Of a stretch of DNA of 64,000 nucleotides, positions 1-64,000 are shown piece by piece. The position numbers were made by a program, and so were the translations under genes. The stretch is from Plumapathes pennacea (Eukaryota; Cnidaria; Anthozoa; Antipatharia; Myriopathidae): contig OZ038463.1 of NCBI GenBank assembly GCA_964036295.1, forward strand, positions 22,927,069 through 22,991,068. Reading direction: 5' to 3'. The notes under the pieces are model-generated. The model did not search any database. It saw only the letters and a list, made by a program, of their open reading frames with translations, and was not told the DNA's origin. Positions within the stretch are counted from its first letter, which is position 1, and each line of letters begins with the position of its first letter.

Positions 1-39
1 GTTGGGGCCTTGTTTTATGTTTGCCGAAAGATCTAAAGC

Positions 40-570
40 CATATAATAAATATCTTATTAACCTCGTTTGCTTGGTCCGTACCGTAAGTTATGGATCCTC
101 GTTTTTTTCGTTGCCTTATTCGCATAAGGCGACGAAAAAAACTCGGTCCAAAACTTATTTTACAATAACACGTCAGTTTCTCGCTTTGTGATTGGCTAAT
201 TTTCATTATCAATAAGAGGACAGACACAAAATCGAGTGCTGACGACAGTGATTTGGACGAAGAAGGTGAATTCAGCTTCAATTTTACCTCAGTTCTTGCA
301 AAAGCCACATTCGGCATTTGAAGTAGAGAACCAGAAGTGTTCAGAGGCGAATTTCCTTGAGCTTTGTCTTGAAATTGTCGAGAAAACGGCAGCAGAAAAG
401 CGTCTAGTTTCATTTCTTTCCAACTTCTTTGACAAAATTTTATTTTGCACGCGCGAAATGCTCACGTCAAACTGTCACTTTTTGGCTTGAGTTTTGTTAT
501 TGTAAAAAACAAATTGACGCCAGTTTTTAACTGTACGGACCGCGCGCTCGGTTAATAAGATCTATTTATC
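40..570. repeat. Inverted-repeat element in the E11 downstream intron
   Basis: Ends read ATAAATATCTTATTAACC...GGTCCGTAC at 40-83 and the reverse complement of GTACGGACC...GGTTAATAAGATCT at 531-570. Inside is a separate hairpin (about 100-155) with tcgtttttttcg / cgacgaaaaaaac arms. Likely a non-autonomous DNA transposon. No coding exon is seen in the rest of 1-966. Confidence 0.5.
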
Positions 571-966
571 CGGGCTTAAAGGTATTCAATTTTGCTATCT
601 AATCTGCGTGATAACTTGACAACAAATGATCATAACAGAAAACTCTGATATATGTAAGGGGAGGGGATGGAGGGTATCAATGCGCAATGCCGTATTTAAC
701 ATTTTTACCGCAAAAACGTCACCGTATGCCATCCTTCTAACGATTATGTTTAAATCAAGATATACAACAGATTAATGTACATTTCTTTTGCAGTTGGGAA
801 GATCATGTATCGATGATTGATCATGTATCGACATTATCATGTTGTGATAGTTATTGGACTCCTCAACTAATACTAAACGCTGAAATATTAGAATATCAGA
901 ATCTTGCCTTAAAAGTTAAAAACTTCATTGTAACTTCCAAAGTAAGACGCTAGATTTCAGTCCTAC

Positions 967-1008
967 CTGTTTCAACCAGGAAGCGATACGTCTCATTTCT
1001 TATTTGAT
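967..1008 (-). CDS. Cassette 11, exon E11 (last exon in window)
   Basis: Encodes QIRNETYRFLVET, donor GTAGGA. The open phase (1) shows that the gene continues to the left; no B exon is found in 1-966. Confidence 0.78.
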
Positions 1009-3241
1009 CTGAAAAAACAAACACTATATGTTGGTTACTAGAGTTGGTATGGCGTGATCACGAGAAAACGTATTGCAGTGCAGATATTAATGTATCCTGC
1101 CTTAGAATGTACTTTGAGATGACTTCCAGAGTACAATGCACGTAGAGGAAAATCAAAGAAATTTCGATCAGCCGTAAATTACCATTCAGAAGACGCAAAG
1201 AGGACAAACAAAAGTGTAAAAATAAGCACGAAAGAAATGTACTAAAAGAGAAGGAAAATGTACCAAAGAACGTTCCCACAGTATAGAGCATGGCAGCAAT
1301 TAATCAGGCAGATTAAAAGGGACGGTGGCGGAGTGGCGTTTACAGAAAAGAATTATGTTATTAGGGAAGATATAAAAGAGGGATAGGAGAATGACAAGAA
1401 AGAGGGAGAGATTGTTGATAGATAAAAGGAAAATGGAAAACTATCAGCGCAAAGTTAGAAGGCTAGTGCACATAGACTAAACGAGGGGAGGGTTGGACGG
1501 CAGAAGCAAAGGGACAAAGAATGAATAATAGGAACATGAAATTACAAAAAATTACAGATGTTTACGAAGAAAACGTGATAAATTGAACATAGAAATGGAC
1601 AGAGGGAAAAAAAGAATAGGGGAGCAGTAAGTAAACTGAGAAAGAAGCAAGAAAAGGAAGGATCGCAATTACTTGAATAAAGATAACTTTCAAACAATCC
1701 CATACCTGGAAGCGGCATGAGTGCAGAATAAACAATCTTAAAATTGTTGCATTTCGCGTTCACTGGAACGCAGCGCCCCTCGCCAAGGCAGAACTTGCTG
1801 TCTGGGGAGCAAGACATAGAGTTGTTCCTGGCAATCAATGCAGTCATGCGCTGAAACAAGCACATCCGCCCGTCCGGGACACACTGTCCAACATTGCCAC
1901 AGTCTACAAAGCCTTTAGGACAACCACCGCGCCAAGCTGTCTCATTTTCATCTTTTTCGGCTCTGTGGTAATCTTCTCCTCCACCTGCATCTTCTTTATG
2001 GTTTTCTGGATATCTGCCTACATCCGTGCAGTTTTTATCGATGGGAATACAAGCTTTGTCTTTATCGAGCGCCAGGAGGCAGAATTTGTGACCTTCTTTA
2101 CAGGATTTGTCTGCAAATGGGGTCCAACCGACACTTTGATTTTTCAAAAACTTTATAAATTCCTCCGGATTTTCTAACATTTTAGGACAAAAACTCCCGG
2201 CCTCTTCGATGAAAGCGATGCTCTGATGAACATGATGGCAGGAAGAGTACAACTTCGAGCAGTTGTCCTGGCAAGGTTGCTGGTCTGCAAAAAACGAGGT
2301 CTTAATTATTTACTGTGTTCAACATTACTAATGATTCATAAAGATTTAGAAAAGTCACTGCTCACCCTAAAATAAACTTTTTCGGGTGCAGGAGTTGTGA
2401 ACATTTTATCGAAATTTATCAAAAAAACAAAACAAAACAAAAAAAGGACACAACAGCTTGTTGATTGTTTGTGTGAAGAAAGAAGTAAAGAAGTAAAGAA
2501 ATAAGAAATAGCTGTTAATGTTCCTGTGATGATTATTTCCTCGCTCTTTACAAACTTGTCGATATACAAATCTTCATAGAAGCAGTTTTGTAAGGTCTCT
2601 TCATAACATTGTTAACACTGCGGACAAACTGTCTAGGACTATGGCTTACCTTTTGGACAGTTACACTCTCCACGTGGGATACATCTGTAATCAGAGAGAA
2701 AAATGAGTTAGAGACAAAGCTGTAAACTCCATAGTAGCTTATGTTTGATTCAACAATTAAGTCTTAAACTTGGCAAGGTACTCATGTGATGCTATACAAG
2801 ACCCAAAGTTTGGCCTTCTATCGTATTTCTACTGTTTAATAATAACGATAAAAATGTCTCTAATCTTCGTGGAAAAAAACGGTAAGCTGACGAAGCTCTT
2901 ACGCGTTCACTCCCGGACAGAAATGAAGGTTGTTTTGGCAACGTGGCGGATCTCTAACAGAACACGCGTCCTGTGACACGTTTGTCGGCCGACAAACACG
3001 GAGTGAATTCTCCAAGAGTTCACACGCTGTTTTCCCCAGTCCACAAACATCAGGTAAACCTGTTACGTGAAAAGAAGACTACTGTACAAGTGGACAGGTC
3101 ACTTCGATAAGCGCAAATATTAAAAATACTAGGATGTATACCACCATTAACGGCCTTCCATTCACTTTGACTGCAGGTCTGTCCTAGACGTACGGGGTAT
3201 CATAATGACTTCTATTTTCAGGATCGGAATAAAGTGAGATG

Positions 3242-3299
<58 letters not shown>

Positions 3300-6200
3300 G
3301 TGCAGAACCGTGACATGTGCGATAAATAAATTGCTATGCTTTTTGTGTTATACTCACGAATTTGAAGGGTCTCTTCCACGATTTGTTGAATAATACTGGT
3401 AAACTCAGATGTTTCTTTCATCAGGTCTTTACAGAAGTTAAACGTCCAGGCGCAAAATCCTTTCATAGGATTCATGCAGCCAGAATTTTCCTCCAAACAC
3501 TTCAAGTGATCATCATATCCCTCGCGTCGACAGTGATCTTCTCTCCTGTCACAAACGGCTTGAGATTTTAACTGCACGGTAAGGAGCCCTTTGCTCACAA
3601 AACAGAAACGAGCCCAGCCTGCACAAAATAAACGAGAAAAATCCATTGATAAAATATTTTGATCAAAAGACAAAAGCAACCCCAGCCTTCACAAAAGAGA
3701 AGAGCGGAGGACTCTAGTACACAGACAGAGGCGAACCCATCCTAAACAGATAAGATAGAAAACCGATTAATGGCAATCAGTCAAGATATTTTGACACGGA
3801 ATGTCTCTTACACAGTAGAGAACATTTAGATTCATATATATACTAAGGAGAAGTCGGATGGGGGTGGGGATACTAAAGTTATATGATAACAGGAAACATG
3901 TCAGTGAAACCATAGGACCAAGACAAAATTGAACATATTCCGTTTAGACTGCATATTTTAGATTTTAATTCAAACAATAGGCAATTGCGGGTTAGAGTGA
4001 ACTTTCTTTGATAAAAAAATGTTTAAGTATCCAGGCTCAACGATTCAAACAAAATTTAGACCTAATGGATTACTTTAAACAGCAACACCCAGGATTAATC
4101 CAATATAAATTCTTTTAGGTCTAATGTAACAGAAAAAAATGTGTTAGATTATGACTCCCACCTGTGTCAAGAAGGGCACGATACGTCTCATTTTTTACTT
4201 GACCTAAAAAAGAAATGTGTTTGTATTAGAAGTTGTGCGAACACGTGAACACAGTAAACTTGTTTAGTCGCATTTCATGTATTGACGACAGTCGAGTCTC
4301 CTATGTTCCAGTAGAACGCCATGATGAGAAAAAGCAAAGAGAGAAGAGAACAGCGCATTAAGTAGAGAACAGTTTAATTTCTATAATTATTTCATGCAAA
4401 AGGAGGTGCACAAGGAAGAGGATCAAGAGAGGAAGGGTACACAGGGAAGAGGATCAAGAGAGGAAGGGTACACAGGGAAGAGGATCAAGAGAGGAAGGGT
4501 ACACAGGAAAGAGGATCAAGAGAGGAAGGGTACACAGGGAAGAGGATCAAGAGAGGAAGGGTACACAGGGAAGAGGATCAAGGGAGGAAGGGTACACAGG
4601 GAAGAGGATCAAGAGAGGAAGGGTACACAGGGAAGAGGATCAAGAGAGGAAGGGTACACAGGAAAGAGGATCAAGAGAGGAAGGGTACACAGGAAAGAGG
4701 ATCAAGAGAGGAAGGGTACACAGGGAAGAGGATCAAGAGAGGAAGGGTACACAGGGAAGAGGATCAAGAGAGGAAGGGTACACAGGGAAGAGGATCAAGA
4801 GAGGAAGGGTACACAGGGAAGAGGATCAAGAGAGGAAGGGTACACAGGGAAGAGGATCAAGAGAGGAAGGGTACACAGGGAAGAGGATCAAGGGAGGAAG
4901 GGTACACAGGGAAGAGGATCAAGAGAGGAAGGGTACACAGGGAAGAGGTCAAGGGAGGAAGGGTAACAAGACTGATAGAAGAAAATGATGGTAGAAAGGT
5001 CAACGAAACGAAAAAACACCACTCGGAAAAAGAGGAGAGACACAAATGAGATTTCATCTCAAATCGCTCCTCTAAAAAGGCCAGATTTTTTGGTGTGGCC
5101 GGCGAGATGGGGCAGTGGTAAGATTTCGGGCCGGCGGTGGCATGTCTTATTTTTTGTTTCACCCCCCCCCCCCCCCCCCCCCCCCCCCCCTTTGCTTTGA
5201 GTTTAAAAATCCATGCGAATTCTATAGGTTGGTTTAAATTTTCGAGAGCTTGTGCCTTGAGAATCAAACTCCAAACGCGAAAGATTAGCTCATTAGTTCG
5301 CTCTGTTTAGGCGGTCGAGTATTTCCAGTCGCAAAGGCCGCCATTTTGTTTACCATTTGTTAGCCTGCCTAAACCTTATGCACCAGTCAACGGAATTAAC
5401 AAAACAATTACAATCCATCGAAAGAGCGAGTGAGTTAAATTTCCCCCAACTGCTATAACTCGTCCAATGATATTGCATTCACGAGTTAAAAACGGGTAGG
5501 GAATGGATCAAATATAGAAAAAAACAAGAAACGAAAAAAAACGAGCAAAAAATAAAATGCAAGAAAGGATTGCAGACAAACGCACATTTAATCATGGAAA
5601 GCGGTAATACAGGATTGAAAAAGAAAGAGGGAAAACAACGAAAACATGCAGATAAGTTTCACAAATAAACACATAACACGAAGAGGGAGAATTTAAACGA
5701 ACGTAATTTAGAAATGTAGCATACCTGCGTGTTGCATGAGTACTGCTTGAAGACCGATAGGAAAGTTTACGGACGGACAATCTTTCTCCTTAGAAATGCA
5801 TCTAAACGCAGAGTAGCAAAACCTTTCGGAGGAATTGCAACGGCCACTGAAGTCGTCGCATTTCTCTTTTAATGAAACGCAACGCCCTTGTGTAAGACAG
5901 TACTTAGTGTCTGCGGGGCAAGACTTGTTCAAGGGAGTCAACATCGAGTTGTTCATGTACATCCAGGCAGCCAAGTGCTGAAGTGAGCATTGCGACATTG
6001 GAACGCACCCTGCAAAGAAAGGACAGTACATGGACCCCGAAGGACAGTGATCATGCCAAGGTGTAACGCTCCATCCTCTCTGCTCTTTATTGTCTCCACC
6101 TGATTCTCCTTCCTTCTCTTCTGGATGGCTGCCATTAAGTGGCATCATAACACCAGGACCGGTACAGTTTGCATGAACTGGAATACATCCTCCGCTTTGG

Positions 6201-9200
6201 GCCAAGGACCAGAGACAGAACTTGTGGTTCTCAGGACAACTTTTGTTCGCCATTGGAGTCCAACTGACGCTTTGATTTTTCAGAAATACCAAAAATTGAT
6301 CTGGATTCTCCGATAATTTAGAGCAAAAATGTCCGGCTTCCTCCATGAAGCTCAAAGTATGATGAACATGATTGCAGGAAGAGTACAGCCTTGAACAGTT
6401 ACCCTGGCAAGGTTTTTCATCTGATAAAACATCATCAACAACAACAACAACAACAACCGCAATTGGTGAAGTCTCGCGTCTGTTTTAACATACATTTCAA
6501 CGAGTTCAGTAGTCTTAACATGGGTCATAACCGACCTGAAACTAGGGGTACTTTAAAAAATGTTATTGAAATTTTCTTGTACGGTAGTGGGGATAGTGTA
6601 CGACTTTGCTTATACGTCCGAGGGTTAACTGAAATCTTTACACACAAAACTCTCACACGGCAACATTTTGTTAGCTTTCGTTATTGACCTCAACGTTTGT
6701 CTAGACGTTTTGTTTATGGCAAGTTTTAGAGTGAGTTCGTTAATACCCAAAAACCTACAGCACATTGCTAACTACAATCGAGGGAAACGGCTTACCTTTT
6801 AGACACTCACATTCTCCAAGCGGCATACATCTGTAGAAGGACAGAGAAAGAAGGGGTTAAACAGAGAGACGGCGCATACTGTAGTACGCGTTTTATTCGA
6901 GTTGTTTCTGCTTCTACACTCGGCCTAGCGTTTGACCACTGTTAGTGTTACCTCAATGAAACCTTAAATTTACTAATCTTCGTCAAACGAAAATACTATG
7001 AGGATCTTACGCGTTCACTCGCGGGCAGAATCGAAGGTTGTTATGGCAATAAGGTATATCTCGAATGGAGCATGCGTCTTCCGACACCTCTTGTGGTAAA
7101 CAGAATCCGAATGAAGTCCCCAAGAGTTCGCAAACTGTTTTTCCTTGTCCACAGATATCAGACAAAGCTAGTGGAAAAAAATGAAGTAAACGTATAAGTA
7201 CTCAAGTGGGCTTGGTGAGTACAATGCACCATATTATGCGTTTGTCAATATATCAACAGCATGCAATGGGTGCAAATTCTATATATTTGTACTAATACTC
7301 ACGTATTTGAAGTTGCTCGCTCGCCATGTGTAGAAGCATTTTGGCAAACTCTGGTAACTCATTCATTACGTCTTTGCAGATGTTCACGCCCAGTGTACAA
7401 ACTTCTTTGATAGGATTCAAGCAACCAGCTTTTTCCTCCAAACACTTCACGTGACCATCATATCCCTCACGTTGACAATGAACTTCCCTCGAGTTGCAAA
7501 TGCGTTGACTTTGCAAGTATATAGGACGAAGAACTTGATCCAACAAACAGAAGCGAGTCCAGCCTGGACAAAACAAAAAAAGGAAAACCAGCCATATAAT
7601 AGCCTTTATTTTGATTATTTTGATTATTTTCACTACATCAATTTTAATGCAATAAAATACTTCAATATCTGTACATTAGCTTGAAACAAGGAAGAGTTCA
7701 ACCTGTATCGAAACTGACAATAGCTCCAATATACCAGTGCACGTGCAAAGGATATATATATATATATATATCTTGGTTACCCACAGTCAACTGGCTCCGA
7801 ATACCTGATTTGTTTGATGGTTTGGTACACTAACTGCAATAATCTGTGACGACTCGAGTACAATGTGCATCTAAAACGGCTTCAAATTTCCAGAATGCGA
7901 AAACGATAAAGACAATTCCAGCCCGCCTTCAAATTCTAATTACAGCGTGCAATGGAGTTTTGACTTGAAATGATTACAGGTGTATTTTTCTGTTGCTTTT
8001 TCATTGCCTATAAAATCTAAAAAATAAAGATACTCTAGGTTCACTCTGACAAAACGGGTAGATTTCTTACCTAATTCAGTAAGCATACGGGAAGTGTCAT
8101 TTTGCATTTCACCTGAAAAATAATTTTACTGATAAGATACTGAATTTGAATATTGAGACACTTCTCGCGATCAGTTCTAAAAGCACGAAACAGACATGAA
8201 GGACAAACGGAGAAAGTAGTGACCGAATAAAAACAGCAGGCAAAAAGTCCACGTAGAAACAGAAGAGCAGAAGAGTGAGAAGTGCACACATAAAAATATA
8301 ACAAGGAGTCACAAACGGAGGAAGGGAGAAGGTGAAGATTGAAAACTATATCAATAAAAGCAAAGATAAACATAGTGAAGAATACATCCAAAAGGAGGAA
8401 GGGTTAAATAAATTCAACGGAATGAGAAATGAATGAAGATAGGACGCTGGATGGATGGCAAATTCAAACTGTTTCAAAGGATTTCTTATAATTATACATA
8501 ACTGCTTGGCGAAACGAAAGGAGAATATGAAAAGATGGGAGAACACGCAATGAAAGAAGTGGACAACGAAGAAATATAGACACGAAGAAAAGAAACAATA
8601 ACGACGCAAGGAAGGAAGGAGATAAAGGAAGAGTAATAACAGGAAGAGTATGAAACAACAAAGGAAATAGTAACTTACAAAAAAAAAAAAAAACAAAAAA
8701 ACTACCATACCTGGAAGTTGCATGAGTGCATCACGTGGGAAATCAATGACGTGGCATTTTTCTTTCACTGAAACGCAGCGGCCTTGGGACAGACAGAACT
8801 TGGTGTCTGCAGGACAAAACTTGTTCAAGGGAGTCATGCTCGAGTTGCTCAGTCCAGCAAAGGAAGCCAGGTACTGGAGAGAGCAGATCTGACTGTTAGG
8901 GGCGCACTCTTCAGGATTCCCGCAGTAGGCAAAACCGCTAGGACAGTGATCGTTCCAACGAGACTTGTTCTCGCCTTTTTCTCCGCCTGCCTCTACTCCG
9001 TTTCCTTTTGGATCGCTGGCTTTTTTTGAACCCATGGCAAACTCACCAGTACAGTTCTCATCAATAGATATACATCCCGCGCTACTGAACGCCAACGGAC
9101 AGAATTTATCACCTTCGGGACAGAGTTTGGTTTGGTTTGCAAGCGGAGTCCAATTGTCACTCTGATTTTTCAAAAACATCACAAACTTATCCGGATCTTC

Positions 9201-10183
9201 CAACATTGCAGTGCAGAGACTTCCGGTCTGCTCGATGAATGCGATACTCTGTTGAACATGATGGCAGGAAGAATACAGTCTTGAGCAGTCGTCTTGGCAA
9301 GGTTTTTGACCTGAAAAAATTCGATACTTTAAACATACTGTGGTGTAAAGCTAGTAGCAGAGTTAATTGACAATTTACCTTTAGTATCGGCAATTACATC
9401 AGCTGTTTTCTATAACAAGACATTTGGAAATGGCATTGCACTGCCAAGTGTGTTCATTAATATCGTTTGTACAGGCTCAAAAAATGCTGCGGACAACTAG
9501 AAATGTGGCTTACCTTCAGAACAGTCACATTTATCGCGCGGCATACATCTGTAGACGGAGAGCGAGAAAGAGGTTGTTAGGGAGACATGAAAGCTAAGGA
9601 GTAACACAGATAGACAAGCTGGCAGGCAGGCAGCAAACAAAAGCATGGAGAGCTACAGTGAAGGTGTTACTGACAAAGTATGCTTGGTAATGATTATCAC
9701 GGATATTCTAGATTATGCTGATGTTATTTGGGGAGATCAATCTGATATCATACTAATGAGCAATACCCGACTTCTGCCAAAGTCAGTTGCAAAGCTCATC
9801 ACGGATAAAACAAAGAACTCATCAACTACGAACTCGGCTGCGATATGATGTCCAGTAGGCGTGGACTACATTGATTAACTTATGTACAAATGCATTAATA
9901 AACATGTTGACTGTGATTTTAATTTTAGAAATTTTAGGGACAGTCTGTCTTCTTCTTGAGATTCACAGGGCCAACATCGGTTTATATACCACGCCGCCAT
10001 TGAATGGAATTATCTACCCATTAGCACTAGGATTTGTATTACCTTTTTGAACCTTTTGCTCTCTGTTTTTTACTTATACCATCTATTACCTTTCATCTCA
10101 ATTTTTGTAACATCCTTTAGTTTTAGTTTTGTCTGGCTCACTAAAAATCACATCTTGTGACGTGGACCCCTGTTTAAAGATCC

Positions 10184-10215
<32 letters not shown>

Positions 10216-10239
10216 GTTATTATTACTATTATCATTATC

Positions 10240-10292
<53 letters not shown>

Positions 10293-13200
10293 CATCATTA
10301 TTATTATTACTCTTATTAATATTAATAGTATTAATATTACTATTATTATTAATATGCTTGTGTTTTAATGGAATGGTATTTTTTTCCTTGTCTTAGCATG
10401 ATTCTATACCTGGCCTAACAGTTGAAATTTGTGAATTAAATTGTACGAACCATGGCTGACATATTTACTTATGTTCGTGTTACAAAATTTGACGATACTA
10501 AAAGGCTCTTACGCATTCACTTTTGGACAAAACCGAAGTCCATTTTGGCAAAGAGGTTGATCTCTGACTGTGCATGCGTCTTGTGATACATTTCTTGGCT
10601 GACAAATTCGGAATGAATTCTCCAGGAGTTCACAAACGGCTCTTCCTTGCCCACAGATATCAGACAAAGCTGCTGTAAAAAAAGCAAAAAGAAGCATATC
10701 ACACATCGGCTTATTAAGTGTGATGCAACTATTGTCTTTATCAATACTGGCCAAACTACTTTCCGTTTAGAACCCCAATGGCTGATCAGTCATAAAAATA
10801 TACCCAAACCACCTCGCTGTACGCAAGACAGTGTAGCAGTACACGTGGTCGCAGTCTTGAGAAAATGATTGACACGTTGTGATATTGACCAAACATTTAA
10901 CCCAAAGCGACACACAATATCCATCAATCTACCGCGAGTGGCAATTCAGATTGCAAAGAACTGAGCGGGTGTCTCCATATTTCAAGTCAAACTGTAAATT
11001 ACTGATTACTGCAACCGTTTTAGGCATTACTCACGTATATTTAGCTGCACGCTCGCCATTTGTAAAAGCACTCTGACAGGTTCAGGTAAGTCGCCCATTA
11101 TGCTTTTGCAAAGGTTTACACCCATGGAGCAAATTCCTCTGATGGGATTCATACAGCCAGAGTTTTCTTCCAAACACTTCAGATGACCGTCATATCCGTC
11201 GCGTCGACAGTGATCTTCCCTCGCGTTGCAGTTGTGTTGAGTTTTCATCTGCACGATGTAGAGGGCTTTGTTCATAAAACAAAAGCGAGCCCAGCCTACA
11301 CAAAGCAAAAGAGCAGAACTGATTATCAGTCAAGAATAACACGTTATACTTCACGTCTCCCCTGAGGTTTCAAGTTACCAGATTCCACTGTTTAATGTGC
11401 AAAACGTTTTAGTGGTGGATTTTGTCCTTGGTTTCTTACCTGTTTGAACGAGGACACGATACGTGTCATTTTTCACTTCACCTGAAAAAGAAAGGTGTTT
11501 AAATTAAAATATGAGTGCGTTCAATCAAGGGAAAAGTAATTGCAGTATCAAAAAACTGTGACTGACTTTGTGTCAGACGCCTAACATGAGAACTGTGACA
11601 TCTCCAACGTCCCACACACAACAAACGAAGACAAGTATGAGCAAGAAAGAGAGCAGGTACATGGAAGGGAAACAGGGACAGGGAAAACGAGAGGAGGTTC
11701 TGCGAAATATTAAACAAAAAATACCCTAGAAATAGCCATACCTGGGTTTTGCATGATTGCAGCAAGCTGACCACTGAAATCATTTTGAAAGTCGTCGCAG
11801 TTCTCGTTCAGTGAGACACAGCGCCCTTCGCTCAAGCAGTACCTGGTGCCTGCTGGGCAAGACTTGTTCAAGGGAGTCAACATCGAGTTGTTCATGAAAA
11901 TCCAGGCAGCCAAGTGCTGAAGTGAGCATTGCGACATTGGAACGCACCCCGCAAAGAAAAGACAGTACATGGACCCCGAAGGACAGTGATCATGCCAAGG
12001 TGTAACGCTCCATCCTCTCTGCTCTTTACTGTCTCCACCTGATTCTCCTTCCTTCTCTTCTGGATGGCTGCCATTAAGTGGCATCATGACACCAGGACCG
12101 GTACAGTTTGCATGAACTGGAATACATCCTCCGCTTTGGGCCAAGGACCAGAGACAGAACTTGTGGTTCTCAGGACAACTTTTGTTCGCCATTGGAGTCC
12201 AACTGATGCTTTGATTTTTCAGAAATACCAAAAATTGATCTGGATTCCCCGATAATTTAGAGCAAAAATGTCCGGCTTCCTCCATGAAGCTCAAAGTATG
12301 ATGAACATGATTGCAGGAAGAGTACAGCCTTGAACAGTTACCCTGGCAAGGTTTTTCATCTAATAAAACATCATCAACAACAACAACAACAACAACCGCA
12401 ATTGGTGAAGTCTCGCGTCTGCTTTAACATACATTTCAACGAGTTCAGTAGTCTTAACATGGGTCATAACCGACCTGAAACTAGGGGTACTTTAAAAAAT
12501 GTTATTGAAATTTTCTTGTACGGTAGTGGGGGTAGTGTACGACTTTGCTTATATGTCCGAGGGTTAACTGAAATCTTTACACACAAAACTCTCACACGGC
12601 AACATTTTGTTAGCTTTCGTTATTGACCTCAACGTTTGTCTAGACGTTTTGTTTATGGCAAGTTTTAGAGTGAGTTCGTTAATACCCATAAACGCACAGC
12701 ACATTGCTAACTACAATCGAGGGAAAAGGCTTACCTTTTAGACACTCACATTCTCCAAGCGGCATACATCTGTAGAAGGACAGAGAAAGAAGGGGTTAAA
12801 CAGAGAGACGGCGCATACTGTAGTACGCGTTTTACTCGACAAATGAGTCTATACCCTTCCTCGTGATTAGCTAAGTTTAAGTTGTTTCTGCTTCTACACT
12901 CGGCCTAGCGTTTGACGACTGTTCGTTTTACCTCAATGAAACCTTAAATTTACTAATCTTCGTCAAACGAAAATACTATGAGGATCTTACGCGTTCACTC
13001 GCGGGCAGAATCGAAGGTTGTTATGGCAATAAGGTATATCTCGAACGGAGCATGCGTCTTCCGACACCTCTCGTGGTAAACAGAATCCGAATGAAGTCCC
13101 CAAGAGTTCGCAAACTGTTTTTCCTTGTCCACAGATATCAGACAAAGCTAGTGGAAAAAAATGAAGTAAACGTATAAGTACTCAAGTGGGCTTGGTGAGT

Positions 13201-16200
13201 ACAATGCACCATGTTATGCGTTTGTCAATATATCAACAGCATGCAATGGCTGCAAATTCTATATATTTGTACTAATGCTCACGTATTTGAAGTTGCTCGC
13301 TCGCCATGTGTAGAATCATTTTGGCAAACTCTGGTAACTCATTCATTACGTCTTTGCAGATGTTCACGCCCAGTGTACAAACTTCTTTGATAGGATTCAA
13401 GCAACCAGCTTTTTCCTCCAAACACTTCACGTGACCATCATATCCCTCACGTTGACAATGAACTTCCCTCGAGTTGCAAATGCGTTGACTTTGCAAGTAT
13501 ATAGGACGAAGAACTTGATCCAACAAACAGAAGCGAGTCCAGCCTGGACAAAACAAAAAAAGGAAAACCAGCCATATAATAGCCTTTATAGTGGTCCAAC
13601 TGGCAAAATTCGCTTGTAAATGTTGATTGCATTAGCCTCAGGAAAACAAAGTTGTAGCTTGATAAATCACGTCGCGTCAGCCAACGGATGAGAATTGGAC
13701 GTAATTTTGATCATTTTCACTACATCAATTTTAATGCAATAAAATACTTCAATATCTGAACATTAGCTTGAGACAAGGAAGAGTTCAACCTGTATCGAAA
13801 CTGACAATAGCTCCAATATACCAGTGCACGTGCAAAGGATATATATATATACAGGTGTACTTTTTATCTTGGTTACCTACAAGTCAACTGGCTCCGAATA
13901 CGTTACGACTCGAGTACAATGTGCATCTAAAACGGCTTCAAATTTCCAGAAAGCGAAAACAATAAAGTCAATTCCAGCCCACCTTCAAATTCTGATTACA
14001 ACGTGCAATGTAGTTTTAACTTGAAATGATTACAGGTGTATTTTTCTGTTGCTGTTTCATTGCCTATAAAATCTAAAAAATAAAGATCCTCTATGTTCAC
14101 TCTGACAAAACGGGTAGATTTCTTACCTAATTCACCAAGGATACGGGAAGTGTCATTTTGCAATTCACCTGAAAAAAATCTACTGATAAGATATTGAATT
14201 TGAATATTGAGACGCTTTTCGCGATCAGTTCTAAAAGCACGTAACAGACATGAAGGACAAACGGAGAAAGTAGTGACCGAACAAAACAGCAGGCAAAAAG
14301 TCCACGTAGAAACAGAAGAGCAGAAGAGTGAGAAGTGCACACATAAATATATAACAAGGAGTCACAAACGGTGGAAGGGAGAAGGTGGAAGATTGAAAAG
14401 CAAAGATAAACATAGCGAAGAATACATCCAAAAGGAGGAAGGGTTAAATAAATTCAACGGAATGAGAAATAAATGAAGATAGGACGCCGGATGGATGGCA
14501 AATTCAAACTGTTTCAAAGGATTTCTTATATACATAACTACTTAGCGAAACGAAAGGAGAATATGAAAAGATGGGAGAACACGCAATGAAAGAAGTGGAC
14601 AACGAAGAAATATAGACACGAAGAAAAGAAACAATAACGACGCAAGGAAGGAAGGAGATAAAGGAAGAGTAATAACAGGAAGAGTATGAAACAACAAAGG
14701 AAATAGTAACTTACACACAAAAAAAAAAACTATCATACCTGGAAGTTGCATGAGTGCATCACGTGGGAAATCAATGACGTGGCATTTTTCTTTCACTGAA
14801 ACGCAGCGGCCTTGGGACAGACAGAACTTGGTGTCTGCAGGACAAAACTTGTTCAAGGGAGTCATGCTCGAGTTGCTCAGTCCAGCAAAGGAAGCCAGGT
14901 ACTGGAGAGAGCAGATCTGACTGTTAGGGGCGCACTCTCCAGGATTCCCGCAGTAGGCAAAACCGCTAGGACAGTGATCGTTCCAACGAGACTTGTTCTC
15001 GCCTTTTTCTCCGCCTGCCTCTACTCCGTTTCCTTTTGGATCGCTGGCATTTCTTGAACCCATGGCAAACTCACCAGTACAGTTCTCATCAATAGATATA
15101 CATCCCGCGCTACTGAACGCCAACGGACAGAATTTATCACCTTCGGGACAGAGTTTGGTTTGGTTTGCAAGCGGAGTCCAATTGTCACTCTGATTTTTCA
15201 AAAACATCACAAACTTATCCGGATCTTCCAACATTGCAGTGCAGAGACTTCCGGTCTGCTCGATGAATGCGATACTCTGATGAACATGATGGCAGGAAGA
15301 ATACAGTCTTGAGCAGTCGTCTTGGCAAGGTTTTTGACCTGAAAAAATTCGATACTTTAAACATACTGTGGTGTAAAACTAGTAGCAGAGTTAATTGACA
15401 ATTTACCTTTAGTATCGGCAATTACATCAGCTGTTTTCTATAACAAGACATTTGGAAATGGCATTGCACTGCCAAGTGTATTCATTAATATCGTTTGTAC
15501 AGGCTCAAAACTTGCTGCGGACAACTAGGAATGTGGCTTACCTTCAGAACAGTCACATTTATCGCGCGGCATACATCTGTAGATGGAGAGCGAGAAAGAG
15601 GTTGTTAGGGAGAGATAAAAGCTAAGGGGTAACACAGATAGACAAGCTGGCAGGCAGGCAGCAAACAAAAGCATGGAGAGCTACAGTGAAGGTGTTACTG
15701 ACAAAGTATGCTTGGTAATGATTATCACGGATATTCTAGATTATGCTGATGTTATTTGGGGAGATCAATCTGATATCATACTGATGAGCAATACCCGACT
15801 TCTGCCAAAGTCAGTTGCAAAGCTCATCACGGATGAAACAAAGAACTCATCAACTACGAACTCGGCTGCGATACGATGTCCAGTAGGCGTGGACTACATT
15901 GATTAACTTATGTACAAATGCATTAATAAACATGTTGACTGTGATTTTAATTTTAGAAATTTTAGGGACAGTCTGTCTTCTTCTTGACATTCACAGGGCC
16001 AACATCGGTTTATATACCACGCCGCCATTGAATGGAATTATCTACCCATTAGCACTAGGAATTGTATTACCTTTTTTAACCTTTTGCTCTCTGTTCTTTA
16101 CTTATACCATCTATTACCTTTCATCTTGATTTTTTGTAACATCCTTTAGTTTTAGTTTTGTCTGCCTCACTAAAAATCACATCTTGTGACGTGGACCCCT

Positions 16201-16233
16201 GTTTAAAGATCCTTATTATTATTATTATTGTTA

Positions 16234-16273
<40 letters not shown>

Positions 16274-16323
16274 CATTATCATTTTTATTATTATCATTAT
16301 TATTATTATTATTGTCATTATCA

Positions 16324-16384
<61 letters not shown>

Positions 16385-16417
16385 AATTATTTTTATTACT
16401 ATTACTATTATTATTAC

Positions 16418-16478
<61 letters not shown>

Positions 16479-19400
16479 GTTATTATTATTGTTATTATTA
16501 TTATTATTATTACTCTTATTAATATTAATATTAATATTATTAATATTATTAATATGCTTGTGTTTTAATGGACTGGTATTTTTTCCTTCTCTTAGCATGA
16601 TTCTATACCTGGCCTAACAGTTTTAATTTCTGAATTAAATTGTACGAACCATGGCTGACATATTTACTTCTGTTGGTGTTACAAAATTTGACGATACTAA
16701 AAAGCTCTTACGCATTCACTTTTGGACAAAACCGAAGTCCATTTTGGCAAAGAGGTTGATCTCTGACTGTGCATGCGTCTTGTGATACATTTCTTGGCTG
16801 ACAAATTCGGAATGAATTCTCCAGGAGTTCACAAACGGCTCTTCCTTGCCCACAGATATCAGACAAAGCTGCTGTAAAAAAAGCAAAAAGAAGCATATCA
16901 CACATCGGCTTATTAAGTATGATGCAACTATTGTCTTTATCAATACTGGCCAAACTACTTTCCGTTTAGAACCCCAATGGCTGATCAGTCATAAAAATAT
17001 ACCCAAACCACCTCGCTGTACGCAAGACAGTGTACCAGTACATGTGGTCGCAGTCTTGAGAAAATGATTGACACGTTGTGATATTTACCAAACATTTAAC
17101 CCAAAGCGACACACAATATCCATCAATCTACCGCGAGTGGCAATTCAGATTGCAAAGAACTGAGCGGGTGTCTCCATATTTCAAGTCAAACTGTAAATTA
17201 TTGATTACTGCAACCGTTTTAGGCATTACTCACGTATATTTAGCTGCACGCTCGCCATTTGTAAAAGCACTCTGACAGGTTCAGGTAAGTTGCCCATTAT
17301 GTTTTTGCAAAGGTTTACACCCATGGAGCAAATTCCTCTGATGGGATTCATGCAGCCAGAGTTTTCTTCCAAACACTTCAGATGACCGTCATATCCGTCG
17401 CGTCGACAGTGATCTTCCCTCGCGTCGCAATTGTGTTGAGTTTTCATCTGCACGATGTAGAGGGCTTTGTTCATAAAACAAAAGCGAGCCCAGCCTACAC
17501 AAAGCAAAAGAGCAGAACTGATTACCAGTCAAGAATAACACGTTATACTTCACGTCTCCCCTGAGGTTTCAAGTTACCAGATTCCACTGTTTAAAGTGGA
17601 AAACGTTTTAGTGGTGGATTTTGTCCTTGGTTTCTTACCTGTTTGAACGAGGACACGATACGTGTCATTTTTCACTTCACCTGAAAAAGAAAGGTGTTTA
17701 AATTAAAATATGAGTGCGTTCAATCAAGGGAAAAGTAATTGCAGTATCAAAAAACTGTGACTGATTTTGTGTCAGACGCCTAACATGAGAACTGTGACAT
17801 CTCCAACGTCCCACACACAACAAACGAAGACAAGTATGAGCAAGAAAGAGAGCAGGTACATGGAAGGGAAACAGGGACAGGGAAAACGAGAGGAGGGTCT
17901 GCGAAATATTAAACAAAAAATAACCTAGAAATAGCCATACCTGGGTTTTGCATGATTGCAGCAAGCTGACCACTGAAATCATTTTGAAAGTCGTCGCATT
18001 TCTCGTTCACTGAGACACAGCGCCCTTCGCTCAAGCAGTACCTGGTGTCTGCTGGGCAAGACTTGTTCGAGGGAGTCAACATTGAGTTGTTCATGAAAAT
18101 CCAGGCAGCCAAGTGCTGAAGTGAGCATTGCGACATTGGAACGCACCCCGCAAAGAAAGGACAGTACATGGACCCCGAAGGACAGTGATCATGCCAAGGT
18201 GTAACGCTCCATCCTCTTTGGTCTTTATTTTCTCCACCTGATTCTCCTTCCTTCTCTTCTGGATGGCTGCCATTAAGTGGCATCATGACACCAGGACCGG
18301 TACAGTTTGCATGAACTGGAATACATCCTCCGCTTTGGGCCAAGGACCAGAGACAGAACTTGTGGTTCTCAGGACAACTTTTGTTCGCCATTGGAGTCCA
18401 ACTGACGCTTTGATTTTTCAGAAATACCAAAAATTGATCTGGATTCTCCGACAACTTAGAGCAAAAATGTCCGGCTTCCTCCATGAAGCTCAAAGTATGA
18501 TGAACATGATTGCAGGAAGAGTACAGCCTTGAACAGTTACCCTGGCAAGGTTTTTCATCTAATAAAACATCATCATCAACAACAACAACAACAACAACCG
18601 CAATTGGTGAAGTCTCGCGTCTGTTTTAACATACATTTCAACGAGTTCAGTAGTCTTAATATGGGTCATAACCGACCTGAAACTAGGGGTACTTCAAAAA
18701 ATGTTATTGAAATTTTCTTGTACGGTAGTGGGGGTAGTGTACGACTTTGCTTATATGTCCGAGGGTTAACTGAAATCTTTACACACAAAACTCTCACACG
18801 GCAACATTTTGTTAGCTTTCGTTATTGACCTCAACGTTTGTCTAGACGTTTTGTTTATGGCAAGTTTTAGAGTGAGTTCGTTAATACCCATAAACGCACA
18901 GCACATTGCTAACTACAATCGAGGGAAAAGGCTTACCTTTTAGACACTCACATTCTCCAAGCGGCATACATCTGTAGAAGGACAGAGAAAGAAGGGGTTA
19001 AACAGAGAGACGGCGCATACTGTAGTACGCGTTTTATTCGAGTTGTTTCTGCTTCTACACTCGGCCTAGCGTTTGACCACTGTTAGTGTTACCTCAATGA
19101 AACCTTAAATTTACTAATCTTCGTCAAACGAAAATACTATGAGGATCTTACGCGTTCACTCGCGGGCAGAATCGAAGGTTGTTATGGCAATAAGGTATAT
19201 CTCGAACGGAGCATGCATCTTCCGACACCTCTCGTGGCAAACAGAATCCGAATGAAGTCCCCAAGAGTTCGCATACTGTTTTTCCTTGTCCACAGATATC
19301 AGACAAAGCTAGTGGAAAAAAGTTAAGTAAACGTATAAGTACTCAAGTGGGCTTGGTGAGTACAATGCACCATGTTATGCGTTTGTCAATATATCAACAG

Positions 19401-21846
19401 CATGCAATGGGTGCAAATTCTATATATTTGTACTAATACTCACGTATTTGAAGTTGCTCGCTCGCCATGTGTAGAATCATTTTGGCAAACTCTGGTAACT
19501 CATTCATTACGTCTTTGCAGATGTTCACGCCCAGTGTACAAACTTCTTTGATAGGATTCAAGCAACCAGCTTTTTTCTCCAAACACTTCACGTGACCATC
19601 ATATCCCTCACGTTGACAATGAACTTCCCTCGAGTTGCAAATGCGTTGACTTTGCAAGTATATAGGACGAAGAACTTGATCCAACAAACAGAAGCGAGTC
19701 CAGCCTGGACAAAACAAAAAAAGGAAAACCAGCCATATAATAGCCTTTATAGTGGTCCAACTGGCAAAATTCGCTTGTAAATGTTGATTGCATTAGCCTC
19801 AGGAAAACAAAGTTGTAGCTTGATAAATCACGTCGCGTCAGCCAACGGATGAGAATTGGACGTAATTTTGAATATTTTCACTACATCTATTTTAATGCAA
19901 TAAAATACTTCAATATCTGAACATTAGCTTGAGACAAGGAAGAGTTCAACCTGTATCGAAACTGACAATAGCTCCAATATACCAGTGCACGTGCAAAGGA
20001 TATATATATATACAGGTGTACTTTTTATCTTGGTTACCTACAAGTCAACTGGCTCCGAATACCTGATTTGTTGGTTGGTTTGGTACACTAACTGCAATAA
20101 TCTGTTACGACTCGAGTACAATGTGCATCTAAAACGGCTTCAAATTTCCAGAAAGCGAAAACAATAAAGTCAATTCCAGCCCACCTTCAAATTCTGATTA
20201 CAACGTGCAATGTAGTTTTAACTTGAAATGATTACAGGTGTATTTTTCTGTTGCTTTTTCATTGCCTATAAAATCTAAAAAATAAAGATACTCTAGGTTC
20301 ACTCTGACAAAACGGGTAGATTTCTTACCTAATTCAGTAAGCATACGGGAAGTGTCATTTTGCAATTCACCTGAAAAAAATTTACTGATAAGATATTGAA
20401 TTTGAATAATGAGACGCTTTTCGCGATCAGTTCTAAAAGCACGAAACAGACATGAAGGACAAACGGAGAAAGTAGTGGCCGAATAAAATAGCAAGCAAAA
20501 CGTCCACGTAGAAACAGAAGAGCAGAAGAGTGAGAAGTGCACACATAAAAATATAACAAGGAGTCACAAACGGAGGAAGGGAGAAGGTGGAAGATTGAAA
20601 AGCAAAGATAAACATAGCGAAGAATACATCCAAAAGGAGGAAGGGTTAAATAAACGGAATGAGAAATAAATGAAGATAGGACGCCGGTTGGATGGCAAAT
20701 TCACTGTTTCAAAGGATTTCTTATATACATAACTACTTAGCGAAACGAAAGGAGAATATGAAAAGATGGGAGAACACGCAAGGAAAGAAGTGGACAACGA
20801 AGAAATATAGACACGAAGAAAAGAAACAATAACGACGCAAGGAAGGAAGGAGATAAAGGAAGAGCAATAACAGGAAGAGTATGAAACAACAAAGGAAATA
20901 GTAACTTACAAAAAAAAAAAAAAAAAACTATCATACCTGGAAGTTGCATGAGTGCATCACGTGGGAAATCAATGACGTGGCATTTCTCTTTCACTGAAAC
21001 GCAGCGGCCTTGGGACAGACAGAACTTGGTGTCTGCAGGACAAAACTTGTTCAAGGGAGTCATGCTCGAGTTGCTCAGTCCAGCAAAGGAAGCCAGGTAC
21101 TGGAGAGAGCAGATCTGACTGTTAGGGGCGCACTCTCCAGGATTCCCGCAGTAGGCAAAACCGCTAGGACAGTGATCGTTCCAACGAGACTTGTTCTCGC
21201 CTTTTTCTCCGCCTGCCTCTACTCCGTTTCCTTTTGGATCGCTGGCATTTCTTGAACCCATGGCAAACTCACCAGTACAGTTCTCATCAATAGATATACA
21301 TCCCGCGCTACTGAACGCCAACGGACAGAATTTATCACCTTCGGGACAGAGTTTGGTTTGGTTTGCAAGCGGAGTCCAATTGTCACTCTGATTTTTCAAA
21401 AACATCACAAACTTATCCGGATCTTCCAACATTGCAGTGCAGAGACTTCCGGTCTGCTCGATGAATGCAATACTCTGATGAACATGATGGCAGGAAGAAT
21501 ACAGTCTTGAGCAGTCGTCTTGGCAAGGTTTTTGATCTGGAAATATCGATACTTTAAACATACTGTGGTGTAAAGCTACTAGCAGAGTTAATTGAAAATT
21601 TCCCTTTAGTATTGGCAATTGCATCAGCTGCTCTCTATAACAAAATATTTAAAGATGGTATTGCACTGTCAAGTGTATTCATTAATATCGGTATTACAGT
21701 CTCAAAATTGCTGCGAATAACTAGGAATGTGGCTTACCTTCAGGACAATCACATTCATCGCGCGGCATACATCTGTAGACGGAGAGCGAGAAAGAGGTTG
21801 TTAGGGAGAGATAAAAGGTGAGGAAGAAACACAGACAGACAGACAC

Positions 21847-21942
<96 letters not shown>

Positions 21943-21966
21943 CATTATTATTATTATTATTATTAC

Positions 21967-22014
<48 letters not shown>

Positions 22015-25000
22015 CATTATCATTAATATGCTTGTGTTTTAACGGAGTGGTTTTTCTTTTGTTTACATGTCTTAGCCTGATTCTATATCTGGCTTAACAG
22101 CTAAAAGTTCTACATTAAATTGTACAAACCATGGCTGAAATATTTACTTATGTTCGTGTTAAAAAATTGACGATACTAAAAGGCTCTTACGCATTCACTT
22201 TTGGACAAAACCGAAGTCCATTTTGGCAAAGAGGTTGATCTCTGACTGTGCATGCGTCTTGTGATACATTTCTCGGCTGACAAATTCGGAATGAATTCTC
22301 CAGGAGCTCACAAACGGCTCTTCCTTGCCCACAGATATCAGACAAAGCTGCTGTAAAAAAAGCAAAAAGAAGCATATTACACATCGGCTTATTAAGTATG
22401 ATGCAACTATTGTCTTTATCAATACTGGCCAAACTACTTTCCGCTTAGAACGCCAGTCTCGTCAGTCATGAAAATATACCCAAACCACCTCGCTGTACGT
22501 AAGACAGTGTAGCAGTACATGTGGTTGCAGTTTTGAGAAAATGATTGACACGTCGTAATAATTACCAAATATATACCCCAAAGCGACACACAATATCCAT
22601 TAATCAACCGCTAGTGGCAATTTAGATGGCAAAGAACTGAGCGGGTGTCTCCTTATTTCAAGTCAAACTGTAAATTATTGATTACTGCAATAGTTTGTGG
22701 CGGTACTCACGAATATTAAGCTGCACGCTCGCCATTTGTAAAAGCACTCTGACAGGTTCAGGTAAGTCGCCCATTATGCTTCTGCAGAGGTTTACACCCA
22801 TGGAGCAAATTCCTCTGATGGGATTCATGCAGCCAGAGTTTTCTTCCAAACACTTCAGATGACTGTCATATCCGTCGCGTCGACAGTGATCTTCCCTCGC
22901 GTCACAATTGTGTCGAGTTTTCATCTGAACGGTGTAGAGGGCTTTGCTCATAAAACAAAAGCGAGCCCAGCCTACACAAAACAAAAAAGCAGCAGTGATT
23001 TCCAGTCATGAATAACACGTCATACTTCACGTCTCCCCTGAGAGTTCAAATTACCAGATTCCACTAATGTGGAAAACGTTTTACTGGTGGATTTTGTCCT
23101 TGATTTCTTACCTGTTTGAATGAGGACATGGTACGTATCATTTTTCATTTCACCTAAAAAAGAAAGGTGTTTAAATTAAAATATGAGTGCGTGCAATCAA
23201 GGGAAAAGTAATTGCAGTTTCAAAAAACTGTGACTGACTTTGTGTCGGATGCCTAACATGAGAACTGTGACATCTCCAACGTCACACACACAACAAACGA
23301 AGAGAACAAATGAGAGAGACACTGGAAAAAGAATAAAAACACGGAAGAAAGATGGAAATATGAGCAAGAAAGAGAGTAGTACATGGAAGGGAAACAAGGA
23401 CGGTGGAAACTAGAGGAGGATCTGCGAAACATTAAACGAAACGTATATTAGAAATAGCAATACCTGGGTTTTGAATGATTGCAGCAAGCTGACCACTGAA
23501 ATCATTTTGAAAGTCGTCGCAGTTCTCGTTCACTGAGGCACAGCGTCCTTCGCTCAAGCAGTACCTGGTGTCTGTTGGGCAAGACTTGTTCGAGGGAGTC
23601 AACATCGAGTTGTTCATAAAAATCCAGGCAGCCAAGTGCTGAAGTGAGCATTGTGACATTGGAACGCACCCTGCAAAGAAAGGGCAATACGTGGAACCCG
23701 AAGGACAGTGATCATGCCAAGGTGTCTCGCTCCATCCTCTTTGGTCTTTATTTTCTCCACCTGATTCTCCTTCCTTCTCTTCTGGATGGCTGCCATTAAG
23801 TGGGATCATGACATCAGGACCGGCACAGTTTGCATGAACTGGAATACATCCTCCGCTTTGGGCCAAGGACCAGAGACAGAACTTGTGGTTCTCAGGACAA
23901 CTTTTGTTTGCTATTGGGGTCCAACTGATACTTTGATTTTTCAGAAACATCAAAAATTGATCTGGATTCTCCAACATTTTAGGGCAAAAATGTCCGGCTT
24001 TCTCCATGAAGCCCAAGGAATGTCGAACATGATTGCAGGAAGAGTACAGTCTTGAGCAGTTACCGTGACAAGGTTTTTGATCTATAAAACGAAACAACAA
24101 TAAAGACAACAATAACCACATCAACAAGTGCATTTCATGAAGTCTTTACGAACACATTCTTTTTCTTAATTGAAATCTTTCCACACAAATCTCCCACACG
24201 GCAATATTTTCTGAAATTTCATTAGTAAACCCAATCTATGTGCGAACTTCAATGTTTTAACGACTGGGCATCGATCGCGCAGGTACCTACCAAACAACAC
24301 ACTGAAACCATAATTTATGCAAATGCCTTACCTTTTAAACAATCACACTCTGAAAGCGGCAAACATCTGTAGATAGACAGAGAAAGATTGGTTTAAGCAG
24401 GAGGACGGCATATAGTAATTGTGCTTCACTCTAAACAAATCCATTCCCTTTCTCGTGTTTAGCTAAGCACTAATTATCGACGTCAAAATTGTTTCTGTTC
24501 CTACACTCGGCCCATCGTTTGACGGCTGTTAGTGTACCTCAAAGAAGCATGGCTTAGTCCCACTAATCTTCGTCGAACAAAAAGACTATAAGGATCTTAC
24601 GCGTTCACTCGTGGACAAAACCGAAGATTGTTTTGGCAAAGAGGTAAATCTCGAATGGAGCATGCGTCTTCCGACACCTCTCGTGGCAAACAGAATCCGA
24701 ATACATTCCCCAAGAGTTCGCAAACTGTTTTTCCTTGTCCACAGATATCAGACAAAGCTGGTGAAATAAATAAACAAACATATAAGTGACTTCAGTAGTG
24801 GTGGCCTTGTCAAACTATTAACAGCATGCGACGTGAATATCTTTCTAGTTATAGGAACATTATGTGTAAGTTATAAAGATTATTAATTGTAAATATAGCT
24901 ATATTTGTACTAGTACTCACGAATTTGAAGTTGCTCGCTCGCCATGTGTAGAAGCATTTTGGCAAACTCTGGTAAACTGTTCATGACGTCTTTGCAGATG

Positions 25001-28000
25001 TTTAAACCGAGGTTACAAACTTCTTTGATAGGATTCAAGCAACCAGCTTGTTCCTCCAAACACTTCACGTGACTATCATATCCCTCACGTTGACAATGAA
25101 ATTCCCTCGCGTCACAAGTGCGTTGACTTTGCAAGTATATTGGACGAAGAACTTGGTTCAAGAAACAGAAGCGAGTCCAGCCTACACAAAAAGAAAAAAA
25201 GATAGAAAATAAAGTCCGCTTTGATCTATCTGCGATTACTTAATAAAAATTATCGTACAAAGCAGACATGTATATGTTCCATAACATATCCATGTGAGCC
25301 GGTATCGTTGGCTCAGCCACTCAGTCCAAACAAAATAATCAGGTAAAGAAAGCCAATAAATCTTCGCGCTCTTCGTAGCTACGTGTCGGCCATGTTGGAT
25401 AAGAACGGACTTTGCCAATTTGAATATTTCCACTGAATCAATTTTGGTGCAAAAAATACTTGAATGTATTGCGTTCAGACAAGGGACACGTCAAACTGTA
25501 TCAAAACCCGTAAACACACAATGATGATTACTGGAAGATCATAAATCATCTTGATTGTATACATTATCATAAATTATCTCGGTTACCAACGAAGTCAACT
25601 GGATCCACTAAATTCCTGATTTGTTTAGTCGTTCGATGCACTCTTCAACCATATTTTCTGTAATGTCGCCACATATTCCTGGAAAACCTCTTGGCCATAT
25701 GAATTATAAAATCTAAAAACATCATTGTTTTCATAAAGTTCGGAAGTTCTCAAGTGCAAAAGGCTTTAGATCCACTCCACTTACCAGTTTCAGCGAGGAT
25801 ACGGGAAGTCTCATTTTGGACTTCACCTGAAAAAAGAATTTGACTGATAAGATCTTGAATTTGCACATGGAGAAACGCACGTAGTAACATCGGCGACCAG
25901 TTTCATAAGCGCAAAACAGACAAAAAGGACTAACGAAAGAACAAACGCAGCCAGAAGGCAACAAACAGAGAAATTACTACCGAATTGAGGCAGGCAGGCA
26001 AACAAATCCATGCAGGAAAAAAAAAAACAGAAAAATAATAAGTACACATGGAAAAGTAACAACGAGTCACAAATGGGGCCATCCGGAATGGGGCGAAAAA
26101 GCAAAATATATTAATGAAAGAAGGTATAAAGCACATCAAAGAATACATCCAAAAAGGTGAAGGGGTTAGATTAACTCAGCGAGAAGATAAACAAAGGACG
26201 TTGGATGGATGTTAAAATCAAACTGTTTGAAAGGACTACACGTACGCATAACCGCTCAGCAAAACAGAAGAAAGGCAATGAAGAGAGAGAAAACGACCGA
26301 GAGAAGTATACAAGGACGAAATAAATCCAACTAGAGGAAGGGAAGGACAAAGGCACGACGGATGACAAAGAAAAGAAGGAAGGAGAAAGGGAGGGGCAAG
26401 AAAATGAAGAGTCTGTAACAAGAAAAGAAAAGGTAACTTACAAACGAAAATCCCATACCTGGAAGTTGCATGAGTGCATCACGTGGGAAATCAATGACGT
26501 GGCATTTCTCTTTTACCGAAAGGCAGCGAAATTGGGACAGACAGAAGCTGGTGCCTGCAGGGCAAAACATCTTCAAGGGAGTCATGCTGGAGTTGCTCAG
26601 GCCAGCAAAGGAAGCCAGGTACTGAAGCGAGCAGATCTGACTGTTAGGGGCGCACTCTCCAGGATTGCCACAGTAGGCGAATCCGCTAGGACAGCGATCG
26701 TTCAAAGGAGTGTTGTCTTTTTCTCCACCTTCTTTTACTTCTTTCCCTTCTAAATGGCTTTCATTTCGTGGAGGCAAAACATCTGCATCAGTGCAGTTCT
26801 CATTGCTCTGGATGCAGCCATCGCTATGGGATAGAATCGCCAAGGGACAGAACTTTTGACCCTCAGAACAGCTCTTGTTTTCGAAGGGCGTCCAATTGGC
26901 ACTTTGATTTTTCAAAAAATTCACAAAGCTATCTGGGTTTTCCAGCATTTTGTGACAGACACTCCCGGCCTTCTCGATGAAAGAGAAAGTACCATGAACA
27001 TGGTGGCAGGCAGAATACATCCGTGAGCAGTCGTTGTGGCAAGGTCTTTGATCTGCAGAAATGAGTTTGTAATATGTTAATCACACGGATACGGAATGTC
27101 TACGATTTCTCCAGTCTCCATATACATCAAAGGATTTGACAGTTATAATACTGAAACGAAGTCTATCCACACAAGTTTACAGTAAAAATAAAACTGCTAG
27201 CTGTGACTCTTCGGCTCGGCACTAATCAGGGGCCTATTACATTAGGATTGAATTTGTCTAATGGATCTTCAACAATACATTATAATACGAACAACTGTAT
27301 AGTTTACCTTCTGGACAGTCGCACTCTCCTCGCGGGATACATCTTTAGATAAAGAGCAAAAAGGAACTTAGGAAAGTATAAAGATGCAGACAAACAGCAA
27401 GACCTTGTGGTTCATGTGCAACTGCGTGTAGTTTATGTTTCAGTGAACAAGTCTAACTCTTGCCTGCTTTAAGTTAAGAACTACGTAACTATGCATGTTA
27501 GTTTTGTCCAAACACGACCTTCAAGCGAACTGCTGTAAAATTTTGTAAATAGGCCCTGGGCTTATATTTGTTTAATGGCGCTCTTTTTGAGCTTATTCTT
27601 GGGGAGGGTATTATTATTGGACGGAATTTTGTGTTTCGAAAAAACAATAACATTTTCATGGTCATGGCCAAAGTTGTTTATTGTTTCATTTATTTTTATA
27701 AAATCAACAATATAGCTTAACCACTATAACTTTTAAGGAAGAAAAAAGTCTGACAAAAATTAGAATGCTGATTAGTTTGGGAAGGGCTTCGGGATTAAAA
27801 CTTCAAAACTAAAACGATAACGTTCATTAGGCTTATACGGTACGGGCCATTGATATTTGGGCGATAAACCTTACATAAACCCATGGGCCTATATTTGGGA
27901 GGACTAATTATCAGAGGGAGTTTCCCGTTTGCGTTGTGGGGGGCATGTTTTTGGGAAGGCTTATTTACGGTATTAAGGAATAAACAGTAAACTATGTGGC

Positions 28001-29496
28001 TCTTACGCGTTCACCCCTGGACAGAACCGAAGGTTGTTTTCGCAACGAGGCAGATCTCCAACAAAGCATGCGTTTTCCGAGACGCTTGACGTCTGACACT
28101 GTGTGAGTGCATTCTCCGCAAGTTCACAAACTGTTTTACCACGTGCGCACAAATCAGACATGGCTGTTGGGCAAATGAAAAATGCGAGAACTAAGTTCAG
28201 TAAAATCGCTGTGGTACACGACGGTTGTAAGTGAACAAGTCTCTTCTGTTAATATCATATACAGTATTTTGTGCAGTTATAATTCTGTTAACAGCCAACT
28301 TGGGCAATAATTCATATTTCGTGAATTTCAGTGCTGGCTTTCCCATATTGACCTGTAGTACACGGAACTTCACAATGGATCTACTACCGCAAGGACAGGC
28401 AGCATGCTTTCTTTTTGTGAAAAATCTTAGTTGTGACTATAATTGCAAGTACATATTTTCTCATTGATGAACACTATATCTTTTCGTTTCATTCTTATTC
28501 TTATTCTTATTGTTGTTTTACTACTTACGAATTTGAAGGTTCTGGCTCACGATTTGTAGAGGAATTTTGGCAAACTCAGGTAAGTCGTCTATTACACCAT
28601 TACAGAATTCCACACCCATTCTGCAAAGTCCCAAGTCTTTGATAGGATTCATGCAGCCAGAGTTTGCCATCAAGCACTTCAGGTGAACCTCATATCCCTC
28701 GCGTTGACAGTGAGCCTCCCTTGTGTCGCATTGCTGTTGACTCTTTGAGTACACAGTGTGAAGGACTTTGTTCAAAAAACAGAAGCGAGCCCAGCCTAAA
28801 CCAAACAGAAACCCATCAAGACACGTTTAGTATTTAAAATATCTAAAACTATTTGAAAACAACACGGATCCATAGACATATTCTCCACTCCCCGTGATTG
28901 ACATGGAGCATTTATCAGAAGACCGTTTAGAAGCCCCTAACGTTGATATAAACAATTTGTAGAAGGGTAAACGGTATATTTAAATGCTATAGGTTTCGTG
29001 GCGGGTGCAGAATAGAAAAGAAACGGCCACAGAAATAAAGCGAAGAGATGAAGAATCCAGTAAATGCATTTGTATGTAATCTATCAGCTCGGGAGCTCAA
29101 TTGCAACATTTTTACGAATTGAAATAAACATCAAGGCCCGTTTGTTCGAAGCGCGATGAAGCTAATCAGGAATAACCAAATTCTTTCTCTCGACCTCGCG
29201 GCCCCACCCCAATTTGAGCAAATTTATATGCAGATCGCAAAGCAATTTTGATAAAAACTGACAAAACCACAAGATGCCTTACCTGTTTCAACGAGAACAC
29301 GATACGTTCCATTCTTCGCTTCATCTGAAAAGCAAACGAGGTTCAGTTACCGTCGGTGCGCGATTACGACAGTTCCTATTGCAGTAGAAAAGTACACAAC
29401 GAGTAAATAGTGTATGAGGCAACTTGCATAGGGATGTTACATGCACAGTGACATCACCAACGTTTGAGTTCCAGAATTCTTGAAATAAAAAGGAGC

Positions 29497-29534
<38 letters not shown>

Positions 29535-32500
29535 GGCGGCGGTGTAACCTAATCAGGACAGAAACAAAGAGGGATAGAATGGAGAAACGACACACGTTAA
29601 AAAGCTTCACACGATGGGGTAAAATGCAAGGAAAAAGAAGAGAAAGAGAGATAGCAAAGGGTGAAAGAAAAAAAGGGGATAAAAGAAGGAAAATAGAAAA
29701 TATAGGAAGTAATAAAGAAACAGAAATACCAAAGAAGGATAGGGGGACATAAGGGCAGAGAAATAGAACAGCAAAAGATAGTAGCAAAGTAAAGCAAAAG
29801 AAAAAGAAAAGGAAGTGTAGGAAATAGAGAAGAGAAGAACGACATAGAAAGGAAAACAGAAAGAAGAGAGTGGAAAAAGAAGGGGCAAAGAACCGCTACT
29901 TTCAAACTTTGCTGTACCTGGGTTGTTCATGAGCGCAGCAAGCCTGACAGCGAGAGGAAATGTCGGGGGCGGACAATCATTTTCCTTAGGAATGCATCTA
30001 AATTCAGAGAAGCAAAACCTGTGGGAGGAGTTGCAACTGCCATTAAACTCTTTGTCAAAGTCGTAGCACGTCTTGTTCGCGGATATGCAGCGCCCTTCAG
30101 CCAGGCAATACCTGGTACCAGCGGGGCAAGATTCGTTCGAGGGAGTCACCATAGAGCTGTTCATTCCCAACCAGACAGCCAGGTGCTGAAGCGAGCACAT
30201 TGATATGTCTCGAGTACACTGCCCAACGATCCCACAGTAGAAAGAACCAGCAGGACAACGACTGAACCACGGTGTCACGCTCCCGTACTTTTGAACTTGA
30301 CCTTCTCCACCTGCTTCCCATTGGCTTCCATTTGGTGGTCGCATAGCAACCGCACCAGTGCAGTTTGCATCTATAGGAATACAGCCCTGTCTCTCGGGCA
30401 ACGCCAAGGCCAAGGGACAGAATTTATGACCCTCAGAACAGAACGAACTAAGTGGGGACCAATTTGCACTTTGATTTTTCAAAAATGTCACAAACCTAAC
30501 CGGATTTCCCAGCATCTCGGTGCAGAAACCTCCTGCAACCTCCATGACCGCAATATTCTCACGAATATCACGACAAGCGGAGTACTGTTCCGAGCAGCGA
30601 TCTTCACAAGGTTCCCAGTGTTCGATACAACGATCCTTGCAACCTCTTTTATCTGTAATGAAGATATTAAATCATACTGTGTTAAAAATTGATGAATTAT
30701 ACATGTTCAATATCGTTACGTCTATTTTCAAATGTTGGGAAACAGGAATTTTCTGCTATCTTTGCCTAATAGACACAAAAATATGGTCACGTGACATCAA
30801 CACTAACAACAAGGCAATGATAGAGCCTAAAACGTATAATGTTTCAATATAGGTCAATGCGCACATGCTTTAACACTGTAAAGATATTGTAAGCTGACGT
30901 TTCGAGCATTCGCTCTGCAGACCAAGGAACAAAAGGTAGCGCTCAAAACTTGAGGTAACAACAGACCACTTGCGAGATGCATGTTCCCTTTGTTTCTAAC
31001 TTAGTCCTAGTGCAAAACCTTTCTTACAAAAATGGTTTGATTTGCATGAAAATAAAAACTAATTTTCACAACGAAGGATTCGCACAAGACCTCGTTTTAA
31101 AACAGAAGCAAGGTATTTTAGAAATGGCCTGTTATTTTTTGACGAACGGTCATGTACATGTATGTAACTGTTGTTAATTAATATCGCTCGTATCTCCCTA
31201 AACAAAACCTCGACATTACGCTGCAGATACTCGCAGCATCCTGTGAACTGTTTAGAAACAACTTACTTTCTGGACAGGCACACTCATCACGCGGCAAACA
31301 TCTGCAGATGTAAAGAGAAAGAAGAGGGGTTTAGGGAGATAGACAGATAGACAAACAGACAGACAAAGAACCCTAGCACGGTGTAACTACGCACACCTTC
31401 TGCTCTTACCCTTGCTTTCTCTGTAGTACTCTTAAATATCTCATTGATGTTCTCTGAGTGGTCCTATAATCGGATTTTTATGGTACTTCTAGTAGTAACC
31501 ATTTCACTAATCTATGTCAAACAAATAAAAACAAACTTCGATGTTCTTACGCGTTCTTTCGTGGGCAGAACCAAAGATTGTTTTGACAGCGAGGAAGATC
31601 TATAACCGAGCATGCGCCCTCCGACTGACAATTTCCGAATGAATTCTCCAGAACTTTACAAAGTGCTCTTCCTTGTGTACACAAATCAGTCCAGCCTGTT
31701 CCAAAACAAGGAAAAAGAGAAAGGTTACTGCAGTGAAACCATATGAACGATATCACAACCCAAGTTTCGTTCCTAAGTATAAAGGCGTTTTCACAAGTGT
31801 AAAAGCATAAGAACAAGCACAAAAGAGCGACAGTGGCCACATAAACACGAGCATCAGGAATCGAACACATCCGTTCGTTATGCTTACGCTTATGTTGCAA
31901 CTGTCGCTCTCGCTAGTGAATATCATGGTTAACAGACAAAATGTTTAGCAATCTGTCAAATTAAGTTGCCGCAGACTTGTCGCTTTCCTTAAAAGCGAGA
32001 TGTGTGTGTGTGTGTTTGGATGTTTTGTCAAGATCGCAGTTTTGTTAGCGTGACATATGAGGATAGGATGTATATTTTATTGTTGTTTTTGTACTATTGT
32101 TGTTGCTGGATTACTCACCAATGTTGAAATTCATCTTCATGATTTGTAGCATCATTTTGACAAAGTCAGGTAAGTCTTTTTCTAGAGCGGTGCAGTAGTT
32201 AAAAACCATTGTGCAAACTCCAAGGTCTCTGATAGGATTCATGCAGCCAGAGTTTGCCTCCAAACACTTCATGTGACCCTCGTGTCCCTCGCGACGACAG
32301 TGAACCTCTTTCGTGTCGCATTGCCGTAGACGTTTTGACAATACAGCGTGGACAACTCTGTTCAAAAGACAGAAGCGAGTCCAGCCTACGCGAAACAGAA
32401 GAAACCAAGATTAACAAACAGCAATCACGTGCCAAAATCTAATACCATTTTCATATCAATCGGTTATATACTGAGGGAGATTTTAAAAATTTGGACTGCG

Positions 32501-32632
32501 CAATAGATTAATCTATGCTCAATACTTATGGCAACCACCAACGAGAATTATTGTGGTTTTTACAACAAACAATTTGATATATTGCATGCCCATGTTTCAT
32601 GTTTTGTTTCGTGCTAAGTATGACATGTATTT

Positions 32633-32684
<52 letters not shown>

Positions 32685-35600
32685 GGGGGGGGGGGGGTCT
32701 GTGCTGTGTTCTTTTGATGTAGTGCTTGCCTTTTTCCCAAACGTTTTCCGTAAATATGATGGGTTGGGCAACAGAACCGAGTCCATTAGGCAAAATAACT
32801 AGAAACTGATGACTCATGAAATAAATAGTACTGTACTGAATGAATGGGTGTTAGTTTCTTACCTGTTTGATAGAGGAAATGAAATGTCTCATTGTTTGTT
32901 TCACCTGAAAAAAAGAAAAATGAAACTATATTGTTAAAAAGATATTTTTATTTTAGTACAAAAATACACCACGACTAATATATGAGACAATTTCCATAGG
33001 AAAGTTGAAAGAGAAATGGAGGGAAATAAAGGAACGATGATTGAAAAAAAGAAATGGAACGAAGGAAGAAAGGAAGGGGAAAATGAAGGAAAGAAACGAA
33101 CAAAGTAAAGAAGCAAACTAAGAAATTGTCAAAAGAACGAAGGATGAAAGGAACTACAATGAAAACGAGAAAAGTAGACTGGAATAAAGACAAAGGGAGA
33201 AAAGAGAATAAAATAAGAAGCACCAGGAACAAAAGAGGAACTAAAGCAACGAATGAACAAAGGAGAAACTAAAAGAATCTAAAATAAGAAAGTCGCTTAA
33301 TAAGAATGACATACCTGGGTGCTGCATAATTGCAATCATCTTGAGAACAAGAGGAAAACTTGGAGATGGACAATCTTCATCCTCAGGAATGCACCCAAAT
33401 TTAGAGAAGCAAAACTTATAGGAAAAATCGCAAGTGTTTTGGAAGTCGACGTCGTGGCATTTATCTTTTACTGGAATGCAACGCCCTTCGGCCAGACAGA
33501 ACCTGGTGTCTCCAGAACAAGATTGGTTAAGGGGGGGTATCATAGAGTCGTTCAGTCCTCCCCAGGCCGCTAAGCTCTCAAATGCGCACTGCCACATATC
33601 AGAACGTCCAGAACAACGATCGAGCCAAGGTGTTGCATCGCCGTTCTCTTCTGGATAGCTCCCATTTAGAAGAAGCATGACGCCAGCTTGAGAGCAGTGT
33701 GCATCCATGGGAATACAGCCCGCCAATGGACAGAATGTTTGATTTTCAGGACAAATTTTATGTATGAGCGGTATCAAATTGACACTTTGATTTGCAATAA
33801 ACGCCAGAAATAGTTCCAGTTTATTTGCCACGTTTGGGCAAGAACCCGCGACCTCCTCGATAAACTCGAGGGTAGGACTAACATGATGACAGGAAGAGTA
33901 TAGCGCTGAACAGTAGCCATGATGACGTCCAGGTTCAGGGCAAGGTCCCTGAAACACAAAGAGAAGAATATGAAACCAACACCTCAGTCCACAGTAAGAC
34001 AATTAGAAGAAAGAGAAGATGATGAGAATTAGTTTAGAAAATGATATGATGAGAAGACAACGAGAAGCCAGAGAATATAATGAGAAAAAGAGTTCAGATG
34101 AGAATAGCCTTATTAGCATGAACCTTAATAGAGGTATCGCCAAAGCTATCTAAAACTTTACAGTAACAAGTTCAATAAAGAATTATAAAGTACGAAGATG
34201 ACTACGGTGACAATAACGGTTCCATAACAAAGTTACACAAAATTTTATTTTAAAATTATTAGGTTTTGAGCCAATCACCATGACTGTACGTTGCACTAAG
34301 GATGTGTGCGTGAATTTCAAACTAATCGACGAAGAACAATGAAAAACTATAGATTAAGAATCATGTAATCCTGATGGAAAGTATGACAAGCAAGACAACG
34401 CATTTTCACGGCATTCATTATATCCACGTCAACATTACGTTGATACTTTCACCGCCTCGCCAACGCAGACCCAAATTGGTTCTCACAGGGACTAGCATTC
34501 CATTGAAATGGAAAATAATGACAATTCAAGCTTCTCTTTGATTTGCATTCAAGTCCACTGATCCGTTAAGAACAACATCAAGGTTCTCACGACATTTTTA
34601 ATAATCATTGTACATATTAAGGGAATAACCTTGGAGTTTATTCTTAATGTTTCTAATGCATGGTTTTCTTAAGAAGAAAATCTGACTCTATAAATCGAAT
34701 TTAAAGCGGACAAAGGAATATTTCTAAAATCGCATGAATGTTTCTGTCCTCTGGCTTCTTAACAAAAGATCACTGCGAACTCGCTGCATGAAACCAAGCC
34801 ACTTGTTTTACGGTTCTTCTCGCTGCTCGCGACTCGGTTCAAAAAGTAGAACTTGCAAGCAGCACTGACACATTTCAAAAACACTCTAAATTTAGACATT
34901 ACCAAACGTTTACGCAATTGAAAATCATTCCTAATATGTTGCGAACAAGTAAACCTATGCCTGGGCTGAATAAAATAGGGAAAGTTATTTACAAAATTCT
35001 TTATATCTAAACTATAAAATATGGCAAAATAAGTTAGAAATGTTGTCGCTATCCAGGTATAATCTATTTTGGAATTCGGGACGGTATGCCAAGCAGGGCC
35101 CGGTTTTTCAAAGCACAATTAGGCTAATCCTGGAGTAGGTCTAAGCTTTCTTGTCATTTTTTAGCCTGAATACGTGAAAGTTTCGTCCACAACGACTTTC
35201 TTGATAACGTTTTAAGCTGGAACAAGCTTTCTAATACATCTTCGAACAAAACCTAGCAGTTTATTGGCAGAGAGGTCGAGAGAAAGAATTTCGGTAATCT
35301 TGGATTAGCTTAATCGACTTTCGAAAAACCGGGCCCAGATGTATAAAGAAACAGTTTAAAATTTTGAACTGGGTGTACGAAGATCGACGTCTTCTAAAGG
35401 AGAGTCATTCAGAAGAAAAATACAAAAATAATCGATCCACACAAAACTTTCGTTCATTATTTCCATTAATAAACCGGAAAACTTTGAAAGTTTGAAACTT
35501 CGTGAAAAACAATTCTGACCACATAGAATTTACAATCAATCAATCAATCAATCAACCCAGTCATGTCCTTTCACATAACGCCTGGGAGTCAGGGACTCGT

Positions 35601-36249
35601 TACAACGTGCAACCGAAATAACTAGAATTTTACATGTAAATGGTATCACAAAAACAATCATCCATCGTTGACATCAGTTGAATCTTTCCTTGATAATTCG
35701 TCACATTCGGTTTGTATCGAACTCCTTCGTGTATTAGCAACGACAAATAAACTGGACTGAAAGATCAATTTGCATACAGATGATGGAAATATGAATACTA
35801 TATTTTTCAATGCACGAGTCAACTTCGATTTTGGGAAGTCGAGAATATAAGAGAGCAGAGCGCTAGTGGTGGGGCTAGTGGTGAGAATGCTGATAATATA
35901 GTCGTAAAACTTCAATATGTCGAGACACAGTTGGTTAAGAAACGGACCGTGTCGATTCCATTAGAAATAAACCTTACTGACCTCATCAGCTCCACAGTCG
36001 ATTCCAAGCGTTTCATCCAAACGGATAAGAATAATGCAAAGCAGCGCTGAAAAAAAAGGAGAGGATATCAATGCGCTATCATTTTATTTTGACCGATAAA
36101 GAACACAACAGGTTGCGCTCGCATTATCACCAAACTTGACACACTGCAGCTTTCAAATGAGCTGTTTGAAGAACTCACGACAAATTTTGTCGCGGATAGT
36201 GACTCGAAAGGCATTTACCTATCCCACATTGGTACGAATACGTGTGCAT
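967..36249 (-). CDS. Giant cassette-repeat cysteine-rich extracellular protein (54 exons, 3' end outside window)
   Basis: Seen: 54 minus-strand exons can be joined with GT/AG borders and consistent phases, giving 11,980 coding nt (3,993 codons plus one base) without a stop. The start is a short exon encoding a signal-peptide-like N-terminus. Then follow 11 cassettes in order A-E-B-C-D, the eleventh cut off after E by the window edge. A full typical cassette is 1,095 nt (365 residues) with 32 cysteines. The cysteine spacing in A (C-x5-[FY]-C-x4-7-C-x5-C) resembles a shortened LDL-receptor class A module. N-glycosylation sites recur at fixed places in A and E. There is no membrane segment inside the array. 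Inference: secreted or tethered extracellular protein such as matrix, mucus or surface coat. I do not recognise the family as a whole. Alternative: several genes, but no second signal-peptide exon or stop is seen. Confidence 0.8.
1009..1705 (-). other. A11-E11 intron, pyrimidine-rich in the transcript
   Basis: The plus strand is strongly A/G-rich over about 1.33-1.68 kb, so the minus-strand transcript is C/U-rich just upstream of microexon E11. Nothing else is seen. The same asymmetry occurs in the other A-E introns. Confidence 0.6.
1706..2284 (-). CDS. Cassette 11, exon A11
   Basis: 579 nt, the shortest A exon. QQPCQDNCSKLYSSCHHVHQ, sequon NQSVGW, modules CKEGHKFC...ACIPIDKNC, CPKGFVDCGNVGQCVPDGRM, CSPDSKFCLGEGRCVPVNAK; ends ALMPLPG. 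A charged linker (KEDAGGGEDYHRAEKDENET) separates modules 1 and 2. Confidence 0.85.
2650..2684 (-). CDS. Cassette 10, exon D10 (35-nt microexon)
   Basis: Encodes CIPRGECNCPK. Acceptor TTACAG, donor GTAAGC. Confidence 0.77.
2903..3059 (-). CDS. Cassette 10, exon C10 (6-Cys domain)
   Basis: 157 nt. LPDVCGLGKTACELLENSLR, CRPTNVSQDACSVRDPPRC, FCPGVNA. Acceptor AACAG/GT, donor GTAAGA. Confidence 0.84.
3245..3298. repeat. (GT)n microsatellite in the B10-C10 intron
   Basis: An uninterrupted run of about 27 GT units directly left of exon B10. Rest of the intron is plain. Confidence 0.95.
3358..3618 (-). CDS. Cassette 10, exon B10 (7-Cys domain)
   Basis: 261 nt. GWARFCFVSKGLLTVQLKSQ, CDRREDHCRREGYDDHLKC, NSGCMNPMKGFC, then divergent tail CKDLMKETSEFTSIIQQ. 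Confidence 0.85.
4162..4203 (-). CDS. Cassette 10, exon E10 (42-nt sequon microexon)
   Basis: Encodes QVKNETYRALLDT. Acceptor TTTTAG, donor GTGGGA, an atypical but usable donor. Confidence 0.75.
4410..4965. repeat. 31-bp minisatellite (about 17-18 copies) in the A10-E10 intron
   Basis: Unit begins gatcaagagaggaagggtac and continues acagggaagag, a 31-bp period with few variants (gga/gag at the middle). Because 31 is not a multiple of three, a 190-codon open frame on the plus strand arises artificially. The transcript strand is C/U-rich. Confidence 0.95.
5162..5190. repeat. Poly-C tract
   Basis: A run of 29 C on the plus strand in the same intron. A GC-rich stretch with box-A-like ggggcagtggtaag lies just left of it; I cannot assign it. 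Confidence 0.9.
5725..6420 (-). CDS. Cassette 10, exon A10 (alpha type with fourth module; left edge of 6-kb repeats)
   Basis: 696 nt, phase 1-1. The first two thirds match A8 and A6 almost exactly (CPENHKFC...GCIPVHANC; CPSGSMYCPFFAGCVPMSQC). From about 5.93 kb leftward it diverges: module 3 reads CPADTKYCLTQGRCVSLKEK, and a fourth module CNSSERFCYSAFRCISKEKD follows, as in A1 and A2. It ends AVLMQHAG. It therefore looks like a hybrid exon at a duplication breakpoint. Confidence 0.86.
6796..6830 (-). CDS. Cassette 9, exon D9 (35-nt microexon)
   Basis: Encodes CMPLGECECLK. Confidence 0.78.
7011..7167 (-). CDS. Cassette 9, exon C9 (6-Cys domain, beta type)
   Basis: 157 nt, single CTAG acceptor, ends FCPRVNA. 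Contains CLPREVSEDAC. Confidence 0.82.
7303..7563 (-). CDS. Cassette 9, exon B9 (7-Cys domain, beta type)
   Basis: 261 nt. GWTRFCLLDQVLRPIYLQSQ to AKMLLHMASEQLQI; one residue (MLL for MIL) from B7 in the helical tail. Confidence 0.87.
8071..8112 (-). CDS. Cassette 9, exon E9 (42-nt sequon microexon)
   Basis: Encodes EMQNDTSRMLTEL. Confidence 0.8.
   Translation of the reverse strand: MKCKMTLPVCLLN
8711..9310 (-). CDS. Cassette 9, exon A9 (beta type)
   Basis: 600 nt. As A7 but HHVQQS for HHVHQS in the head, GSKKAS for GSRNAS (one sequon lost) and EECAPN for GECAPN in module 2. Confidence 0.87.
9514..9548 (-). CDS. Cassette 8, exon D8 (35-nt microexon)
   Basis: Encodes CMPRDKCDCSE. Confidence 0.78.
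9643..10192 (+). mobile_element. 5'-truncated non-LTR retrotransposon relic (unit I)
   Basis: The plus strand preserves the typical C-terminal reverse-transcriptase tail words ILDYADVIWGDQ, then in another frame YKCINKHVDCDFNFRNF and WNYLPIST, separated by stops. The relic is followed directly by the (TTA)n tract, which looks like the element's 3' tail. Family is best described as CR1/L2/Jockey-like. Dead copy in the C8-D8 intron. Confidence 0.7.
10193..10352. repeat. (ATT)n tract, tail of LINE relic I
   Basis: About 160 bp of TTA/ATT repeats with GTT, ATC and ACT variants. Confidence 0.9.
10513..10669 (-). CDS. Cassette 8, exon C8 (6-Cys domain, alpha type)
   Basis: 157 nt. LSDICGQGRAVCELLENSFR to FCPKVNA; tandem CAGCAG acceptor. 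Confidence 0.84.
11035..11295 (-). CDS. Cassette 8, exon B8 (7-Cys domain, alpha type)
   Basis: 261 nt. GWARFCFMNKALYIVQMKTQ, CNAREDHCRRDGYDGHLKC, NLCKSIMGDLPEPVRVLLQM. Confidence 0.87.
11440..11481 (-). CDS. Cassette 8, exon E8 (42-nt sequon microexon)
   Basis: Encodes EVKNDTYRVLVQT. Confidence 0.8.
11742..12359 (-). CDS. Cassette 8, exon A8 (alpha type)
   Basis: 618 nt. Differs from A6 by a few residues, including CLFFAGC for CPFFAGC in module 2 and CPAGTRYC for CPADTRYC in module 3. Three modules only; ends QLAAIMQNPG. Confidence 0.87.
12735..12769 (-). CDS. Cassette 7, exon D7 (35-nt microexon)
   Basis: Encodes CMPLGECECLK. Confidence 0.78.
12991..13147 (-). CDS. Cassette 7, exon C7 (6-Cys domain, beta type)
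   Basis: 157 nt, single CTAG acceptor, donor GTAAGA, ends FCPRVNA; matches C5 and C9. Confidence 0.82.
13283..13543 (-). CDS. Cassette 7, exon B7 (7-Cys domain, beta type)
   Basis: 261 nt. GWTRFCLLDQVLRPIYLQSQ, CNSREVHCQREGYDGHVKC, AGCLNPIKEVC, NICKDVMNELPEFAKMILHM. Confidence 0.87.
14127..14168 (-). CDS. Cassette 7, exon E7 (42-nt sequon microexon)
   Basis: Encodes ELQNDTSRILGEL. Confidence 0.8.
   Translation of the reverse strand: MNCKMTLPVSLVN
14739..15338 (-). CDS. Cassette 7, exon A7 (beta type)
   Basis: 600 nt. Essentially the A5 protein: CPEGDKFC...GCISIDENC, CPSGFAYCGNPGECAPNSQI, CPADTKFCLSQGRCVSVKEK. CAG/GT acceptor. Confidence 0.87.
15542..15576 (-). CDS. Cassette 6, exon D6 (35-nt microexon)
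   Basis: Encodes CMPRDKCDCSE, identical to D8. The C6-D6 intron carries the LINE relic and an ATT tract. Confidence 0.78.
15671..16212 (+). mobile_element. 5'-truncated non-LTR retrotransposon relic (unit II)
   Basis: Same insertion as in unit I, copied with the 6-kb block; carries the same word LDYADVIWGDQ and few base differences. Followed by an expanded ATT tract. Confidence 0.7.
16213..16550. repeat. (ATT)n tract, tail of LINE relic II
   Basis: About 340 bp, including an inverted AAT stretch near 16.35-16.38 kb, indicating local rearrangement. Confidence 0.9.
16712..16868 (-). CDS. Cassette 6, exon C6 (6-Cys domain, alpha type)
   Basis: 157 nt. Reads as C8: LSDICGQGRAVCELLENSFR to FCPKVNA. 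Tandem CAGCAG acceptor. Confidence 0.84.
17234..17494 (-). CDS. Cassette 6, exon B6 (7-Cys domain, alpha type)
   Basis: 261 nt. GWARFCFMNKALYIVQMKTQ, CDAREDHCRRDGYDGHLKC, NLCKNIMGNLPEPVRVLLQM. Three substitutions from B8. Confidence 0.87.
17639..17680 (-). CDS. Cassette 6, exon E6 (42-nt sequon microexon)
   Basis: Encodes EVKNDTYRVLVQT, identical to E8. Confidence 0.8.
17941..18558 (-). CDS. Cassette 6, exon A6 (alpha type)
   Basis: 618 nt. EKPCQGNCSRLYSSCNHVHH, sequon NQSVSW, modules CPENHKFC...GCIPVHANC, CPSGSMYCPFFAGCVPMSQC, CPADTRYCLSEGRCVSVNEK; ends QLAAIMQNPG. A (CAA)n tract lies in the intron just upstream, as with A8 and A10. Confidence 0.87.
18937..18971 (-). CDS. Cassette 5, exon D5 (35-nt microexon)
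   Basis: Encodes CMPLGECECLK, identical to D7 and D9. Confidence 0.78.
19152..19308 (-). CDS. Cassette 5, exon C5 (6-Cys domain, beta type)
   Basis: 157 nt. LSDICGQGKTVCELLGTSF-type reading with single CTAG acceptor and GTAAGA donor; ends FCPRVNA. Confidence 0.82.
19444..19704 (-). CDS. Cassette 5, exon B5 (7-Cys domain, beta type)
   Basis: 261 nt. GWTRFCLLDQVLRPIYLQSQ, CNSREVHCQREGYDGHVKC, AGCLNPIKEVC. Differs from B7 by a Lys in CLEKKAGC, showing low divergence between 6-kb units. Confidence 0.87.
20329..20370 (-). CDS. Cassette 5, exon E5 (42-nt sequon microexon)
   Basis: Encodes ELQNDTSRMLTEL, beta type. Confidence 0.8.
   Translation of the reverse strand: MNCKMTLPVCLLN
20937..21536 (-). 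CDS. Cassette 5, exon A5 (beta type)
   Basis: 600 nt, phase 1-1. KPCQDDCSRLYSSCHHVHQS, sequon NQSDNW, modules CPEGDKFC...GCISIDENC, CPSGFAYCGNPGECAPNSQI, CPADTKFCLSQGRCVSVKEK; ends LMQLPG. 16 cysteines and sequons NQS, NQT, NCT, NAS, NKS and NSS. Acceptor CCAG/AT differs from the CAG/GT of A7 and A9. Confidence 0.87.
21738..21772 (-). CDS. Cassette 4, exon D4 (35-nt microexon)
   Basis: Encodes CMPRDECDCPE. Same as D6 and D8 except for E/K and P/S changes. Confidence 0.78.
21846..22027. repeat. (ATT)n tract, unit III, without LINE body
   Basis: About 180 bp directly after cagacagacagac; the LINE sequence of units I and II is absent here. Confidence 0.9.
22191..22347 (-). CDS. Cassette 4, exon C4 (6-Cys domain, alpha type)
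   Basis: 157 nt. LSDICGQGRAVCELLENSFR, CQPRNVSQDACTVRDQPLC, FCPKVNA, with NVS sequon. Acceptor is a tandem CAGCAG, so the first Ala may be added or dropped. Confidence 0.84.
22711..22971 (-). CDS. Cassette 4, exon B4 (7-Cys domain, alpha type)
   Basis: 261 nt. GWARFCFMSKALYTVQMKTR, CDAREDHCRRDGYDSHLKC, NSGCMNPIRGIC, NLCRSIMGDLPEPVRVLLQM. Close to B6 and B8. Confidence 0.86.
23112..23153 (-). CDS. Cassette 4, exon E4 (42-nt sequon microexon)
   Basis: Encodes EMKNDTYHVLIQT. Acceptor TTTTAG, donor GTAAGA. Confidence 0.8.
23464..24081 (-). CDS. Cassette 4, exon A4 (alpha type, right edge of the 6-kb repeats)
   Basis: 618 nt, phase 1-1. Head KPCHGNCSRLYSSCNHVRHS, sequon NQSISW, modules CPENHKFC...GCIPVHANC, CPSGSTYCPFFAGCVPMSQC, CPTDTRYCLSEGRCASVNEN; ends QLAAIIQNPG. 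The 3' part matches A6 and A8 almost base for base, while the head and the upstream intron differ, so the duplication boundary falls in or just upstream of this exon. Confidence 0.86.
24332..24366 (-). CDS. Cassette 3, exon D3 (35-nt microexon)
   Basis: Encodes CLPLSECDCLK; beta-type ending LK instead of PE/SE. Acceptor CTACAG, donor GTAAGG. Confidence 0.78.
24601..24757 (-). CDS. Cassette 3, exon C3 (6-Cys domain, beta type)
   Basis: 157 nt, phase 1-2. LSDICGQGKTVCELLGNVFG, CLPREVSEDACSIRDLPLC, FCPRVNA. Single CCAG acceptor rather than the double CAGCAG of alpha C exons. Confidence 0.84.
24921..25181 (-). CDS. Cassette 3, exon B3 (7-Cys domain, beta type)
   Basis: 261 nt, phase 1-1. GWTRFCFLNQVLRPIYLQSQ, CDAREFHCQREGYDSHVKC, AGCLNPIKEVC, then NICKDVMNSLPEFAKMLLHM. 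Close to B5, B7 and B9. Confidence 0.86.
25785..25826 (-). CDS. Cassette 3, exon E3 (42-nt sequon microexon)
   Basis: Encodes EVQNETSRILAET, beta-type wording (TSRIL). Donor is ACTG/GTAAGT, acceptor TTTCAG. Confidence 0.8.
26459..27052 (-). CDS. Cassette 3, exon A3 (beta type)
   Basis: 594 nt, phase 1-1. Head RPCHNDCSRMYSACHHVHGT, sequon NQSANW, modules CSEGQKFC...GCIQSNENC, CPSGFAYCGNPGECAPNSQI, CPAGTSFCLSQFRCLSVKEK. Ends VIDFPRDALMQLPG. The second half is nearly identical to A5, A7 and A9, while the first half is clearly divergent, suggesting a patch of gene conversion or a recombination edge. Confidence 0.86.
27308..27342 (-). CDS. Cassette 2, exon D2 (35-nt microexon)
   Basis: Encodes CIPRGECDCPE. 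Acceptor is a weak CTAAAG; donor GTAAAC. Same reading as D10 at seven of the first eight positions. Confidence 0.75.
27343..28006 (-). other. C2-D2 intron, nothing identified
   Basis: 663 bp of unique-looking AT-rich sequence; no exon, repeat tract or inverted repeat recognised. Confidence 0.5.
28007..28163 (-). CDS. Cassette 2, exon C2 (6-Cys domain)
   Basis: 157 nt, phase 1-2. MSDLCARGKTVCELAENALT, then CQTSSVSENACFVGDLPRC and FCPGVNA. Acceptor CAACAG, donor GTAAGA. Confidence 0.83.
28529..28795 (-). CDS. Cassette 2, exon B2 (7-Cys domain)
   Basis: 267 nt, phase 1-1. GWARFCFLNKVLHTVYSKSQ, then CDTREAHCQREGYEVHLKC and NSGCMNPIKDLGLC. Shares the DLG insertion with B1. Acceptor TTTAG, donor GTAAGTAG. 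Confidence 0.85.
29130..29215. repeat. Partial copy of the 35.1-kb MITE
   Basis: Contains cccgtttgttcgaagcgcga, agctaatcaggaataacc and ttctttctctcgacctc, resembling the arms and inner part of the inverted-repeat element at 35096-35336. Lies in the B2-E2 intron. Confidence 0.45.
29283..29324 (-). CDS. Cassette 2, exon E2 (42-nt sequon microexon)
   Basis: Encodes EAKNGTYRVLVET; the sequon is NGT, the only Gly variant. Acceptor TTTCAG, donor GTAAGG. Confidence 0.8.
29503..29533. repeat. Poly-G tract
   Basis: 31 G on the plus strand in the E2-A2 intron, next to the A/G-rich block 29.55-29.89 kb. Confidence 0.9.
29918..30652 (-). CDS. Cassette 2, exon A2 (longest A exon, four modules)
   Basis: 735 nt, phase 1-1. 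It has an extended head, DKRGCKDRCIEHWEPCEDRC, with an extra cysteine pair before the usual CSEQYSAC. Then come the sequon NQSANW, modules CSEGHKFC...GCIPIDANC, CPAGSFYCGIVGQC, CPAGTRYCLAEGRCISANKT and a fourth module CNSSHRFCFSEFRCIPKEND. It ends LAALMNNPG. The fourth module is shared with A1 and A10 only. Confidence 0.85.
31014..31130 (+). repeat. Dispersed repeat copy (A2-D1 intron)
   Basis: Words caaaacctttcttacaaaaat, tttgcatgaaaataaaaact, aattttcac and acctcgttttaaaacagaag recur in the same order at about 61.3-61.45 and 62.03-62.26 kb. Confidence 0.5.
31267..31301 (-). CDS. Cassette 1, exon D1 (35-nt microexon)
   Basis: Encodes CLPRDECACPE, phase 2-1, pattern C-x-P-x3-C-x-C. Acceptor CTGCAG, donor GTAAGT. 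Frame is kept only if C1 is also included. Confidence 0.78.
31551..31695 (-). CDS. Cassette 1, exon C1 (6-Cys domain, short form)
   Basis: 145 nt, phase 1-2; the other nine C exons are 157 nt, so four residues are missing between Cys3 and Cys4 (CQSEGAC). It starts GWTDLCTQGRALCKVLENSF and ends FCPRKNA. Start resembles the GW start of B exons. Confidence 0.82.
32119..32385 (-). CDS. Cassette 1, exon B1 (7-Cys domain)
   Basis: 267 nt, phase 1-1. Starts GWTRFCLLNRVVHAVLSK and contains the B signature CDTKEVHCRREGHEGHMKC then NSGCMNPIRDLGVC. Shares with B2 a two-residue insertion (DLG before C) that the later B exons lack. The last 30 residues (LPDFVKMMLQI) look like an amphipathic helix. Confidence 0.85.
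32637..32697. repeat. (GA)n followed by poly-G
   Basis: About 19 AG units then 23 G in the B1-E1 intron. Confidence 0.92.
32863..32904 (-). CDS. Cassette 1, exon E1 (42-nt sequon microexon)
   Basis: Encodes ETNNETFHFLYQT, phase 1-1, with TTTCAG acceptor and GTAAGA donor. NET is the conserved glycosylation site. The upstream intron is pyrimidine-rich in the transcript. Confidence 0.8.
33315..33948 (-). CDS. Cassette 1, exon A1 (Cys head plus LDLa-like modules)
   Basis: 634 nt, phase 0 to 1. It begins GPCPEPGRHHGYCSALYSSC, so it joins straight to the signal-peptide exon. The head is followed by modules CPENQTFCPLAGCIPMDAHC, a degenerate second module (CSGRSDMWQC, two cysteines lost), CSGDTRFCLAEGRCIPVKDK and a fourth module CDFSYKFCFSKFGCIPEDED. 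The sequon NQS before the first module is conserved with all other A exons. Most divergent of the A exons together with A2, so likely an older array end. Confidence 0.85.
33949..35981 (-). other. Intron between signal-peptide exon and A1
   Basis: 2,033 bp. Contains the MITE at 35.1 kb and a short (AATC)n run at 35.53 kb. No coding exon recognised. Confidence 0.55.
35096..35336. mobile_element. MITE with terminal inverted repeats GGGCCCGG
   Basis: Left end gggcccggtttttcaaagc...ttaggctaatcc; right end ggattagcttaatcgactttcgaaaaaccgggccc. About 241 bp with arms near 40 bp. No coding capacity. Flanks give no clear target duplication. Confidence 0.7.
35982..36046 (-). CDS. Exon 2: end of signal peptide
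   Basis: A 65-nt exon with TTTTCAG acceptor and GTCAGT donor. It encodes LLCIILIRLDETLGIDCGAD and one more Glu, giving the hydrophobic core and a likely cleavage region around ETLG/IDCG. It ends at phase 0, matching exon A1, the only A exon that begins at phase 0. The next intron (33949-35981) is the longest complete intron in the gene. Confidence 0.75.
36219..36249 (-). CDS. Exon 1: start codon and first half of signal peptide
   Basis: This 31-nt coding exon reads MHTYSYQCGI plus one base and ends at a GTAAAT donor. It was chosen because it is the only nearby ATG whose phase (1) fits exon 2, and the join creates a hydrophobic run (CGIALLCIILI) typical of a signal peptide. An out-of-frame ATG lies 29 nt upstream and opens a short uORF that ends at the TAG spanning this donor. 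The true transcription start is unknown; an upstream non-coding exon is possible. Confidence 0.6.
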
Positions 36250-37450
36250 AGATCTCCAGACCGAAAGAAGCCTAGCATAGGTGAAATTTGGAAGTCAAAA
36301 TAGAAAGCTGCAGCCCGTCAGCCTTGGTTTTGTGCAGGGAACCACGAGAAATTGGTCACCATAGTCCGCAGTACTTCGCTTACCCAAGAGCTTCATACTT
36401 TGGCGGCTACCTCTGCCGATACAAAGTCTGCGTCTGCTCGTTTCTGCAGCCTGTAAGTTTGATCTATAATGACCTTCTTCAGAAAGACTTTCAAAAATGT
36501 TGTTAAATTTACAGCTTCAAAACAAACGTCGCATGACCTTGAACGGCGCGCATGAGTCATTGAATGAGGAATGTTTGTGGAAATATGTTTCCCGCTTCCA
36601 TTGAGGCGCGAAACATTTTTCCGGTACGCTTATTTTTTATTGTAAAACGTCTCTTTCAGCGTCGTAATTTTCATTTTTGATAAGATGCCAAAGAATATGT
36701 CGTATCATATCGCAACAACTTTTTCGACATAATTTTGCCCGGAGGTGCTGCAATGAACTTCATGTTGTGCGCTTCGTTGCGTAGATAACGAATGTGTTGT
36801 CACAGCATGCCATGATACACCAAGCATGACGGATGTTTATTTGAAAACCTGTATGATCTGTGAACAGAAAACTCTGGTGAACAATATTTTCAAATCAACT
36901 AAAGCAGTCTAAGATAGAGGTCCAAAAACTATTCAAGCCTACAGCGGGGAGAAAACTGCAAATTGCATTGACGTCATTGTTACGTGCATCGCTAAATGTG
37001 TACAGTGTATCCTGCGGCTCCTGTTTCTATCTATAATTCTGAATACATCAGAGTACTTTCATTAAAAATTGATGACTACAATAACAGAATACCCACATTT
37101 CTCTCGTTTTACCTGAATATTTACACTGCTTTATTTGGACAGACAGTATGCCTTTTTGCACGCTCCAAAACAAGAGGAATAAAACGTGGCTTCGGTCGCA
37201 CTCGTAACTTTGACAACATTTATATCAACATTTGCATTATTTTGAAGTGTAAACAGCGCTTGTCACCAGAAATAATTAATATGTCAGCACGTTGCTACCA
37301 AAGAATGAAGAAGCCGTTGTATTGCTCTCTCGACCGGGCCGAAAGAAAGCAAAACTAATCATTTTATCAAGAAAACAGCGTGTGAATTCGCACGCTCCTA
37401 ATCGCAACGACACGATGGTCCTGAATATATCACGACATTTCCTTTGCCTG
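36250..37450. other. Upstream region of the giant gene
   Basis: Presumed promoter and 5' UTR side. No TATA box or gene can be assigned with confidence. Open frames on the plus strand here are short and unstructured. Confidence 0.35.
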
Positions 37451-37454
37451 TTCA

Positions 37455-37696
37455 TTAAAGGTGATGTTACACGAGACGATTTTTAACGACGATTTTTCGC
37501 CCAACACCTACAATTTTGTAGCTAGCGCTTTGGCTTTTACTCTAAAAACGTGGCGAACCTTCGCCAAAGGCAGAATTTTGTGCAAAGATTGCTATTCATT
37601 GATAGTTCGACGATTACTAGGCAAGAAGTATAGAAAAAAAAAAAATGTTGCGCAAAAAATCGTCGTTAAAAATCGTCTCGTGTAACATCACCTTAA
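37455..37696. mobile_element. TTAA-flanked MITE
   Basis: TTAA at 37455-37458 and 37693-37696 flank long, near-perfect inverted arms starting AGGTGATGTTACACGAGACG and continuing ATTTTTAACGACGATTTTT. TTAA target use is a property of piggyBac-type elements. Confidence 0.8.
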
Positions 37697-38429
37697 GCCT
37701 TTGAGGGAGCTACTACAACTATAAAATTAACCAGATGAGCGAGTGACCAATCATATACATGTACTTGAATCTTATTGCTAATCTATGTGATATTGCTACT
37801 AATGCTTTTAAAACGAAATAGATCTATTTCGGGAAAATAAAGCTGCGTCTCAAAAAAACTGCTTTTCTGTGCATTTTCTATTCCTAATCCTTCTTGATTT
37901 ACAATCTCGGGTGTTCTTCTAAAGAAACTGAAGAAAAATGTACGTCAATTCGCTCCTGAGTACAAATTTATGTTACCATGGCAACCAATAATGTCTGCAG
38001 TTTCTCCCTAACTTTATCCAATTAATAGCTAGTATATTTCTATGAACTGCAAGTAACACTCCGACAACACGGTTGCCATTTGTTGTCAACTGAATGAAAA
38101 CTAAGCGACTTGAACGACATAACAGCGCACAGGTGGCTCACCTATCTTGTATACATAAACAAGCAATCATCTGAAAATAGTATTCACAATGTATGAACGT
38201 AAGGTTGAAACACAGAAAAGAATGCGTTGGCGGGCATTTCGAGCGTTAACCAGTCGTCATGGTTATTGATAAATAGAACATTTCAACGCACGCCGACGCA
38301 AAGTATCAATACGCATTCTTAAAAATTTATTTTCCCTTTTTTTTTTGTTTTGTCTTGTGTTTACGTTCCATATAGTCTTATAGATTTTTGCGTTCGACGA
38401 AGGAGAACGCAGTCTAATCGCGTTATTTC

Positions 38430-39435
38430 CGGTTGGATGCCATGCGATTTCAGGGTTTTGGGCGCCATCTTGGTACGGCATTAGGAATGGGTCGTGACTA
38501 AACTGGATACTCCAAAATCAGGTTTCCGAGTGAAGACTGGGACCAAAACAACGAGTTATCGGCGAAGTCGTCCGGAGCCGTTTACGAACATTGTGGACAA
38601 AAAAACGACCTCGGTTCGTCTGAAGCATCTAACACCGGAAGACAGTCAAATAAAATTCGGCACTGGAAAGGTTTTAGAAGGAAAAAATTAGCTCGGGGAG
38701 AAAATACTAAAGAAGAAAGGCTTGTTATGGCTGATCTGGCACAGATGAATATTGACACCGAAGATAAAAAAATCCCACCGCGTGAACTGTTCCGGAGAGC
38801 GATTGAAACGGCTTTTGTACGATCCTGTGTTTCTTGATCAGTCTTAACTCCAGAAGACGAACGCATTCACGATAAGACATGCTATGATAAGACATTTAAG
38901 CATTTAAGATTTAAGCATTCGAAGGTGCGAAATGTCAAAGATCACCACAGGGATGATAAGTAAATAGGAACAAAAATGAAGCCCATAGAAGCCAACAGTT
39001 ATAGACAGTTATAGACGGATCAGATTTCCAGCGTATCCTAAATTTATCCGTATTTACTGTATTAGGATGCTTATATAGATAAGCTATTTTCATCCAAAAC
39101 CACTGTGTTCTCGAGCAAATGGCCGGCTGACCCGAAATTTTACAAATAAACAGTAATATTGTCCTTTTCACGTTCACGACTACAATGCTTCTTGTGTATA
39201 TCTGTTGACTGGTTACAGTTTCGACCCATGTCTTGAGCCGCTTCAGGTTTATTTGGAGTTGACCTCCAATTTTTGATTCGGTCCCAGTTTCCTCTCGGAA
39301 ACCTGATTTTGGAGTATCCAGTTTAGTCACAACCATTAGGAATTTTGACTATTGCCTCGATCTCGTGTAGTATGCGTCATTTCCGGTTGGATGCCATGCG
39401 ATTTCAGGGTTTTGGGCGCCATCTTGGTACGGTCT
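38430..39435. repeat. Mixed direct and inverted repeat block
   Basis: The ~50-bp word ccggttggatgccatgcgat...ttgggcgccatcttggtacgg occurs directly at 38430-38480 and 39382-39434. The adjacent word gactaaactggatactccaa...caggtttccgag occurs at 38495-38535 and inverted at 39290-39335. This suggests an inserted or rearranged element of about 0.9 kb. No intact gene inside. Confidence 0.55.
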
Positions 39436-39440
39436 CAGGA

Positions 39441-40931
<1,491 letters not shown>

Positions 40932-41189
40932 ATATATACCTGTACTTCTTCAAACGCGGTACTTCTAAAATACCAAAATACAATTTCATATACGAACGAT
41001 GCCTTTATAACAACTCCACGATTCAGTAGCACGAACGCACTGTAATCCTTGATTATATCTAGTTTTAGGTATAGTTTAGGTAACCCCAACTAGTAGTAAT
41101 CAGAGATTAGTCAGGTGCGTTCGACTTCTCTTTGCTTGGAGCTGTTTTTGTTCTAAAATGCTTTTCCCTGTAACGATCTCGAAAAGTTC

Positions 41190-41330
41190 GTGGGTTTCGT
41201 CTGAAACCGGAAGTGAGCAGCACGAAGACCGTGCGGTCCGGGTTCGAACCCCGGCCAAACAATATTAAACCAAAACTTTTTCTTTCTTTCTTTTTCTTTT
41301 CTTTTTCTTTCTTTCTTTTTATTTTGTTCT
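41190..41330 (+). repeat. tRNA-like 3' half with CTTT tail, possible SINE
   Basis: Contains a perfect pol III B box in gtccgggttcgaaccccggc (41237-41256), preceded by a small stem cacg/cgtg. A pyrimidine-rich ctttctttctttt tail follows within 30 bp. No full cloverleaf, so not a functional tRNA. Confidence 0.4.
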
Positions 41331-41597
41331 AATTCTTTGAAGATATACGAAAATTGTAAGACATGTTCAAGTGTGATTTTAGATCACACTTATACCTTCG
41401 TCGGAAGAAATAAGTTGAGTTGCACAAGAGAGTTTCACAATTCGACCATCCTGTGACTTGCGATTGAATCACCGCGATACCTATGTCTCCACAAAGCCGT
41501 ATATTTCTTCCAGATAAGTATCTGGAACATAAGTAAAGTGTCGGTTGCATATTGAGTATATTTTCATCAACGCAGAAACTGAAATACGGCAATCGCT

Positions 41598-42542
41598 CGG
41601 GTGTCTAGAAAACTAAGACCTCAGACCTCAGACCTAGAAAACTCAGACCCCCCAAAATACGCTAAACGATTCGACCATTCCTTCTCGTAATTACTTTAAC
41701 CGGAAGCTGCTCGAGCGAGACATCAAACAATGCGGTATTTTTAGCCATTTCGCAAACATTCGGCAGGGTCTGAGTTTTCCAGATCTGGAAATACCGCATT
41801 GTTTGATGTCTCGCTCGAGCAGCTTCCGGTTGAAGTAATTACGAGAAGGAATGGTCGAATCGTTTAGCGTATTTTGGGGGGGTCTGAGTTTTCCAGATCT
41901 GGAAAACTCAGACCCCGCCGAATGTTTGCGAAATGGCTAAAAATACCGCATTGTTTGATGTCTCGCTCGAGCAGCTTCCGGTTAAAGTAATTACGAGAAG
42001 GAATGGTCGAATCGTTTAGCGTATTTTGGGGGGGGGGGTCTGAGTTTTCCAGATCTGGAAAACTCAGACCCCGCCGAATGTTTGCGAAATGGCTAAAAAT
42101 ACCGCATAGTTTGATGTCTCGCTCGAGCAGCTTCCGGTTAAAGTAATTACGAGAAGGAATGGTCGAATCGTTTAGCGTATTTTGGGGGGTCTGAGTTTTC
42201 CAGATCTGGAAAACTCAGACCCCGCCGAATGTTTGCGAAATGGCTAAAAATACCGCATTGTTTGATGTCTCGCTCGAGCAGCTTCCGGTTAAAGTAATTA
42301 CGAGAAGGAATGGTCAAATCGTTTAGCGTATTTTGGGGGGTCTGAGTTTTCCAGATGTGGAAAACTCAGACCCTGCCCAATGTTTGCGAAATGGCTAAAA
42401 ATACCGCATTGTTTGATGTCTCGCTCGAGCAGCTTCCGGTTAAAGTAATTACGAGAAGGAATGGTCGAATCGTTTAGCGTATTTTGGGGGGTCCGAGTTT
42501 TCTAGGTCTGAGGTCTGAGGTCTGAGGTCTTCTAGACACCCG
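41598..42542. mobile_element. Foldback element with internal ~153-bp satellite
   Basis: Ends are inverted: cgggtgtctagaa at 41598 and ttctagacacccg at 42542, followed by matching gacctcagacctcagacct runs. Inside, a ~153-bp unit (ccgcattgtttgatgtctcg, agcttccggttaaagtaatt) recurs five times in plus orientation and once inverted at the left end. Similar 8-10 bp flanks gcaatcgc(tc/ga) sit outside both ends. Confidence 0.7.
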
Positions 42543-43015
42543 CAATCGCGAGTCGAGTTACATTTTTCTGTGGAATTCTTGCTGTCGTACTGCCCTTATT
42601 ATCCCAGATATTGGCTTCTTTCAGTGAAAAGTAGCTGTCTTTGCCTTTGATAGACCTCGGTGTGATCATTCAGAGCCACTCGTGCGACACAGAGCGCGAC
42701 GGCAATCGCGAGTCGATTACATTTTTCTGTGGAATTCTTGCTGTCGTGCTGCCCTTGTTATCCAGATATTGGCTTCTTTTACTGAAAAGTAGGTGTATTT
42801 GCCTTGATAGACCTCAGTGTGATCATTCAGAGCCACTCGTGCGACACAGAGCGCGACGGCAATCGCGAGTCGATTACATTTTTCTGTGGAATTCTTGCTG
42901 TCGTGCTGCCCTTGTTATCCAGATATTGGCTTCTTTTACTGAAAAGTAGGTGTCTTTGCCTTGATAGACCTCAGTGTGATCATTTAGAGCCACTCGTGCA
43001 ACACAGAGCGCTTAT
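42542..43015 (+). repeat. Three tandem copies of a ~158-bp unit
   Basis: Units begin gcaatcgcgagtcga at 42542, 42702 and 42859 and end with gagcgcgacg. Copies 2 and 3 are more alike than copy 1. No coding role seen. Confidence 0.85.
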
Positions 43016-43229
43016 AGAAATTATTCAAAATGGCGCAGATTTGGAACATCGCCCACCAACCAACGAAAAATCTCGATTTCTCGCGGCTGCGGAAAGCACG
43101 TGACAAGTATCCCATCGACCCCACGGTACCCAAATCCGGTTTGAGATTAGGGTTACGTTCTCCTTCGTCGAACGCAATAAGTATACTGTTATACAGTAAG
43201 CTAGAAGTTTTGATACATTGATAAAGTTT

Positions 43230-43521
<292 letters not shown>

Positions 43522-43525
43522 AAAA

Positions 43526-45200
43526 TGGACAGAAGGGGCTCATATTCTTCGGTTTGACTCCCTCCCCCATCCTCCCCTCTATTCAATGTTGGCTCATTGT
43601 GCAAGCTGAGACCAAAACCGGACGGGGTGGGGGGTTGGCTCTCAAAGTCAGCCTGCACTTCTGTCTACAAAGAACGTCAACAGCAGTGCATGCAAGAATC
43701 TTGGCCTGAACTAGGAGCCTCTGTCACATAACTACAATACATAGTAGTATCTCAAAGTCCCTATTGATGAGTTATTTTGTAAATTACAAGGGTCACCTTG
43801 AATAAAAAGAAAAGGCTCTCATTGATCCATCTTTCCCTGTTAGCATCATCTGTTTCACACACCCATAAAAAAAATGACCACTCCCCAAAAGGCTATGTGG
43901 TCACTTTTTAAGTGACTGTATGAGTAACAATCTCAATAAATTCCTAAACATAGTTTTAACTGCTGTAAATCTAAAGCTAAATTATTTGTGGTGAGTTCCT
44001 CCCAATCTCTTTGGGGAATGGTCACTGATCATGGGTAGTGTGTGTGTGTGTGTGTGTGTGAGGGATGGGGGGATGGGGGTTTGGGGCTGGAAAAAGGGGG
44101 AAGTCAGTGTTAGAAACTTTTTGTGACCCCCATGCGTAGCCTCCTCATAGCAACAGTCAAAACCTTTTTGACACCCCCCTCACCCTCATGACCACCACCA
44201 CATTTCACTTTTTCTGAAGGTCAGTGAAGTGCACAGAACATATTTACATAATTGTGAGAATACCCCTGGTAAATTTGGGAAAGTATACCAGTGAATTAAA
44301 AAGCAATCTATAATCCAACACTTCATTCAACACTCACATTTTCTGACTAAAATTAGTGCTGGTCATTTTGGAATTCCTACTAAAATTGAGTAAGATGCTT
44401 TCGACAAGTGGTTAGTTAAGATTGACAGGTATGGAAGAAAGTAAGACAGCCCAAAATTTTGAATTTCTGGACTCTTGAAGATGCTTTCCCACATTTTGAA
44501 GAACAGGACAAAACTTGATATCCCTCCCTTCACTTTATTTTTTGTTGCCTGTGTATTTGCCAACCCCCAGGTACCATAAACAATGACCATTCCCTTACAA
44601 TAGAAGTATGCTGGTAGTATGAAGGCAGTGAGCGGAAAGCAAGATATTAAACCACTGATACAAAGCAGCAGTTGTTACAGCATACCACTAGGGTCAAGAC
44701 TTGACATCTGACATCTCGGATGGAGGAACTATTAAATACCTTAATGTGTGATTGTTTGCTTTCGATATTGAATTTTGTGGTATAATTGACACATACCATT
44801 TTCTGCCTGCTGCTCGGGGGCTTCCTTCTAAACTCTTTGAGATTCTTTGAGGATAAGAAACCTCTGGGAACACTTCTGGGTATCTACATATTACGAAGCG
44901 TCACCCACATGTGAATAGACACTTAAATATAAGCTAATAATCTTGTGGTGTGTGATTTGTGACTTGTGCATAGTATTGCTCCAGGTCACTAAAACACAAA
45001 AGACAAGTGCAAATATGCAACAGTATTTGTACACAGCATACATGATGTGAGCTGATGCATGATTTTTAGTGTAGTTGTTTTATACTAGTAACAAGCACAA
45101 ATAGCTATTCACTCACCCTACGGTGTGCCCATACACACGTCCTATTCCTGGCCTCGTATTTACAGGTTGCACCGACGCGGCATCACGGTATCATTGATGA
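43526..45200. other. No gene recognised
   Basis: 1.7 kb of mostly unique-looking sequence with a short (GT)n at 44.04-44.06 kb. Open frames are short and unsupported. Confidence 0.45.
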
Positions 45201-45204
45201 GTTT

Positions 45205-45345
45205 TAGGCCTGGGTCAAATGCCGTACTTAACATGAGCCAAACTCAATGCAAATGAGCAAAATCCGCATTCCGTTGTTTGAGCTTTATATTTGCATTGAG
45301 TTCGGCTCTTGTGACGTACGGCGCTTGACCCGGGCTTTAGCTGGC
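45205..45345. repeat. Short inverted-repeat element
   Basis: Left arm aggcctgggtcaaatgccgt...actcaatgcaaat; right arm atttgcattgagttcggctc...cgcttgacccgggct. A MITE-like hairpin of about 140 bp. Confidence 0.6.
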
Positions 45346-45789
45346 TTTTGGTTTACGACTTCGAAGTCGTGCAGCTCCCTTTGAGATTGTCGTGGGAATG
45401 CTTCTGCTCATACTGACGTTTCCGCTGTCTTTATCGTATGTGTGCGACAGCAACAATTCAATGCCAACTTCTTCGGTCGTCGTTCGATTATCAAGGCCGC
45501 CATCTTTCTCGCGCCAGGCAGTCACCTGAGGCCCATTCTCCCTCTGCCAATATTAACGCGAGTCCTAGTCCCTAGCCTGCGCTTGACTTCGAGTCACGCA
45601 TGCAACAAGCCGCGCAGGCAAATACAAGGGCCTGTTGCGCAGACCATAGTCTCCCTCCCGTGTAATATAGCCTCATCTAAACACGCGGAAAGTTGGGAAA
45701 CATAAGAGTAGCGTAGGGAAACCACGAGGACGAGGCCCGCCGACCGGGCTGCCGGTTCGGTGCGCTCACTCGCGAGAGATTATCAACAC

Positions 45790-45990
45790 TCGAAGGTAAA
45801 GTTCGTATCTCCAAGTTGCCATGTAATGTTCTGTTTATTATATAGATATCGATGAAATATACAGAACAAAGACATGTCTCACAGCCTTTATTTCCCGTCA
45901 GAACTTGATCTCTTTAAAAAAACGCTCGCACAGTGAACATATCATTCAGTATCCTTCACGTGTGAAGATATCGCGCGCGATGACTATATA
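45790..45990 (+). repeat. Dispersed repeat, intact copy
   Basis: Shares cgtatctccaagt, gttctgtttattatatagat, agaacaaagacat and atatcgcgcgcgatga with 53.78-53.93 plus 54.24-54.28 kb, where a hairpin element interrupts it. Confidence 0.6.
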
Positions 45991-46594
45991 ATAAGTAAGA
46001 TATTAAGCAGTTATTGGACGAAGTTGAGGCAAAGGCATATAATTGATCTGCGAGACACTAACAAATCACGATGTTTTGCGATGACTGAGTTCAATAATTG
46101 TTTTATCATTCGATTCATTAAAATTGTTTTTCACATTATGCACAAGATCTGATAGGAAGCGCGCGCTGCTATGAAACAACACAAAGAAGCCAAACGTATT
46201 CGTTCTCAGTTGAAAGCTTTAATATTCTCCCGACTCGAAAGTACACATACGTAAATTAAGTTTTCGTCAATAATTAGCGTTTAAATGTGGACATCACTCA
46301 GAAAAAGTTCAAAACGATCAAGTGCAATCTTCATTGATCTTCAAATCAGTCACTTTATAATCAAAAATCCTATCTTACCGAAGTTTAAAGAGCAGTCTGC
46401 TGCGAATGTTGGATACTCAGCTGATTGAGAATATGCTCTTCTTGGGAGAGTGTGAGAAGTGGTTTGAAGTGGGGAAGAAGTGGGGAAAAACGCTCGCCTT
46501 CGGCTCGCGTTTCTCCCTACACTTCTTTCCTGCTCTCGTCACTTGCTAAGTGCTTTATTTCTGACCGGAGCACGCTTGAAACTGGTTTATTTGT

Positions 46595-46994
<400 letters not shown>

Positions 46995-47065
<71 letters not shown>

Positions 47066-47076
47066 ATATATATATT
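46995..47076. repeat. (TA)n tract, right of MITE
   Basis: About 82 bp with one TTTA interruption. Confidence 0.93.
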
Positions 47077-47948
<872 letters not shown>

Positions 47949-48225
47949 CAGTCGTTTCAAAAAGGTTGACCATCAAAAAATAGCAAATAGGCAAATACCA
48001 CGACCGAAGGGATATTGGGATTCGTATTTCAGCTTGTTTACTGAATAGCCAAGAATTTCAGGGAAATATGTTATTCTCCAGCGAAGTTCACACTCTACGC
48101 ACACGACATGACTTATTCGAACGTGAATATTATCAGATTCATATCATTTCGTCTATTTCACAGAATCCCTTTCGGTTGTGGTATTTGCTTATTTCGCTAT
48201 TTCTGGAGGGTCAACCTTTTTTTTT
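47949..48225. mobile_element. TA-flanked MITE with damaged right end
   Basis: Starts cagtcgtttcaaaaaggttg directly after TA. The arm aaataccacgaccgaaggg pairs with ccctttcggttgtggtattt at about 48.17 kb, and ggttgacc with gggtcaacc near 48.21 kb. The expected CGACTG right end is missing. Confidence 0.6.
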
Positions 48226-48316
48226 TAACCAAACTTGTTACTAGCCAGTATTTTTTTTTTTGCAATATTTATGGTGTAATTGACTGATACATCGATTGAT
48301 TGATGCATCACAAGTT

Positions 48317-48389
48317 GTTTCTGTAGTGTAGTGGTTATCACGTCCGCTTCACACGCGGAAGGTCGCAGGTTCGAGCCCTGCCAGAAACA
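48317..48389 (+). tRNA. tRNA-Val (anticodon CAC)
   Basis: 73 nt including discriminator A. Acceptor GTTTCTG/CAGAAAC, anticodon stem TCCGC/GCGGA, loop TTCACAC, T-arm GCAGG-TTCGAGC-CCTGC; CCA is not encoded. A and B boxes intact. First gene of a nine-gene Val cluster. Confidence 0.95.
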
Positions 48390-48526
48390 TGCCTTTTACT
48401 CGAAAACGACGTTACTTGGTCAGCATCAACTTTTTTCGATCAGAAGCCAGAACCAAAACAAGTATGGCGATTGGGAATGGAAAATGGCAGTTTCTTTTGC
48501 TCGAGCAAGTCCATTTTGTGAAATTT

Positions 48527-48594
48527 AAAACGGTGGGTCTATGAGCCATTCGTTTCAAAATTTGAAACGATTGGCTCATAGACCCACTGTGAGC
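48527..48594. repeat. Near-perfect 60-bp hairpin
   Basis: ggtgggtctatgagccattc...gtttcaaa faces tttgaaacgattggctcat...agacccactg. Sits between tRNA-flank duplications. Confidence 0.75.
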
Positions 48595-49530
48595 TAGTAC
48601 ACATTTTTCGCCGAGGGATCACAGACTTTCTGATCAAACTTCAAAGAGTCGTTTTGCTCTGGATGACGCATAAACATCAGCTTAGTCCATCAGTTTCACT
48701 GTGCTATCTTCTTGCAAACCCATCGTTCTCCGGACGTTGTGTTGCCATCATCGACAGTTTTGCTTCTCCTATAACGTCAAAAACAAAACTCTATAATTAA
48801 TTTACTTTACTTAGTTTTAACGGCAAAAAGAGTTAGAGAGGGAGGGGGGCGACAAAAGCTCCTTAACGCCTCCCCCTGCGCGATGCTTTTCTCTTTGTCG
48901 TCTGCTGCATGAAAACAAATTTTATCACACAGGTTGTTTTAAACAGGATGCTGATGTATTTTCGGCTGGTCAAAATGTAAAAAATAGACCGACTGAGGGA
49001 CGCAATTCCCACTCACCATTTAATGCTGCTAACGACGGATATTGTGAAATAGTATATTCATACAGGGTTTCACTTCCCAACATTGACTTGGGGAGTTCTT
49101 TGTTTTATTGTGGGATGGCTAACGCAATGGGATATCTACGGTGGCTGTGATACCGTGCTCTGAAGGACCATTACAAACCACAAGTTTACATCGCTCTTCA
49201 TCGCGCGATAAATACAATACGAGTTATATTGCGCGATAAATCTCTATTATAGCGTGATGAATCTATCGCTGGACTGCGATTGCGGGCTCCAAGCCATGCA
49301 TGTGCTCCAAGATGGCGGAAGCTTAGTTTGTAGATGAGAAGGAAGCTGAGTATTCTTGAAGAGTCCAGCCCAAGATTGAAGTATTTTTTCATCAGGAAGT
49401 TCCTATCCGAATTATGTCTATTCAGGTGAATTTGGTGTAGACGTGATTCAGATAGGGACTTTCTTTCAAAGAAAGCATATGGCCATTCAGAGCCACAGTA
49501 AATATCATTAGGTAGCACTGTCCTACGGTT

Positions 49531-49603
49531 GTTTCTGTAGTGTAGTGGTTATCACGTCCGCCTAACACGCGGAAGGTCGCAGGTTCGAGCCCTGCCAGAA
49601 ACA
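49531..49603 (+). tRNA. tRNA-Val (anticodon AAC)
   Basis: Loop CTAACAC; all stems paired. A ctttttcc run a few bases downstream can serve as pol III terminator. Its flanks match those of the gene at 55492. Confidence 0.96.
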
Positions 49604-50115
49604 ATTTCTTTTTCCAACAAACTAAACCTTTTCTAAGTTACGTATGTGTCTTTTTCGGAGAATCTGGCGTATTTAATGTTTTATATACATGCCTTCAGGC
49701 ATTTCTGATTGCTGTAGAAGTAGGGCTAAACTGCATCAACTTCAGTGACACAACCAGTGTCTGCACGTTGCATGACGCGAAGACAAAACTGAACTTAATA
49801 ACAGTCGGTATCTTCGTCTCGAGCAAAAACTTTCACTTTTTCAGGCAAAGCAACAATTGCATATTCCTAAGTAGGAACAAAAGAAGATACTGTAAGAGAT
49901 AATTTCACTGGCTGCCATCAGAGATTAAGCCCGCCGCACACGGGAGGAAGTGAGTAATCTAACTCGCAAAGAACATGGAGTCATCTAATTTGGCAATCTT
50001 TCGTTACAAAGCCTTTCATTGGACGTTGTGGTTTTGTTGTTATCATCTCACTATGAAAAATGTCTGGAATGTTATTGGCTGGGAGCAAGCAATTTTATCG
50101 TTTATTTGCACGTGC

Positions 50116-50507
50116 AATTGACCCTTTCGGTAAGCGTGTCACGTGACCTGAAATGGGACAACACACCAACATGCGTTTTTAAAGAGACCCTCTCACCGTA
50201 GATGCTTTGTGCGCCCAGTAACTGACGGCGGCCATTTTCGTACCATACGAAAATGGCGGACTCTCACGATTTTCTATGTTTTAACGCGAAATAAATCAAC
50301 ACAAACTCAGAAAGTGTATTGAATACGGCAAGCAGCGACAGTCAGATCAATCAGTCATAACGTGGGCGCCTCAGGAAAATCGAGCCTCGGATGTAAATAT
50401 AAACATGGGCGCGCAAACTATCTACGGTGAGAGGGTCTCTTAACAGCAAAATATCACGCTGTTGTCCCATTTCAGATCCCGTGACACACTAACTGAAAGG
50501 GTCAATT
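50116..50507. mobile_element. Outer inverted-repeat element interrupted by a second one
   Basis: Left arm aattgaccctttcggtaagc...gtcacgtgacc...gggacaac; right arm gttgtcccatttcagatccc...gtgacac...gaaagggtcaatt. A related uninterrupted copy lies at 56085-56340. Confidence 0.7.
50179..50443. mobile_element. TTAA-flanked MITE nested inside the outer element
   Basis: Between TTAA at 50179 and 50440. Ends agagaccctctcaccgtaga and tctacggtgagagggtctct. An inner hairpin ggccattttcgta/tacgaaaatggc lies near 50.24 kb. The duplicate block at 56148-56151 has a single TTAA and no insert. Confidence 0.85.
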
Positions 50508-50813
50508 AACGTTACAGTAGACCAACCAATAACTTACACGTTTTCTGTACCTTTCCACGATTATATCTGAAGACAGTTATAGTTGTCAACCGCGACATCA
50601 GTGTGTGCTCTAAATTAGAAAAGTTTGTTTGGGTTCTACCGTCCCAACGAACTTAGTCACATTATAAGCAAGTAAACACATGAATTGCTCATGCAACTAA
50701 TGATTTGCACCACTTGTGATATTTAAAAATTGTACGAAGGTGCACGGGCGGTGCAAACTATTAATCATATGAGCAACATTAGTTTTTATGACTTAAAGCT
50801 TTTCGAATAAGTA

Positions 50814-50886
50814 GTTTCTGTAGTGTAGTGGTTATCACGTCCGCTTTACACGCGGAAGGTCGCAGGTTCGAGCCCTGCCAGAAACA
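50814..50886 (+). tRNA. tRNA-Val (anticodon TAC)
   Basis: Loop TTTACAC gives anticodon UAC; otherwise identical to the other cluster members. Confidence 0.95.
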
Positions 50887-51481
50887 TGCCTTTTACACGG
50901 AGACGACGTTACTTGGACAGCATCAAAATTTTGTTTTCAGAAAAACTGACTTGCTAGAAGAATGCAGCCACTTTGGAAACCCCCGTTACAAAGCGTTTTT
51001 ATAATAATTTATTAGAACTGAAGGACTCTTGCCGAATAATTCGAGAGTAAACGATACCTTTTTTAGCTCTGTCATATAGAAGAAAAAATGAACTTTCTAA
51101 GGTGGGATATTGACGTGATTTCGCGGGAGATGAGGAGCGCGTAGAGTGTGTGTGTTATGTATTGAATGCATTAAAATTATAATTTTACCATAGCAACCAT
51201 TTTTTAAAGTTTTCTGTATTTCAAAAGCTTTTCTACGACTTTATCCAACAAAAGTTAGATTTCAGTGTCCGAAAACAAGTGTTTTTTAAAAGCTTTGAGC
51301 CATGAACCTTTTTATAGCCGCATGATAAACAGACAATTGTATGAGTTGCTCATGCAACTAATGATTTGCACCACACGTGCAGATGTTTGAAAATTGCACC
51401 AAGTTGCAGGGCCCTATGGTATAGTTTTCAAACATCCCCTGTGGACAGATGCAAAGAAACAAAGCTTTGGATAAATTTTGT

Positions 51482-51509
51482 CCCCCCCCCCCCCCCCCCC
51501 CCCCCCCCC
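51482..51509. repeat. Poly-C tract
   Basis: 28 C followed by A-rich sequence. Confidence 0.9.
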
Positions 51510-51609
51510 ACCAAAAAAAAAAAAGACTTGCTAGAAGCATGCAGCCACTTTGGAAACCTCCGTTATGAAGCGTTTTTCGGTGACAAGTTGTTTTTGTTTA
51601 AATTCTTTT

Positions 51610-53100
51610 TTTAGTTATTTATTAGCAAATATTTTCAGATTCATCCTAAGTCACATGCACATAAGAATATAGAATACCAGTGGGACCCCGTAAATTACGC
51701 GAACAGATAAAATGCAAGTCAAAAAGTTGTGAGTTCAACCTCCGACACGACATATGTCTCAAACTTAATTAATAACATTTTTCATATTTATCGCATCAGG
51801 CGGAGTTTAACTTTACATTCCAGTTTCAACAGTTGGCGAGTTATGTTATTTCATTGCTCATTTGTCAGAATAATTTATAACTAAAATTTTCAAGTTTTTG
51901 TAAATTAACTTGCAACTCGCAACTCGCAACTTTTTGACTCGCATCCTTCGTCAACCCGTAAATTACGGTAATCGATTTTTTTCTCTTTCTTAATTTCTTT
52001 CTTTCTTTCTTTTTAAAGTCCATGAATCACCAAGACCGTGTGAAAGTTCTTGCTTTGATGTAACCAGGGCTTTTAATATTAGATAGTCTTTAGTTAGGAG
52101 ACACTATACTTAGAGAGTTTTAAAAACATTTTTTCCATTAACTCAGTCAAAGTTCTGCATACTATTATTAGGGTTACTTTTCTTTGATCTGTCAATTTAT
52201 TGAAGCTGCTAGTGTTTTACTAGGTGTAAAAAAGTCAAATAAGAGCATTCACCCTCTATTTAGGCGGTCAGTTGTCGAAATCCCGGCAATTGCTCCACTT
52301 AATTACTGTAAACGTGACCTCTATTAAGCGGTCACCTCTATCAAGCGAGCTCGGACACCCTTTTCAATTTGTCCCAATGGCTCTTTTTAATGTCTTTGCT
52401 CCTGTATAAAACGATCACTTCTTTGCAATATCTTTTTACAGATATTGCGAAACAGCTATTAAAATATCTTCGTAGCTCAAATCATAGAGACCAGACGGTC
52501 CTTCGGAACAGTAAAATAGCCTGCACAAACGGCCGACGCGATCAGTACACGGGCCTCAGTCACTCGAAGAGCGAAGCTCTCAGGTAGTGGGGTGGGGGGT
52601 ATTTATTTGAGCTGAAGGACTCTTGTCGAATAATTAGAGTGCAAACGATACACTTTTCTAGCTCTGTCATAAAGAAGAAAAACATAATAATCTAGTTAAA
52701 ACTTAAAACCTTTTAAGAGTTAAAAGTTAAAACTTTTTAAAGCGGGATATTGATGTGATTTCGCGGGAAATGAGGAACGCGTAGAGCGCGTGTGCAATTA
52801 AAATGTAATTGTAAATGTAAATAAAAATGTAATAGCATTAAGTGCATTTAGTTCAAATGTAACCGTAACAATTAATTTTTTTTTGTTTTCTGTACTTTTA
52901 AAAGCTTTTCAACGACTTAATTTGACAAGAATTAGATTTCAGTGTCCGAAAATAAGTTTTTCTTTGAATTTTGAGTAACGAACTTTTTATAGTCACACGA
53001 TAAACAAATAATCATATGAGTTGCTCGTGCCATTAATGATTTGCACCACTCGTGATGTTTAAAATTGTACCAAGTGCCGATGGCATGATTTTTTAACATC
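51610..53100. other. No gene recognised
   Basis: Spacer between tRNA genes. Parts (52.6-53.1 kb) resemble 50.99-51.4 and 58.3-58.7 kb, so it includes old copies of the tRNA-flank block. Confidence 0.5.
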
Positions 53101-53128
53101 ACCTGTTAACAGATGTAATGTATGAGTT

Positions 53129-53201
53129 GTTTCTGTAGTGTAGTGGTTATCACGTCCGCTTTACACGCGGAAGGTCGCAGGTTCGAGCCCTGCCAGAAAC
53201 A
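53129..53201 (+). tRNA. tRNA-Val (anticodon TAC)
   Basis: Loop TTTACAC, full cloverleaf. The 0.6 kb downstream is copied beside the gene at 56602. Confidence 0.95.
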
Positions 53202-53783
53202 TGCATTTTACACGGAAACTTCGTTACTTGGTCGGCATCAACTTTTTTTTCGATCAATCAGTAAAACAGTAAAACTAGAACAGTCGACGTTTACACTTGC
53301 TTGGGACATGTCCGACGATTGGGACTGGAAAATGGCAGCTTGAGCTTTAGTTTGCTCTTTCACAAGTTTTGTGGAATCTCAATATTTTATCAGCAATGAC
53401 TCTTTCGAATAGACAAGATTGCAATGAAGACCCGAAAACGAGCCAAGGCCATCTTGTGAAATCTAACCGGCACAAGTAATCGATCTTCGAGTCCAAAGTT
53501 TCAAGTGTGAGCGGCACTCTTTTCTCCAAGGGAAACTTTCTGAGTCCAGTACCAAATAAACGTCAAATAATCGTCTTGCTCTGGTCGTTTAGTTCCAAAC
53601 TGACGTTGCGTTGCCGTCATCAACGAGTTTACACCCCCTACAGCGTCAAAATCAGCCACTATAATTTTACTGTGAAAACGTTGGGAGAGGGGGGAGGGGT
53701 GGCTAAAGCCTCTCAGACCTCCCCATGCGCGGTGCCTGCTAAATAGTAATGATAGACAATTTCTCATCAAAGTTCTCATCAAA

Positions 53784-54285
53784 ATTCGTATCTCCAAGTG
53801 GCCATGTAATATGTTCTGTTTATTATATAGATATCAATTAAATATACAGAACAAAGACATATTTCACAGCCTTTATTTTCTGTCAGAACTTGCTGTCTTC
53901 AAAAATCGCGCGCACAATGAACATATTTAACAATTATTCGCCAAAGTGGAGGTGAATAGCGGTGGATATTTACCGAGCCGTTTCGGCGAGGTAAATATCC
54001 ACCGCTATTCACCTCCACTTTGACGAATGATTGTTTTAGTATATACCACACAAGTTCAATAGCCAACTCCCAAATAGCTATTTCATTTCTGACAAAAGTG
54101 GGCAAAAATTGGGTTCGCGCGCCATTATGTTTTACCGGAAGCCGCCGGAAGGTGGATAGTACTTGATATTCCGAGATTGAGGAGCCAATCAGAGCGCGCG
54201 AAAAGCACTATTCACTTGTGTGGTATATACTAACATCCATTATCCCGCACGTGAGAAAATATCGCGCGCGATGAAAATACCAATT
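53784..54285. repeat. Dispersed repeat interrupted by two hairpins
   Basis: Sides match the intact copy at 45.79-45.99 kb. Between them lie a ~103-bp palindrome (53931-54033, arms with gcggtggatatttacc) and a second inverted pair tagtatataccacacaagt at 54037-54055 and 54214-54232. Confidence 0.65.
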
Positions 54286-54502
54286 TTTAGAACTGGAGAA
54301 ATCTTGCTATGTTATCGATATCTATATAATAAATATATATTTTTTTCAACCAATGGGATCCATGACTACAAGCTCTGCTTTCTTTTTGATTCCAGTCATT
54401 TACACACCAAACTTGTTACTAGCCAGTTTATAAATCATTTTTTATAATATTCATGGTGTAAAGACGGTGAAACATGGATTTTTTAATAAGTCATAACAAG
54501 TT

Positions 54503-54575
54503 GTTTCTGTAGTGTAGTGGTTATCACGTCCGCCTCACACGCGGAAGGTCGCAGGTTCGAGCCCTGCCAGAAACA
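54503..54575 (+). tRNA. tRNA-Val (anticodon CAC)
   Basis: Loop CTCACAC; anticodon CAC. Sits in the duplicate of the block holding the gene at 48317, but with loop base C instead of T at position 32. Confidence 0.95.
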
Positions 54576-55491
54576 GGCTCAGAAAGTTTTTTGCGCAGTA
54601 ACGACGGTACTTGGTCAACATGAACTTTTTTCGATCAGAAGCCAGAACCAAAACAAGTCCAGTGATTAGGAATGGAAAATGGCGGTTTCCTTTGCTCCTT
54701 TAGTTCTTTTTGTAAAACTTTGATCATTTATCAACAGTGACTCTTAAAATAAATAAATAAATAAATAAATAAATAAATAGATAGATAGGTAGATAAATAA
54801 ATAAATAAGATTGCGGCTAAGATGCAAAATAGCGAGCAAGGAGGGGAAGGATTAAAGCATCTCAACCCCTCCGCTGTGCGGTGCTTTTCACTTTGTCGTC
54901 TACCGCATGAAAACAAATTTTATCACATAGGTTGTTTTTAACAAGATGCTGATCTATTTTCGGCTGGTCAAAATGTAAAAAATAGACCGACTGAGGGACG
55001 CAATTCCAACTCACCATTTAATGTAGCTAACGACGGATGTTGTGGAATAGTATATTGATACAGGGTTTCACTCCCCAACATTGACTTGGGGAGTTCTTTG
55101 TGCAGTCGCTAGTTTTATTGTGGGATGGCTCACGCAATGGGGTATCTACGGTGGCTCTGATAGTGCTCTGAAGGACCTTTACAAACCACAAATTTACATC
55201 GCTCTTTATTGCGCGATGAATCTACCTCTGGACTGCGAGGTGGGCTCCAAGCCATGCATGGGCTCCAAGATGGCGGAAGCTTAGTCTGTAGATGGGAAAG
55301 AAGCTGAGTATTCTTAAAGAGTCCAGCTCAAGATTGAAGTATATTTTTTCATCAGGAAGTTCCTATTCGAATTATGTCTATTCAGGTGAATTGTGTACAG
55401 TGACGTAATTCAGGTAGGAACTTTCTTTCAAAGAAAGCAGATGGCCCTTTAGAGCCACAGTAATTTCATTTGGTATCACTGTATAACGGTT

Positions 55492-55564
55492 GTTTCTGTA
55501 GTGTAGTGGTTATCACGTCCGCCTAACACGCGGAAGGTCGCAGGTTCGAGCCCTGCCAGAAACA
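55492..55564 (+). tRNA. tRNA-Val (anticodon AAC)
   Basis: Loop CTAACAC, identical mature sequence to the gene at 49531. Confidence 0.96.
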
Positions 55565-56084
55565 AATCTTCGGATAATTTTTTCCTCAACAAACTGAACC
55601 TTTTCTAAGTTACGTATGTGTCTTTTGCGGAGAATCTGGCGTATTTAATGTTTTATTTGCATGCCTTCAGGCAATTTCTGACTGCTGTAGAAGTAGGGCT
55701 AAACTGTATTAACTCCAATGACACAATCAGTGTCTGCACGTTGCATGACGCGAAGACAAAACTGAACTTAATAACAATCGCTAGCTTCGTCACGAGCGAA
55801 AACTTTCACTTTTTCAGACAAAGCAACAATTGCATATTCCTAAGTAGGAACAAAAGAAGATACTGTAAGAGATAATTTCACTGGCTGCCATCAGAGATTA
55901 AGCCCGCCGCACACGAGAGGAAGTGAGTAATCTACCTCGCGAAGAACATGGAGTCATCTAATTTGGCAATCTTTCGTTACAAAGCCTTTCATTGGACGTT
56001 GTAGTTTTGTTATCATCTCACTATGAAAATGTCTGGAATGTTATTGGCTGGGAGCAAGTAATTTTATTGTTTATTTGCACGTGC

Positions 56085-56340
56085 AATTCACCCTTTTGGT
56101 AAGTGTGTCACGTGACCTAAGATGGGACAACACACCAACATGCGTCTTTAAGTAACAGTAAAATATCACGGTGTTACCATATTTTTCACTCTCAATCAGA
56201 TAATTCGCCCAGAAATACCACTATGAGTGAGCAAACGTCTGGCAAAAAACATTTTATTGTTATTTTGATATGTCATTTTGGCGTGTCCCCATTTCAGGTC
56301 ACGTGACACACACCTTTCAGGTCACATGAAAGGGTCAATT
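56085..56340. mobile_element. Outer inverted-repeat element without nested MITE
   Basis: Arms as at 50116-50507 (gtgtgtcacgtgacc / ggtcacgtgacacac). Instead of the nested insert it has one TTAA at 56148 and extra inner sequence. Confidence 0.65.
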
Positions 56341-56601
56341 AACGTTACAGTAGACCAACCAATAACTTACACGTTTTCTGTACCTTTCCACGATTGTATC
56401 TGACGACAGTTATAGTTGTCAACCGCGACATTAGTCACGAACTTAGTCACAAGCAAGTAATCATATGAATTGCTCATGCAACTAATGATTTGCACCACTC
56501 GTGATGTTTCAAAATTGTACGAAGGTGCACGGGCGCGGCGCAAACTATTAATCGTATGAGCAACACTTAGTTTTTTTGACTTTAAATTATTTATATAAGT
56601 T

Positions 56602-56675
56602 GTTTCTGTAGTTCAGTGGTTTATCACGTCCGCTTTACACGCGGAAGGTCGCAGGTTCGAGCCCTGCCAGAAACA
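56602..56675 (+). tRNA. tRNA-Val (anticodon TAC), D-arm variant
   Basis: 74 nt. D-arm reads gttcagtggtttatcac instead of gtgtagtggttatcac: two base changes and one extra T in the D-loop. The A box still fits consensus and the other arms are unchanged, so it may be functional. Confidence 0.85.
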
Positions 56676-57350
56676 TGTGTTTTACACCGGAAACGACGTT
56701 ACTTGGTCAGCATCAATTTTATTTTCGATCAATCAGTAAAACTAGAACAGTCGACATGCACACTTTCTGGGACATATCCGACCATTGGGAATGGAAAATG
56801 GCAGCTTGAGCTTTAGTTTGCTCTTTTACAATTTTTGTGGAACCTCAATATTTTATCAGCAATGACTCTTTCAAACAGACAAATGCAAGATTGAATGAAG
56901 ACCAGAAAACGAGAGCAAGGCCATCTTGTGAAATTGAACACAAATAATCGGTCTTCGAGTCCAAAGTTTCAAATGTGAACGACACTTTTTTCGCGAAGGG
57001 ATGCTTTCTGAGTCCAGTACCAAATATACGTCAAATAATCGTCTTGCTCTGGATTTTTAGTTCCAAACTGACGTTGCGTTGCCGTCATCAACGAATTTCC
57101 TCCCCCTACACCTTCAAAAACTACTATATACTGCGGAAACGTTGGGGAGGGGAGGGGGGAGGAGGAGTGGCTAAAGCCCTTTAGATTCTCCCCCCTGCGC
57201 GGCGCCTGCTAAATAGAAGTGATAGATCAAGTCCTCTTAGTTGTCTGCCGGGTGAAAAAGATTTTTTCTAACAGGATGCTGATTTGTTTTCGGCTAGTCA
57301 AAATGTAAAACACTAGACCGACGAAGGTACACAATTTCAACTCACTATTT

Positions 57351-57594
57351 AGGTCGTGTTCTATTAGGACCAACCGCTTTTGGTCTTTTACGTTTTCTTT
57401 TGATAATGAGCCATTTTCAGTTGGTTAGGTTGATCAACTTTTGCAACCGGTTGAAACCGATGGTACCAGGTATACGGCCGTATTTTCACTTGTTTTTCAA
57501 TCGAAAGCAGTTGAAATGAGTCCTATTGGTACTTCAACCACATCCACCAAAACCGGTCAAGGTTGAAACGGTTCGTCCCAATAGAACACGACCT
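57351..57594. mobile_element. MITE with AGGTCGTGTTCTATT ends
   Basis: Left aggtcgtgttctattaggac; right gtcccaatagaacacgacct. Inner arms with accaaccg/cggtt pairs. About 244 bp, non-coding. Confidence 0.75.
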
Positions 57595-57724
57595 TAATGT
57601 AGCAGATGACGGATATTGTGAAATAATATATTCAGGTAGGCTTTCACTTCCCAACATTGAACTTGGGGCGTTCTTTGTACAGTAGCAAATTGTATTGTAG
57701 GGTGGCTATTGGGATATAACGGTT

Positions 57725-57797
57725 GTTTCTGTAGTGTAGTGGTTATCACGTCCGCCTAACACGCGGAAGGTCGCAGGTTCGAGCCCTGCCAGAAACA
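57725..57797 (+). tRNA. tRNA-Val (anticodon AAC)
   Basis: Identical to the genes at 49531, 55492 and 58172. Downstream flank resembles that of 50814. Confidence 0.96.
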
Positions 57798-58171
57798 TTC
57801 TTTTACACGGAAATGACGTTACTTGGTCAGCATCAACATTTTGTTTCCCAAAAATCTGACTTGCTAGAAACATGTAGCCACTTTGGAAACCTCCGTTACA
57901 ATAATTTTCGTTGAAATTCTTTTTTTATCATGATTACTTTTTTAGCAAATATTTTAGATTCTTCCGTAAGTCACATACACATTAGAATATAGAATACCAG
58001 CGGGACCCCCGTAAAATGCAGTTATGGTTTTTTTTTCCTAATTTTTTCCTTTATTTCTTTTTTTCCTTTTTGGAGGCCATGAATAAGACTGTGGTACAGT
58101 TCTTTGTGCAGTAGCTAATTATATTGTGAGTGGCTATTGCAACGGGATGTCATTTGATAAAAACAACGGTT

Positions 58172-58244
58172 GTTTCTGTAGTGTAGTGGTTATCACGTCC
58201 GCCTAACACGCGGAAGGTCGCAGGTTCGAGCCCTGCCAGAAACA
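58172..58244 (+). tRNA. tRNA-Val (anticodon AAC)
   Basis: Last gene of the cluster, only 374 bp from the previous one. Full cloverleaf. Confidence 0.96.
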
Positions 58245-58799
58245 CAGTTTGGATACATTTTGTTTCCCAAAAAACTGACTTGCTAGAAACATGTAGCTAC
58301 TTTGGAAACCTCCGTTACAAAGCGTTTTTATAATAATTTATTAGAGCTAAAGGACTTTTGCCGAATAATTCGAGTGTAAACGATACCACTTTCTAGCTCT
58401 GTTATATAGAAGAAAAAAACCTTTTTAAAGTGAGATATTAACGTGATTTCGCGGGAGATCAGGAATGCGTGTGCAATTTAAAATCTAATGGCATTGAGTG
58501 CAATTAATGTTACCATAGCAACCAATCTCTTTCCTAGTTTTCCGTACCTTCAAAACTTTTCCACGACTTAATCCGGCAATATATTTCAGCGTCCAAAAGC
58601 AAGTTTTTGTTTGAATTTTGAGTCCTAAAAAACTTTTTTTATATGAGATGCTTGTGCAATTAACTTATGATGTTTTGGTACAATTTCCAAACATCACCAG
58701 TGGTGGTAATCATTAATTGCACCCGCACTCCTATGATTACCTATATTAATATTTGTTTGTTTCGTTGTGTCTATTGGCGAGGCTCTACAAAAGCGTATA

Positions 58800-60110
58800 T
58801 TGATAGATAGATGCTTTATTGACTAAAATACTTGCAGCCATAGGCTGAATTGCGATTAGACTTCCAACATTTGTAAGAAACATTATATAAAGGTAAATGC
58901 TATTTAAAGTATGAAGTTCTACAGTATATAATCCTTAAAAACTCTACATGCTGTAAACTTGACTTAAGAAAAACTGTTCCTGCAGCGGTCGGTCTTGCAC
59001 GGGGGGCGTGCGAAGACCTGTTTGCTCCTCAGTGAGAACTTGTTGGTTTTTCTGACAGCGAGGAGTTTGGGCAGGCTGTGTTGAGGGTTGGTAACGACTT
59101 TATTAAACAGTTTGGCTGCAATTGACTCCCTTCTTTCGAAGAACGTTGGAAGTCCTTACACCTCTAGAGCTCTGCTGCATATCGGGATAGATGATTCTTA
59201 ACGCCCGTTTTTGTGACCTCTCCAGGTTCTCACTGGGGTAATTTGGGAGGGGGGGGGGGGGGGGGGTGGAAAAATCTGGACTGCCGTATTCGAGGATGGA
59301 GCGAATACACGTGACATAGAACAGAGTCAGCTCCCTGCGTGCAACCTGCGATCTCTTGAGTTGCCTCAGAAAGTATAGCCGAGAGGAGGCCTTCCTAACT
59401 AGTTCAGATACATGAGTATTCCATTTTAGGTCACTTCTAATGTTCAGTCCTAGTATTTTTGCATTGGTCGCTATCTCTAAGGGCTTGCCGTTTAGCACTA
59501 TGGGATCAAAGTCGGGGTTGTTGTTAGCAAAGCTTATGCTCAGCTCCTTGCATTTGGTTTCATTCAACTGAAAACCCTCACTTCTCGATTGTCCCGAGAG
59601 ATCGTCCACTACATGTTGGATGTCGCTCTCTCAGCCCTTCCATAAATCTCTGAGAGCGAAGTGTCGTCTACGTACTTCCACATGTCAGCCGTCGTATCAA
59701 GATCATTAATCATGATCAAAAAGAGCCAGCTTGATCCCCTGGGGGATGCCGGCTGACACAGAGCGCCATTCAGAGCCGCAGTCCTGTGCTAGTTTAACTC
59801 GCTGCTTCCATCCATCAAGAAGTTGACGATCCAGCTCACTATCCGCATCCGGAAATCGTATGTCGATAATTTCCGCACCAGGATGTTGTAGTCGATCAAG
59901 TCGAACGCTCTTCGGAAATCAAACAAAACGACTCTGGCCGTGGCCCCGTTTCCGTCAGTGCCGACGTACCAGTTGTGAGTCATGCTGATTAACGCATGCA
60001 TGGTACACGAGTTAGGAATAGTTCCAAATTGTCGCTGATCGATTTTTCGGTTTGACGTACTCCTCGACGACACAGTATAGTATGCATAGTGTACGTGAGT
60101 GGTTTTCATG
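58800..60110 (-). mobile_element. Decayed non-LTR retrotransposon, 3' part of reverse transcriptase
   Basis: Minus strand keeps the RT motif A region (VVLFDFRRAFDLIDYNIL, about 59.88-59.94 kb), a GIPQG-like word, the catalytic YVDD box (59663-59674) and the C-terminal part with LNIRSDLKWNTHVSEL and SILEYGSPDF. Frames shift between these segments, and a G/C homopolymer is inserted near 59.25 kb. The 3' end carries a tail of gatagatagat type at 58.8 kb. CR1/L2/Jockey-like, 5' truncated, inactive. Confidence 0.8.
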
Positions 60111-60114
60111 TTAC

Positions 60115-61020
60115 CTCATGGCGACCATGTGGGATACACTTGCCAGAACAAAAGGTGGCTCATCAGCTTCTATTGTGAGGGTGGTGAATGAAAATGCGCT
60201 AAGCCCTAAATCTGACCCTAAACCCTTGGATTTACAGAAAGCTTTGATTGGAGGATTATGGTTCATGCTCTCCCTAAAGTTAACTTTTCTGAAAATTGCA
60301 TATGCATGCGAGTTACATGTCTTTGTGTTCTGAATCTCCTTGGATCGATTACAAACCAAGAGTTCAGCGTGCGGTGCAGAAGATGTATGGCATTTCAAAA
60401 GGGCTTCAGTGTTCGCATAAAGATTAGCACGCAAATGTCCGTTCATATAGAAATCTTTTATTGGTCTCAAAACGTGTCACGCAACCCGCCTGTCGATGAA
60501 CTAACCGGTCGGGAGCACATTCTCAAGCTGTCTCTGAAGCCGTTTAAGTTCACAGCACTTCACAGTGAAAAGGGTGATGTCCTGGGCGGCAGCTTGTTCC
60601 CAGGCCCTATGGCGAGGAGAGTTAGAGAAGAGCCTGGGAACGAGGATGGACAGACAACATCTTGCGTGACAGTCTCTGCAAAACACGCTTGGTTACCCCC
60701 ACCCTCACCCCCGCGGATTGATGTTCAGATCAAGCAAAAGTCTGCAGGTTTGTGTAAACTCCAACCACAACTTCGTCCTCCATATAATGCGCGATTCGGA
60801 CCGAATATTCGAAGACGTAGCCTAATGAACACCTAGTCTCGGATAACTATCCACCCACCCCACTACTCTAAGATCTTCCTCTAAATTCTACAAAACAACA
60901 ACAAAACATGATTAATGACTATCCCACCCAAACCACAGTGGTTTTCGATTGACTGTCAAAAAGACAAAGTAACCAATCACAGGCCGCGAGAAACGGAAGC
61001 CAAAGTAATTTACAATTCGC
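60115..61020. other. No gene recognised
   Basis: Contains a small inverted pair gcttgttcccaggccct / agagcctgggaacgagg near 60.59-60.65 kb, likely a repeat fragment. The 192-codon frame across it is not supported as a gene. Confidence 0.45.
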
Positions 61021-61022
61021 TG

Positions 61023-61195
61023 GTGTATCAACTGAAAGTTGATCGAGGTAATGGAACGCCGTTAGAGTAACAGCAGCTGACGTTTCGAGCTTTAGCCCTT
61101 CGTCAGAGCGAATGACGAAGAACTAACGCTCGAAACGTCTGCTACTGTTGCTCTTACGGCGTTCCATTACCTCGATCAACTTTCAGTTGATACAC
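61023..61195. mobile_element. 173-bp palindromic element
   Basis: gtgtatcaactgaaagttga...tcgaggtaatggaacgccgt is inverted at the right end; centre contains gacgtttcgagctttagccc and its inverted partner. Fragments of the centre also occur near 30.89 and 38.24 kb. Confidence 0.75.
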
Positions 61196-61299
61196 AAGCG
61201 TTTTTATCACCACGCCGACGCAGTTAATCTAGTTCTCTTAAGAGCTGGTATCACACTAATTTACAATTCGCTTTACTTTGAAAAACAGAATAACGAGCT

Positions 61300-61445
61300 A
61301 TTTCCGAGCCTTGTTTGTAAGTTTCCTTCGACTCCGTTTCTGAGTCCTGATCAAACCCTTCACATGAAAAATGATTTTATGCGCATGAAAATGAACATGC
61401 GAGTAAAACTAATTTTCATATGAGCGATTTTGCCCTTGCGCCTCG
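61300..61445 (+). repeat. Dispersed repeat copy
   Basis: Same family as 31014-31130: cacatgaaaaatgatttta, gcgcatgaaaatgaacatg, aattttcatatgagcg. Confidence 0.5.
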
Positions 61446-62024
61446 AAGGAATGGTCTACCAGCAATGCGAGAGACGCCACCGCCACTTGCAAGACCAGAT
61501 CGCATTCAGACTTAGGTTTTGCTTCTGATTAAGCAAGGACACTGCCAAACTTGTTTATACCAATCAAAACGCGCAGAAAAAGCAAAACTAATGAAATCGC
61601 TAATTACTTTCGATAGTCAATCGAAAACTGCTCTGAACCCTTCGAGTTGTTCGGAAACTCAACAACGCACGTACAATTTCTGCGGCAACATCGACCAGGG
61701 CAATTCTGGGGAAAATGGTGTCCACTGCCAGGTCCTGAATTCAACACGATAACGAGGCATACTCAGCCTCAGCCTGCGCAAGCCGCACATCACATCAGCG
61801 CCACAAGGAGCGTCACCATGTGAAGTAGCCGTAGTCGCAGGCTAGTTAACAACGCAAAAGTCCGTAACAGTGAAAACAAGGCTCCCTTGCTTCAGCAAGG
61901 AGCATTTCCGCTTGGTGGCTAAAGCGACCGGAGTATAAACACAAAAAAAATGTATGTTTGGTCCTGCTACCTTTGCTTGTCAGCGGTTACTGCACAACAT
62001 CTGTTTCAGAGCGAGGCCTGGTGC

Positions 62025-62260
62025 GAAGGCTTTCTTGTGAAAATTAATTTCACTTGCAAGTTAACTTTCGTGCAAATTAAACTAATTTCAGAAGAAAATT
62101 GACCTATTTTGCAACAAGCCGTTCCCGAATTTCCAAAGCGATGCCCAGTACAAAAACCTTTCACATAAAAATGAGTTTGAGTTGCACTAAAATGAACACG
62201 AGAACAGTAAAACAAATTTTCACGTGAAAGGCTTTGCACTTTGGCCTCGTTTTAAAACAG
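62025..62260 (+). repeat. Dispersed repeat copy
   Basis: Two partial units with cacttgcaagttaactttcg, cacataaaaatgagtttgag and cctcgttttaaaacagaga. Confidence 0.5.
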
Positions 62261-62840
62261 AGACACTTCCGATATGAGTCCATATATTTTTTGGGCAGCG
62301 ACCATCAAATGTCACGTGATTTTGAATGAGCTGTTGCGCGCAATGTTTGTAAAACTCCATATTTTTGAAGGTAATGATATCATTGTTTCACTAAAATGAC
62401 GTCAAAAACGTAATTCCCCGGTGAATTCCTCCCAACCGAGATACATACTCAGCTTTCTACTTCGAGAACAAGAATAGATCATGGCGCGGTGGCATTAATG
62501 AACTTCACATTACAGTAGTCACAAGGCAATCTCTATGCCGCCAGGATAGGACAAAAGTTAGCATGTCAAGAACTGGAGTATGAAAGACCAATAGAGTCAT
62601 TTTAAATACTGACATCCGAATTAAAAAAAAAAAAAAAAAAGCCTGCACATTCAAGAGTAAAAGAAAACACAAGGAATCCTGCCAAATACATGTAAACATG
62701 ACTAAAATATAGCACGACGGAATTAATCGAGTCAAAGTGTATTACTACATGTACTTATTTGAATCTCGCACAAACTCTCCCCTTCCTCGTGTAATGCGCA
62801 AACTGATTGTCAATTGAAACTCTTTTCTCTGTGAAATTCC

Positions 62841-63020
62841 TCACTGATGCGCGCACTGCACCTTGGGACCGTGGCCTCCCTCGTCATCGCTGCCGTCTTC
62901 ATACAACTCTTTCCCGTGCTCTTGAGTATATCTCGAGTCCAGTTCTGTCAAGTCCACTTCTTCCATCTCGTCTGTGACTTGGGGCACCTTAGCCCGTGGG
63001 GGTAGTAAGTTTTCCAAAGA
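62841..63020 (-). CDS. DNAJA2: DNAJA2-type Hsp40 co-chaperone, last exon
   Basis: Encodes SLENLLPPRAKVPQVTDEME and continues through LTELDSRYTQEHGKELYEDG to the end GHGPKVQCAHQ. Known of the family: type I (class A) DnaJ proteins stimulate Hsp70 and end in a CaaX box; vertebrate DNAJA2 also ends in CAHQ. Seen here: acidic pre-tail, Cys-Ala-His-Gln C-terminus, stop at 62841, TAAG acceptor at 63021-63022 (CTAAG). Phase 0 joins to the upstream exon. No clear polyadenylation signal is seen below. Confidence 0.92.
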   Translation of the reverse strand, partial: SLENLLPPRAKVPQVTDEMEEVDLTELDSRYTQEHGKELYEDGSDDEGGHGPKVQCAHQ

Positions 63021-63544
63021 CTTAGGAAGAAAAGAGGAGGAGAAAAGGAAAGAGAGAAACAGCGGAGGAGATGAAAGAACAAGTAGAGGAAATATTAATG
63101 AAAATTTTTTAGACACGGGGTGAATTTTGGGTCACGTGACCAGATCCTGTCTGGCCACACGACCCAAAATTGACAACGTGTCTGAAAACTCATCACCACA
63201 GGGTTTTCTGAGAGGAAGGGTTAAGCAAACTAGGGAGACGATGGCAACGTAAGGAAGCAATAAAAACGTGTCTAAGTATTCCTTATGGCTCTTCTTGGGT
63301 TGCTCAATTTGTTTTGTTTCCGCTGAGGTTTTATTGCGTTAACCGTCACTTACTAAGAAGAACGGCCTTGACGACCTAAACAAGAAGCGTTTGAAGTCGC
63401 ACGCCAGGTCACGATGACCAAAAGATCAGCTCAATTTCATAGATTAACGTGCGTCTTTTCTCCTCTGCAATTTCAGTTGTATTGTTTCGCCGACGTTGCC
63501 GTTGTCGTCCTCGACTTAAAAGCCCTATATTAGTGCAATCTTAC
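63021..63544 (-). other. DNAJA2 last intron
   Basis: Contains an imperfect palindrome attttgggtcacgtgacc / acgacccaaaat at 63125-63171. No exon inside. Confidence 0.6.
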
Positions 63545-63672
63545 CGTAATTTTGTCTTCTTCAATGAAGTTGTTCTCTGGAAACTGAATGTTAAACTTGA
63601 CGTAAAGGTTTCCCTTGTCGAACGGCCGTCTGTAGGTTGGCATTCCCTCTCCAACAACACCTCGTACACATC
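63545..63672 (-). CDS. DNAJA2: DNAJA2-type Hsp40 co-chaperone, penultimate exon
   Basis: 128 nt with TTTCAG acceptor and GTAAGA donor. After two bases completing a codon it reads CVRGVVGEGMPTYRRPFDKG then NLYVKFNIQFPENNF and ends EEDKIT. This is the end of the C-terminal substrate-binding barrel of DNAJA2 (GEGMP-Y---F-KG-LY-KF--QFPENN). Upstream exons lie beyond the right edge. Confidence 0.93.
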
Positions 63673-63814
63673 CTGAAAGACAACAGAAGCAGAGTCATAT
63701 AGTGAATGTTGGCTATACAGTGTGTACGAGTCCATTTGACTCATTCGGATGGAAGGCATTGGGTTAGAAGGGGGATGGAGGTAATCATCGGATGGATTTT
63801 TGCGAGGGGTGGGT

Positions 63815-64000
63815 TATCTACGGAAGTTTACGGTAGTACTTGCACAGCTACATTACAACTGACCATACACAACAGTCAACTAGCGCCTGGGGGAGGAGAG
63901 GAGGGAAGGGGGGGGGGGGGGGGGGGTTATCTACGGAAGTTTACGGTAGTACTTGCACAGCTACATTACAACTGACCATACACAACAGTCAACTAGCGCC
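63815..64000 (+). repeat. Tandem duplicate of ~76 bp at the window edge
   Basis: ggttatctacggaagtttac...ctgaccatacacaacagtca is repeated at 63815-63890 and 63925-64000, separated by a G-rich spacer with an 18-23 bp poly-G. Intron of the DNAJA2 gene. Confidence 0.85.

Follow-up and report, generated by a model that had tools for sequence, protein, structure and literature searches.

The window analyzed here, a stretch of 64,000 nucleotides of Plumapathes pennacea contig OZ038463.1 (coordinates on the contig are prefixed C2; all others are relative to the window), carries a minus-strand gene whose 54 exons run from 36396 to 967, splice in phase, and give 3,987 stop-free codons. The model was rebuilt from recurring open frames and splice sites, has AG/GT at every exon boundary, and bears out the 54 in-phase exons of the initial annotation; the 3,993 codons counted there are consistent with ours, as the first exon assumed there, at ATG 36249, is 18 nt longer than the one preferred below. 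The 53 introns of this part measure 135 to 2,033 bp. Five exons recur 11 times in the strict order A-E-B-C-D, as initially described, with ten cassettes complete in the window and the eleventh finished outside it. The entry phase is 1 for exons A (with the sole exception of A1, phase 0), E, B, and C and 2 for D, after which the A of the following cassette returns to phase 1; hence, a cassette could be gained or lost without a frameshift.

All cassettes are on the minus strand. Cassette 1 (31267..33948; 34 Cys) consists of A1 33948-33315, E1 32904-32863, B1 32385-32119, C1 31695-31551, and D1 31301-31267; cassette 2 (27308..30652; 38 Cys) of A2 30652-29918, E2 29324-29283, B2 28795-28529, C2 28163-28007, and D2 27342-27308; cassette 3 (24332..27052; 32 Cys) of A3 27052-26459, E3 25826-25785, B3 25181-24921, C3 24757-24601, and D3 24366-24332; cassette 4 (21738..24081; 32 Cys) of A4 24081-23464, E4 23153-23112, B4 22971-22711, C4 22347-22191, and D4 21772-21738; cassette 5 (18937..21536; 32 Cys) of A5 21536-20937, E5 20370-20329, B5 19704-19444, C5 19308-19152, and D5 18971-18937. 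Cassette 6 (15542..18558; 32 Cys) consists of A6 18558-17941, E6 17680-17639, B6 17494-17234, C6 16868-16712, and D6 15576-15542; cassette 7 (12735..15338; 32 Cys) of A7 15338-14739, E7 14168-14127, B7 13543-13283, C7 13147-12991, and D7 12769-12735; cassette 8 (9514..12359; 32 Cys) of A8 12359-11742, E8 11481-11440, B8 11295-11035, C8 10669-10513, and D8 9548-9514; cassette 9 (6796..9310; 32 Cys) of A9 9310-8711, E9 8112-8071, B9 7563-7303, C9 7167-7011, and D9 6830-6796; cassette 10 (2650..6420; 36 Cys) of A10 6420-5725, E10 4203-4162, B10 3618-3358, C10 3059-2903, and D10 2684-2650. The part of cassette 11 inside the window (967..2284) comprises A11 2284-1706 and E11 1008-967; B11, C11, and D11 follow at window-relative -3781 to -5378, and with them 21 tail exons leftward to -32777 (C2:22894291). 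A 31-bp minisatellite occupies 4281-5072 in intron A10-E10 (18 overlapping register positions), and a four-base microsatellite of 2.5 kb lies within intron E11-B11 (L009 about 6330-8880).

Judged by conservation, the first exon appears better placed at 36396 (MKLL...) than at 36249. Exon S1 (36384..36396, minus strand), with the start codon and the first signal-peptide residues (MKLL), is 13 nt long (ATGAAGCTCTTGG/gtaagc, giving MKLLALLCIILIRL) and has a phase-compatible donor; exon S2 (35982..36046, minus strand, AG/GT) supplies the remaining signal peptide (ALLCIILIRLDETLG...), and S1 joined to S2 reads MKLLALLCIILIRLDETLG. A paralogue, g2 (see below), retains S1 together with its 5' flank (ATGAAACTTTGGG/gtaagc) and has an S2 reading ALLCVFLVRFDETAG, 61% identical over 18 aa. 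The preference for 36396 follows from this stretch conserved upstream of g2; the ATG at 36249, the start chosen initially, lies outside the conserved stretches and becomes a possible alternative. The signal peptide claimed for the gene is thus supported, split over two exons. Internal start exons with signal peptides of their own, named in the initial annotation as evidence against one gene, number 0 in 53 introns in a scan of single-exon signals, which split ones would escape.

The 32 Cys given for a typical cassette hold for seven of the ten complete ones (3–9), while cassettes 1, 2, and 10 have 34, 38, and 36. By exon, the number is even in all 11 copies of A (16 in eight of them), 7 in B, 6 in C, and 3 in D, the last three summing to 16; these even sums suggest two closed disulfide units per cassette. 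Together with the signal peptide, the 350 Cys and 88 N-x-S/T sites in the 3,987 residues of the window part support the earlier description of the product as extracellular, disulfide-rich, and (here probably) glycosylated.

Comparison of cassettes with one another yields dN/dS <1 in every scored pair: 51/51 for exon A (median 0.32; 55 pairs in total), 41/41 for exon B (median 0.49; 45 pairs), and 39/39 for exon C (median 0.26; 45 pairs), scoring being limited to dS>0.1, with 4, 4, and 6 pairs, respectively, too similar. The diverged cassettes are under purifying selection, and the array is therefore not a product of chance. At the same time, it is partly young: the protein of exon A5 is identical to that of A7, and an alignment of the 6-kb two-cassette units that begin with these two exons, intron sequence counted, shows 97.4% identity across 6,165 bp. 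That these units are not fully identical speaks against a copying error of the assembly.

Reading 33 kb further left, the frame passes 24 more exons to a stop. The complete gene spans 69 kb on the minus strand (C2:22963464 to 22894291, i.e., from 36396 leftward past the window edge) and has 78 exons; its frame of 23,673 nt contains a sole stop at the end, with AG/GT throughout and phases agreeing at every junction. The predicted protein of 7,890 aa has 432 Cys and 122 N-x-S/T, the polypeptide amounting to about 850 kDa. Splice sites beyond the window were scored with a matrix derived from the gene's own 54 exons; the sites used are top-ranked or sole candidates, except for the acceptors of T9 and T10 (second-ranked, chosen for phase), while D11 was located by pattern and the T19 acceptor by eye. 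E11 is followed by B11, C11, D11, a 2.4-kb Pro-rich exon, and T1–T19, plus a small exon T15b, which was sought to close the sole phase gap (T15–T16), has a poor donor, and alone finds no match in g2 or g3. By eye, the Pro-rich exon begins in the manner of exon A (GEKLCQDSCVSIHEHC); it continues with 21.2 copies of a 99-bp repeat, i.e., 21 Pro-rich repeats of 33 aa, ends in a domain common to paralogues g2 and g3, and is composed of 23% P, 17% S, and 4% T. The last exon encodes Ala/Ser/Pro repeats of 25 aa each (35% A, 27% S, 11% P, 6% T); it has 1,117 residues in g1, the gene described here, versus 277 in g3, which is without these repeats. For comparison, transmembrane mucins are marked by Pro/Thr/Ser tandem repeats and by a SEA domain on the outer side of the membrane.

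The Pfam search on joined exons T8–T15 identifies a REJ domain (PF02010) with 188.6 bits (E=2.1e-55; cut-off 25; profile positions 6-432 of 452); a Fn3_Dep-1_3rd match (32.4 bits) is shorter and nested within it. Single exons show TIG and pieces of REJ in the correct order (profile 43-92, 89-178, 176-233, and 316-372, the last two below the cut-off alone). As the joined exons score far above the single ones, the joins in this region are right, which provides an independent check of the splicing. TIG on joined exons reaches 33.2 bits (cut-off 20.9); T1–T5 joined give nothing in Pfam at E<=0.1, and the best match of the CxGxC exon in PDB is a single insignificant one, ADAMTS5 (E=0.12).

Downstream of REJ, a stretch reaching to the last exon and ending CHAWNAAFSNWSTSGV...CSKDEVGYFAVF resembles, by eye, a GAIN domain with a decayed GPS; neither Pfam nor PDB gives a match for the GAIN-like region. 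The GPS pattern comprises four Cys and the HLT cleavage triad; the GPS-like site seen here by eye, CHAWN...NWSTSGV...C...GYFAVF, has lost two of the four Cys and HLT, and has no Pfam GPS match. The segment before the membrane is SEA-like by eye (no Pfam SEA match; four PDB matches, E 0.55 to 1.6), and the last part shows weak sub-threshold Pfam matches, the best being Uroplakin_II (16.8 bits, cut-off 20.4). Hydropathy analysis (19-residue windows above 1.8, a threshold that leaves the signal peptide unflagged) reveals one hydrophobic segment, near residue 7823, followed by a charged tail of about 40 residues and the stop; the protein is probably membrane-anchored. With one such segment before the stop, the 11-helix channel part of polycystins is not present. 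A PLAT-bearing polycystin was likewise rejected, as none of the 87 PLAT matches in the genome is at C2:22.8-23.2 Mb (in an exon-by-exon search, which a finely split PLAT could escape) and the stop comes about 40 residues past the helix. An RRRR motif, a possible furin site, is found between REJ and the membrane in T16 of g1 (C2:22903192-22903431) and in g3 (about C2:23074342).

Genome search at E<=0.001 places exon A at 22 sites, exon B at 22, and tail exon T5 at four, all at C2:22.866-23.124 Mb; matches to cassette and tail were found only within these 260 kb of the genome. By position they form four genes: g1 (11 cassettes, minus strand), g2 (1, minus), g3 (5, plus), and g4 (5, plus), of which g2 and g3 were read in part and g4 is known from search matches alone. 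Aligned with g1, the g2 and g3 tails keep its order, the transmembrane part included. Comparison of B11, C11, and T1–T19 of g1 with g3 or g2 gives dN/dS <1 in 42 of 42 scored comparisons (0.11 to 0.97), with T15b unmatched, D11 and the Pro-rich exon omitted, and T19 represented by its last 240 codons. Synonymous divergence between g1 and g3 is 0.11-0.18 in T5–T8, 0.12-0.20 in T17–T18, and 0.21-1.4 in other exons; between g1 and g2, it is 0.15 in T17–T18. Such patchy divergence at C2:22912039-22915207 (T5–T8) and C2:22899118-22900136 (T17–T18) suggests candidate tracts of gene conversion. The two plus-strand five-cassette paralogues (C2:23033730-23062151 and C2:23101068-23124415) are about 62 kb apart and have near-equal scores; they may stem from a large duplication of recent date or from a haplotype that the assembly retained.

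The four-Cys modules of the cassette, 45 in the window part when chosen by position, resemble by eye the first half of the LDL receptor class A repeat (PF00057), with the spacing C-x6-C-x4/5-C-x6-C and often FC..GRCI, but are without its last two Cys and its acidic calcium box. A profile of these 45 modules matches LDLa with 19% probability, with none of 100 column shuffles scoring as high; a looser profile of 82 modules gives 4.8%, and one of 20 shuffles reaches a higher probability. Pfam on two whole cassettes shows no match at E<=1, thus no PF00057, lectin, or EGF, and none of the 150 scored LDLa candidates (of 191 in the genome) falls within the window. The LDLa-like appearance noted initially thus stands as a resemblance by eye with weak profile support, while membership in the family is rejected, given four Cys rather than six and no Pfam match. 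Against 5.8 billion proteins, the whole cassette retrieves 1,059 candidates, none at E<=0.001, and exon A retrieves 34, none at E<=0.01; the search demands common 5-mers and similar length, and the collection may hold few animal proteins, hence this negative result does not show the cassette to be unique. A PDB search with a cassette gives no match. AlphaFold models of exons A and B are poor (mean pLDDT 46.6 and 54.4; 10 window rows each), so that ligand binding draws no support from a fold. Tail exon T5 has matches of 49 and 52% in two unnamed ENA proteins, while the cassette and exon A match none; from these searches, the tail gives the impression of an older, shared module, the cassette that of a faster evolving or more restricted one.

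Single-transmembrane members of the PKD1/REJ family are known: SpREJ1, 8, and 9 of sea urchin, SpREJ1 acting on sperm as a receptor for egg jelly; PLAT follows the first helix in five of ten SpREJ and in all five human members (PMC1934368). Similar to g1, SpREJ1/8/9 have a signal peptide, REJ (partial in 8 and 9), and one transmembrane helix, and SpREJ9 has Ser-rich stretches; unlike g1, with its 7,890 residues, cassettes, and TIG, SpREJ1 is 1,450 residues long and contains EGF and C-type lectin domains (PMC1934368). In cnidarians, planulae of Aurelia are rich in a transcript with a REJ domain (PMC4334923), and the Nematostella "egg jelly receptor" Nv302 is listed with DnaJ_zf, GPS, TIG, GH17, and REJ, as cnidarian-specific, and under tentacles (PMC4877951). 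Nv302 is the closest description found, combining TIG and REJ in one protein as g1 does, and the g1 tail is of a known cnidarian kind; the CxGxC-rich segment beside TIG in g1 may, at a guess, be what was called DnaJ_zf there. Compared by description, the differences are that the Nv302 row names no cassette array, and that GPS is called in Nv302 and undetected in g1. The skeletal protein aug_v2a.02830 of the coral Acropora digitifera shares with g1 the REJ domain in a membrane protein, but is multi-pass, with WSC, PKD repeats, GPS, and PLAT (PMC4890752); A. millepora B8UU59, a skeletal PKD1-related protein, has 11 predicted helices (PMC4043741), versus one helix and no PLAT match at the locus for g1. 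The label "undescribed" may hold for the cassette, no description of which was found in the literature on REJ, egg jelly, and skeletal proteins outside subscription journals; a combination of TIG, REJ, and GPS is on record from Nematostella (PMC4877951).

The reading that we consider likely is one gene encoding a type I membrane protein of 7,890 residues, with REJ of the polycystin-1/receptor-for-egg-jelly family, without the channel part, and with the cassettes as an N-terminal arm; the architecture itself we regard as very probable. As to function, it is about an even bet that an epithelial or tentacle cell uses the protein for surface adhesion or to capture a ligand. Adhesion, capture, or a display tuned by length accords better than enzymatic or channel signaling with an ectodomain that is long, repeat-spaced, and multivalent and sits on a single helix with 40 cytoplasmic residues.

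The initial annotation proposed a fibre or coat protein, which is not supported as stated, as the same frame continues into TIG, REJ, and one transmembrane helix. In a modified form, with the array cleaved off or alternatively ended and deposited as disulfide-rich material in mucus, skeleton, or capsule, the proposal is improbable: the frame runs unbroken to a helix conserved in g2 and g3, and the di-cysteine typical of the tandem repeats of galaxin-type proteins (PMC4890752) is absent (0 CC in the 4,136 residues of the cassette part), by which a galaxin-type skeletal matrix protein is also rejected. In its favor are the Cys content of the window part, the 21 Pro-rich repeats directly after the array, the RRRR site that follows REJ toward the membrane in both g1 and g3, and the presence in coral skeletons of a REJ protein, though a multi-pass one with PLAT (PMC4890752), and of a PKD1-related one for which 11 helices are predicted (PMC4043741).

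A gamete-recognition receptor would use the arm to bind the egg coat and trigger a sperm or egg response, cassette number providing species or individual specificity. The single-transmembrane SpREJ proteins, SpREJ1 binding egg jelly (PMC1934368), and the ranking of suREJ homologues with those genes in which two Acropora species differ most (PMC11577847) agree with this role; pairwise dN/dS <1 between cassettes and in the tail (averages that can mask single diversifying sites), the listing of the Nematostella transcript with matching domains under tentacles in a comparison of nematosome, mesentery, and tentacle (PMC4877951), and no lectin domain in the two cassettes examined make it unlikely. 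That two neighboring genes, one for a secreted protein made of cassettes and another for a REJ receptor, were fused by the splicing model is highly improbable, for while the bridge, a DNA-based join, spans the Pro-rich exon (2.4 kb) and an intron, about 4.7 kb long, with the 2.5-kb microsatellite, the Pro-rich exon alone, with its start like exon A (by eye) and its end shared with g3 and g2, bridges both parts, and g2 and g3 have the same order. The single gene of the initial annotation is accordingly upheld by cassettes all in phase, four tail matches for four genes, and introns free of single-exon signal peptides.

As a membrane-anchored REJ-family protein, g1 would be displayed by an epithelial cell or gamete, with the Pro-rich and Ala/Ser/Pro repeats as spacers keeping the cassette arm far out. 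Each cassette may form a closed disulfide unit (an even number of at least 16 Cys in A; 7+6+3=16 in B+C+D), repeated for avidity, and the cassettes could bind or cross-link a repetitive ligand, e.g., a glycan, mucus, an egg coat, or a neighboring cell. The TIG-REJ-GAIN-like part would carry or transmit load, the RRRR site common to g1 and g3 could permit shedding of the arm, and arm length may change through unequal exchange of the symmetrical phase-1 cassettes. A bolder joint reading, which we hold to be rather doubtful, is that A and B-C-D constitute a new pair of disulfide-rich extracellular domains and that the cluster of four genes serves recognition with arms of variable length: unequal exchange of cassettes, at present in 1 to 11 copies, and gene conversion in patches between paralogues would keep generating new receptor arms for contact with self or non-self, gametes, or symbionts.

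Gene predictors have difficulty with giant repetitive surface genes, and here reading beyond the window edge replaced an orphan "fibre" by the complete model of a receptor-like member of the REJ family. The biology of REJ/PKD1 gains a single-pass branch, probably cnidarian, with the ectodomain built of whole five-exon cassettes (1, 5, 5, and 11). The locus lends itself to testing: individuals and related species can be typed for the number of cassettes, and a single cassette is small enough for structure and binding studies.

The remainder of the window and its surroundings contain other features. Nine tandem tRNA-Val genes with anticodons cac, aac, and tac are located at 48316-58245 on the plus strand (ARAGORN; the same nine are tRNA in Rfam); an interspersed element, considered for the repeats at 48–58 kb, was rejected in their favor. 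Open frames at 59106-60115 (minus strand) resemble, by eye, pieces of reverse transcriptase, and an open frame at 62844-63131 (minus strand), ending ...KVQCAHQ, looks by eye like the C-terminal end of a protein of DnaJ subfamily A. Between g1 and g2, open frames at C2:22889320-22890854 resemble an M20-type peptidase (by eye).
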